Origin: Nymphaea colorata
Lineage: Eukaryota > Streptophyta > Magnoliopsida > Nymphaeales > Nymphaeaceae
Assembly (NCBI RefSeq): GCF_008831285.2
Contig: NC_045138.2
Span: 33,908,769-33,972,768, forward strand
Direction: 5' to 3'
Length of the DNA: 64,000 nt
Under the pieces are notes generated by a model. It worked only from the letters and a program-made list of their open reading frames with translations, searched no databases and was not told the DNA's origin. Positions 1-64,000 of the stretch are shown one piece after another (within the stretch, counting starts at the first letter, position 1; every line of letters begins with the position of its first letter). Position numbers and translations under genes: made by a program.

Positions 1-122
1 GGTGGTCCACATTTTGATAGGAGCTCTATCACCAGCTCAAGAGGAAGGCCGGGTCTGTCATGGGCGGGCGCTCAAGCCTTAGAGGTGGGCTTGATTCACA
101 CTAAGCCCAAGGCTAAAGTGCG

Positions 123-147
123 CACACACACATATATATATATATAG
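123..147. repeat. (CA)n(TA)n microsatellite
   Basis: A short CA run passes directly into a TA run. It is intergenic and a likely length polymorphism. Confidence 0.85.
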
Positions 148-885
148 GCACGACCACGGTAGCCGGCTGGGCCTACAAGTCTTATCTGATAGAGGACAGT
201 TTATTACAAGCCGTGATCCGATAAACCTACAAGTCTTACACATCTCAAACCGTCGGTCTCGGGGTTGTAGACCAACAACTGCAAAGCGGTCACGTTGGTT
301 TGGATTCTTAGTTGTACCAAATCCACATCCGATGAGACCTGGCATTTTAGGGTTCGTTATGCTCCAATAAACCCATTTCATAATCCATACCCGGTGATCC
401 AAATTAGTTTGTGATAATATCTAATATGGTCCTGTACATGGGTTATAAAAAAAAAAAAAAAAGATGGGGACGTTAAGCAAAGAAGAGGGTGGATTTGCTG
501 CTAGCTGCCTCGATTTGACCTTTTCTCTTCTTGTTTAAGATTCTTTTAGAAACAATTCCAAAACCACCTGATCTACAACTAAAATTATAGTTGGGTGCTT
601 ATTTTGAAGGAGAAATTCTGCTCTGCTTATTTTCTTAATTTCTGAGGAAAGAAAAAAGTGACATGACGCAAAATGTGCGGTAAAATGCAATATTTGATAA
701 TAAGGCACTCTCCTTATATATACTTTTTTTCCCTATAAAAAATTAAATGTGCGGTCAGCCACTAAATTCTGATGATTCTTGTGAAGAGGAACAAGTAGAA
801 ACATAAACACCAACTCGTGCGTTTGTTTAATATGTGCCCTCCACTTAAAAGGACAGATGTGAAGAATCCAAGAAACATTCAACGC

Positions 886-886
<1 letters not shown>

Positions 887-926
<40 letters not shown>
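887..926. repeat. (TA)20 microsatellite
   Basis: About 40 bases of perfect TA dinucleotide. Apparent peptides of alternating Tyr-Ile across it are artefacts of the repeat. Confidence 0.95.
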
Positions 927-929
<3 letters not shown>

Positions 930-1740
930 GCGATGAACCCATAGGGCCCATAGGGCCCAACTTCAAGGCAGACAGTTCGGATATTTATTTTAGTACCGAA
1001 ATAGATACCACCCATATTAGCAAATATACCAGTCTGGATTTGAAATTTATTTGGATACCAATCCATATGGGGTTTCGCAAACAAGTACCACTGTCTACTT
1101 TTACGTCGACATCATCTTCATTCTGATGGGTAGAAATTGTTCAAATCCCCAACAGATTCTGTACATAGTTCCGTGCAACATCAAATCATAATCTAAACGC
1201 CGTTCAATGAAGCTGGATTCGCTATTTATTAGTGTTCCCATTTATCGAAAATGATTTTCATCGAAAAAAAAAAACTACCGTGTTTAGAATTTTTTTTTGC
1301 AGCCCATTTAGAGCCACAGACAGAAGTACGTTAGAAACTTAGTTTTTAAGCACCAAAAGAGGTTTTGTTTTGTCAATTAGTTTTAGGGTGGTTAACCTAA
1401 ATTTTGCATCCATCAAGAGTGTTTCGGCAAATTGTTAAAAATATAACAGTTGATGTGAGTATCACGATAAACGCAGGGGTTTTAAAGGTAAATCGGCTTT
1501 TCTTCTGTGTTACTCTAAAATGAAGTTGTGCTCACTGACCGGCGAAGCGATTTATGAGCCAAGTTTGATTGATTACGTGTTCAACGACAAGAGGGCAGTA
1601 GAGGTATTACGAGAACGTTGGTGGGGCAATTTGGTACTTGTGGTTTCGGTTCTCGCGGGGTCGCGGGTAAAGCGATGCCGCGTTAAATGATCGAACGGCG
1701 ATCCACGCCGTTGGTTTTTTTAAACGAAAGTGAAGGACAT

Positions 1741-3684
1741 TAAAGGTTTTCGCTTTCTCTGCACCGTGAGAGACGACGACTCCTCTGTTCCACCTCTCTC
1801 TCTGTGGTGGCTCGCTGTGTGTACAATTTTCATCAGTGTTCCCTCCATTAAACCCTAATTCTCCGTAGATCCTCGTCAGCTGTTGTACTTTCTACGTAGT
1901 TCTCGGGAAGCACACCGGCGGCTCTGTTTCGGAGGAAATTTTGGGCTCTGATCGGGTCGTGATCTCGTGATTCCGCGCCTCCTCTTTCTCTCTGAATTTC
2001 TGCGGATTCCGGCAGGTTTTGGAGCTTCCTTCGATCTGAGACCGTGTTTTCTCTTTGTGTATGTGGATTTGACTTGTTTTTTGGTGAAGTCGTCGCGCCG
2101 AGTTCTAGTTTTGACGATATTTTTGGGATGCTTTAGCTTCAGTTTCGAGAGTTTTTGAGAATTGTTTGGTTGAGTGTCGCTTTTTTGCCTGTGCTTCGTT
2201 CTGTTTGGAGTTTCGGATGGACGGCAATGAGCTTCAACTTAAGGAATGAGATTTCTTTGCTAAATTTGGCTCCTGCTTTTCTGGTACTTTTTGAATAGGA
2301 TGTTAAAGCAGACCTTTTACTTGTAGCCAGGTATGGCAATTTATTTCGTACTTCACGGGTGATCGTTGGGTCCTGCTGTTTCTGCTTCAATTTTAGTTAG
2401 TCTGTTTACTGCTTGAGGCGAAATTGCTTGAGAATGAGTCGTGAACTGGAAAATATAAGAGCATATTAGGTTAGCAAGTATTCTCGTTGTTTTCTATATA
2501 GTTGAGCTTCGGAAGCTTGCAGTCCATCTCAACAGAAACCGCACCTAAATGAACAACTCTCCCAAACGGTCGTTCAACGTTCAGTTATATAGAACTGAGA
2601 TTTTCTTTCCCTATACAACTTAATTGTTTGCCTTAGATGCTTCATTGCTCAAATGCTTTCTTGGTGAAACTCTCTGCTCAGGAGGCGATGGTTATCCCCT
2701 TTACTGGCACGGAGATGCAAATGATTGCAGCAGTTGAGATTACACTGTTTGTTTTACCTCCGTACTGCGTTGAACATGTATATCTTTAGATCTTCTGTCG
2801 CTCGGTCACTGTAGAATGACCTTCAACCTTCAGTGCTAAAATGAGCGGAGGCGTTTGTGTTCTTGTCTGGTGATACATTCTTAACCTTGAAAATGTTATT
2901 GGATCAACTCTCATTTCTGATGTCCTTATTAAAGGTTTGAATTGAGATCTTGCACACTCTAGCATTTTAGCAAATGATAGACGCTTGCCTTTCCAGGATG
3001 CACAATATACCCTCTATTCCAAAGCCAAAAAAGTGCTATCCAGTTGTAGAAGAGGAGATTTGTGACCATTTGGCTTAGAATGAAAATGGTAGTCATTCGG
3101 TGCTTAGAATGTAGGAGGAACGATTAAATGGTTTTTTGCTATTATTTAGTAAGACTACCATTTTTATATGCATTATTTATAATACGACCAGCACTCGTGG
3201 TGCCTGCTTGACAAACATTTCTTCCTAAGTGATGTTTCTTTTTTATATGTCATCTTTTGCTTTTCTAGTGCTTGAGCTATTGTGAAGTAAAGTTGATTCT
3301 GACATGACAACGCTTGGCCTATATTGAGAATGAGGTGAAGAATGAATCCTGTTAGAACATGTTAACAGAATAGACTCCACACTCGTGGTGCCTGCTTGAC
3401 CATAACTTATGTTGTTCTGGTTTATCTCCCATTTGCGGAGTAAACTAGCAAGTTGAATATTTATATGAATCTCTAATGGGGGGAATAGGTTTTACATGAC
3501 TGCTTATGCCTTTGAACTGCACTACTAGATAATTCCCTTTTATGATGGTTTTGACTCAATATTGAATTTTTCTATATACTGCATGTTTTTAACCTGTTGC
3601 CTTCTTGATTCTGCCGTTCTTTTCTCTGCAGGAATTTATATGGGTAAAAGATTGAATTTGAGTGGTACTTCCTAATGTATAGCA
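1741..3684 (+). promoter_or_regulatory. Leader region of the CRLK-like gene (5'UTR with intron)
   Basis: A CT-rich stretch around 1755-1860 resembles a plant transcription start region. A good 3' splice site (pyrimidine tract then CAG ending at 3631) lies 53 bases before the start codon, so at least one intron probably lies in the 5'UTR. The donor and the transcription start cannot be fixed by eye. A 21-base perfect repeat at 3192-3212 and 3380-3400 lies in this presumed intron. Confidence 0.5.
3640..3675 (+). promoter_or_regulatory. Upstream ORF in CRLK-like leader
   Basis: An 11-codon frame (MGKRLNLSGTS) starts and stops between the predicted leader 3' splice site (3631) and the main start at 3685. 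Its stop overlaps a second upstream ATG at 3675 (TAATG) that opens a 43-codon frame running to 3806, out of frame with and overlapping the kinase start. Both would be in the mature mRNA if the splice site is right, so they could limit translation. No conservation can be tested here. Confidence 0.45.
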
Positions 3685-4152
3685 ATGAGAGGAATATCAC
3701 AGGGATTGATAATCGGGATAACTATAGGAGTTGTAATAGGCCTGTCTTTGGCTGTATTTGCTCTCCTTTGTGTTCGATATCGACGAAGACGTGCACAGAT
3801 CAGTAGCAGCAGTTCACGAAGAAACACCACCATCCCTATTCGCATCAATGGCGTGGATGCTAGTACGATATTGTCTGATTCAACCATCGGCCAGGATTCT
3901 CCAAAACATTCTGATGCCAATGTCATGTCATTCTGGTTCGATGGTCCTAAAAGAAAGAGTTTAACTTCTATGTCTGGGATACCCAAATATTCATACAGGT
4001 ACCTCTGTCCAACATACACTTATCAGTATCTTGCGTTGTCTAGAGACAGTATACATTTCTCTCTCTATCGCTATAAGTAAGGGAGAAAGTTGTGCTGATA
4101 CAGAATGGTGTATGATAAGGGGGTGTGAAAGGTTTGCAGAGTTGCATGTACG

Positions 4153-4183
<31 letters not shown>

Positions 4184-7151
4184 GATATAATTTAGATGTG
4201 TAATTCCTTTGATTGATACTTTTCCTGCCAAATATTCACAGGGATCTACAGAAAGCCACTCATAACTTCAATACATTAATAGGTCAGGGAGCATTTGGTC
4301 CAGTTTATAAAGCAGAGATGCCTGGTGGTGAAACTGTTGCTGTTAAAGTACTTGCTAAAAATTCTAAGCAAGGAGAAAAAGAGTTCCATACAGAGGTAGC
4401 TCACTGGGATCAATATTCTTGGTGGTTTGTCTTATTGTTAGTTATCCTTCTTTTTCACTTGGAACTACTGAGATGAGGAGTGGCTCCTCATTGGAGGTTG
4501 ACCTGGGGTCATTTGTTTTCTAGTCTGAGTCCATTATTCTTTCCATCTTATTTAAGCAACAGTTTCCTCTTTATCCTAAATTCGTTATCGGGAATTCAAT
4601 TGTAAACTGGCATTTATCTCTTTATTCTAAATTGTTATTGGGAACTTAATGACAAAGTGGTATTTAGGAAAACAGAAAAGAAAATCTTGGTTGCAGTGCT
4701 GAACAAAAACTTTTTAGAATTTAATTTCAAGGTTAAATGGCCTAATGATATGACGGTTGCAAGTTGAGTTCTCTTTTTTCTGTTTCTTACCTGATTTTGT
4801 TCTTGATTGTTCCACTTCATTATGTAAAGAAAGTGGTCTTAGTCAATTACTTATGAGAAAAAAAAACGATCCTTTTCTTCTATTTCCAGGTTCTACTTCT
4901 TGGAAGGTTACATCACAGGAACCTTGTAAATTTGGTGGGGTATTGTACTGAAAAGGGTCAGAACATGCTTGTATATGTCTACATGTGTAATGGCAGCCTT
5001 GCTTCTCATTTATACGGTAAGTGGAATCATCATTTCCAATAGGGTGTGTATAATGCACCTGTTGTGTTATAATTCAAATACCAAAGCCAATTTACTAGCA
5101 TTTTGTTGACTCTATGGAGCCAAAATCTGAAACCAAATAATGTAACTTTTTATAAAGTAACCAACATGATATGCAGAAGATGATAAGTATTACTTTCTTA
5201 GCAGTGCTTTACGAAGGGAAAATTAATTCATTCTGGTTATGTGTGCCTCTGGACTCATCCATGTTTTTGTATAGAAATGCAAAATTTTATGCTTGCCATC
5301 TTAGTTTAGATTTTACTTTTTTCTGTGGCGAACAACTATTTCATTTATCCCACTGTAATTGGAATTTCCTGTAGTAACCTGGTAACTTCGCAGTATTGCA
5401 AAGAAAGAGAAGAGTTGATCTCTCCTGAGGTTGTTTATGTCTATCTTTTTATCCTCAGAGAAAACCAGCAGCATGATCTCTTTGTTTTGATGGCTCGTCC
5501 ATTGATGATATCTTTATGGTAGTGATAAATTCAAAACACCAAGAGAACTTAAGCTTGTCCTGATTGTCATGGTTTGCCAAATTCTTCTGATGGTCATTCT
5601 AGATTGTCTGATTTTCTGGACATGCAGACTTAAAACGTGAACCTTTGAAATGGGAGCTTAGAGTACTTATAGCACAGGATGTGGCAAGGGGCTTGGAGTA
5701 CCTTCATGATGGCGTAAGGCTTGTTATAGCAGTTTATTGAATGTCTAAAGCTTTAACTTTTGCTTATTTCTGGACTCAACTGTCTTTACAGGCTGTTCCT
5801 CCAGTTTTGCATCGAGATATAAAGTCTGGTAACATACTACTGGATAAGTCCATGAGAGCCAGGGTATGGAATTTCCACATCTTGAAAGAATTTGCTCTTA
5901 TTTATTTTCTACTTTCTGGGCGTGTAGATCAGCAAAATAATGCCTAATGAGGTATAACAAACTGAGACTGAAAATTCAGGATAGAAAATGATTCCTGAAT
6001 TTTCTTGTTGGTCATTGTCTATGCCTACAGGTTGTAGGGGTTAGTTTGATACTTGTATAATATGCTTTGTGGTTCCCAAATTTCGAGCATTCCTGAATCA
6101 TTCACTAACGCATTCTTGACCAGGTGGCTGATTTTGGGCTTTCAAGAGAGGAAGCAGTTAGTCAACGGGCTAATGATATCAGGGGTACTTACGGATATCT
6201 TGACCCTGATTATATATCAACAAGGTCTTACACCAAGAAGAGTGATGTTTACAGCTTTGGAGTGTTGCTTTTTGAATTGATCACGGGCAAAAACCCCAAT
6301 CAGGGCCTTCTCGAGTTAGTAGACCTTGTAATGCTTCTTTCAGCTTCAACCTTTTTTATTTTGAGAGTCTGCTGCATTTGCATAAAGTAAAACCTGTCAC
6401 ATTTCTCTTTGTTGCTAGAAATTTTCATGATCTCATAATCAGCTATCGTCTCATCAAGCCTATCACTCAATACCATCTCATTTAGGAGATGTAACTCCAT
6501 AGATTCTGCATGCACAGAATATTTGTATCACCTTTCAATTACTCAGTATATACTAGTGGAGTTCAGTTGGACTGATTCTGAAATTGCTGCTAAACATACT
6601 ACGCCAGAATAAAATTTGCTGTTACTTGCAGCTGATTTAATGCAAGGGCATATACTCATGCCAAAAGGAACATATTGCCATTGTTCATTGTTGATAAATT
6701 TATTATTGACATTGTTGTTGCTGCAAACTATTCTGTCACGGTGGTGCAGTTAGTTGGATAACTAAATTTTTATTACCTGAAAGGATCCTCACTCCAGTGT
6801 TTTCTAATTCACTATTCCCATGCTTAGGCTGCATTAAATGCTGAAGGAAAAGGTGGTTGGGAGGAAATTGTTGATCCTCGGATTGACCGGAATTATGACA
6901 CTGAAGAATTGAATGGTATGGCAATGCTTGCGTACAAATGCATGAACCGCTTGCCACGGAGGAGGCCAGCAATGGGTGAGATAGTGCAGGCTCTTTCACG
7001 AATCCACAGGCCAAGGCAGAGCAGGGGCCATACACCAACAATGTCTATGGACACTGCTTTAGAAATGAGCCAGCTAGAATCTCAGATTCCAAATGGGCAG
7101 CTACTCAGAGGAGAATCTGTTGACCGCATGGCAGTTCCCACAGAAGTTTAG
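3685..7151 (+). CDS. CRLK1: CRLK-type receptor-like kinase (CRLK1/2-like)
   Basis: Seven coding exons: 3685-3998, 4242-4395, 4890-5016, 5628-5713, 5792-5863, 6124-6327 and 6828-7151. All junctions are GT-AG and the frame is continuous, giving 426 residues. There is almost no ectodomain: a membrane segment lies at about residues 8-30, followed by a basic RYRRRR stop-transfer patch. The kinase domain starts near residue 106, with the glycine loop GQGAFGPV (119-126), ATP-site Lys140, catalytic HRDIKSGN (234-241, an RD kinase) and DFG (254-256). The wording LLLGRLHHRNLVNLVGYC and STRSYTKKSDVY is characteristic of Arabidopsis CRLK1/CRLK2, plasma-membrane Ser/Thr kinases regulated by Ca2+/calmodulin and linked to cold signalling through MEKK1. 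Ca2+/calmodulin control here is inferred from the family. Two upstream ATGs precede the start. The next gene, L24 on the same strand, matches the Arabidopsis neighbour order. Confidence 0.9.
4153..4180. repeat. (ATAC)n microsatellite in CRLK-like intron 1
   Basis: About six tetranucleotide units, followed by AT-rich sequence, lie within the intron between coding exons 1 and 2. Confidence 0.85.
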
Positions 7152-9679
7152 ACGAACCATTAGTTCTCTATTGTTTGTTATATGAACATACTGCATTTTG
7201 TAAAAGAAGGAGAAAAGGAAAAAAAGTTTTAAGTTATTATACCTTCTAGGGTTTGACGGGTGTTTTCAAGTGCCCTGTATCTTCTTCAATTGTAATATAG
7301 TGTCTTTGGGGTTCCCCCGTTTTCTTCTTTCGTCTGTCTGCTTATTCTTTTAGACTTGTTTTCGGAATTGATACAGTTGTAGAAATTCCGCTTCTCAACC
7401 TGATCAGTTGAAGAGTATTCGGACAGTGTACTTAATGTCTTGCAGTTGATGAAAGATGACATTGAATTCTCCTTATGGATGCTTCCTCATAATAATGGTG
7501 TCGAAATGTACGGAAACGCCCTGCGGGAGGATAGGTCTCCACCATTTATTATGCCAGAAATATGCTGGATGTATCTTCGGGAGATGGCATTCAAATTTAA
7601 GTAGCAAAAAAACACTTCCTTTGGTAACGAAAAATATTTGCGGCATAAAAAGTTAAATACAAATTAAAAGACTTGTTAATGTTCTTTTGTTAATATGTTG
7701 GCAGTTGGTGGGGCCATATTGGCCAATAGCCGATAAGCACCAAACCAATATTGAAAATAAAATTCTTTTGCAATTTTAACTATGTATATATATGTTACCT
7801 ATGTGATTAACTTGATAACAACCTACCATTGATGATGTGATATTTTATTCTTAAGGTCATCAACTTTGTTAACTTTATTGCTGCCCACAATTGAAACCTG
7901 AAATATCATACACATCTCAATCTGACATCCGATGGTTCATCCTTAACATACCGCCAAGATCGCATCTATACTGCCAAATATAGTTCAAACAGGTTAAAGT
8001 GATTAGATTCGGCGACGTTTATGTGTAGCCCTTGTTGTTTGAGTTCGACTAGTTGGCCTTTCAGTGACTCTGGAACAAGACGCGCCAACGAAGCCTAGGC
8101 TTAAGTTTGTCCTCATCTTACACCTTGCATGAACTCAAATTTGGCAAGGGAAATTTTTCTTAGGCCTATTTTGTGCTTATAATTTTAAAAATAAGACTTG
8201 AATTTTTTATGAAAACTTCAGAAAAAAAAAATGTTAACTAAAATATTGACAAGAATGTATTTTACTACCATAAGGTAATGTAGAAAAAAACGCAGGTAAC
8301 CCTTTTTTCATGTTAAAAAAGTTTCACTTTAAGTCCTTATTTGATAGTTTTTGTGAAAAATGAGGTTTTTCAAAAAAAAAAACTGCTGTCTTTTCTAAAA
8401 TTATAAATAAAAAATAAGTCTGAAAGCATTTTACTTAAAAATCCCTTCCTTGGAAGCCATAGATGGGGCCGCTCACGGCCGGGATTCCAGTCAGGCTTGG
8501 CTTGTCCGATTAATAGCTGTTATTCACTACTAAAGTATTACAAAAAAATTAATAACTTTTAGTTAATGAGGCTTAATAAAAACACCAGGTCAAAGTCAAA
8601 GAACAGATCCAACCCATTAGACTGGGTCGAGTCCTGACTCCCTACCCAAGTTCGGCGTTTAGACTCGCAGCTCAGATTGATCCATAATGGCTCAGTCTCG
8701 ACAATAGGCTCAGGCCCTAACCGGGTTAGTGCATAGCCTCAATCAGAAGGTTGGACAGATGATGAGTCCATGTTTGGATCTTAATAGATAATGAAACTCG
8801 ATCCCGATGTATTATAACACACCCGCTTTCAGCCATTCCAGATCTGAAACCACCTTTGTAACGTTTGGATCTGGCATCATCATCTAAGCTTTGGGAAGTA
8901 TACGTCGTTAATTGGGATGTCAATGGAAAAATCAAATGCATGTTTGATTTTGGATGTTCACAGATTCGAATTCTAAATCAAATATTAGTACAAAAGAGTC
9001 TGAGCTTAAATTCAAAATCTGATTTCACAATCTAAATCTGTTTTTCAATTCACATTTGACATTCATATCTGAACGTTAAACCAAATCCGGCCGACTTTTA
9101 AAATGTAAGAGTGTTCGATAGAGGATATTTACTTAGAACTAAATACAAGTTTAATTCGAATCCTGTGAGATGCTTATGTATATCTAAATCCGATTCCGGT
9201 CGTATGTTATTTGTTAAATCTAAATTTGATCCAATCTTTTAATCAAATATTAATCTTATCCGATTTTTTTTTAGTGGTTTGATCAGATATCAAATCCAAA
9301 TCAGATATGTTAATAATAGTTAGATATGAAATCACCATCTTGGATCTGAGGACGTCCCCACCCGTTGCGACCACGGACAAGATGAATAGAAGATCCAATT
9401 CACCAAAGGATTTGAAAGGAAACCAGCTACCATCTGCCCAAAAACTACAAACCGGACCCTGGTTTACTAACCGGATCTCGGAAGCCGTGGAGACCGGAAA
9501 CCCGATAACCAGCTGAACCCAACCCGTATCCATAGAGTGGGTTCGAAGAGGATAAACCGGAACGAGGGCAGTCAGATGAAAAAGGAACGAAGGTCCCCAA
9601 CAAAAAAACGTAATCTGCTTAGCCATTCGACACCCTCAGAGAGTGTAGTGGAGTCTCTGCGAAGAGGAGCAAACGGAAG
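7152..9679. other. Intergenic, CRLK-like 3'UTR to L24 promoter
   Basis: The first 250 or so bases are probably 3'UTR of the kinase gene. The rest is AT-rich, with no credible coding frame. It includes part of a dispersed family rich in short AAATCC/GGATTT words (about 8930-9330). The last 350 bases before L24 are less AT-rich and probably hold its promoter; I found no clear TATA box. Confidence 0.55.
8930..9330. repeat. Dispersed AAATCC/GGATTT-rich repeat
   Basis: Imperfect repetitions of words such as AAATCTGAAT and ATCCGAT. Similar stretches recur near 29030-29230, 30060-30260, 35450-35650 and 58490-58700, suggesting a diverged interspersed family. No ends or target duplications are visible, so the class is unknown. 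Confidence 0.4.
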
Positions 9680-12657
9680 ATGGCAGCCATGGCTGCGTTA
9701 CAGCTCTCCATGTCTTCCCTTTCTCTCTCTAAATCTTTCCTGGGCCAGAGCCTTTCTCCCACTCTTTACCCATGCCAGGTATGACTCGCTCTCTCTCTCG
9801 ATTCTGCGTGTACAAATGTGAAACCAAAATGGTTGTCCCTCTTCTGTCATCTTTTCCATGTCGATGATGTTTCTCTGTCGGATTTCCTTGCTCTTTGGGA
9901 GCAAAGTTCAAACTGTTGTGTATCTATGTTTCCCTTGGAGTATGTTGAATTCAAGAATTTAAGTATTAAAATGATGTGAATTTCATGAAACTGGCCTTTA
10001 ATGGGACTTTGGACCTGTGAAACGATCTTCTTCTGCCGTCCATGTTGTAAATTTTGTGGTCGTGGTACTGATTTTACGTTGCCATTGAACGAACCTCTTC
10101 ATGAGGCGAATAAAAATGAGAAATGTGTCGTCGGTGCCGAAAAGTTTAAGGTAAGTGACCACGGAAAATCGAGCTTCGTTATCTACTGTGGCCCCATGGC
10201 AATGTTGCCTCTCACGTGGAAGATTTATGAGATCCCCATGAAGTTCACGTTCGAAAGATCGTCTCTACTATGGATTGTCGAACTTCGGAATGACAAATTT
10301 TGGAAATGGCAAAGAAGAATTAGGTAAACAGAGAACGTTGGCACCAGTAAGCCAGTGACGCAATGGAGTGTGTTCATTCTGGATTCACTGAGAGCTAGGC
10401 TTGAAGTAGTCTCCTTGTGTTCGGTTCCTTGGATCAGATATGTGCTTTCTGTGAATCCCTTGTTCTCAATTCGACATTTTCTATTTACAACATTTAGTTT
10501 GCAATTCCTTTGCTAGTATCATGCGTTGGTGATTATCGTCTAGTGTGGTATACTAAAAGAGACTTTCGGTCGTTATCATGATAGTGTTTATCAAAACAGA
10601 TGTTTAAATCGTTGACTTGCGAAAGAAAATTGTCTTTCTTTCCTTCATATGCCTTCGGTTTACAACTTATCATGGGAAACTTGCTGAAAATGTTTTATCC
10701 CATTAAAAGTGGCTGTAGCTTCAAGTTCAAGCTGCAAAAGAGGGAAATTGCTTCTTAGGAGCAAACCACGGACAAGTTTGCACATTATAAGTCCCAACTT
10801 GTGAGAATAGTGCATGACCACTTGTGGTAGCCGATGGTGCTTGATGTAGATATGGGGTTGCCGATTGCTTTCAAACGTGTTTTGATCCAAAAGCCTTCAA
10901 GAAATCGTGTCAAGAGCAACTCAAAACAATATGGAATTTGTCTAGTTGCCCGTCTGTGGCACATCTGGTAAATATGTCCGTCCCAGTCTACATGATATCC
11001 TCAGGGTTTGATCGTCTAGGATTTGATCTGCTGGCTATTGGGTTGCTATCACAAGGTGAATGATGAAACCATGTAGAACTTGATTGGTTTGTATACGAAG
11101 CTTAAATTCACAGATCAGAAGATGGACTTGATGCCTTTACTGTTTGTTGAATTGGGAATAATTTTAAAAAGGCTATCATCTGAACTAGCGTAATTTGTTG
11201 ACCTGTTGTATCTCCTTCACCTTTGTAATTGTATGTCAATAAATTGAACACATACTTTGCAGTAAGTATAGATGCTTGGTAGAATAGAGAAGGTTGCACT
11301 GCCTTGGAAGTCGGAAGATTTAGTTGCTTTTCATTATTTCTTTCCACAAGGACAAATTTTTATGCTCTACACTATGAAAATGCAGGTTCAACGCCCCACT
11401 CAGCCATCCCCTGTGGTAATGAAGGTAAGAACAATGCCAGTTTGCTGTTTGAATCTACATGCCTTTGTCAAATAAGTTGTTTCTGGTTACTCGATATTAT
11501 TGCTGGAAATTAGAAACAATGGTTTATTGCTCTGTTATATGTTTTGTGATCTGCAGAACTAGTTTGTTGTCTCTTTCTTACTCTTCTTTTACTCAACCAG
11601 TTAAAGCGATGGGAACGGAAGGAGTGCAAACCTAACAGCCTCCCGGTGCTGCACAAAATGCATGTTAAAGTAGGAGATACAGTACAAGTAATATCTGGGC
11701 GTGATAAAGGGAAGATTGGTGAAATAACAAGTATTTTTAAACATAATAGCACTGTCGTAATCAAGGACATTAACCTTAAGACCAAGCATATGAAAAGCAG
11801 AGAAGAGGGTCAACCTGGACAGATTGTGAAGGTTTGCTTTTCCTTTCACTTCTATTGCAGCATTCTGTTTCGTAGATGCTTCTGTTTCTCCTTTTATCGT
11901 TTCGTAGATGCTTCTGTTTTTCCTTTTATTGTTTGTAGTAGTAGTATGGTGGAATCGGATTGATATCTTCAGCTGTGAAGGCATTCTTCTTTCTGCTCCA
12001 ACGCTGGGCTCTTGAGATGGTGTTTTAAATATTTCTCATACCATGGTTGCAATGCTACTTGGATGCTGAAAAAATTGGCTGCTCGATTGAATTGCTAAGT
12101 TGTAGGTTTATTCTACACTTTTGTCGCATTACACTTTTAGCTGATGTGAGCTGCCCATCGAACCAATTATGAATGGAAAGGTTAAGTTGACACCAAGCAG
12201 TTAAGAATTTGTCATTTACTAATGTGTGCTCCATGTGTTCACCTTAACATAGTTAATAAACCTGATGCATATTTCGATTCTTTTAAGTTTTAAGAATATC
12301 TGATCATATTTGTTCCTGTGATCTGACTATTTCTTGCAATGGCCATCTACCTGAATATGTTTGGGAAACGTCTTTAATAATTAAGCTTGATGATTGTCTC
12401 TCACAATACAAAAGAGGGAAAAAGAAAGTGAACTAACTGCATGTGGTCTTGTGCATTTGCAGATTGAAGCTCCTGTTCACAGCTCAAATGTGATGCTGTA
12501 TTCCAAAGAAAAGCAAGTTGCCAGCCGTGTAGGACACAAAATCCTTGAAGATGGTACTAGAGTACGTTACCTCTTGAAAACGGGTGAGGTGATTGATAGT
12601 CCTGAGCAATGGAAGAGGGTGGTAAAGGACAGGACAAAGAATGAAAGTTCTTCATGA
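9680..12657 (+). CDS. RPL24: 50S ribosomal protein L24, plastid (uL24c)
   Basis: Four exons: 9680-9778, 11386-11424, 11601-11831 and 12463-12657. All are GT-AG and all junctions are in phase 0, giving 187 residues. Residues 1 to about 45 are rich in Ser and Leu and poor in acidic residues ([20 protein letters not shown]), as expected of a chloroplast transit peptide. The mature part starts near [12 protein letters not shown] and carries the KOW/SH3-like RNA-binding fold ([20 protein letters not shown], about residues 67-86). A conserved C-terminal extension follows ([23 protein letters not shown]). The protein would be imported to the stroma, where it helps assemble 23S rRNA in the large subunit. 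It matches Arabidopsis SVR8 (At5g54600) closely. The acceptor before exon 2 has a weak pyrimidine tract, but the frame and the 13-residue exon fit. An in-frame ATG at codon 4 is an alternative start. Confidence 0.93.
11867..11930. repeat. 32-bp tandem duplication in L24 intron 3
   Basis: Two nearly identical 32-base units containing CGTAGATGCTTCTG lie end to end just downstream of the exon 3 donor. There is no effect on coding. Confidence 0.75.
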
Positions 12658-13531
12658 GTAATTACTTGTTTGTCACTTTTCCTTCTTTCCCTTTGATATC
12701 TCTTTAGATGTATTTTATCAGGTTGCCCATCGTTAGGATGGAATGGAGCTGGGTAGTCATTCATTTACTGTACATCTATGATAGGGACGGTGGAGAACTG
12801 TTTCTTTCACCAGAAGTTGCTTTTTCCCTGAGAACGCAAGTGTATGAATTTGATCTCTTAGATATCTATATTCTCAAAATGGCCTTTTATGTTATCATGT
12901 AGATCTGGCTTGTGCATGTCAATAGTTGTGGAGATTTCTCTGCCTTTTCTTTTGCACCTTGTGACAAGAAAACTTGAAGCAGCAATGGTAGGAGAGATAA
13001 TGACCAGCATAGTGGTATCAAGGAGGCAATGACCATGCAGGCCAGACCGCCGAGCACTAACGCTTTTATCTTTGTATGTTACTTTTGTACTTTAGGGGGT
13101 GTCCAGTCTTCCATGTCATAACATGCAAGGATGAAGATGATTCTTTATGACGTTTAGCAGATGTGAAACAATGCGTCTTCCGATATCCTTTAAACCCATT
13201 GTTACCTCGCTAGATTTTGGAGCGCAGCACTGAGAAATGAAACATCTTTATGCATTGAAGGAATGCACCGTAACCAGAAACAAACATGAACAATCTGTTT
13301 TTATTTGTTTTTTGCACGTACCCATGTTCTCTGCCCGCAGCATATCCAGGAAATGTCATATGCTAGAAGGTTCAGTGGCAGCTGTTAGAGGTTCAGTGGC
13401 AGCTGTAAGGTCTAGAGCTGCTAGGAGGATTCATTCCATCAGGGATTGGCCATTCCTCGACGATGATGATTTGACTTATTACTGGAGTTTCTTTTTCAGT
13501 TCTTTCACAAACTGGTCACGGTCCTTATGCA

Positions 13532-13645
13532 CCTCATTATGAACACGCTGGTAATGTAATAATGCGACATTTATGGGAACCTTTTTGACCTCATTATGGA
13601 AGACTCCGGATAATATAATAATGCGACGTTTATGGGAACCTTTTA
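13532..13645. repeat. Two-copy 57-bp tandem repeat
   Basis: Two head-to-tail units beginning CCTCATTATG and containing ATGCGACATTTATGGG (ATGCGACGTTTATGGG in unit 2), period 57. A few substitutions separate them, so the duplication is not very recent. Confidence 0.8.
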
Positions 13646-15257
13646 GAGGCATGAATCTTAATAAATGGTGCCGAAATTCAAGCTTGTCTCGGCTATCTAC
13701 CGATCAACTTTCTGAAACTTGAAACAAGATCTGGATTTTACAGCATTTGACTCTCCTGTCATATGAACAGAAGCTTTTTTTTTTTTATGTAGATTACAGA
13801 GCTTATATCTACAGAAATATACCTAGGTGATTTTTATAGTTCCTAACCCGCCCCACAGATTGGTTTGAGCAAGAAAAAAGGGAAAAAAAAGGACAACTGA
13901 CAGTTTGAAATCTAAACTCATGCACTCCTCAAAGGTTTTCGTTCTCATTAACCTATGATCATTCTCAGACCCGTCAAACGTGGCATGTTACATTGGGATG
14001 ACCTATTTCTGGTTCAATTTACGGTTTTCCATTGAAGATGTCAATCTGGCGTCCATGTCCATAACGGCAAAATGGACATAAAAAGCATGTTGATTGAGGA
14101 GAAAATCAGTATGATTGTCAATTAATAGCTATTCGTATTTGCTGAAGAAAGACTATTTTTTCCCATTAAAAGTAAAAATGGAAAATCCTGTTACTGCAAC
14201 ATAAGAATTTAGTTTTCAAGAGATTAAAAGGACTCCAATTTTAGAGTTTTCAATAGTGTTGGGCAAATTGGTTGCCATCTCGTCTCGAAAGCCTAGACAA
14301 CGCCGTGTATTGGCCGACGACCGTACATTGGCATATATGCAGCTGAATTGGCCAAAATAAATTAAGTTAATCACTTTTAATATTATTTCATTAATGTATT
14401 GGATGGTATGGTTTGGCCTTGTAAGGGAGCAATTATCACTTTGCTTTCTTCTAGTCGGGTCATGTGCGTGCATCGGCAGATACACATGAACACTAACAGC
14501 CGTAGTTTTGTAGTGTTAATTTGAATTGCAAACAAACTAAGAACTAGGCGTGTTTTCTGCAAGTAACCAGAGACCAAATACAAGGATACCGTTTTATCAA
14601 TTATAATATACAATCCATCTTCTTGGGCCAAGGTCCTCAAAAAGTATTGTACATTGGTATCTTGTATCAAATCCTCATCTGCGTCCATGCTCTAGTAATC
14701 ATATGCAGACATAACTCTCTTTTCACAAAGCAGCCCAAAGAGTCAGAACTCGACATTTACCCTCTTAGAGAAAGCCATGAGTTGTAAAGCTAGAAGAAAA
14801 AGATACTTCATAACCAAGTTGCACATCACTGCCCACTCCCTTCAGGTCCAATATACGCATTTAATTTCTCAGAGACCTTCACTCTTGGATTCATTAATTC
14901 GATGTAGAATGCACTAAATAGATTTGATTGCAGTCGTCGTAGTTAGCTGCTAAGGTTAATTATTGGGTCTTACTGAATTTAAGAGTTGAACGTAATGGAT
15001 CTGGTCCCTTAGACGTGAACTGCCATGAGAGCAACAATAAAACTCCTTGGGCACACCTCTCGGACGCCAAGAGATACTTCAGCTTAAACAAGGTAAGCCG
15101 TCTACCCCCAGCCTGACGCAAACCAAGGGTAAGTTGGAAAGAGATTTCCATAAAAACTCCATCCTTCACATGAATCGAAAGCGGTTTTCCTATGGTATTG
15201 GTAAGATATGGTAGTTGAGATACACTTGGAGTTTGAAAAAAGGCAGGCTCATTAAGT

Positions 15258-15306
15258 TGTTTAGCTCCCCTAAGATTTTGGTTTAGCTCCCCTAAGGTTT
15301 TGGTTT
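15258..15306. repeat. Short tandem repeat (about 24 bp x 2)
   Basis: The word GTTTAGCTCCCCTAAG occurs twice in tandem, each followed by a variant of GTTTTG. Intergenic. Confidence 0.7.
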
Positions 15307-16870
15307 ACTGAAAGAAAGGAAAGAAGAGGACCGTGGTAGAGTCATCTTTGTGTGGTCTTTTTACTGTGATTAACATTCAAGCAAACATAAGCATTCGAGC
15401 TAGGAGGAGCATCTATGTCATGGGTCACAATGAGATCTAGTCAAATTAGTGCTGACCATGTTTTATTGGTGTCTGACACCTCATTGGATGAAATACTCTT
15501 ACTTGAAACTAAAACTTTATCACTGGAGACGGCCATTAATTGAATGGACTTCAATAATTGAATTGAGTCAACCAACTATGCCGCCATATCTCTCCCTAAT
15601 AATAGCCTCAGGGTCTACCAATCGTTTTAGCTTTTTTCGGGTCAATGAACAATAATCTTGTTTGTCCCCATTTCAGGACCATCTTTTTGTCGCGAAAAGT
15701 GGATATCGTAGATTGCAGATCACTTTCAAAACTCGCAGTCACCGAGTACCGCTTGACTTCACCCTGCAGGGAAGGAAGTGGATGGACCATGGACGACGAG
15801 CCTCTGCTGATACTGAAACCGGTTGGTGACCTGCAGTTTCCAAGATATTAACGATGGTCGTTGGAGGCATTTAGTGCTATTGATTTCTTTGTCATTCACG
15901 GTGAGGGCACAAAGTTGCCGGCCCTTCTAGTTTGGCTTTGCCCCATTAGAAGAAGGTACACTTCAATAATCACGGCTGTTCTGGCCGGAATTATTAGTCC
16001 AGCGACGCAGGCCACGGACGTTAGATGCAGGCCAAGGGGGCAGGAACGTCCTAATGTCCTTGTTACTTATGAACTATAGGAAAACGAAGACGACCGTGCA
16101 GGGAACAAAAAATAAGCAAGCATTTTGCAGACCTCCTATCGAGCGAAAGGGAAAACGGAAAAAGAAGGGGAACTTCAACTAATTCAGCTCTTTCTGAAGC
16201 ATCTTAACGCCATCCATCCGACAACCAACCCTTCTGAAAGAAACAGAGTTGCACTTGCAAGGTGAAACCTTTCCTGGTTTAAGTTTCCTGCAGAACACTT
16301 CTTCCAAGAAGCACTGCTACATTGTCTTTTCTGCAAAGGAAGGGAAGGTGGGGGAAGAGATACTTCTTGAAACAAACGGACTTATCGAAATTAGTTTGTC
16401 TCGTTAGTTGAAAGAAGATTAATTTAGACGCTACCATCTTAATCTTTGGGCCTAGGCTCTGCAATTTCACTCGGTCCGCAGCAGTGGAGAGTGGCAGAAA
16501 GTTTAGTTGAGCACGCTAACACCTAACACCTGATCGGAACTTGTCCTGGCCAAAGGCATGTGGGTCGTCACATTCTGGTACTGTTCTTTGGGCTTGTGAA
16601 CTATTGGAGTCAGGTTGTAGGGCCAGTTAATAACGGGGTAGTCAGCTCCATGAATGTTTTCACAACTTGATTTGTCGGATCCATATTCAGATCCAGAACC
16701 AACTTACTCCCAATAACAAAGAGGATTGACGACCGGAAACCAGATGCTTCAACAAATTCAAAATCCAAGACTCCCCATACGTTTGCCTTTTGGACATGCA
16801 GTTAAAGACGACATTTACTTATCCACCTAAATTTAGGTCCGGTGGAGCCCGCAGTACGTGTTGATGAGTC

Positions 16871-16878
16871 TATAAATG
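16871..16878 (+). promoter_or_regulatory. TATA box of the SDR gene
   Basis: TATAAATG lies 111 bases before the start codon at 16982. That leaves a leader of roughly 75-85 bases if transcription starts about 30 bases downstream, which is normal for plants. Confidence 0.55.
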
Positions 16879-16981
16879 CACAGATGGTTTGCCTGATGGG
16901 CAATATCCCACGAGTCACCACCATTCCCCCTCCCTGCGCTTCCCCCTCCTTCCTCGACCCTCGTCCCATAAACCAGCAGTC

Positions 16982-17766
16982 ATGGAAATTTCAGGTGATC
17001 GTCCGAAGAAGGAGATTACCTACTGCGTCACTGGGGGGAGTGGCTACATCGGGTCGTGGCTCGTTAAATCTCTCCTGGAAAAGGGCTACAAGGTCCACGC
17101 CACAACCAGGGATCCAGGTTCACTCACTCCTTCTTCTTTCAGATGTTCTCAATCTTCTGGTTTCAGGCAGTGTTATTGTTACCTTGAGTTGCCGGCATGA
17201 ATTTCTAGACCGCGAAAACGACCTACCAACATAGGTGTTGACAAAAAAAACAGTGCTACATTCCACGTCATGAAAACCACAAAAGCAAGTTCCCAGAGTT
17301 AGCCGTATAATGAAAGAGCTCACAAGAAACTTAGAAGCTAGCATGATGAGAAAGTGCCAACTTCTGAAATCTATAAGATTTAGAGATCTTCCTTTATCTC
17401 TGCTCCATCTCGAGAAATCGCAGGTAGGAGCTCAACTTCTCCGCCGGCTGATGATTTGTGCCGTGGAGCTTTAGGTATGCCACCAAGGCCGCTAAATACA
17501 AAGTTTGAAAGGTTAAATGAAAGACTAAAACTTACAAGCCTCCAAACTACATTGGACCCATTTGCCGCCCAACACGGAACCCACGTGATATATGCCACGG
17601 TCGAGGACATTCAGTGTGACTTTCATCAACAGTTTCCAATCCCTTCATGCCTCGAGTCCACCTGGGAAACAGCACCGCCTGAAAAGGCTGGACTCTTGTG
17701 ATCACATGCCCGCCCAGCTTCCATCCGGGCCAGCCCGCGTGGGCTTCGAATGATTTTCGAAGCACG

Positions 17767-17804
<38 letters not shown>

Positions 17805-18547
17805 GTGCACTTGTTCAAGGATAGTGGGCGAGCAACCCATCGAGTGGGTCATAGAAACACAGGTTATGTCATTGGGGCTGTGCATGGTGCAACCCGGTGC
17901 ACATAACCATTTCTCCATAATTTCGAGGTGGAGCCACTGGGGGCCGGTGTGCGGTCGTCATTAATTCATACATAACTATCTCTTTGGCCCTCCCTCGAGT
18001 AAAAGATTACACGCTCGTGATGCAAATTATGGTTATGGACCACCCTGACTTGGGTCGACTGCTCTTCTCTCTAACCTCTTGACTTGAGACTCGGGCTTTA
18101 GGTTGGTAATCAAGTTGTTAGAAGATAAGTACGTAAAGTTTTAAGTAGCGTTTTTAGCACTTTGGTATAATATTTACTCCCATGGTTTACATGTGCTATC
18201 TTTTTGCATTTTTTTGTTATGTTCTTGTTTCTTAATTTTTCTTATCCAATTCCTAAGATGTGTGCTATTTATAGGATCAGTTTAATGGAAATACACTCTT
18301 AGATAACCTAAAACGAACATATCTCAAGATTCTTCATCTTGTGATAAAAAAATCAATAGCAAAAAATGTATCAAACTTCGAATCCCATATTTATAACCTG
18401 TATGTGGCAGTGGTGATTGCTGTATACTCCTTCGTTTTTCTACTATCGGGCCCACATTGTGATTGCTGTCATTTGTGATCCAAGGGGCGAATAGCGTGAC
18501 AGAGCACGTGATTAAAAGACTCTATAATCAATTGTTTCTTTTATTTA

Positions 18548-18623
<76 letters not shown>

Positions 18624-20447
18624 GTGTGAGTGGACTGAAGAAAAGGTTTGCTGGTAGTGTAAATTAATATTGTTTGGTGATAAGTCAGCTTCGCTGTTAA
18701 CGATTTTTTGACCCCCTCGTGTTCAGAGAAGGCATCCAAGGTTCTGTCCTTTGGAAACGATCATGGAGGCAGGCTCAAGGTCTTCAAGGCTGACATGATT
18801 GAACCGGGCAGCTATGATGCGGCAGTAGAGGGCTGCGATGGCGTCTTTCATGTGGCAGCTCATATGGAGTTTGGCGTTTACAGTAGACAAAATCCTGGTA
18901 ACCTTTCTTTCTTTTCTCCTCTTTCTTTATATATAAAATGTACATAACGTATGTCGAACGGCTGAATAAATATAATGTGAACTACTTATGAGATATATGT
19001 GACAAATTTAATTGATGCTTCGTGGCATATTCGATGATCATTTTGAGTTATCCAGTCAATTTACTTGATAATTGCAAGGCGTCACATGTAAAATATTTTT
19101 TGAAGTTCATATCTTAATTGTTATTCACCTTTTTTGAGTAAATAAGCTTACACATATTCACATTTTATGAGACATGGTTTGGTTAATTGGATGGCCTAAA
19201 ATCAGTATCGATGGTACATCATTTATACAAAGATAGAATGAGCTTTCCTTTTCTATAAAATTTTGGAAAGTAAATTATCATATCTTGTCATTAATTTTAA
19301 ACAAGTGCTCATGGTTGTTTGATTCGGTTGATCCACACTTATTTAGTAGTTCAAGTCAGGGATAAATCTAAATTGTTGAAAGTGCGACTTTAGTTAAATA
19401 ATTTTTCATTGTATAGAAAATTTAAAGAAAAACTCAAATTTTGTCTTTTCGTGGATTCAGTTTTTGGATCAAATATTAGTTTTTTTGTAATCTAAGTTTG
19501 GGTCTATATAGAAAGGTTGCTTTGTCGAATAAACAACTGATAAATGTCCCTCGGTGGCACTCAATATTGATCGGCAGACAGCTATCTGAAGTCCGATGTC
19601 CACAAGCTGGCGACGGCCGGCACACTGAACGTTCTAGAAGCTTGCCTGAAGGCTAAAACGGTGAAGAGGGTGGTGATGACGTCGTCCGTCAGCATCATCA
19701 CGGCAAGGGACGTCGGCGGGAAGCTGAAGAGTACGGTGGTGGACGAGTCCTGCCTTAACTCCATCGACTCCATTCTGCGCGCCCGGGCTCATGGATGGGT
19801 AATCACCCCCACTCCCCCTCTTTCCTTTTAGAACGAGTTCCGTTTTGTTGTCCAACCTGCAGCATCTGCATATGATCTGCACTCAAAATTGGATGAGGAG
19901 AAGCGTGCAATGACAAATGAAACAATGAATTAATTATGTTGTTTAACACAGTTGCTTCCTCAACATTCACCATTAAAGAAAATATAGCTTCTCTGGTTTC
20001 ATTAGCTTAATTTCCTGTCACATCTACAGGTCTAGAATTAATTGTGTTGTTTAACACAGTTGCTTCCTCAACATTCACCATCAAACAAAATATAGCTTCT
20101 CTGCTTTCATTAATTTAATTTCCTGTCACATCTACAGGTCTACGCAGCATCAAAGATCATTGCAGATCAAACGGCACTAAAATTTGTTAATGAGAAGGGC
20201 TTGGACTTGGTGTCCATAATACCATCAACTGTGGGCGGTCCATTCTTGACCCCTACTGTTCCTGCAAGCCTCCAAGTACTGTTGTCCCCATTCACAGGTA
20301 GGCCTGGCAAACTACCCAAATCCAGAATCGACCGTGAAGTCATGGGGTTGTTTTCTTGATTTAGATAATGAAGACAAACCATTGAGAATCTGAGATCGTT
20401 CTTATAGCTTTTCTTTTCAATCAGAGAAGTGGGGACATGATAATTTG

Positions 20448-20483
<36 letters not shown>

Positions 20484-22165
20484 GTATATGTATGTATGTA
20501 TGTGTAGGATACTGATAGCAATGCAGTTGTGCATAAAACTTTTTACAAACTTCTAAGAATTACAGTTGATCTGTCACACTAATTTGCAGGAGACCGGGGC
20601 CTTTATCCGATAATAACTGCAGTGAATTCCAGATTGGGGTGCATCCCCATTGTCCACATAGAAGACATATGTGACGCTCACATTTTCTTGATGGAGGAAA
20701 GGGAGGCAAAGGGACGTTACATTTGCTCTGCACATAGTTGTGATCTCCATCAACTCACCGACTTCTGCAATCAGCAGTATTCCCTTCCCGTCAAACACAA
20801 GTAAAACTCTCTACTCCTTAGCTAATAAATGACGCCCAAACATGATGTTGATGAACTCCCAACATGAAAATTATAGCGCAGCATGAAAATCTATATTACC
20901 AAGAGTCCATGATTATGTGCAGTTGGTGAAGATGCGATGATCTGGTATGTGTTTGGATGAAAAGTCATCAGGAACATGTTCTTGAGATGTGACTTTGTAA
21001 ATCAAAAGCTTTCACTCGAACAAGAAACTAGCTTGAGAACTTGAAATCCCAAGAAAGACATAATAAAAACTTGATTCCTTACCTTCGGAAAACTTTTAAA
21101 ATATATCCTCTCAAGATGAATGCATATGAATAAGTTGTTCCTGTGTGTGAAGGCAAAACGGACTCGGATCTGCTAGTAGTAATTTACTTTCAGTAAGACA
21201 GCAACAGAGAATAATGACGAGATATCTTTTCCAGCGACTTGCTTAACCACTTTCCTGAGGTTGAGTTTTATTGGGACAGCCATGTAGTTGAAAACTCAAA
21301 TTAAAAGAAAAAAGAATATATTAAATTAGTTATTTTCTGAGATCAAGAAAGGCATCATATTAATTTGTCAAACACCTCATTATTCTAGTGGAAAAGACAA
21401 AAGTTGCTGACTTAGGCTGCCCAATAAAAATTAACCATCTCCGTTCCTTACTGGTATGAATTGATATTACGTTTTTAAGGAAATGTTTGATGGCATGCAG
21501 AGAAGATACCATTGAAGTACGAAGGGGCCATTAAATATGGTGAAATTGGTGAACCTTTACCCCTTCTAATCTTTTTTACTTTAAAAAAAGGAGGGAGAAA
21601 GAGTCAGACCTGATGCATTCCATTTTTTTTTCCTTTATTTCGTGCACTCAAAATGAATCCATCAGGTGTCCAATAGATTTATGTGTGCATCCAACAAGAA
21701 GGGAGTCATGTAATTTTTTCTACCGAACTGACGAGGGCACATATTTGCGGCGGCGAGTTGACAGTTGTTAAAAGTGACGGCTATTTCAGGTTAAAGTTAA
21801 CATGTAACATGTTGGGACAAGTGAAGCCTTTTCATGAAATTTAGAAACGCGGGACACGTTTTCTAGGATATGACTAAAAATCGGGCACGTTAATGGAGAT
21901 TTCCATAATATCAGAGAGATAGAGAGAGGAAGGGAGACTCTGTTCTTGCGGAGCTCAAATTGAGAAAGCAGTAAAAACTCATCAATAGCTTCTTGTCGGT
22001 TGCAGATTGTCGGACGAGCCTGAAGGGTGGACTCCTACAACACTCTCCTCTGAAAGGCTGAAAAAGCTGGGCTTCCAATTCAAGCACGGGATGAAGAAGA
22101 TACTCAAAGACACCGTTGATTGCAGCGCTGAGCTTGGGCTGCTCAGCAGCACTCCACCAAACTGA
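16982..22165 (+). CDS. DFR/anthocyanidin-reductase-like NAD(P)-dependent SDR
   Basis: Six exons: 16982-17117, 18727-18897, 19578-19798, 20138-20297, 20590-20800 and 22006-22165. All are GT-AG, giving 352 residues, typical for the family. The Rossmann NADP-binding loop TGGSGYIG is at residues 17-24. The active site shows Ser138/139 (VMTSSVS) and the YxxxK pair Tyr178/Lys182 (VYAASK). Further family blocks are [27 protein letters not shown] and [14 protein letters not shown]. This is the extended SDR family of dihydroflavonol 4-reductase, anthocyanidin reductase and cinnamoyl-CoA reductase. The closest remembered match is the uncharacterised Arabidopsis At4g27250 rather than true DFR or BAN, so the substrate is unknown. 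The enzyme has no signal peptide and is probably cytosolic. Intron 1 (1.6 kb) holds microsatellites and unclassified sequence; intron 3 carries a duplicated splice acceptor. It is tail to tail with the zinc-finger gene. Confidence 0.88.
17380..17700. other. GC-richer segment in SDR intron 1
   Basis: This part of intron 1 is less AT-rich than its surroundings and is open for about 80 codons on each strand. I do not recognise either peptide. It could be a transposon or gene fragment inserted in the intron, but no ends are visible. Confidence 0.25.
17767..17801. repeat. (TA)n microsatellite in SDR intron 1
   Basis: About 17 TA units within the first intron. Confidence 0.9.
18549..18627. repeat. 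(TA)n(TG)n compound microsatellite in SDR intron 1
   Basis: A TA run of about 30 bases passes into a TG run of about 40 bases. It can form left-handed DNA in principle; most likely it is a neutral length-variable tract. Confidence 0.9.
19927..20142 (+). repeat. 108-bp tandem duplication carrying a 3' splice site
   Basis: Units at 19927-20034 and 20035-20142 differ at a handful of positions. Each contains the pyrimidine-rich tract and the acceptor CATCTACAG. The second acceptor (AG at 20136-20137) is the one that keeps the SDR frame. The first (AG at 20028-20029) is followed in frame by GTC TAG, so its use would end translation at once. Confidence 0.88.
20450..20505. repeat. (TG)n(TA)n(TATG)n microsatellite in SDR intron 4
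   Basis: A compound dinucleotide tract, ending in TATG-type units, lies in the intron between exons 4 and 5. Confidence 0.85.
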
Positions 22166-24621
22166 GCCACCTCGGTGCTGCATTTAAAAACGAACCAGCT
22201 GGTTGGATCGACCACTTTCAAGCAGTAACTCTTGTAAGCTATGAACAGACTGTGTTGTGCTTTCTCATCTGTTGAATGTCAGGTTGCTCAGAGTTGCAGA
22301 CATGAAGCAAAGATTATCGATGTGGAAATGTCAGGTTCTCTGCTAGAGTGTTAAAATAAAATAAATCGTGACTGTGTGTTGCAGTGAGGATGTTTTAAAT
22401 TTTGAATTTCGAAATTTTTGGGAAGGTCTAGTTTGCCAATGATATTCTATAAGGCGCTGATGTTCTACTCAAAAAGACAGACGAGAACCTTTTCCTGGTG
22501 GAACTTGTCAAAACAGAGGTGTGAAGTTAATTTCTTAATTAGCCGCCATATGTACGCCAGCATTTACGACTTTGTTTCCTGAGGATCATGTTCGGAGATT
22601 CTGGAAAGGCGTTCTTATTTGGGGCCCATGATTCTTCCTTAGCGTGCAATTTTCTAACAACAATTTGCAGAAATTCATCCCCTGCTTCACATCCATAAAC
22701 TGGTTACAAAGCTGCTTCTGCCGTTGGCAGTTCTGGAACTGGTCCAAGCACACAGAGACGAAGGGAATTAGAGTTCGAACCCAGTGCCAGCGGAATTTGC
22801 GAACTTAATCTCAAATTTTGTTGCTTATGCACTGCAAAGCGAAAGCAACAACTTGATCATCAACTTTTGTTTCTTATGCACTACAAAGCGAAAGCAACTG
22901 AATGAACAAAAAAGCAAAAAAACAAAGTATAAATTATATTCGACATGTCAAATTGTCAAGAAGAACAAAAATTGCATAAATAGCCATTAATGCTGTGTTC
23001 TGAGGATTCGGAGAGTGCCAAACGACAAGTGCCGCTTGATAGGCGTAATACATATCCTAAAAGATAAACCCCAAAGTCGAGTGCCCTACATACATGCAAG
23101 CCACTGGTAAGATCCCATGAGTACGGATCATTTGTGAAATGGGTACGCCTATCTTGATTTGATGGATGCCAATATCGCCTAGAAAACAAGATAAAGTTTC
23201 ACTGTAGATTGAGACAAACAGCACTTTCTGGTGATAGATGGTAGTTGTAGATTCTTTTCTTTTCTCACAATTTGAAGTTATGAACAACAGGCTTTGTACA
23301 CATCAAAGTTACAGGTGTAGAAAGGAGGTTCATGAGTTACTTTCAGTTGTTTACTGCAGGACTCAAATCGTTCTCTTCACGTGCAGAACTGGGACTTCTG
23401 GAGCATGGATGTGCTATTACGTCAAATGGATAAGTGATATTGTTCAAAAGTTCGAACGACAGGGGTTTTCTTTTTCCCGTTTTTCCCTTTTACCTTCAAA
23501 ATGAAAAGAGTGACCTGATATAATTAATTTTATAGAAACTAAGAAAGAATTTAACTTGGACAAAAACAGTAGGAAAGCTCAAAAGAGACAAGGTCAGTTC
23601 TGCATGAACTTGTCATTTTAGAGGCAGGGTTCTTCCCAACCTGCAGAAGCCGTGCGCGTGCAAGCATGCCCACCTACCTACATAAATAAGCATGCCAAGG
23701 AGTAGACAGTAGCTAGAATTACTAGCTTCACCGGGTGTGTGTGTGGGTGTGCGTGTGTGTTTGTGTGTGTGGGTGAGAGAGAGAGAGAGAGATTCCTCTG
23801 TGATCCTATTGACCAAACCACGCCAACCGTGGCATCTAAATGGTGACAGACAACCAGGACAGACTCTGTTTCCTGCAACAGAAAACCCACATTAACTTTT
23901 TACCTCTTCTAACTAGGGCTTGGGTGCTGCAAACAAAGGAACCTTTGAAGAAAAGTGAGTAATATTCCCCGCTAAATTACATTTTATCAAGCACAACAAT
24001 CCTCTCTATTGCTTAACGAAAAGGTAGACATGCTCAATACAAACGACACTGCCTCTTTTTCAAAGAGAAATCACTAAGACTTCCCAAAGCGATTCAGACG
24101 CAATTTTTCTTCCTAAGGAGGCATCCAAATTGGAGTGATCTCAAATTTCACAAAAAAGTAAAATAGTCATGTCAAATTGGGCCCAACTTATACCCTTCCC
24201 TTCTTAATCAACCACCCACCATTTGCTTAGAGTTGCTTCAGTTTTCATTAGCATCAAATTGGTCCAATTCATGTTAATTTTGATAACTTTGTAAGCATTC
24301 AGGAAGTAGTCAACGGTACATCACGAGAAAACCAATAACATGGATCGCAGCTTGGAAATCCTGCATGTTTCATCAATATGGACCAACTCAATCCATAAGT
24401 ACGTCACTCCCATCGATTCAATAGTACAATAACAGTTGCAGTGGAATGTACAGAAACCAAATGATAACAAAATAAAGTGGATCTCTTTGCCTGATCTTAA
24501 GGTTGAAAGGAATACAAGCATATCTGAGCTGAAAGCATGACCTTTGACTGCTGTGAGATCCATCAAAATTATGTACCACAATGTCTAGAATAGTTACGAT
24601 GTGGCCAAGGACGGGATCTGT
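22166..24621. other. Convergent intergenic between SDR and zinc-finger genes
   Basis: It contains the 3'UTRs of both flanking genes, which converge here. There is a 49-base-period imperfect tandem duplication at 22816-22899 (shared word CTTATGCACT) and a TG/GA microsatellite at about 23733-23792. No coding frame is recognisable. Confidence 0.55.
23733..23792. repeat. (TG)n(GA)n compound microsatellite
   Basis: Interrupted TG units run into a GA run of about 18 bases. Intergenic. Confidence 0.85.
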
Positions 24622-26904
24622 TCATGATTTACAGATTACCACAAAGCATGGTAGTAGAGCTCTAGGATTGAGCAAGTAGAGCTCCTCGATGTTAGAATAG
24701 AGACCCACTTTTCCAGCCAAGGAGTCGAAGCCGGACTGGCCACTCATTTCTTGAATATTGTCTAATGGCTTGTGAACTCGACCTGCGATAACTCTGCAGA
24801 CAACCAAAGCCTTCCTCACTGAGGGGTTGTCATCGTACACTTCAATGGATTCATAAGCTCTTCCACTAGTAGAAGTGGTGAAGACTCCAATTCCTCCCTT
24901 CATTTCCTTCTTTGTAGAAAACCCATGTCTGATAATCCGGCATACACTACATTTTTCAGATATGCAGAGGTTGGACGAGGCGTTCATGCCTAACGAGCAT
25001 GTGACAGTGGTGCCATAAAATCTCAACAATTCATTGCCATCAGCAAGGCAACGTGGATGTTTCTTGGGCAACTTGCTGGCTTTTATCTTCACCATTTCTC
25101 TGTATTCTTCGAATCGAGCAAGTGTCTTTTGCATGTTATGAACTTTTAAGACCCTTTCTATTCTACCACAGTGGCTCTCAGACTTCAACCAGCTTGTCCT
25201 GCAGATAATCTCCACAATCTTTCTAGATGAATCACCTTCAACCAGCTCAGTAACTGCAAAAAAATGACATCAGATATCACTAATTCCAGAAGAAACATCT
25301 CATCAAACGAAGTTCGTGTAACAAAAGATTGTCCTGTAAAGAAGGCTATAAATACGGCAGTCTGAAGAAACTTTGTTATCAGATGAATGCAGACCATTAA
25401 TAATCGCGTACGAACGAGCCATAACCTCCATGACAGAAAGAGGTCTAATGACTCCAAATGTTGAAGTAGGTGAGATGGACATAAATGCATGTATCGTCAT
25501 TCATTGTTTTCCAGCACATCATTAAGCTTTTAATACAAGTTAGAGGTAGTGGACAATTTGCATGTTCACAAAATTGCATTTCAGAGTATTAATGATGCCA
25601 GCTTCAATTTCTGCAAAACGAAAACAACCGACACAGTGGCAAGCAGGTCCCTCATTTCTTTTTTCTGAAGCATAGGATTTCACCAGAGGTTTAGCATCAA
25701 GGAATAAACACAATAAGGAGGGAAATGAGATTGGCATGTAACTAAACAGAAAAAAGGAAAATTGAAGGAGCTTTAAGATTGCAATATCTTAAATTCATAG
25801 ATGTAAAGAATTTGAAATTTGGAAAAAGGTAAGGAAATACCACTATCGCATCAAATATAAGATTTAGAGCAACAGAGGAAATCCAATAAAAGGTAAGGAA
25901 ATTTCAGAAGTGAACAAATTACTGCTTCACCATTTTCTTTTCTGGCGCCCCCTTCGTTTTCCATGCCCGCCAGCAACACAAAGAGAGGAAGAACATTATG
26001 TACGGGAAACAGAGTATCCATGCTCAGCCATTAATCCTCATGAATCAGAACAGAGAGAAAAAGGGGAAAAAAACCTTCATCCACTGTATTAGAAAAAGAA
26101 TAGCAAAGCTCTTTCGTGGCACTTGATAAATACACACATCAGGAGAACGGTTCACAGAAAATTTAATTAAAGAGTGTGAAAAAAGGAGGAGGCACTTTCA
26201 ATTAGGGAAAGGGGAACAACAGGAGGAGATTAAAAGTTTCATCAAATTCTGCATTTACCTGCATGTTTGGCGAGATGATGCGATTCAAGAGCCTCCCACT
26301 TTCCAAACTGTTCTCCGCATTTGTGGCAAGTCACATTTGCACATCCTTGAGCTTCAGAACTGCGTGAGAACCTTCGGCTGGACACCGGAAGACCGGTCCC
26401 GCTAAAGATAGCAGCAGATAGAGCAGAACCACCGTGCTTGGACTGATCTCTGTGCGGGATATGGAAGCCAGGGGACTTTCTTGGAGGCGTTGCAGCAAAG
26501 CTTCCACCAAAAGAAGGGCCGTAATGAAGGCCACTCTGTCCCCCAGGACCAGGGGTACCAGGCCTAAGGGTGCCCACAAAGGTGGAGCCATCATCATGAG
26601 CACCATTGAAGCCTGTAATCTTCAGCTCACACCTTGAGTTGCTCAGAATGACCTCATGTGCTATTGGATTGAGAAACTCGCTGCTTCCTATGGACCTAGG
26701 ACTGCAGCTTGGGGGCTTATCCAGGTGTCGTTTGCTACCATGAATGACATCTTTGAGATTGGCAATGGATCTTGAACAACCAGACCTACCAGACTTCTTG
26801 GTCTGAATTGAGCTCAGCTGCCGCTTCGTCCTTGGATCATAAACATCGGCGGGCTCAGATTTGCAATGGAGGGATTTTTTCAGAGCAAACCACACTGTTG
26901 GCAT
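24622..26904 (-). CDS. Plant C2H2 zinc-finger protein (At4g27240/At5g54630-like)
   Basis: Two coding exons on the minus strand, 26904-26259 and 25253-24622. The intron is GT-AG in phase 1, giving 425 residues. The ATG at 26904 (MPTVWFALKKSLHC) is chosen because the family starts with this block. A 3' splice site ends six bases upstream, so there is probably a 5'UTR intron. Residues 1-190 are low-complexity with conserved blocks (SIANLKDVIHG, SEFLNPIAHEV, GTLRPGTPGPGG). A single C2H2 finger (CHKCGEQF..HHLAKH, residues 193-214) spans the intron boundary. A well-conserved C-terminal domain follows (VEIICRTSWLKSE, NMQKTLARFEEYRE, VCRVIAGRV, FDSLAGKVGLYSN, ALLPCFVVICK). I recall part of this domain resembling the catalytic fold of PARP, but function is unknown. 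The match to Arabidopsis At4g27240 is close in sequence, length and chromosomal neighbours. Confidence 0.88.
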
Positions 26905-29900
26905 TTTTTCCTGCAATTATTACTATCCGAATACTTTCCAGATTACATGCTTTTCATGGAAATCCACGAGACTTCCCAACCCAGTAGAGATCTTCTTTCA
27001 ACCCCAAAAAGCTACTTTTACTCAGAAACACTGCTTTCCTTTAATTTTCTGAAAAAACCTCCTCGTCACTTGAGACACGATAACCTCAAGACTGACGCTA
27101 TTACTTGGACGGGGCATAACTCAAGAGTCGCAGGAAGCATAGACGTACCTGTTCATGTACACCTCTTGTCTACCTTCTGAAGTCAATCCACCATGAAGAC
27201 CAGAGTAATATGACCATTGTTAAGGACGTCCAAGTGACAAGTTTTTTTATGGGAAGACTTGTTCAGCATTGGGAGCTCAATCCACTGCTATCGCTGCAAC
27301 ACTACCAACTCGAGGACTTGAAGGAAATTCAGAGAACCCTTTACAGAATATGAATGCTTAACCCCATAAAGCCAATCGACAATCTCATGGCTAAACGAAG
27401 AAAGAAAGGGGGGAGTTTCCGGAAAGAAACAGATCAGAAACTGACCGGCGGGTAGACAAGAAAGAGGGCAATGAATTTAACACTGGAATGCCAGAATCTT
27501 ACATGCTAGAATGGCGCCAAAGCACCATTTCTCTCTTCAACCGCTCTTCTCCTTATGGAAAAGCGATCGTCCACCATTAAAAACTGGCCAGCCAGCCATC
27601 TAGCATGATGTTTCAGGACATTAAATGGCTCATTTATCTCCAAGAACAAAAGGAAACAACAGAAAAAAGAAGGAAGAAAAAGTTTCCATCTAGAGGCCCA
27701 CGTTTTGCCTGATATGTCGGAAAATGTCCCATGTTTTTAGAAAACGACTCAGCACTGGCATCGGCGGTGTGAATATCAAAATAAAGTGTCCTTAGTTCTA
27801 TCCTGACATCCCTCATTGTAAATGCTTGTGTAATGGGCATCTCAGTATCAGACCAAGCATACCTCAGTTCAAATTTGGTACTTATGCCCATATCCAGTCA
27901 TTGATTTTGTGCAAATTTCTACTTGTCGGAGACCAAATCGAAATCTAATTTCTATTAAAGCACACCATACTCGTCTTAGTAAGTATACATATAAATCAAC
28001 GTGCCTAATCAAGTGCAATGAAACGCAAAAAGAGTAGCTTACTGTTTTATTTTTACATATTACTAGCAGTAAAAATTAGTCCAACCAGATACTCAACCAA
28101 CTGTTTATTTGGAATCAAGAAAGAGAAAAGAAGTCGTTCTGAAAACCTGAGCTACCTTTTAAAGAACATAACACCAGGCACTTTCAGAAACAATTAAAAG
28201 TGGAACTGTAAAGAAAATTTCTCGAAAAGAAAGTAAAAAAAGCAAAAGGAAGCAAACAACTAAACGAGGTAAGGCTTGACCCTCTGGATCCTGCTATCAT
28301 GAAATCCAAGATTTGAAACATTCATTACCCAGACTGACAAAAAGCTGTTCCACAGGAAGGCTGATAAAACTTTGGGATTTTGAAAGTTTGAGGCTGACAT
28401 TAATTAAAATGATCGATCAGACTGCAAGTGCCAGTTTTTCTTTTTGTTTATTTGAATTGAAGAGAGAAGAAGGTGAAGGGACAGTCGATGAAAGATACAA
28501 ATGGCGAGGAAAGGACAGGACATCATGCGTGAAGGTTTAGGCATAAATCACAAGTCAGCCTGCCGGTAATCTAGTCAACCATTTGTCACCGCCGGTTAGA
28601 AAAGCCTACTAATCAGAAGGCTGCCCTTAAATGAAGGTACTCGATTGCCCTACCAGTTTCTTAATGAGCCACGTGATCTTCTAACAGACAGTGGCCGGAA
28701 AGAAGAAAGATTTCTGTCCTACCGGCCTGCCAGATATAAGTTATAGTCGCATAATATCGGCGTTCTTGTCTCAAAAGTTTCCATATCTTATCCCGAATCC
28801 GGTAGCCACACGATATTTTCGAAAACCAAACACTTACGACAATATTGTGTACTTGCTTTTATGTGATTAGCCTCTTCATGTATTTTTATGTGCGTCGATA
28901 TCTTCTCCCTCAGGGAATTAAATTTTCCTTATTTGGTTGGCTTTGGGAGATGCCTGTAATTTGCAGGTCCGATTGGGATCGATGTGCACGGCTTGGATTG
29001 GATAAGGTTCAACTTCCGTCAAATTTGACGGCTGGGATTCTAACTAGCCGAATTCAGATCCATCTAGAAGAAGATCTGACATTTACATGTATTTAGATTG
29101 GATCTTTATTGAGCCTCGGTCGATATTAAACTGATTTGAATTTAATTACAATAGGATCCAAATTTGAGTCTGATAAATCTTGTGTATCCATTTTTTATCA
29201 TTTGGATCCGTTTTCGTTTTGATATTAATGCAGTCGGCACGTGTAGGCAGCTGCCCATACAGACTCCCTAATTTTCAAAAGTTGGCGGTTAACTGACTTC
29301 CAATATATATAAATGTACAGCCGTCCAATAAAAATATCATTCAACTATATCTAAATTGGTACATGCAGCTCACGATATTATTATATTATATATGATAAAC
29401 AAGTAAGAAACGAATCGCAACCCCATATGGTGCGCGTGATGCGTGGTTCAAAAAATGTGGCACTTTTTTTTTCTTAGTGAATTGTAAAAAATGCGCCAAT
29501 ATAGTTTAGCGTACCTCAATTTTCAATAATTTATTACTCCCCTTTGAACGTTTAATTTAGTGTTTAAAAAAATAATTATGGGGATCAAGTCTCCACACCT
29601 TAGACGTTACGGAGAAATAAGAAATCTTTTTTCGTTGGGAACAATTGAAGTTTTAATCATTTTTAACTATTCCGTGCTCATTAATTTTTTTAAATAAATT
29701 GGGGTTGATCTTTAAATGGCCATCATTTCCTGCCAACCTGGTGTGAAATAGCAGAAACGCGACATGTCAGAGTTGTCTGTGAATAAATAATTCAATTTAA
29801 AAAAAAAAAGGTACAAACACATTCACGTATGGTGGTTCTGTCTGCTAGTGGTTTTAGAAATTTAAAATTCCGACCGGCGACAAAAATACTCCGTCCGGTT

Positions 29901-31131
29901 CACGGTCATGGCATTATTTGTAAAATAACATTTTCGGTTAGTGGAGGAAATCGGATCAAGCAACTCTCTATCAGCACTTGGAGGAAGTTTGAGCTGCACA
30001 CCAATTAGGCGATTATACCATTCGGATTGGGGACAAGGCTACTTTTAAGACTTTAAGTTAGGGATGTCAATGGATTGAATTTTAATAGGACATATACCTT
30101 GTCTTATCAGTTTTGTTGAATATCTACATATTCAAATTCATATTTGAATTTGAATGAAGAAAAATCTATACCATATCTGAATTCATAATGTGAATCCAAT
30201 TTTTACATTAACATATGAATCCCAATCCAAATTTTAAATTGAATCCAACACTATGGACATTAAATATATGTTATTTATTTAAATAGCTACTTTTCACTTA
30301 ATTGTCATGGTCTGTCCACTGTGTTTAGCAGTTGGGCGACAGACTTGACCTTTTCTTCCCTTAACTTTCGGGAAAGTAAACAAGATACTTCGAAAGCTGG
30401 CGCCATAAAGTAAACTGTAATTTACATCATGTTTTGCAAAATCAGGTTATATGTAAGTCTGTGACTGATACTTAGCTATTAAGAAACTGCAATTTGCATC
30501 CACTTTTGCTTCATCCAGCATTGTTGCTCATCTGAACAGGAAGAGTTTCACTAATTCTTGAAAGAGATGGTGTTTGGTGGGAAGAGTTTTGAGTTACCTA
30601 GCAGCATGTAGAAGCGTGTAATTTCAGTCACGCTTTGCTTGTGGATGTGGACAAATTATAATCAATTTTGCTGGCGTATGAGCTGGTTAGGCAGTGGTTG
30701 AGCCTTATAAAAGCATATAAGTAATGAATCGACTGTTCTATTTGAAAAATACTCCAGCTATTTAAATACATTCGTGAGACGTCATACGCAACTCGAGTTT
30801 GGTACCGACTTGTCTCTCTCCCTCATAAAAAGACAAATATTGGTGTGGTTCCTGCATTGGCAATGTAGGAAGAAATATAACTTGGGTACCGGACCGGACT
30901 GTTGGACCTTGTCTTCCAACATTATAATGAGACTTTCCACACCACAGACATGATTGTATATGCGTTATTCAACCATGTGCATGCCTTGATATCTTAGTTG
31001 CAGGTTAAGGTGTGAAATAGTGCCAGCACAGGTGCCGCATTTTTTCAAAGGATTCATATCAGTAAAGCTGCAGTTAGGATTTGCATCTGCACATAAACTT
31101 GAGTGGCGTCAACTCGGATGCAGCGAATGTT

Positions 31132-31148
31132 CTGATGAGTCCGTGAGA
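31132..31148 (+). other. Partial hammerhead-ribozyme-like core
   Basis: The 17 bases CTGATGAGTCCGTGAGA equal the common hammerhead core CUGAUGA plus a 3-bp stem II (GTC/GAC) with a CGTGA loop. Upstream, GTC followed by AAC...GTT could give a cleavage site and a short stem I. The required GAAA after stem II is absent (TTGG instead), so it should not be active. It may be a retrozyme relic or chance. Confidence 0.25.
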
Positions 31149-31705
31149 CTTGGGTCAATATCAAATGAAGTGAGATAAGTTGATCCAGCAAACTGAAAGG
31201 CAATGCCTTCTGGATTCACAATCGTGTATGTTTATAGGGTGACGATCAATAAGCATGGTAAAAAAACCCAGCTAATTGATCACTCGAGAATCGCTCAAGT
31301 TGACCAAAATCGCCAAAAGAGTGGGTCACAAGTCCAATAGTACCGACCCAAATGGTTCTGTATCAGATAAATCGAGCCAGATCACCCGATCTTGGTTCTA
31401 AATATTACCCAATGTCACTACGAAATATTTATGACAAGTAATTAACCTAAGCATGACATTTCTTAGTTTATAGTTGCGGTTCATAAGTTATAGTTGTCTG
31501 ATTTTTTTTTTTGGTTTGTTTGGAGTTAGTAGCTGATTTTATAGATACGTTCAATTTTTTCAGTGGAAATATCCTACAAACATTTTTGACCTGATCCAGA
31601 CAAGTCATGGGATCAACTGACTGGGTTTGAACCAATGGTCAGCCATTAATCGAAGTCACATGAGCTCGCCGATATGCCCATCAACGTAAAGTTGGCATTG
31701 AAGGT

Positions 31706-31834
31706 GGCGTTTGCCAAAAGAGACATTGTGTTAGTGTTTTATGAATCTAGGTAATTGTAAGATTGAGATAGATTCATAAAAACATTAGAAGCAAACGTTA
31801 CATGAAACACTAACGGCTTTTGTTGCCAAACGCC
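31706..31834. mobile_element. MITE-like palindromic element (about 130 bp)
   Basis: The ends are inverted: GGCGTTTGCC at the left and, on the other strand, GGCGTTTGGC at the right. Inner arms TATGAATCTA and TAGATTCATA also pair. Small size, inverted termini and no coding suggest a non-autonomous DNA transposon, perhaps hAT-like. I do not see a clear target duplication. Confidence 0.5.
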
Positions 31835-32802
31835 CTTAAAATATAAATATATGAGTGTATATCTCTTCGTCCTGCTATCCAATCCAAGCTTCAGTCTGTT
31901 GAGTCATGTCTAAAACCCGAAGCCTACTTCATTTGTCTCCCAACATCTTCAAGTTTGCAACAATTTCGAAGGCCATATATCGCTTGGTGTTGATGCAGTT
32001 GAACTAAATCTATCTACACAATTGGAATTTCTGACGGTCAATCTAATTAGTTTGGTCCGTCTTCGACTTTTTCAGAATCAGACTTAGATGTAAATACTGC
32101 TTGCAAGAATAAAAACCAACGGCGGTTCATGTTTTTTTGAAGACTAAAATGAAATTGTAGTTTTGATGACTCAAGGTCTTATTTTTAATAAAGGTAATGG
32201 ATCTCTCCATGCTTACGAGATTTGCTTGAAAGGGACGCACGGGAAGACGCGCGCATGCAGGCGCCGGTGCAGCCCTCTCCCCGTCGGCTCCCCTCTCCAC
32301 ATCAATGAAACAAACGCCTGTTCTGCTCGTGATCTGTCTGGACGCTGTGCTCTCGCTCTCGTTTGTCTGAATGCGCCAACCCTCATAAATGTAATAGGCA
32401 AATGGGAGGCACAGTTGACGCTGTGCTCTCGCTCTCGTTTCCCTCGTCCACACTCCTTTCCATTTTCACCCATTCTCTCTGACTCTCTGAATTGACCCTT
32501 CATTTTTGTTTATTCCTTTGAACATCGCAGTCTCTGTCTATTGTGTACAACAGAGAGAAGGACACACTACGCATACGTCCAGAACAAACGGGTGAGATTA
32601 GTCACTTTCCAGCCTTGATAATGTATCCACTTTGTTTAATGCTTCTACGCACTCATTTTTGCTATCCAGATCTCTAGGCCTCAAACGTCAAACCGTATTT
32701 CATGACTCATGTACTCTGCTTCTATTTGGGGAGAAAAAATGTGCCACCGAACTTGGTTTGGATTTGCATGAATCGACCCATTATGTGTCAGTATGTATCA
32801 GG

Positions 32803-33105
32803 TTAATTCAACTTTTTTTTTTCTTTAATGCCATGTGATTTTTGAAATTTCGAATTGCTGTAAAGTAACCTCTGTCTGTTTCTAAGTCCAGACAATCCAA
32901 ATAAATCGGCTGCCTCCAAGTTGAGATGGCCCATGAGGTCTGTTCCTTCACAAAACAATTCACACCATGCCTGCTCACCAACAGGATTTGTCGCCGCAGT
33001 ATCCTTTATCTCATACGTCCCTTCCAAAATCCAACCATGGTCAGCCTGGCTTCCCTTCAGAAGGAAGCGGAATAAACAAATAACTAAACATTTCTCCTGG
33101 GACAT
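32803..33105 (-). other. Unrecognised ORF downstream of TPS copy A
   Basis: A 100-codon frame beginning MSQEKCLVICLFRFLLKG and containing GTYEIKD and CELFCEGTDLMGHLNLEAAD. It lies 3' of the terpene synthase on the same strand and is open in both duplicate copies (see 55003-55311). The composition looks protein-like rather than random, but I do not recognise the family. It may be one exon or a fragment of another gene. The copies are so similar in DNA that shared openness alone does not prove selection. Confidence 0.35.
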
Positions 33106-33821
33106 GCATCTGTTCCTAGCATGAGAAAATGACTCCCGTACTTGTGAAATCTTTGTAATATAGGCCCATACTTAATTTTTTTTATTTTATCAAAACCGGC
33201 AGACCAAGAAGTACTATGCATGGCATTATGTATTAACCCAAGTTAAAAGATCGGCTAAATTAGAGGGGGCTGATAACAGCATCTTTTTTTTTTTCTTCTT
33301 CTTTATAAGGACAGGCAAGTTTTTGCAGTCTACCATACAAGGCACGGAATGGGCATCTTTCAGATTTTTATTCCTTTTATATTCTACAAATCAAGCTAGA
33401 GAACTCCTGAGCATTTTATGTTCTAATTGTAAGTCTGCCTACATTTTCAAAGAAATCCATCTTATATATCAAGCCTTTCATTTTAATTAATCTAATGACA
33501 AATACATCTTAACAATGCCGACAGCTTGAAGAAGAACACTAATTTTGCTAGCAATTGTATCACATTATGAAAACATGCACAGGACGGAAGCATGTGGTAC
33601 AGCTAGCACCATGATCAATAGAGAAGATTTAATTTTATTTTATTTTTAATTAAGATACATGGCCAAGCATCAGACAGATCAAAGACTTACTAGCCGGCCA
33701 ACAGATTTGAAAATCCCCGGGCACGAGATGAAAACGCAAGCAAGCAGATACTAGGACACAGCCTTGAAGAAGCCGGTAGTCCAGTTCAACAACATGTATA
33801 GATTACGAAGACGCGGGGTTT

Positions 33822-36800
33822 TCAAATAGGAATGGGGCTCACCAAGAGCGAGGTGATGTGCTCCTTGGTCTTCCCATCAGAAACCCCGAATCCATCTCCA
33901 TCCTTGTAGAAGAAGTATGTGACGCGAGCAAGATTCACAGAGGCATCTATCAAGGCTCTGGGCACGTCGCCTGCCGCAGCACAGTCCTTGTTCAGCATCT
34001 TCCACGCCTGGTTCTGCAAGCTGTTGATGTGTTCAAGGGCGGCCTCCTCCTCCACGCCCTTCTCGTTCATGTGGCAGTGCACCGCCGGTTGAACGTCCCC
34101 GCGTTCTAGCTCCGCCTTCATATATGGAGCAGCCACCATCATATAACATCATTGTATTAGCTGGACTTCCATAAAGGAGTACTAATGCATTAGATATTTG
34201 CCTACCTACATACATATCCAAACTAATCTGATCAGTGTGCATGTGTAAGCTACAAGGCGCGTATGTGTTGTGGGTGTGCGTGCGCGCATGCTTTACGATC
34301 GATCGGATAAGAGAAAGAAGGGTGCATACTGGTCCGGTTCCCACATCATTAATGAGCCTGTGAATGACTGATGCCCAGTAGATAATCCTACTCTTAACCC
34401 TCATGGTGTCGATTATTTCCTTCGTCAGTTGTATGTCCAGCGCCAAATATGTGATCAGCAAGCCGGGGACTAACCCAAGCGAAGCCCATGCATTGTTCAT
34501 GTGCTCTTCAAGCGTTGGCTTGTGTCCTTGGTGATACCACTTTGCTTCCACCAGTTTTGATTTGCACATCGCTATCCACTATAGAGCAAAAGATCACGAT
34601 CCAACCATGTGAGTAATTGATCGATCTGGATGAACCAACAGATTATAATCCGCTAAATAAGATCAGAAGAAGATTAAGATAATTGCTTCAAATTTTGATG
34701 TGGGTTAGTTCTGGAATAGTTGTTTCCTGGATACAAGCCTTGTCGTTTGGTAAACAAAAGAAGTTTACTGCTGCTCTGCAGAGGATTCGAGTACTTGCAA
34801 TCTCCTTTCAACAAGAAGTCCAAGCTAGGTTATTGAAACAAATTACAGAGCTATGTAAACATCAGAAAGTATATAATCAATTACCTCATCTTTCAAAATT
34901 TCAGTGGCATCGAACCCATGCTTCTTCAAAGCCAAGTAGGCAACTTCATTGATGAAATTGAAGACAGCTAAGTAGCATAGCTTCATGAAATGTGGGAGTT
35001 CCCCCAACACCTTTAAGTCCCACCTGAAATGGTGTCCCAAAATCTTAGTAGCTTTTCATTAGAATATGAAAGAACCAAACACTGAGAAAGCAGAGCAATT
35101 CCAAAGTGCTAAGTTTTCCATTCCACGGCTGATCACGGGTTAGAGAAAAGCTCTTAACTCATACACATGGATCCGGATTTAGATCCGAAAATAGTGACAG
35201 TATTAGGCCAAGAGCAGATTTGGGGTCCATGTAAACCCATTTAGGGCCCATTTGACAACAATAACTAGTTGTTACTGTTCCATAACTTACCCTAAAAATT
35301 AAGATAGATTTATGAAAGACCGCATGTTCTATTAATTTGCTTTAATTTTGAGGGCAAGCTTGTTGATGTTGCCAAAACGGACCTTTAGAAGCTGTTTGAC
35401 ACCAGTAAAAAATTATTACTGTCCCTTAAAACTGTCTAAAAAATTCGTATTCGGATGAAAAAAATCTACACCATATCCTAATTTGAAATCTGAATTCATA
35501 ATTTAAATCCAATCCCAATCCTAACAGTGAGTATATGGTGTTTATTTAAAAGCATATTCCATTCGACTCTAGTCAATATTTAATTAAATCCAAATATGAA
35601 TAGTAACTCAATTGAATGTCATTTCTTATATTTGAATCTGATCTGAATTCTTAATCATATGTTAAAATTTTTTCCTAAGTCCCAATTTTTCCTAACTCCT
35701 AAATCGTTTGGAATCAGACATAATCGAATTTATTAATGTCCTTAATAATGTCACTATCTTTCCCCAGTCACGAGATTTCCACTCCAAGAAGTACAACAAA
35801 GAGGTGTACATGTTGGTCGAGGCTTCTACGTGGTGCATAGATTTGTCCACGAAAAAATTGTTTACAAAGCTGTGCAATGACCAAAATATGTTTATTAAAA
35901 TAAAGAACTTTTAAGAGAGTAAAAAATGATTGTGAAAAAGTTAAAAAGTCTAAACTACCCATCATTTCATTAAAAAAAATCAAAAATACTATCCACCCTC
36001 TTTGGTGCATGCTTGTTGTGTGTCCGCCCTATCAAACTCCTTTGATCCGGTACTCATGCCCGTCACCGGCGGACCTAATATCAAAACCCTTACAGTTTCG
36101 AATGTGTACAAAAATATTTGTTCGTGTAGGTAAAATACAACCATTTAAAAGCTTTGTATCATACATAATCATCTCAATGTCAAGTGCGTATTAAAACCCA
36201 ATAATGTATGGAACTTTCCCCGTGAAGATCTCAATCATGTGTGCAATGATGTTTGCACTCTCATGAAACCTATTATAGCTCACTCTAGTAGAAAGTTGCA
36301 TTAGTAACAACATTGGGCGCCCCTGCTGGAAGGCAAATGATGTTGATTTTTGTTGTACATCTCTTCTCCCAGCAAGGAGTAAGAACATTGGCTAACATGT
36401 GCCCCGAGGCGAACATTTAACAAAGATGCAAATGAAGCCTCAGTCTTTTTTGGAGAACAATCGCGTTCCATGCAATTTACATATGCCAAGAAGTTTCTGC
36501 TTGTGTTGGCGAACGGAAAAAATTAAAAAGAAAAGCACGTACCGCTCAAATGCTTTTGTGAGGAGCTCGACTTCATCGATGGATGCATATAGATCATAGA
36601 TGTCATCAAGAACAGAGAGCAGAGCAACAGCCTTGCCCAGTTCTTTGCGGGAGTCCGAGTGCTGCGGCTGTGGGACATGTCGCCACTCCCCACAGGTAGC
36701 TCTCCGCTAACCTGTCCCTTGCAAAGCTCAGCTTCTCATCAAGCCCCAGTTCTCTCCACCACCTGAAACAGCAATTTATTAACTCGCCGTCGATCTCTTG

Positions 36801-38484
36801 CAAAATGAACTTGAAATAATTGCTATATGATCCGTTTCATAATGAATAAAAGAATCTGACCATCGAACCCGAAATCATAGCTAGGAGGAAAAAGGAAAAG
36901 AAAACGGAGTACCTTGCTAGCTCTTTGAGCTCTTTGTGGTAGATCGTCTGCAGAATGTTGAAATCGAGTTTTGCAAGCTCAAGCAGAGGTTGGTTCTTCT
37001 CTTCCTCCTTCTCATAGGCGTCTATGCTGTACCTGACCTCGAGTCTCTCTGGTCTCCAGTGCAAAGGAAGATCCAGGGCACGCTCCACTTCCCTTTTCAG
37101 CCCATCGTCGTTACCCATGTCCTTCCCGCCAGCAGCAGCCTTGAGATGCAGAGCTGAGAAGGACTTCGCCTCATCCAAGATATCCTCCCCATCAAAGCCC
37201 AGGTATGATGCTTCATACAGACTGAGTAACCCTTGTACATCCTCCGCTAAGCTCAACTTAAAATTGCCTTCCTTGTCTTTGAAGCTGCTAAATATATCTT
37301 TTTCCCAACAACCCGAAAAGGAAAAGCCATTAGATTAGATCACGGGTTGCTTATTTACTTCATTGTGGAGTCACCAATAATCTCATTTTCGTGGAATTAA
37401 AATATCAAATCTCACAACAGGAAAATTCTCATAATATATTTGAGTTCTTCAAAAAATAGCCAAGCATCCGGAAATATTTTTGACAAGATCATGCACCTGA
37501 TAAAGCATTGAATCCTGACCTCGTTCAACTTAAAAAAAAAAAAATGAAATGTCAAACCGCAGTTTGGCAAGGCGAGGAGGGATCCTACCCACAACCTTTT
37601 TTTCTTTTGCTCACGAGAAGCTTGTAAAAAAAAGAAAAAATTTTGAACATTAAGAAACTTTTTAACCTGTCTTTTGCGTACTCAGAAAAAAAAGTTTCAC
37701 TTTTTTCTTGTTAAGCACAGTCCAAAACCTATCAAATAAAGAACTTATTAATCGCCAAAAAAAAAAAAGCTGACGTTTTTCTTTTTAAGTTAACAAAACT
37801 GAAGTCATGCCCTGATTTGACGGTTTTCCTTCTTTTTTAGAATTATAAACAAATCAAAACAAACATATAACAACCGCCATCCTGAGGAAACATTGAAGCC
37901 ATACTGCCTCAGCAGTCGAAATCTCAGAGCAGTTTCGTGCAGATCTTTCTGCGTCTGATTGCCATGAACATCACACAGATGCTGCAGCGCTGCTTTGATT
38001 TCCTTCTCAAAGTGGTATCCAACACCAAGGCGTCGTATCGAGTCAATGTTCTTCAATAGTCCTGAGGGATCTTGGGTTTCCGTTGGTTCAAGCAACGACT
38101 TGACCTCACTCTTCAGTTGCTCTCTTCTATCTCCATGTTGCTTCTCCTGCATGCACAAAACAAACATCAGCTCTATTTATATTTCGTAAAATCGATCCTT
38201 TGATCTTGAACATTGAAAAGAACGCTGGAGAAATCATCGGCTCAAGTGGGCAGACGTGAATTCAATATCGTGTTGCAAAGTATGCTGACATCATGTTCAT
38301 ATGGCATCGATTGATCTCATCTGATCGCGTTTTATGGATCATGTATGCACATATAATCAAGCTTAAGAAACAGAACAGAACAGAAGCTCACTGAGAAGGC
38401 ACTGGAGATCGATTGGATGGAGGTGTGATCCCAAACGGTGGGGTGGTAGTTCGCGCTACGACGCGTCACCGCCTCAGAAGCCAT
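33822..38484 (-). pseudogene. Terpene synthase copy A (class I), probable pseudogene
   Basis: Seven exons on the minus strand: 38484-38392, 38146-37882, 37297-36913, 36762-36543, 35023-34885, 34578-34330 and 34115-33822. This is the standard angiosperm TPS layout. It has RRx8W (RRSANYHPTVW), RDR, DDIYD and NDVGTGPAE, and ends in SPIPI. Two lesions stand out against copy B. The intron 2 donor at 37881-37880 reads GA instead of GT. Exon 4 is one base longer (220 against 219), putting a frameshift near 36671-36675 just before the DDxxD motif. Intron 2 is also 584 bases against 216, with about 0.3 kb of extra sequence. The TATA box is altered. If the lesions are real the gene makes no full enzyme; a sequencing error could explain the frameshift, but not both. 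Confidence 0.85.
35244..35383. mobile_element. MITE-like element in TPS intron 4
   Basis: It begins GGGCCCATTTGACAACA and ends in sequence whose complement starts GGTCCGTTTTGGCAACA, an imperfect terminal inverted repeat. A diverged counterpart sits in the same intron of copy B (about 57517-57660), so it predates the duplication. Class uncertain, hAT-like at best. Confidence 0.35.
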
Positions 38485-38589
38485 TGATGAGTACTCTCAA
38501 GGGGAGAAGGTGAAATTGAGAAATCGACCTCAATGGAACGGCCAAATCTCGTCTATTGTTTGCAGTGGGTGATGATGGTGTAACGGCAC

Positions 38590-38597
38590 CTATATGT
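38590..38597 (-). promoter_or_regulatory. Altered TATA box of TPS copy A
   Basis: On the minus strand this reads TACATATA, where copy B has TATATATA at the equivalent place, about 100 bases upstream of the start codon. It is probably a weaker promoter. Confidence 0.45.
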
Positions 38598-39369
38598 AGT
38601 CATCTTCGTATTAACTGCAATGTGCAGAGGCGATTCTGACAGTACTCCATAATTTGGCAGACGAAAATGGTGGTTTGTTGGAGAGGCGCTAATTTTATAC
38701 ATTTAAGGACACCCGTAGATAGTATATATATATCAACCACCTAATTTATAAAATTATTAAAGCATAAGTACGGACCACAACCACCTGGCCACTGGTTCCG
38801 AGTTACGCTCTGCCATTCAGCACCATTTTGCCACCTTCAGGTCACAAAATGGGATCAATAATTGTGAACTTTGTAGAAGCAGAAAACAGAGCAAGCAAAT
38901 AGAGAAAAAACTACCTTCTCATTCTTGAGTTTCTGTTACATCTATGATTACAGGGAATTGTACACAATTATATAACAAACACGTGACTCCTTGACAAATT
39001 TTCTCTCGCACCACATAACAATCCAAATCGATATGGTTTGATGCATTAGTGAAATACTGGATAAGCCGCTATATGTACCGCGGCTTGGTTGTGGCATTAG
39101 AGGTTCCCTGCTTGAGTATGTTCCACGCCTAAATCTGATAAAGAGAAATTTAAGCCAAGTTGTCTCACACACGACATTAGCTACGGCTCAGCTCGATATT
39201 TTGCTTCAGGAAATGATAAAGATTGCTTCTTTATCGAAACCAAATCATGTCCACTTAACCTTTATGTTAATCAATAACTCGCTTGGTTGTATTATTTCCC
39301 ATGTTCCGTTGTCACTCGAGTTATGTTTTAAATAATTTATAGAAGTTTCTTCCAGCCTATGTCAATATC

Positions 39370-39641
39370 TGTTAAAAAACCATAAGAGGAACAAGGAGAA
39401 ACAGCAAGAATTTACGTGGTTCGGCACTGAGGCCTACGTCCACAGAGGAAGAAGAAGACTTTCTCTTTTTTTATTTCACTGCTCTGTTTACAATCAAAGA
39501 GAGAAGGGAGATTTATACACTTTGATTTTGGTGATAACCAAGAGAACGGTTATGCAAAGAATTAGGGAGGATTTCTTTCCCTTATCTGATCAATTGTAAC
39601 AGCAGGATACTATTGATATGCTTGCCAATCTTGATGTCAAT
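39370..39641 (-). repeat. Outer copia 3' LTR
   Basis: Matches 49879-50173 in direct orientation and starts TGTTAAAAAACC immediately after the ATATC target duplication. Confidence 0.85.
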
Positions 39642-40790
39642 ATTCATATCCTTCAAAAGAGATTTAATCCATACAAGTTCACATGTGCACCAAGCCATAG
39701 CTCTGTATTCTGCTTCTGCACTTGATCTAGCAACTACTGATTGTTTTTTGCTTCTCCAAGTTACGAGATTGCCTCCAACAAAGGTACAAAAACCAGAAGT
39801 GAATCTTCTGTCATTTGGATCTCCTGCCCAGTCTGCATCAGTATAGCCCACAACATCAAGAGCCAGATCACGTTTCATCAAAATCCCTTTTCCAGGACAT
39901 CTTTTCAAATATCTCAAGATTCTATGAGCAGCTTCGACATGAGATGATCTAGGAGAGTGCATGAATTGGCTAATAAGACTTACAACATAAGATATGTCTG
40001 GTCTTGTAACAGTCAAGTATATGAGCTTACCAACAAGTTTCTGAAAGCTTTGAACATTCTCGACAAGTTCACCTTCATCCTTCTTTAATTTACAATTGAC
40101 TTCGAGAGGAGTCTCTGCAGGTTTGGTACCTAAGCATCCAGTTTCTTTCAACAGATCTAGCGTATATTTCTTTTGATAAAGAAAAACTTCTTTATTTGAG
40201 TGAGCAACTTCAATTCTTAAGAAGAATCTTAGTGTTCCCAAATCCTTTATTTCAAAGAGCCGATTGAGATAATCCTTCACGCGTGGCATAAAGTCAATAT
40301 CATCACCTGTCATTATTATGTCATCCACATAAACCAAGATAACACAAATTTTAGAATTTTTCAAAGACGTGAACATAGTATGATCAGCACTGCTTCTTTT
40401 GAAACCCATTTTAACAAGAGCATCACTAAGACGAGAGAACCAAGCTCGTGGTGACTGTTTCAACCCGTATAGAGCTTTTTTAACTTACAAACATGCTTGT
40501 GCTCATTTTTTATACCTTTTGGAGCCTCCATATAAACTTCTTCATTGAGTTCCCCATGAAGAAAAGCATTTTTGACATCGAGCTGAATCAGAGGCCATCT
40601 CTTGTTTGCTGCTACTGAAATCAAAGTTCGGACATAGCTCATCTTTGCAACAAGGGCAAAAGTTTCAGTATAGTCAATACCTTCGGTTTGAGTGAAGCCT
40701 TTGGTAACCAAACGAGCTTTGTATCGGTCTACACTTCCATCACTGTTATATTGTATTCGATAAGCCCACTTGCATCCAACCAGCTTTTTA
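39642..40790 (-). other. Reverse transcriptase/RNase H region of outer copia element
   Basis: Contains [40 protein letters not shown] and SSAEAEYRAMA, in copia order on the minus strand. Fossil. Confidence 0.85.
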
Positions 40791-41146
40791 CCATCAGGTA
40801 AAGGAACTAGATCCCAAGTCTGATTTTTTTGTCAGTGCCACAAGCTCCTCTTTCATTGCATTTCGCCATTCTGGATCAAAATTAGCCTCCTCATAGGTTT
40901 TTGGTTCATGTTGGGAATATGCATTTAGGATATAGGATTTATAGTGAATGGGCAAGTTTTCAAATGAAAGGTATTGGTCTATGGAGTAGTTTTTGTTTGT
41001 AAGATAAGTGTAATAGTCACTAAACTTGGTTGGTGGTTTAGTAGGGTCAGTGTACCGTCTAATGGAGTTTTCTTGAGAGGTTTGGCTTGAGTTGCTCAAG
41101 TTGGAATTGGGTTCAGTGGAAGGAGTGAGAGGATTGGTGTCGGTAT

Positions 41147-41198
41147 TGATAGAAATGTAGCACCAATATCTGTAACCCGAAAACAGCACTCAAGCAGG

Positions 41199-41243
<45 letters not shown>

Positions 41244-41606
41244 TGAAAACAAGAAGAAACTGAGGAGAAGAAGCCGTAGCCAAAATGGTTTGCACGGCCT
41301 CTATTTATAATCTCATTTTCAGAATTCTAAGAGTCTCCAATCGTAGAATCCTAGGAGATTTCACAAGCTTCAAGGACATTAATTACATCATAGAAACCTA
41401 AGAGACTTCACATATTACAAGGATATTAACTACAACATAGAATCCTAGGAGACTTCCCATATAACAAGGATATTAACTATAACATAGAATCCTAGGAGAC
41501 TCTTCACATGTTACAAGGACATTAAATATTTTAACACATTCTACAAGGAGGTGGAATCCTAAGAGACTCCTCTTCAACGTGCTGGTGAAGGATTTATATT
41601 TTAACA
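41147..41606 (-). repeat. Inner copia 3' LTR
   Basis: 460 bp, direct repeat of 46139-46598, preceded by the GGTAT target duplication. Confidence 0.95.
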
Positions 41607-44600
41607 CCCTCCCTCAAGTTGTGCATGGTTTTGCACCATGTACAACTTGCCTTTTAGAAACCAGAATCGTTCCTTTGTTAATCCTTTTGTAAATAAGTCT
41701 GCAACTTGTTCATCTGTACGAACATAAATAGGCTGAATTTTCTTGTCTTCCACCTTTTGTCTAACAAAGTGTTGATCAATCTCAATGTGCTTTGTTCGAC
41801 CATGTTGTACGGGATTAAAGGCAATGTTAATAGCGCTTTGATTATCGCACATTAACATTGATGTTTTAATCTTTTCTCCAATGTCTTCTAGCAAATGTCT
41901 AACCCATGTAACTTCAGCAGTACCTGCAGCCATGCATCTGTATTCAGCTTCAGTGCTGGATCTTGCTACTGCCTTTTGCTTTCGACAACTCCAAGACACA
42001 AGATTACGTCCAATGAAAATACAAAAACCAGAAATGGACTTTCTTTGATCGGGATCTCCAGCCCAATCTGCATCTGTGAATGTCATAAGTTGATGTCCAG
42101 TAGTTATATTTTCACTCTTACCATAAACTAAGCCATCTCTTGCTGTCCCTTTAAGATATCTTAATATTCTTTTGACAGCATCCATGTGAGTATCTCTAGG
42201 TGCATGCATAAATTGGGATACTTGATTCACAGCATATATAATATCTGGTCTAGTAAATGTAAGATATTGAAGTGCCCCAACAATACTTCGATATTGTGTA
42301 GGATCTTCATATAACTCCCCATCTTGAGCACTTAGTCTTTGATTTAGAACACTAGGAGTTCCAACAGGCTTACAATCAGACATACCTGACTTTTTCAACA
42401 AATCCAACGTGTATTTCTGTTGTGTCAATGTGAGGCGATTATTGTGCCTATCAATCTCCACTCCAAGAAAGAATCGTAAATCACCAAGCTCTTTCATTTT
42501 GAAGTTTTGCATCATCAAAACTTTAGCTTCTTCTATGTGTTTTTCTGAATTGCCTGTGATAACAATATCATCAACATATATAAGAAGTAAAGTAAATATG
42601 TTTTCCTTTCGATAAATGAAAAGAGAGTGATCTAGAGGACATCTCCGAAAATCACATTCTTGAATCTTGCAAGAGAAACTGTCAAACCACGAACGTGAGG
42701 CCTGTTTAAGTCCATAAATAGATTTTCTTAGTTTGCAAACCCATGCATGAGAGTCTCCTTTCGTGTATCCTGGAGGTTGTTCCATATATACTTCCTCCCT
42801 TAAATCACCATGAAGAAAAGCATTCTTCACGTCCATTTGATGTAGTCTCCATCCATATTCAACTGCCAATGATATAATCACGCGAATTGTTCCCATTTTG
42901 ATCACAGGGCTGAATGTCTCATCATAATCTTCTCCATATTGTTGTGTAAACCCTTTTGCTACTAACCTTGCTTTGTGTCTTTCTATGCTGCCGTCAGGTT
43001 TGTATTTAATTTTGTATACCCATTTGGAGCCCACTACGTTCTTTTCGTGTGGCCTCGGAACGATCTCCCATGTTCCACATTCATGCAAGGCATCCATTTC
43101 TTCTTTCATAGCCTTTCTCCAATGATGTGATTTTGATGCTTCATCAAATGAAGTAGGTTCTTCCTCCTTGCCAACTTTTGCCATGAATAACTGAAAATCA
43201 AGTGATAAAGAATCATAGCTAACCCACCTGTGAATGGGATGACGAATGCGTTGGGATCTTCTAAGGTGGGGCATGTTGTCTTCTTCACTGTGAGCATCTC
43301 TGTCCCTTAGTCGTCGACTGTAGATAAGACCCGAATACCGATGTGCATCGTTGCTCTGTTCATTATTGTTTTCGTGATGACTTAATGACTGTGTTGGATC
43401 TTCTTGATTTTCACTTTGAGCCATATCCGACGGTTGTATTGCTCTCTCTGAATCTTCACTTTGAGGCACATCATTTTCTATAACAGGATCTGCATTGAAT
43501 AACTGTGTACTGGTCCAGGGATCATAAGATTCAATGGTCATAGGCATTTCATTTGTATTATCAAAACTATGTTCATCAAAAATGACATTTCTTGAAGTTT
43601 TGATACGTTTAGTTGTTGGATCATAGCATCGAAAACCTTTATATTCATCAGCATATTCAACGAATCTACATTGAATAGCTTTGTCTTGAAACTTGTTCCT
43701 CAAGGCAGCATCAACGTGAACATAGCATACACAACCAAAAACCTTCAAGTTCTTGTAATCAGGTTGTTTGCCTAAGAGTGTAAAATATGGCGATTTAGAC
43801 ATCAAGAGTGTCATAGGCAAACAATTTATTATGTATACAGCAGTATGGAAGGCTTCAGTCCACAAGGAAATGGGCACATTAGTATCATGCATCATGCTCA
43901 TGGCGCTTTCAACTATATGTCGATGTTTCCGCTCAACTACACCATTTTGTTGTGGTGTGTAAGGGCAGAAAATTTGTCTAGTTATCCCTTTTTCACGTAG
44001 AAATTCAATAAAATCAAGCGAGGAATATTCTCCCCCTCCATCACATTGAAAATGCACCACATTGGATGAAAATTTAGTTTGAATCATGGCATAGAAGTTT
44101 CGAAATATGTGAGGTACTTCTGATTTGTGTTTCATGAAGTAAATCCAGGTGAAACGTGAGTAAGAGTCAATGAATAAGACATAATATCTTGACCCAGACA
44201 TGGAATCAATAGGGGCTGGCCCCCATACATCAGAAAAAATAGTTTCAAAAGGTTTGGAAGCCCTTTGATTTATATTATGGAAAGGTAAAACATGACTCTT
44301 ACAAAGTCCACAACTTGAACATTTTTTGACACTTGAAGTAAGAGGTAAACTTGATCTTGGAATGAGACTATCTGTGACAAGTTTTTCAATGAAATGTCGA
44401 CCACAGTGTCCTAGCCGACTATGCCACAAATCAGACTCCAAAAATTGGTTAGGGCCCCTTACTTTTGATTGAAAATGGCAAGAACTTGGCACTGATGACG
44501 CATTATGAGAAAGAGAAAATGTCTTCAATCCTATATCAAAAGTGGATGAATCCTTGGGTAGACATTCCTTGAGGACGTACATATTCCCTTGACGCTCCCC

Positions 44601-46016
44601 TCTAGCGAACATTTTCTTCGTTTGGAGGTCCTTGACATAGACAGAAGAAGGTGTGAATTCAACAGAAGAGCTTGTATCATCAATGAGTTTAGAAATGGAT
44701 ATGATGTTCTTTTTGATATTGGGAGCAAGAACAACATTAGACAGTGATAGAGACGAGGATGACAATGGAATATGTGCATTTCCAATATGTGTAATAGGAT
44801 GAGATTTTCCATCACCTGTTATAATGCAACTTCTACCGTAATGAGGGGATAAGTTAGTCAATTTACCTGCATTTCCTGTCACATGGGTAGCTGCACCTGA
44901 ATCCAAGAACCATTCTCCCTGCTCATTTTGCTTTATAGTCATCTTTGAGAATGCGGCCATCAATAGCTGTTGCATATCTTCAGCGGTGGATTTAGAACTT
45001 TGTCCTCCTTGTTTATAATCATGTCTTACTCCTTTGTTTTTATTTTGAGGATTAAACCAACATTGTGCCTTCATGTGTCCTTTCTTGTTGCACTGAAAAC
45101 AAATTGGTATTTTTCTTGAAGTATCCAAAGGAGACATACCTTGGTTATGTGGTGTTGGTAGAATGCCACGACCACCATGGTTGGAGTTCCCATGGCTCTT
45201 ACCAAACTTTACATTCATAGCCAACACATTTTGGGAGTTCCCTTGATCAGTCCTTTCAATGACTCTTTTCATATTCATTTCATGTTGGAGAAGTTTACCT
45301 TGTAGTTCGTTGAAGGAAGGCAGAACAGGAAGGACCTCAAGAGCTGTAATAAAAGCATGATAATCATGCCCAAGTCCATTCAAGGTTTGCTGCACCTTTT
45401 CCTTATCAGAAATGTTATTCCCTGAGGCAGCAAGTTGGTCTGCGACGGCCTTAATACGCCCCAAATAATCCATGATAGACGTTGAACCTTTGCTCAAATT
45501 CTGAAATTCTTTCTTTAAGTACATAATTCGAGCTTCTGATATTTGGGAAAAGGTATCAGCAAGGGTTTCCCATAATTCTTCTGCAGTACAATCATCAGAA
45601 ACTGAAAGTAACACTTGTTGAGATAAAGTGGACAAAATATACGCAACCAGACTTTGATCACGTCTCATCCACATAGCATGTTCAGGATTGTTGTCTTCAT
45701 GAACAACAATAACTTCTCCTGCCTCATTTTTTATTTCCTGTAAGACGGATATTGGTGGAGCCTTTGTTGAACCATCGAGATGTCCAAAGAGGCCTTGACT
45801 TCTTATGAAAGGCATGATTTGCCTTTTCCAGATCAGATAATTCTCATGGTTGAGTTTTTCGGTAATAAGGTGAGGAAGAAAACTTGAGGACATGCCAGAA
45901 TGCGAAAGGTTTTCCATGACAGCAGAAAAGAATGGTATATAGGTAGAAGATGAGAGGGAAAGAAGACACGATATAACAAGATGTGTCCTTGGTAAGCAAG
46001 AAGAAAAAAGGAACAA
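41601..46016 (-). CDS. Copia gag-pol polyprotein (inner element)
   Basis: A single 1471-residue frame in family order. The gag domain starts near residue 50 (KLNHENYLIWKRQIMPF), followed by a CCHC knuckle (CFQCNKKGHMKAQC) and protease (WFLDSGAATHV). The integrase has an HHCC zinc site (HSRLGHC...CSSCGLC) and a catalytic core (DVWGPAP onward). Reverse transcriptase has VKNAFLHG and YVDD (LLIYVDDIVITG). RNase H has DADWAGD and STEAEYR and ends with a LFTKGLTKERF tail. This order (integrase before reverse transcriptase) defines Ty1/copia. The gag start resembles the Ale/Retrofit lineage, but I do not assign it firmly. The frame looks whole. Confidence 0.93.
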   Translation of the reverse strand: MFLFSSCLPRTHLVISCLLSLSSSTYIPFFSAVMENLSHSGMSSSFLPHLITEKLNHENYLIWKRQIMPFIRSQGLFGHLDGSTKAPPISVLQEIKNEAGEVIVVHEDNNPEHAMWMRRDQSLVAYILSTLSQQVLLSVSDDCTAEELWETLADTFSQISEARIMYLKKEFQNLSKGSTSIMDYLGRIKAVADQLAASGNNISDKEKVQQTLNGLGHDYHAFITALEVLPVLPSFNELQGKLLQHEMNMKRVIERTDQGNSQNVLAMNVKFGKSHGNSNHGGRGILPTPHNQGMSPLDTSRKIPICFQCNKKGHMKAQCWFNPQNKNKGVRHDYKQGGQSSKSTAEDMQQLLMAAFSKMTIKQNEQGEWFLDSGAATHVTGNAGKLTNLSPHYGRSCIITGDGKSHPITHIGNAHIPLSSSSLSLSNVVLAPNIKKNIISISKLIDDTSSSVEFTPSSVYVKDLQTKKMFARGERQGNMYVLKECLPKDSSTFDIGLKTFSLSHNASSVPSSCHFQSKVRGPNQFLESDLWHSRLGHCGRHFIEKLVTDSLIPRSSLPLTSSVKKCSSCGLCKSHVLPFHNINQRASKPFETIFSDVWGPAPIDSMSGSRYYVLFIDSYSRFTWIYFMKHKSEVPHIFRNFYAMIQTKFSSNVVHFQCDGGGEYSSLDFIEFLREKGITRQIFCPYTPQQNGVVERKHRHIVESAMSMMHDTNVPISLWTEAFHTAVYIINCLPMTLLMSKSPYFTLLGKQPDYKNLKVFGCVCYVHVDAALRNKFQDKAIQCRFVEYADEYKGFRCYDPTTKRIKTSRNVIFDEHSFDNTNEMPMTIESYDPWTSTQLFNADPVIENDVPQSEDSERAIQPSDMAQSENQEDPTQSLSHHENNNEQSNDAHRYSGLIYSRRLRDRDAHSEEDNMPHLRRSQRIRHPIHRWVSYDSLSLDFQLFMAKVGKEEEPTSFDEASKSHHWRKAMKEEMDALHECGTWEIVPRPHEKNVVGSKWVYKIKYKPDGSIERHKARLVAKGFTQQYGEDYDETFSPVIKMGTIRVIISLAVEYGWRLHQMDVKNAFLHGDLREEVYMEQPPGYTKGDSHAWVCKLRKSIYGLKQASRSWFDSFSCKIQECDFRRCPLDHSLFIYRKENIFTLLLIYVDDIVITGNSEKHIEEAKVLMMQNFKMKELGDLRFFLGVEIDRHNNRLTLTQQKYTLDLLKKSGMSDCKPVGTPSVLNQRLSAQDGELYEDPTQYRSIVGALQYLTFTRPDIIYAVNQVSQFMHAPRDTHMDAVKRILRYLKGTARDGLVYGKSENITTGHQLMTFTDADWAGDPDQRKSISGFCIFIGRNLVSWSCRKQKAVARSSTEAEYRCMAAGTAEVTWVRHLLEDIGEKIKTSMLMCDNQSAINIAFNPVQHGRTKHIEIDQHFVRQKVEDKKIQPIYVRTDEQVADLFTKGLTKERFWFLKGKLYMVQNHAQLEGGC
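41607..41618 (-). other. Polypurine tract of inner copia element
   Basis: On the minus strand CTTGAGGGAGGG directly abuts the 3' LTR. This is the expected priming site for plus-strand DNA synthesis. Confidence 0.75.
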
Positions 46017-46120
46017 GAATTGCGCAAGAGAAAAGTAAATTCAGGATAGAGACAAGATGAGAAAAGAGTTCTAACCAGATCAGACCTGTTTGGGCATTTC
46101 GTTTGGTAGAGATAACGTAA

Positions 46121-46138
46121 CCTGGCGCTCTGATACCA
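46121..46138 (-). other. tRNA primer-binding site of inner copia element
   Basis: On the minus strand TGGTATCAGAGCGCCAGG directly follows the 5' LTR. TGGTATCAGAGC is the usual plant copia site for initiator methionine tRNA. Confidence 0.9.
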
Positions 46139-46190
46139 TGATAGAAATGTAGCACCAATATCTGTAACCCGAAAACAGCACTCAAGCAGG

Positions 46191-46235
<45 letters not shown>

Positions 46236-46598
46236 TGAAAACAAGAAGAAACTGAGGAGAAGAAGCCGTAGCCAAAATGGTTTGCACGGCCTCTATTTAT
46301 AATCTCATTTTCAGAATTCTAAGAGTCTCCAATCGTAGAATCCTAGGAGATTTCACAAGCTTCAAGGACATTAATTACATCATAGAAACCTAAGAGACTT
46401 CACATATTACAAGGATATTAACTACAACATAGAATCCTAGGAGACTTCCCATATAACAAGGATATTAACTATAACATAGAATCCTAGGAGACTCTTCACA
46501 TGTTACAAGGACATTAAATATTTTAACACATTCTACAAGGAGGTGGAATCCTAAGAGACTCCTCTTCAACGTGCTGGTGAAGGATTTATATTTTAACA
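46139..46598 (-). repeat. Inner copia 5' LTR
   Basis: 460 bp, direct repeat of 41147-41606, followed by the GGTAT target duplication. Confidence 0.95.
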
Positions 46599-46603
46599 GG
46601 TAT

Positions 46604-47669
46604 GAGGTTGTTGAATTCTTTGTGGTGAAGGCAATGATGTAGGCAAGGACACAACATTTGAGGTGCTTTGATTTGATTCAGAATGAGGCTGTCTTGCGAA
46701 AGGAACTTCATCGCCAATTCCAACTAATGGCAATACAGTCTTCTCACTTGCATAAGGAGATTTCTTGTTGTTTTCAGCTATGGGCTGCTTGACGTTCATC
46801 TCCCCCTTTCTTTGGTCATCAAAGAATGACTCCTGTTCAAAAAACTTCACATCACGAGATATAAGAAATTTTTTAGTAGTTGGATCATAACACTTGTACC
46901 CCTTCTTTCTACTAGAATAGCCGAGGAAGATACATTTAACAGCATGCTTTTCAAATTTGTTCCTAAATTTTTCTTGTATATGAGCATAACACTTGCATCC
47001 GAACACTTTATAATGCTTTATAGATACTTTTCTATTGAGAAGAACTTCTATAGGAATTTTATTTTTAATGCTAGAGTTGGGTGCCCTGTTGGCAATATAA
47101 CATGCTATAGTTATAGCATCATTCCAAAAACGAAACGGAACATGCATATGTATCATAAGAGAACGAGCAATGTTCAGAAGTTGTCTATTTTTTCGTTCAG
47201 CAACTCCATTCTGCTGTGGGATACCAACACAAGAGTACTGAGGCTGTATTCCTTCTCCTTTTAGAAAGTTTTCAAGAGCATCATTCACACATTCGCCTCT
47301 ATTATCGAAGCGAAGTTTTTTAATTTTTACTCCATATTGAGTATGTACCATCTTGAAAAAATCTTGAAAAGCATTAAAAACTTCACTCTTATGCTTGAGA
47401 AAAAACAACCAAGTCATGCGAGTCTTATCATCAATAAAGGAAACATAGTATCTAAATCCAGAATATGACACTTCTGGGACTGGTCCCCAAACATCTGAGT
47501 GAACTAAATCAAAAATTGCATTAGACTTTTCAGTAGAAGATTGAAATGGTAGTCTCGTGGATTTAGAAAATTCACAAGCATCACATGAAGTATTTTCAAC
47601 TGTAAGATAAGGAATAAGACGAATTAAATTTTGGTCAGAGATGTGACCAGGTCTGGCGTGCCAGGTCAA
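46604..47669 (-). other. Integrase region of outer copia element
   Basis: Contains copia GAG-pre-integrase and integrase core words (WHARPGHIS, CDACEFSKSTRLPF, FDLVHSDVWGP, GIPQQNGVAERKNR). It abuts the right target duplication of the inner element. Fossil. Confidence 0.85.
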
Positions 47670-48579
47670 CTTCTATCTTTCTGGTCATTCATCATGAAAC
47701 TGCAACTATCTTTCTCCATCACGTACAACTCATTCTGCTCGTGCCCTCTACCAATCTCCCGTTTCATCACACGATCCTGAAATATCACATCCTTTGAGGA
47801 AAAAACAGCCAGATAATCATGAGACTTGGTTAATTTGCTTACTGACATAAGATTTGCTGATAGTTTAGGAATATATAAAACTCGAGATTTCTGCCCCCTT
47901 TCAAAGAATTTAGTTTCACCGTATCCTTCAGCAGTAATTGCCGATCCATCAGCAGTAAAACAGGTCGTTTATTTGTTTTGTCAATGTTGATCGATTTTGT
48001 TATGTCACTAGACATATGATCAGTAGCTCCTGTATCAATGACCCATGTAGAACGATTTAAAGTAGCAGTCAAAGCAAAGTTGTTACCTTCAGAATTGCTG
48101 ATGGGCTGAGATGAAATTAAATTTGTCTTGGCGAATTTTTGAAAGAATTTCTCAAGATCGTCCTTGGTAACGAAGTTGGCTGAGTCAGAATTTGTGGAAG
48201 TCACTGCTTTATCTCTTGTGGGTTTTCCAACCAGCTCTCAGCATTTTTCACGGGTATGCCTAGATCGCCTGCAGTGGGTGCATTTAGATTTGTTTCTTCC
48301 TTTCTGTTAGCTGAATTTGGCATTGAGAGGCTTGTTGGCATTCAGAAGTTTTTGATCTCCTTTGGTATAATCGGCTTGGTCTACATATGCCATTTTTTCA
48401 TTGCTTTCTTCAGTTTTGGTGTTGGAATTCATAACTTGTCTTCGGGCAGCCTCCCTTTGTATCATTTGACAAACGCTATTGAAGTTGGGAAAGGGAGTGG
48501 TATTAAGGATTTGACTCCTAACACCCTCATATTCAGCTCTTAATCCAGCCAGAAACTTAAATATTTTGTCTTCTTCAAA

Positions 48580-49095
48580 TCAAATTTTGTATGTATCGGG
48601 ATCAGTCGTAGCAGGCCTATATTGCATAAGTTCATCAAATCGGCTTTTGAGTTCTCCTATGTAAAGATTTAGCAGCTTTTCTCCCTTCATAAGGTTGGCG
48701 ATCTCGACTTGAATTTGATAAACTCGTGCGAGATTATTTTGTTCGGAGAAGAGTTGTTTTAACTCATCCCAAATCTCTTTTGCAGTTTCTTGATACATAA
48801 ATAATTTTAAAATAGAGGGCTCCATAGAGTTGATAAGCCATGACATTACCATATCATTTTCAGATTGCCAATCATCAAATTTAGGATCCGAACTATCTGG
48901 AGGACTGATCTTTCCGTTTATGTAGCCGATTTTGGATCGTCCGCTTAAAAATAATCGAGCCGCCTTTGCCCAACTCAAGTAATTTTCACCATTCAAGAGA
49001 ATATTGGTGATTTTCAAAGGTTGGATGCCTTGTTCGTTGTTATTGAGGCGTCTAGAGTTTTCTGTATTTTCTTGTCTTTGTTGTTCGCTTGCCAT
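48580..49095 (-). other. gag region of outer copia element
   Basis: A UBN2-type copia gag with the motif NGENYLSWAKAARLFL, belonging to the broken outer element. Unlike the inner element's gag in sequence, so the two elements are different families. Confidence 0.8.
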
Positions 49096-49878
49096 GATTT
49101 AAGCCAAGAAATGACAGAAATCTATCAAATATAGAAAGAGATATCAAAAAAACCAACCTTGGTGCAGCAGAGAATTCAGAAGACCAAAGAAAGATTCCAG
49201 AAGGCCTGGCGGAACTACAGGACTCCTGGTCGACAGTGGAGGTCCTTCTTTGAAAAGTCACCAAAAATCAACCCAAGCTCCAATCGTTCTGAAATTTGGT
49301 CCACAGCACCCTTGGATATGTATGGAAGGACGCCCCAAGAATGAGCTTCAACCGACTCTCCTAGGTAGGACTCGTTGAAGCTGGAAGATGTCAATCTGTT
49401 GCAGGTTCCAATTCTGTTCAGGTTAAGGCAAAGAACAGAGGAACAAAAGCGATTCTCAGGACAGGGCGATCTTTCAAAAATCACCACGGATGATCTCGAC
49501 CTCCAAAAATCCTAAAAACTGGTTGGTAGGTGGCTGATATCCCAAGGAACAGACGTCCAAAAGATCAAGCCAAAAAAGGAACTCCAGATATGACTCGTTG
49601 AAGGGTTTCTCCTCTGTTTTAATCACCCACCCAGTTCTGCTATCTTATGCTGAAACAGAACACAATAGATAAGCGGCATGAAGAAAAACAAGGTTCTGCC
49701 GATGCCGATGAAAATTTTGGTTGAGCATCAGACAACAGACTCCGCAAGCGTGAAACGCCGTTGAATAAGAATTCCAAATCTGATGATAAATTCAGCAGCA
49801 GCTCCACAACCACCCGACGCTTCAAAAAAACAGCAGAGAAAAAATTTCCAGCAGGATCACATAACCTTCTCTGATACA

Positions 49879-50173
49879 TGTTAAAAAACCATAAGAGGAA
49901 CAAGGAGAAACAACAAGAATTTACGTGGTTCGGCACTGAGGCCTACGTCCACGGAGGAAGAAGAAGACTTTCACTTTTTTTATTTCACTGCTCTGTTTAC
50001 AATCAAAGAGAGAAGGGAGATTTATACACTTTGATTTTGGCGATAACCAAGAGAACGGTTATGCAAAGAATTATGGAGGATTTCTTTCCCTTATCTAATC
50101 AATTGTAACAGCAGGATACTCTTGATATGCTTGCCAATCTTGATGTCAATCTTCCTCAATAAATCTCGTAACA
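49879..50173 (-). repeat. Outer copia 5' LTR
   Basis: A 295-bp repeat running TGTTA to TAACA, followed by the ATATC target duplication. A sequence resembling an initiator-Met tRNA primer site adjoins it on the element's inner side. Confidence 0.85.
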
Positions 50174-50178
50174 ATATC

Positions 50179-51060
50179 TACCCTTTCTTATGAACAAAAA
50201 AATTTCGTGAACCGACATAACTCATAAATTCAGTAGAGGTTGAGTAGTTGCAGCTAATCCTAGCGTAGCTGGCCCAAGTCATCTTACGTAGTTGGTTGAA
50301 CCGACAATAGATGGGTGACTGGTTGTTAGTTCAATTGTAAGTAAGGGTGGAGCCAAGGGGGCTTGTAGGCACCATGGTGCCTCTCAAAAAAAAAAAATTT
50401 ACATGTAAATTTTAAAAAATTTAAGTTGTCATATATAAAAATTAAAAAAAAAAAGATATTTCTGGCACTGTCAAAATTTAAAAAGTTTAATTCAGCTCCC
50501 TCCTCATGAAAAATTTCTGGCTCTCTCCTTGGTAAGCCAACAAATGTAAAAGCCTTAGGACAATGTATTAACTTGAGATTTAATCTACTTGGTCAGGGAG
50601 CAGCAATGTTTCTTGACGAAAGTGCAAAATCATCACATAACAAGTGAGGAAATTAAATTAAATTACTAGTTCTAGTATAGCTGATCCTAGGTCATTATCA
50701 AGTGGCTGAATATAAAACGAAAGATAGAATTGAGACTAGGTGCTTATCTCAATTCCATCCAAGATTAGATCTTGGTTGCTCAACTTGCCCGAGGAATAAA
50801 TTTGAGCTTGCTACCCAAGGTGGGTGGGTTCGTTTCCACACTAGAGCTACTCTAGACTGAGCTGAGTAAAGTAAAGGAAGGTTCAATCACAAACTGGTTT
50901 CTTTACCCAAGAATATCTACTAGCTAAAATGAGCAAGCAATAGATTCAATCACTTGTCGTCTTGAGAAATGATAAGATATGTATTCTATGTTGAATTTTT
51001 ATTCAACCTATTTTCGTGTGTTATGCCCCCAATCTGAGTAGTTTTTCTTTCTAAATGCAG
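50179..51060. other. Copy A flank upstream of the lost H2A
   Basis: Matches about 61935-62520, which lies upstream of H2A in copy B. Shared words include GAACCGACAT, CTCATAAATTCAGT and AGACTGAGCTGAGTAAAG. No coding frame. Similarity ends near 51060, where a foreign insert begins. Confidence 0.75.
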
Positions 51061-51874
51061 AACGGGTCCTAACATTCATTGGTTTGAGAAAGGATATGTT
51101 GATCCTAAGATATTGCACCAAATAAAGAAAGCCTCTATCTGTGAGCGAGAGGAGTTTTTAATCTCACCATTGGAAAAGCCAAAAATCCTACTCCATAGTC
51201 CAAGGCTGTGTTGGGGCCTAGTGCAGATCTAATTTATCATCAACCTGCTCACCCCATTGGCACATAAATAAAGGCATTTGTGTTGTGTACACTTTAGTTT
51301 GTGAACTTCATTTCTATAATTTTGTACGAACTACAACGTTTAGATCCAATTCCAGCAAACCTGCTTCATCAAATCCTTTTGGGGTTTGAGTATGAAACTT
51401 TGCATCTCATGACTGCACACGAACGAGATTGGTCAATCAATTAATATCATGTTGGAAGGTTTAGGAATGAAGGAACGATTTAATGATCTTGCTTTCGAGA
51501 CATTGAAACCATATTGAAAAATATTTCAAAACCAAGTCTGTCTGTGCGAACCTAAATCTAGAAATTTGGATTTAGATTCAGGACTAAAAAGATCCGCCCA
51601 TATAGGTTCGTTTTTGGGTGCCTATCCTTTTCAAATATTCTCAATGGCTTTTGAAGAACCGTCGACTCCCAGGATCATTTACATATACCTACCCATAGTT
51701 TGCCAATTTTTATTTGACTACTGGTTTACATGATCATTTCTTGAAAGGGAAAATATAGATTGAGCAAAACGAAAATGATAAAAGGCATCGCTTTGAAGAA
51801 GGAGATTGGAAAAGTAAGACCGTATGTGGATGTAGAGAGACCTTTTATATAATTTCAAATCATATCGCCTCATT

Positions 51875-51989
51875 TTTGCAAAAATCTACCAGCTCGAGTC
51901 CTGGAAAACTTTTATTCCCTTGCCTTCATCAGAGTCTGATACGGGCCTAAATTCGGGCCAAAGGCAAACTGTCGAACCAACTACCCAAG
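51875..51989. repeat. 115-bp direct repeat, left copy
   Basis: Nearly identical to 52921-53035 (about two differences by eye), starting TTTGCAAAAATCTACC. It could be an internal duplication or the edges of a repeated element. Confidence 0.85.
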
Positions 51990-52920
51990 TGGGTCAATCT
52001 GGACTCGTGAAGGCTATGAGTGAGTTCGTCATGGTGTTTGGACCGTTTGACGAGGTTAATGATCAGCTTGGAGTTATTCCAGTGGACGGAGCAACAACGG
52101 CCAAGTTCAAGGAATTAAAGAATGAACCTCAAGGCGGTCAAGAGCCATTACTAGGACTCACCCTACTAGAATAGTCTAAACCCTTATTGAGTCTAAATCC
52201 GAGGTCAAACAACGTAGCCTAGACCGAACCTAGGCAGATTGGGTGGAGCCTGCCCAAGCTCAACCATGCGCCCATGAGGAAAATGTATCCCCCAAGATCC
52301 ATGGGTTCTCACTCTAGACTTGAGACGAGTAGCGTCTCACTTTTCTACTTCATTTGTTTTAGTAATTGATTTGATTCATGAGTGAACCGGTTCAATCCAT
52401 CTGTGAACCGAGTCACCCTAGCTAGTACTTAAGCTTTCTGTACTTTGGATTTGATATGCAATTATGGAATAGAATTCTCATTTGTGAGATTTGTCTCTCT
52501 CTCCTCTCGTGTTCTTCTCTCACCCCTCTCACGGGTCACCCTTCTCCCACTGTGGTCGTCTTCCTCAACCGTGCCTCCTCTCTCCCACGGTGGTACCCTT
52601 TCCCCCCTCACGCGTCCCCTACCTTGAGACGCCTTCACCATCTTCTCCCTTGCCTCGTAAGTTCTCTCTTTTATCTAGTCATCTTCTTTGTGGCGTCCTC
52701 TATTCCCTTGTCAACCCCTTGGTGAAGATCCGGCGACTGTAATAGCACCATCTCATCTCCAAACCGAAGGTTATCTCTCCCATTTTGGCTCGTTTTTTTG
52801 TCTCCCAGCATCCTCTCCGAATTAAGGATCACGGCTTAAGAATAGCGGCAAGCTCCGGCGTGCGCGGCCTCCGATCGGTCCACGAAGAACCCCATGGCAA
52901 CAACCATTGATTATGGTGCC

Positions 52921-53035
52921 TTTGCAAAAATCTACCAGCTCGAGTCCTGGAAAACTTTTATTCCCTTGCCTTCATCAGAGTCTGATACGGGCCTAAATTC
53001 GGGCCAAAGGCAAACTGCCGAACCAACTACTCAAG
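52921..53035. repeat. 115-bp direct repeat, right copy
   Basis: Partner of 51875-51989, same orientation, period 1046. Confidence 0.85.
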
Positions 53036-54699
53036 CAAACACCCGTAGGTTGTGAGGCTGGTCTCATACCGGAAAAGTTGAAAAAGAAAGGGAAACCATC
53101 TTCCTCGGCATCGACTCCAAAAGCATCAAAACGAGAAGGTTAGTACCGAAGACCTTGAGAGTTTGTTAGCAACATGTTGGGTTGATTTAGCGTTGTGTTC
53201 GGCTCAAGATTGAGATCTGTCCCTCGGTGCAATCCCCGAGAGTCCGACCTCTCTCCGTTGGGTGAAAACAGCCTTAAAGCTTCTCTTACGCGTCTCAAGA
53301 GCCTCTAGACTCTTGCGGTTCTTTCCCTCCGAGTTTGGAAGGAGATTCATGGTGAAAAGTCTCAAGAATCCATTCGATGAATCTCGGCTCTAGTAAGCTC
53401 AGTCTGTGTTATTCCAGCAAGGGAAAGTGCAACAAAAAATACATATCCGGGCATGATTTCAAGAAGAAAAGCATTCAGTAAGTAAGCATCGCCCAAGCAA
53501 AGGAGTCATGATTGCAAGGTTTGGCGTAATTTCGGCCATCAAAAATGGAGTTGTAGGCCTCGGCCTGAAATTAATTGGAATTCCGATGGTCGCACGGTCA
53601 GCATTTAGACGAAGTCCAGCATGGACCAGATTGCCCCTCAAACCCGAAAAGGCACAAGGGGTAAATTGGACTTTGATCGAAGGAGCGCACTAGGGTTTCC
53701 AGTCCCTAGCCACCAGTGCAAGCTCGCACATTCCTTGGCCGCCGGTCATTTTTTGGTAAGTTCAATCATTTCCTTCTTCGGTTTCATCACATCACAGCCC
53801 CTCGTCCACCCACCTAGAGTCAACCTTCCTAATCCTCTGAGCTCGCCAGCCACCTAAGTCCGATCTTATTCCTACAATTGAGGAAGAAGATGATCCCGCA
53901 TCCCATTTGCATATTCTTTTTTAGTGTCAACCCTAACTCGTAATTCCTATTTCAAAATAGCCACACCCTTGACCACGTGTCACACATCTGGTCCACGCCA
54001 AGCTCAGCACGTGCGATCCCTCCTCCTACAATCCCACGTAATCTCTCTATCGCTCCCTCTTTGTAATCCTTCCTTAACTGCAGCCCCTTGCTATCCTCCA
54101 CGTGTCATATTCCTAGAGAAGAAGAAGATTTCGGCTAGGCCACTTACCAATTTGGCGCCCATTCCTCGTGTTCATCCCTTTTAGATCTTTGGCACTTGGC
54201 CTTTTCTCACCCCCTTCATTTTACCAATTAGGATCTCGCCAGCCTTCATCCAATTAGGCAACTCCTAAACGCGGACCCCACCGCGCCGTGTTATCCCATT
54301 TTGGCAATCCCATCCCCATGAGCTTCCTTTCCTTTCCTTCCCATTTAGAAAGTAGCCACTACGGTCCAAGGCAGCTAGTTCCCTCGTGGCCAAGTGTCCC
54401 GGACCTACCTGAAACGGCTAGACCTAAGCCGCACCCACCTTCCACACTTACCTTCTTATTCGGGTCTTTGACTTAGCTTAAGTCAACCCCAACCACATCC
54501 ACGCCTAGACCTATACTTAGTCAACCTACACTCGACCTAGCCTACCCATCCCTACCTTGACCCACCTATAGCTAGGTCTGCTCGAGCTCTGGACTGAGCT
54601 CATGCCCGTAGCTAGGTTCACCTAGGTTCTAGACCGAACCCTTCGCTGCAACCAAAACTTCCTCATCTGCAGCGGGATCAGTTCAACGGTAGAACCCAT

Positions 54700-54924
54700 C
54701 TTCCGACAAAATTTCGGGAGGTGATGACAATTGAGTAAAAGGAAAAGTTTTCTCTTTTAATCTGCATCCACGATTTATCCCTTATCCGATATTCTCTCAA
54801 TTGGTAAGGAATCTTAAGTCACTATGCATTTACCTGAATTTCGTCAACGACAGTTTGGCATTCCTCATTTATGTGATGGCACTTGTGATTTGAAGTCGAT
54901 TGAACAAGGCATTTTACTGAAATT
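54700..54924 (+). pseudogene. Histone H2A stump (copy A)
   Basis: The last codons of H2A (S-D-K-I-S-G-G-D-D-N and stop, ending at 54734), followed by its 3'UTR and flank, match 63559-63855. Only the tail remains; the histone fold and promoter are gone, replaced by the insert ending at 54699. The single amino-acid change in the tail (Arg to Gly) and scattered UTR changes show it is not extremely recent. Confidence 0.88.
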
Positions 54925-55002
54925 CTTCTATTTGGGGAGAAAAAATGTGCCACCAAACTTGGTTTGGATTTGCATGAATCGACCCATATGTGTCAGTATG
55001 TA

Positions 55003-55311
55003 TCAGGTTAATTCAACTTTTTTTTTTTCTTTAATGCCATCTGCTTTTTGAAATTTCGAATTGCTGTAAAGTAACCTCTGTCTGTTTCGGAGTCCAGACA
55101 ATCCAAATAAATCGGCTGCCTCCAAGTTGAGATGGCCCATGAGGTCTGTTCCTTCACAAAACAATTCACACCATGCCTGCTCACCAACAGGATTTGTCGC
55201 GGCAGTATCCTTTATCTCATACGTCCCTTCCAAAATCCAACCATGGTCAGCCTGGCTTCCCTTCAGAAGGAAGCGGAATAAACAAATAACTAAACATTTC
55301 CCCTGGGACAT
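55003..55311 (-). other. Unrecognised ORF downstream of TPS copy B
   Basis: Counterpart of 32803-33105: a 102-codon frame beginning MSQGKCLVICLFRFLLKG with the same GTYEIKD and CELFCEGTDLMGHL blocks. Differences are confined to a few residues, mostly at the C-terminal end. Family not recognised; it could be an exon or gene fragment carried along in the duplication. Confidence 0.35.
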
Positions 55312-56008
55312 GCATCAGTTCCTAGCATGAGAAAACGACTCCCGTACTCGAGAAATCTTTGTTACATAGGCCCCCGCTTTGTTTATTTTCTAAAAAGTTC
55401 CAGACCAAGAAGTGCTATGTATGTCATTATCTATTAACCTCCAGATCAGCTAGATTAGAGGGGGCTGATAGCTGTATCCTTCTTTTTTCACTACAAGGAC
55501 AGACTCGTTTTCTGAGTCTACCATATAAGCCGCGGAATGGGCATCTTTCAGATTTTTTTTCCTTTCATACTCTACAAATCAAACTAGAGAACTCGTAAAA
55601 AAATCATGTTCTAATTATAAGTCTGCCAAGATTTTCAAAGAAAACCCATCTTATATATCAACCCTTTCATTTTTATCAATCTTGTAACAAGTATATCTTA
55701 ACAATGGCGATGAAGAACAACATTAATATTGCTAGCAATTGTCTCGCATTATGAAAACATGCACGGGACGGAAGCATGTTTTAAGCTAGCACCATGACCA
55801 ATAGAGAAGTTTCTATTTTATTTTATTTTATTTTACTTAAGAAACATGCCCAAGCTACAGATAGATCAAAGAGTTACTAGCCGGCCAACAGATTTGCAAA
55901 TCCCCGGGCACGAGATGATAACGCAAGCAAGCAGACACTAGGACACAGCCTTGAACAAGCCGGTAGTCCAGTTCAACAGCATATATAGATTACGAAGACG
56001 AGGGTTTT

Positions 56009-59000
56009 TCAAATAGGAATGGGGTGCACCAAGAGAGAGGCGATGTGCTCCTTGGTCTTCCCATCCGAAACCCCGAATCCATCTCCATCCTTGTAGAAGA
56101 AGTGGGTGGCTCGTGCAAGGTTTACAGAGGCATCTATCAGGGCTCTGGGCACGTCGGTTGCCACAGCACATTCCTTGTTTAGCTTCTTCCACGCCTGGTT
56201 CAGCAAGCTGTTGATGTGCTCACGGGCCGCCTCCTCCTCCACGCCCTTCTCGTTCATGTGGCAGTGCAGCGCCGGTTGAACGTCCCCGCGTTCTAGCTCC
56301 GACTTCATATGTAAAGCGGCCACCAATAGATAACATTCATTTAATTAGTTGGGCTTCCATAAAATGAGTACTAATGCATTTGACATATACGTACATATCC
56401 AACTTCAACGACGACGTTGGTAAAAACCCACCTTCAATAACATACTACCGGCATTCAAGAAATCTTCACCAACATGTACCCTTAACAACTACATCCGTTT
56501 CCCCATGCATCGGTGAATCTATTTTTTTTTGTAGTGCGGTGTGCATGTGTATGCTTCAATACGTGTATGTGTTGTGGGTGTAAGTGCGCGCATGCTTTTG
56601 CATAGATGAACCGGATTAGAGAAAGAAGGGCGCATACTGGTCCGGTTCCCACATCATTAGTCAGCCTGTGAATGACTGATGCCCAATAGATAATCCTACT
56701 CTTCTGCCTCATCATGTTGATTATTTCCTTCGTCAGTTGTATGTCCAACGCCAAATATGTCATCAGCAAGGCGGGGACTAACCCAAGCGATGCCCATGCG
56801 TTGTTCATGTGCTCTTCAAGCGTTGGCTTGTGTCCCTCGTGATACCACTTTGCTTCCACCAATTTTGATTTGCACATCACTATCCACTATAGAACAAAGA
56901 TCACGATCCAACCATGTAAGTTAATTGATCGATCTGGATGAACCAACATATTATAATCCTATATATATAAGATCAGAAGAAGATTAAAAAAATTGCTTCA
57001 AATTTTGATGCTGGGTTAGTTTACTGCTGCTCTGCAAAGGTTTCGAGTACTTGAAATCTCATTTCGAAAAGAAGGCCAAGCTAGGTTGTTGAAACAAATT
57101 ACGGAGCTAGCAAATGATCAGTTGTAAACATCAGAAAGTATATAATCAATTACCTCATCTTTCAGAATTTCTGTGGCATCCAACCCATGCTTCTTCAAGG
57201 CCAAGTAGGCAATTTCATTGATGAAATTGAAGACAGCTAAGTAGCATAGTTTCATGAAATGTGGGAGTTCCCCCAATACCTTTAAGTCCCACCTGAAATG
57301 GTGTACCAAAATTTTAGTAGCTTTTCCATAGTGAAGATCAGAATAGTCAAGAACCATACCCAGAGAAAACAGAGCAATTCCAAAGTGCTATGTTTTCCAT
57401 TCCACGGGTTATCACGGATTAGATAAGCACTCTTAACTCCTGTAAATGGATCCGGATTTTAGATCCTAAAATAGTGACAGTATTAGGTCATGACCAGATT
57501 TGGGGTCCATGTGATTAGGGCCCATTTGATAACAATAGCTAGTTGTTATTGTAAAAATTGAGACAAATTCATTAAACATTGCATATTCTGTTTATCTATT
57601 TTAATTTTGGAGGCAAGTTCATGGAAAAATAGCAACTTGTTACAATTGCTAAACATGCCCTTAGAAGTTGTTTGGAACCAGTAACAATTTTTTATTGTCT
57701 AGTGAGATTGCTTGAAAAATTTGAGTAGGTTCATGAAACCATGTAACATAACTTGCTAGTGCTTTATGAAACCATGTAACATAACTTGCTAGTGCTTTAT
57801 GAAACCATGTAACATAACTTGCTAGTGCTTTATGAATTTATTCTAAATTTTAGGTCAAAATCACTGGATAGAAATAATCTGTTATTAGTACCAAATAACT
57901 CCTTAAGGATACATCCAAATACATCTCCGAAAAAAATATATATATGTATTAGGCCTGCAACATTACCAACAAAAGCAAAATATTTTTTTTCATTGAAAAA
58001 ATTCAGATCTTTAGGAGATTTTTGGTCAATTTTCTCATCCACCAATTGTTAGAATCCGAGTGTCAATTGGATCTCCTTTGTCATTAATATTGTGAACATG
58101 GAAATATTGGTGGTACCAAAAAAAGTATAACTAAGGGATACTAATGCATACTCATAAAAAAAAAATTACAAGTAAACAAACACAGTAAACATAAAATCGC
58201 AACAGAACTGAAGTATGACACGTTGCGCCTCTCCAATTATGTCGGCATGATGATTTCTCCCCAGCGATGCTACCAACCCGGAAAATATGTGTCTACGTGA
58301 GGATCAGAATTCAGAAACGAGAGAAATTAGGCTCAGATTGCGCCCTTCTTTCTTTTTTCTCTATTTTTTTTTTTATTTTTTATTTATATGCTGGGAAGGA
58401 AGGAAGATGATTCTTAATGCTTAACCATGTCAACGGATTGGTTTCATATATATTTTATTATATTTTATTTTTAAAATATTTATATATTCAAATTAAAAAA
58501 AGATTCTAAATTTTATAAAGTAAAATTCATACCATATCTGAATTCAAAATCCAAATTCATAATTTAAATTCAATCTGAGTCTGAATCTTAACTTAACTGA
58601 ACCTAACCCGTATCGTAGACATTGATTATAGGATTTTTTTGTGTTAGATCTTAATTAAATGTAAATATGAATCCTAATCCAATAAAATGTCATTTCTTAT
58701 TTAAATGTTAAAATTTTGTCCATGTCTTAATTTTTTTTTTTTTCTGATGGTTGGGTCACATCAGTCATCCCCAATCTCGTGAATATTTGCGGATGTTGGG
58801 GACACATATAACGACGTTGGCTTCCCCCCGCCCCCCAACTGTCGATCTCCTTAGATTGGTACTCATGCTGATCACATTGCAACTAATATCCAAACCCTAC
58901 AATTTCGAATGTGTACAATAATATCAGTTTGTGTTGGTAAAATACAACCATTTAAAAGCTTTGCATCATATCTAATTATCTCAATGTCCATTAAGTGTTA

Positions 59001-60889
59001 AAATTCCCTCATAACCATGCTCAATCATGTGTGCAATGACGTTTGCACTCTCATGAAAACTAAGTAGAAAGCTGCATATAATATAACAACATTGACAGCA
59101 CAGGGCTGCTGCAATAGTTGTGCCTGTTGTTGTTTTTCAATGGTTCGAGAGACCTCCCTCCCAGCAGGCGTAAGAACATTGGCTGACACATTCCCCGAGG
59201 TAAAAAGGTCGTAGCCTACCTACCAACAAGGCGAACAATCGTGTTCCATGCATTTTTACATATGACAAAAAAAATTTGGAGAAGGGAACAAAAACGAAAA
59301 GCAGGTACCTTTCAGATGCCTTTGTGAGGAGCTCGACTTCATCAATGGATGCATATAGATCATAGACGTCATCAAGAACAGAGAGCAGAGCGACAAGCTT
59401 GCCCAGTACTTTGCGGGAGTCTGAGTGCTGCGGCTCGGGGCAGGTCGTCACTCCCCACAGGTAGCTCTCCGCTAACCTGTCCCTTGCAAAGCTCAGCTTC
59501 TCATCAAGCTCCAGTTCTCTCCACCACCTGAAACAGAAATTTAACAACTCGCCGTCGATCACTTGCAAAAAGAACTTGAAACGAATTGCTATATGATCCG
59601 TCTCATAATGAATAAAAAATCTGACAACCGAGCAGGAAATCATAGCTAGAAGGAGGAAAAAAGAGAAGAAAACAGAGTACCTTGCTAGCTCTTTGAGCTC
59701 TTTGTGGTAGATTGTCTGCAGAATGTTGAAATCCAGTTTTGCAAGCTCAAGCAGAGCAAGGTTCTTCTCTTCCTCCTCCTCGTATGCGTCTATGCTGGAC
59801 CTGACCTCGAGTCTTTCTGCTCTCCAGTGCAGAGGAAGATCCAGGGCACGCTCTACTTCCCTTTTCAGCCCCTCGTCAATACTGATGTCCTTCCCGCCAA
59901 CAGCTGCCTTGAGATGCAGAGCTGAGAAGGACTTCGCCTCATCCAAGTTATCCTCCCCATCAAAACCCAGGTATGAAGCTTCATACAGACTGAGCAACCC
60001 TTTTACATCCGCCGCTAAGCTCAACTTAAAATTGCCTTCCTTGTCTTTGAAGCTGTTAAATATATCTTTTTCCCAACAACCCGAAAAGGAAAAAAATTGA
60101 ACATTAAGCAAACTTTTTACCCTGTCTTTTGCGTATTCAGAAAAAACAAGTTTCACTTTTTTCTTGTTAAGCACAGTCCAAAACCTATCAAATAAAGATC
60201 TTATTAATGCCCTCATTTGACGGTTTTCCTTCTTTTTTAGAATTATAAACAAATCAAAACAAACATATAACAACCGCCAACCTGAGGAAACATTGAAGCC
60301 ATACTGCCTCAGCAGTCGAAATCTCAGAGCAGTTTCGTGCAGATCTTTCTGCGTCTGATTGCCATGAACATCACACAGATGCTGCAGCGCTGCTTTGATT
60401 TCCTTCTCAAAGTGGTATCCAACACCAAGGCGTCGTATCGAGTCAATGTTCTTCAATAGTCCTGAGGGATCTTGGGTTTCCGTTGGTTCAAGCAACGACT
60501 TGACCTCACTCTTCAGTTGCTCTCTTCTATCTCCATGTTGCTCCTCCTGCATGCACAAAACAAACATCAGCTCTATTTATATTTCGTAAAATCGATCCTT
60601 TGATCTTGAACATTGAAAAGAACGCTGGAGAAATCGTCGGCTCAAGTAGGCAGACGTGAATTCAATATCATATCGTGTTGCAAAGTATGCTGACATCATG
60701 TTCATATGGCATCGATTGATCTCATCTGATCGCGTTTTATGGATCATGTATGCACATATAATCAAGCTTAAGAAACAGAACAGAACAGAAGCTCACTGAG
60801 AAGGCACTGGAGATCGATTGGATGGAGGTGTGATCCCAAACGGTGGGGTGGTAGTTCGCGCTACGACGGGTCACCGCCTCAGAAGCCAT
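56009..60889 (-). CDS. Class I terpene synthase (copy B, intact)
   Basis: Seven exons on the minus strand: 60889-60797, 60546-60282, 60065-59681, 59527-59309, 57292-57154, 56886-56638 and 56302-56009. All are GT-AG with continuous frame, giving 547 residues. RRx8W is at Arg8-Arg9...Trp18, RDR at 263-265, DDVYD (DDxxD, Mg2+ and diphosphate binding) at 300-304, and the NSE/DTE motif NDVGTGPSE at 444-452. The C-terminus is HPIPI. The enzyme ionises a prenyl diphosphate (GPP or FPP) to make a cyclic or linear terpene. There is no plastid transit peptide before RRx8W, so a cytosolic enzyme is likely; subfamily TPS-a or TPS-b and the product cannot be told. It is divergent from H2A, with 1.9 kb between start codons. 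Introns 2 and 3 are multiples of three and free of stops. Confidence 0.9.
57733..57831. repeat. Three-copy 33-bp tandem repeat in TPS-B intron 4
   Basis: Three essentially perfect units beginning ATGAAACCATGTAACATAAC. They are absent from the matching intron of copy A, so they arose after the duplication. Confidence 0.92.
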
Positions 60890-60979
60890 TGATGAGTACT
60901 ATCGAAGCAACCACAATGGGACGGCCAGATGTCGTCTAGTGTTTGCAGTGGGTGATGATGGCGTTAAGACTTAGGCGCC

Positions 60980-60987
60980 TATATATA
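60980..60987 (-). promoter_or_regulatory. TATA box of TPS copy B
   Basis: TATATATA on the minus strand, about 90 bases upstream of the start codon at 60889. Copy A has a substitution here. Confidence 0.55.
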
Positions 60988-62686
60988 GCCATCTTCGCAA
61001 TAACCGCAAACACCACCACCGACGACAAACACAAAGCCACTGCTTCCGAGTTGCGATCTAACATTCAGCACCAGTATGTCAAAATGGGGTCAATAATGGA
61101 AGCCGTTGTTGCTAAAAAGCACCATGTCCGTACGTGTTTCGCGTGGGATCTCGGAAAAAATGTCAAATCGAACCACATTATATGGGTCAGATATATATAA
61201 TGAGAAAAATCAAATTATAATTGAAGAACAGATTGGATTCCGATTTGGTTTTAGATATGTATGTGATTCGATAATGGTAGCACATTTAGTGGATTCTGAT
61301 TTGCTTCCCAAGCTCGATCAGTCCGCGTCCACACAAGAGCGAGAGTTGTAGACTGAGCTTAGTACAGAAAAAATTTGATCCCATCACTTGTTTCAATATA
61401 TACTGAAAACCAGTCCAACAGTGTGTATTAACAATTGACTGCCTGGTGCATTATAAATGTTCTTAAATCACCCCATATGTTGTTCAGCAATTAGTTGGAA
61501 GTTCACTGAAATGATCTCAGGCGTCCGCAGCATGCACATTATATATATAGACCAGATAAAGTCGTTGGCTTGAGCACCGTTTCTTAAAAATCCAAATGTC
61601 TAGTATTATTTCAAAAGTTAAAGTATGTGTTTTCATACTTTTAAGAGTCAAATGGACGTGATCCATGCACGAATTGCAAGTGGGCCGTCTAAATGCTGTA
61701 GATAAATGAAGTGAGTGGATTAACAAGTTTGTTTTGTTTAACAGACTACATGTGTCACCTTCTTGCCTCAGCTTTTGTACTTCATTTACATGTTGAGAGG
61801 TGATTAGAAGGGGTACTTGAGTTATTTACATGCATATATTATGATTCATCCATATCGAAACCAAATCATGTCCACTTAACGTTTATATTAATCAATAACT
61901 GTATTATTATGATTATTTCGCATGTTCGATTGTCACTCCATGCCAATATCTACTCCTCCTCATGAACAAAAAGACTTTGTGAACCGACATCACTCATAAA
62001 TTCAGTCCTTGTGGTGGGGTTGAGTAGTTGCCCCCCAGTCATCTGACGTAGTTGGTTGAACCACTTGTCGAACGTTAGTTCAATTGTGTAGAAGCCTTGG
62101 AGCAAGGGTATTAAGCAACAATGTATGTTTTTTTGACGAAGGTGCAAAATCATCGCATAGCAAGTGAGGATATTAATTACAAATTCTAGTATTGCTTATC
62201 CTAGGTCATTATCAAGTGGGTGAATATAAAACGAATGATAGAATTAGTTGCAATTTATAAACGACATATGCTGATCTCAATTCCATCCAAGACTAGATCT
62301 TCGTTGCTCGAAAGCTAGCGAGGTTCGTTTCCAAACCAGAGCTGCCCTAGACTGAGCTGAGTAAAGAAAACAAAATTCAGACACTAATCCAAGAGTGTCT
62401 GCTAGCTAAATGAGCAAGCAATCACTTGTCTTGTCTTGAGAAATGATAAGAGATGTATTGTCTGTTAAATTTTTATTGAGCGTGTGTTCCCTTGCCCCCA
62501 ATCTGAGATGATTAAATGCAGAAAGACTTTTGTTTGGGAAAGTCGCTCCTTCACTGCAAGCAGGACTTGTCCGATCATGTCCTCAGATGATAATTCCGTA
62601 AAATTATTGAGGACCACTTTCGCAATTTCTTATAAGGACAAATCGAGACCGTCGAGAGGGGGATTCAAATGGACGGCTGCGATGAC
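60988..62686. other. Divergent intergenic region between TPS-B and H2A
   Basis: No coding frame is supported. It matches the copy A flanks at 38660-39369 and 50179-51060, which are split there by the copia pair. A word family around GACTGAGCT and GTAAAG appears twice here (about 61340 and 62345). Confidence 0.6.
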
Positions 62687-62694
62687 GATCCGCA
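62687..62694 (+). promoter_or_regulatory. Possible histone octamer element
   Basis: GATCCGCA differs at one base from GATCCGCG, the reverse form of the plant histone octamer CGCGGATC that drives S-phase expression. It lies 45 bases before a TATA-like site. One mismatch makes this tentative. Confidence 0.35.
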
Positions 62695-62731
62695 CCTGAG
62701 CGGTTAGTCACTTCCCCAGAGACTTCCGAGC

Positions 62732-62739
62732 ATAAAATA
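62732..62739 (+). promoter_or_regulatory. TATA-like box of H2A
   Basis: ATAAAATA lies 75 bases upstream of the ATG at 62807, consistent with the short leaders of histone genes. Confidence 0.5.
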
Positions 62740-62806
62740 CGAAAAGCAGAGCATGAATCCAACAGTCTCGTGACTCCTCCTCTCTCTTGCCGTGGAGAAG
62801 GAAGCA

Positions 62807-63596
62807 ATGGCGGGAAGAGGGAAGTCTCTGGGTGCGGGCGGATCGAAGAAGACGGTGTCCCGGAGCAGTAAGGCCGGCTTGCAATTTCCGGTCGGCAGGA
62901 TCGCCCGGTTTCTCAAGGCCGGCAAGTACGCCGAGCGGGTTGGTGCTGGTGCCCCAGTATACCTTGCCGCGGTGCTCGAGTATCTGGCAGCTGAGGTGAG
63001 AAATATTGAACGTGGAATCTTCTCTTTGTCTAAAGGCTCCTTCGGTACTCTGTTTCCGTTTCTCGTTCCTTGAAGAGAAGAGATAGCGCTGGGGTTTCTC
63101 ATTTAGGTTTTTTAATACTGCGTTTTCTTCGACCATTCTCTCTTTCAGCAAAAAATTTTTCAATGTTTTTCCTGTTAATTTGGTCGTACTGGAATTTCAA
63201 GAGTCAGCTTGTTCTCTGATTTTCGACAATCTTTAAGTTTAGTAGTTACGGCATTCGGTTTTTAGCGGGTTTTTTCGTTTCCGATGTGACAAAATTTAGA
63301 GCTGTACGAAAAATGGGCCCGTATGTTGCCCTGTTGGTGTTAGTTTTTACTCAGATTTTTGAAACTTTTTGAAGGTTTTGGAGCTTGCTGGGAACGCTGC
63401 CCGTGACAACAAGAAGACAAGAATTGTGCCTCGCCACATTCAACTGGCCGTAAGGAACGACGAGGAGTTAAGCAAATTGCTCGGCGCTGTGACGATTGCG
63501 AACGGCGGTGTGATGCCCAACATTCACAATGTTTTGCTTCCTAAGAAAATCGGTACCTCTGCTTCCGACAAGATTTCGAGAGGTGACGACAATTGA
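62807..63596 (+). CDS. Histone H2A (canonical, HTA1/HTA2-like)
   Basis: Two exons, 62807-62995 and 63375-63596, with a phase 0 GT-AG intron (acceptor AAG), giving 136 residues. The start is the ATG giving [12 protein letters not shown]; no ATG lies upstream in the same frame nearby. The histone fold is complete: [14 protein letters not shown], the [23 protein letters not shown] block ending exactly at the intron, [11 protein letters not shown], the NDEELSKLL acidic-patch region and [15 protein letters not shown]. The C-terminal tail is short ([16 protein letters not shown]). It has neither the SQEF/SQE motif of H2A.X nor SPKK motifs, and it is not H2A.Z, so it is a canonical nucleosomal H2A. 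It packages DNA with H2B in the nucleus. The intron after residue 63 is common in plant H2A genes. A second, truncated copy lies at 54700-54924. Confidence 0.95.
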
Positions 63597-64000
63597 GTAA
63601 AAGGATAAGTGTCCTTTTTAATCTGCATCCACGACTTATCTCTTATCCGATCCCCTTTGATTTTATTCCCCAACTTGGCTTACTTGTAATTGCCACCTTC
63701 GGTAAATCAATATGTAGAGGTTCTCAAATTGGTAAGGAATCTTAAGTCACTATGCATTTACCTGAATTTCGTTTTCTCATTTATGTCATGGTACTTTGTG
63801 AATTGAAGTCGATTGAACATGAAATTATAGAGAGTGGGGAATTTTTTCGGAAAATCTTCTATTAGAGTTGCTTTCAGTTCCACTCCCTTCTTCGTATTTA
63901 ATCTACTGGTGTTTTATTGACACGATATCCCTTTGTTTGTAGAGAAATGTGTTTAAGCGTGTCAATTCAAAAGAAAAAAAAAAAGGGCGTTGAATAACGG
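63597..64000. other. H2A 3'UTR and right flank
   Basis: The first 250 bases match the 3' flank kept in the H2A stump at 54735-54924, so they include the 3'UTR. After 63863 the sequence is outside the duplicated unit, and I see no gene in it. Confidence 0.6.

Follow-up and report, generated by a model that had tools for sequence, protein, structure and literature searches.

In angiosperms, unrelated genes are known to keep their order across deep splits, and after whole-genome duplication the duplicated copies of a neighborhood retain different subsets of its genes through fractionation (PMC8626473, PMC7015852). Synteny among Amborella, Vitis, and Chloranthus is reported to be highly conserved, with Amborella being the genome that shares the fewest blocks with Chloranthus (PMC8626473). 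The described systems closest to the locus studied here are two segments of the Arabidopsis genome, AT5G54590-AT5G54640 and AT4G27230-AT4G27250. In the passages of the literature cited here, AT5G54590 is CRLK1 (PMC7284356), AT5G54600 is PRPL24 (PMC7602965), AT5G54640 and AT4G27230 are HTA1 and HTA2, respectively (PMC3380720), a listing of C2H2 genes includes both AT5G54630 and AT4G27240 (PMC3485569), and AT4G27250 is ABH2/PAR, phaseic acid reductase (PMC11356453; PMC5395610). Further, in the corresponding passages on tomato, Solyc07g063960 is ribosomal protein L24 (PMC11210149), and Solyc07g063970 (SlPZF1), one of five homologues, is the one most similar to AT5G54630, with 61% identity (PMC10515234).

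Gene content and order of the window

The window, by which we mean the whole stretch of DNA analyzed, comprises 64,000 nt of plant nuclear DNA with a G+C content of ∼40%. As shown in Table 1, it contains, in the order kinase (+), L24 (+), SDR (+), C2H2 (-), and H2A (+), five genes whose models were built by hand from the DNA sequence alone and are thus predicted. The block extends from the ATG of the kinase gene at 3685 to the stop codon of the H2A gene at 63596, which are the same limits as in an earlier, sequence-only reading of this DNA. All five genes are intact: each is multi-exon, every frame is open, and GT-AG boundaries were found at 16 of 16 introns. At a threshold of 0.001, Pfam recognized four of the five proteins, with the C2H2 protein being the one missed. 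Thus, the models and the Pfam matches bear out the gene order proposed in the sequence-only reading; the block is, however, interrupted by two terpene synthases and two Copia elements, which lie between the C2H2 and H2A genes. Searches of the window for tRNAs and for Rfam families (at gathering scores) returned no matches. Similarly, no Pfam family was matched by nine ORFs outside the gene models (threshold 0.1) or by three further ORFs (threshold 0.001) from the window's list of 84.

Table 1. Coordinates of the predicted genes and repeat elements in the 64,000-nt window
Feature	Coordinates	Strand	Description
Receptor-like kinase gene	3685..7151	+	7 coding exons, 426 aa; PF07714 1.6e-48
Plastid ribosomal protein L24 (uL24c) gene	9680..12657	+	4 coding exons, 187 aa; PF17136 9.9e-22
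DFR-superfamily reductase gene	16982..22165	+	6 coding exons, 352 aa; Epimerase/SDR PF01370 2.6e-27
Single-finger C2H2 protein gene	24622..26904	-	2 coding exons, 425 aa
Terpene synthase copy 1	32719..38501	-	Limits from repeat alignment; exon 4 differs by one base in length from that of copy 2
Copia element 2 (older, broken)	39370..50154	-	Interrupted by Copia element 1; 97% identity between terminal repeats (276 bp)
Copia element 1	41147..46598	-	Lies within Copia element 2; single long gag-pol ORF flanked by 460-bp LTRs of 100% identity
Terpene synthase copy 2	54925..60907	-	Limits from repeat alignment; open exon pieces, DDVYD; PF03936 4.6e-74
Canonical histone H2A gene	62807..63596	+	2 coding exons, 136 aa; H2A_C PF16211 7e-18

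Identity of the predicted proteins

Judged by similarity, the predicted L24 protein is the plastid ribosomal protein uL24c: it matched the plastid uL24c chain 5mmi (1.1e-80) over residues 1-179 of 187, so that the start and the N-terminal extension are covered as well. The predicted H2A protein carries neither the SQ(E/D) nor the SPKK motif, which mark H2A.X and H2A.W, respectively. Its best solved chain was "Histone H2A.6" (8kcb, 3.5e-71), with 116 of 126 residues identical; two other chains, which we take to be plant H2As, shared 113 and 112 of 126 residues with it. H2A.6 is presumably the product of HTA1. The protein is assigned to canonical H2A of the HTA1/HTA2 type, and so narrow a gap in identity does not separate HTA1 from HTA2, 10, and 13.

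The predicted transmembrane kinase contains the motifs GQGAFGPV, VAVK, HRD, and DFG and a single N-terminal hydrophobic segment that peaks at residue 12, and it is without an ectodomain. A search of solved structures returned the kinases of SymRK, LysM-RLK, and FERONIA as top matches, and no CRLK chain was present among the best 60. We take this kinase to be CRLK-like.

The C2H2 protein has one CX2C-X12-HX4H finger at residues 193-214, for which zf-C2H2 was detected at a relaxed Pfam threshold with a sub-cut-off E-value of 0.064; at 0.001, this protein matched no Pfam family. We assume it to be of the AT5G54630 type (the C2-li group of AT5G54630/SlPZF1). The C-terminal 209 residues had been read by eye as an ADP-ribosyltransferase/PARP-like region, a candidate that we dropped because no PARP appeared among the Pfam or solved-chain matches. 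With E-values of up to 10 allowed, Pfam gave just Perm-CXXC (0.2) and RIF2_lid (0.23) for this region, and the search of solved chains gave three matches: two TPR-like repeat proteins (6.2e-06 and 1e-05, each the sum of four weak repeats of which no single one passed) and ribosomal S24e (1.6). A literature search for SSF56399 together with zinc finger found nothing, and a single-sequence AlphaFold model had a mean pLDDT of 32 and was useless.

Comparison with Arabidopsis and tomato

Arabidopsis locus numbers follow chromosome position. In ascending number, the chromosome 5 loci read kinase, L24, C2H2, and H2A, and those of chromosome 4 read H2A, C2H2, and SDR, and each series is consistent with the order in the window. 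Kinase, L24, and reductase each occur on one Arabidopsis segment alone, and C2H2 and H2A occur on both; five-gene linkage in Arabidopsis would thus follow from merging the two segments, which, when interleaved, give kinase, L24, reductase, C2H2, and H2A, as in the window. In the published passages, the same five families are found in compatible order. The two systems differ in that neither Arabidopsis segment has all five members in the list of the sequence-only reading, whereas the window has all five together with terpene synthases and Copia insertions.

The colinearity with Arabidopsis proposed in the sequence-only reading holds for compatible order, by locus numbers and published family names; on the side of the window, the labels CRLK and AT5G54630-type are our own assumption. 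A literature search by the locus names of the block met no treatment of the block itself, the co-occurrences found being those of HTA1 with HTA2 and of the C2H2 members with one another; for six loci of the block, joint mention of at least two was found in 3 papers, each time as the pair HTA1 and HTA2. No co-occurrence was found for two or more of six neighboring chromosome 5 loci together or, in combination with "segmental duplication," for AT4G27260 and AT5G54510, which we take to be the GH3 neighbors of the two segments. The families of the seven Arabidopsis loci, as given in the sequence-only reading, are confirmed in the passages in print (PMC7284356, PMC7602965, PMC3485569, PMC3380720, PMC11356453, PMC5395610). 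AT5G54600 had been listed as SVR8/RPL24, of which the L24 part agrees with PRPL24, and a search of PMC7602965 for SVR8 gave no occurrence; AT4G27250, listed as a DFR-like gene, is one, and more exactly PAR/ABH2 (PMC11356453, PMC5395610).

In tomato, L24 adjoins the gene that is most similar to AT5G54630. Because Solyc07g063960 and Solyc07g063970 are consecutive numbers, L24 beside this C2H2 gene is common to tomato and, with small gaps, to Arabidopsis and the window, and for this one pair the tomato numbers contradict the refuting condition of the sequence-only reading, under which no other angiosperm would have these families side by side. The difference is that, by locus number, no reductase lies between the two tomato genes, whereas the window has one. 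In the part of the tomato literature covered, no kinase, reductase, or H2A was met at this place, leaving one block pair; other nearby numbers there are Solyc07g063940, a GRAS gene, and the unannotated Solyc07g063910, neither of which is a block member. Overall, conserved microsynteny is recognized by shared gene families whose order is compatible between independent lineages, and this was found at the family level in the published passages, from Arabidopsis locus numbers and one tomato pair.

Origin of the five-gene arrangement

The arrangement very probably represents an ancestral angiosperm neighborhood that was inherited by descent and of which Arabidopsis carries two fractionated daughter copies. 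The ancestral block would have consisted of a kinase, plastid L24, a DFR-like/PAR reductase, a C2H2 protein, and histone H2A. In the Arabidopsis lineage, this neighborhood would have been duplicated, most likely through polyploidy, with the chromosome 5 daughter retaining kinase, L24, C2H2, and H2A, the chromosome 4 daughter retaining reductase, C2H2, and H2A, and the other members being lost from each. C2H2 and H2A on both segments is what is expected from duplication of one block. The family identities in Arabidopsis and the one tomato adjacency are supported by the published passages; we infer orthology, the ancestral state, and that polyploidy gave rise to both Arabidopsis copies.

It is also conceivable, albeit improbable, that the ancestry is partial, such that the L24-C2H2 and reductase-C2H2-H2A linkages are old and the kinase is a separate CRLK2-type paralogue that lies nearby by chance. 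The Pfam and solved-structure matches do not separate CRLK1 from CRLK2 (presumably AT5G15730), the CRLK label is presumptive, and the published passages on tomato attest L24-C2H2 alone. However, the kinase adjoins L24 in the window (Table 1), and AT5G54590 and AT5G54600 are consecutive numbers in the passages in print, which argues against this reading.

A match in order through chance, or through false assignment within large families, is highly improbable. Three of the five families (kinases, SDRs, and C2H2 proteins) are generally known to be large, and orthology is putative here; nevertheless, by our own estimate, and with co-location granted, chance would match the order of four genes in ∼1 in 12 cases and that of three genes in 1 in 3, it is in itself very unlikely that several of the families should lie together in both places, and one linkage is repeated in the tomato passages. 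Least probable of all is that joint function, as a functional cluster or through shared regulation, has kept the genes together, because, although at least one pair is still linked in distant angiosperms according to the published passages, a kinase, a plastid ribosomal protein, a reductase, a C2H2 protein, and a histone have no known common pathway, the block is split in the window by terpene synthases and Copia elements, and in Arabidopsis it is divided over two chromosomes; descent rather than functional clustering is favored, as the sequence-only reading had argued from the five unrelated functions. Consistent with the fractionation described for angiosperms, the putatively inherited neighborhood combines unrelated genes in conserved order with duplicated copies that retain different subsets, and no difference in kind is apparent from the published passages (PMC8626473, PMC7015852). 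The block is thus an ordinary instance of gene order surviving duplication, a phenomenon for which synteny has already been described on a genome-wide scale (PMC8626473).

A candidate phaseic acid reductase

The predicted reductase contains the motifs TGGSGYIG and YAASK, and among solved chains it matched a ketoreductase (9m3k, 3.6e-71), DFR (2c29, 1.6e-67), and anthocyanidin reductase (ANR; 2rh8, 1.7e-67). A Thr of the window protein aligns with Asn133 of the DFR chain, a position at which anthocyanidin reductase likewise has Thr. DFR residue 133 defines three types, with N, D, or A at this position, and the passages of the same paper record two Dioscorea sequences, their function unknown, that have Thr, as well as fern DFRs that have Arg and are active (PMC11356453). 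Because it has Thr, the window reductase belongs to none of the N, D, and A types; given the Dioscorea and fern variants, it could still have DFR activity (PMC11356453).

In Arabidopsis, the corresponding place beside C2H2 and H2A is held by AT4G27250, which is PAR/ABH2, and the "DFR-like" gene of the window is therefore a PAR candidate. Its position near C2H2 and H2A, the sole pointer, suggests that it may be the orthologue of phaseic acid reductase (PAR/ABH2). Conserved blocks anchor orthology where paralogues are inseparable by sequence alone, and assignment from position would be a useful gain for this ABA-catabolism gene, where sequence comparison could not decide. We regard it as possible, although doubtful, that the source of the window is an early-diverging angiosperm in which the ancestral neighborhood is unfractionated; TPS-b-like genes would fit a genome of the water-lily kind, and would fit magnoliids as well. 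If this is true, then the present position of the PAR gene predates the crown of flowering plants and would serve as a synteny marker with which to date PAR.

Terpene synthases and Copia elements

The interval between C2H2 and H2A contains a tandem duplication with nested Copia insertions. The repeat unit aligns 32719-51003 with 54925-62477 in 17 pieces of 80-98% identity. The interval occupied by Copia element 2 in the first copy corresponds to a 5-base gap in the second (61939-61943) between aligned pieces. Because Copia element 2 occurs in copy 1 only and the young Copia element is nested within it, the order of events was tandem duplication, insertion of the older Copia element, and insertion of the young one. 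In the lineage of the window, a terpene synthase would first have come to lie between C2H2 and H2A and would then have been tandemly duplicated, with one Copia element inserting beside terpene synthase copy 1 and a second inside the first; we infer that these events are more recent than the five-gene linkage.

In terpene synthase copy 1, the frame of exon 4 is shifted relative to copy 2 by the one-base length difference, and this copy may be a pseudogene or reflect a sequencing error. With its splice junctions approximated, copy 2 gave its best solved matches to sesquisabinene, limonene, and cineole synthases (7.2e-135 to 1.8e-133), compared with 1.2e-115 for a 4S-limonene synthase, 1.9e-114 for delta-cadinene synthase, and 7e-92 for aristolochene synthases. 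We take the sesquisabinene, limonene, and cineole synthase matches and the 4S-limonene synthase to be TPS-b and delta-cadinene synthase to be TPS-a, and the terpene synthases of the window are likely of the TPS-b class. The window is compatible with several of the lineages for which these classes are described: in the published passages, TPS-a is absent from Nymphaea colorata, where TPS-b numbers more than 80 genes (PMC7015852), and magnoliids and Chloranthales show an expansion of both classes (PMC8626473).

Results

The tandem duplication carries the nested Copia insertion in one of its halves, and the corresponding site of its second half is almost empty (see the table), so that the sequence of duplication and Copia events can be ordered. 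The inner Copia element has LTRs that are 100% identical and a single long gag-pol ORF, and it is probably young. The tandem terpene synthases probably belong to TPS-b; in copy 1, the frame of exon 4 is broken by one base.

Within the candidate phaseic acid reductase gene, a separate 108-bp tandem duplication copied the 3' splice site of intron 3 and thus left a decoy acceptor upstream in that intron, use of which would run directly into a stop codon.

The C-terminal region of the C2H2 protein has no match to a Pfam family and none that is convincing among solved chains. By eye, with RFYGTT, SGRAY, and EELYLLNP as the pointers, the region resembles an ADP-ribosyltransferase fold in which the triad is altered; this reading was rejected, as its tests came out negative or uninformative.

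The direct repeats are possibly a small non-autonomous element. A G+C-rich stretch lies close to them.

Features noted, in window positions
Feature	Position	Strand	Remarks
Nested Copia insertion	39370-50154		counterpart site 61939-61943
Tandem terpene synthases	32719-38501 (copy 1); 54925-60907 (copy 2)
Tandem duplication, 108-bp, 94%	19927-20142		end of reductase intron 3
C2H2 protein, C-terminal ~210 residues	24622-25253	(-)	Pfam and solved-chain searches, inspection by eye
Direct repeats, 115-bp, 98% identical	51875-51989; 52921-53035		1 kb apart
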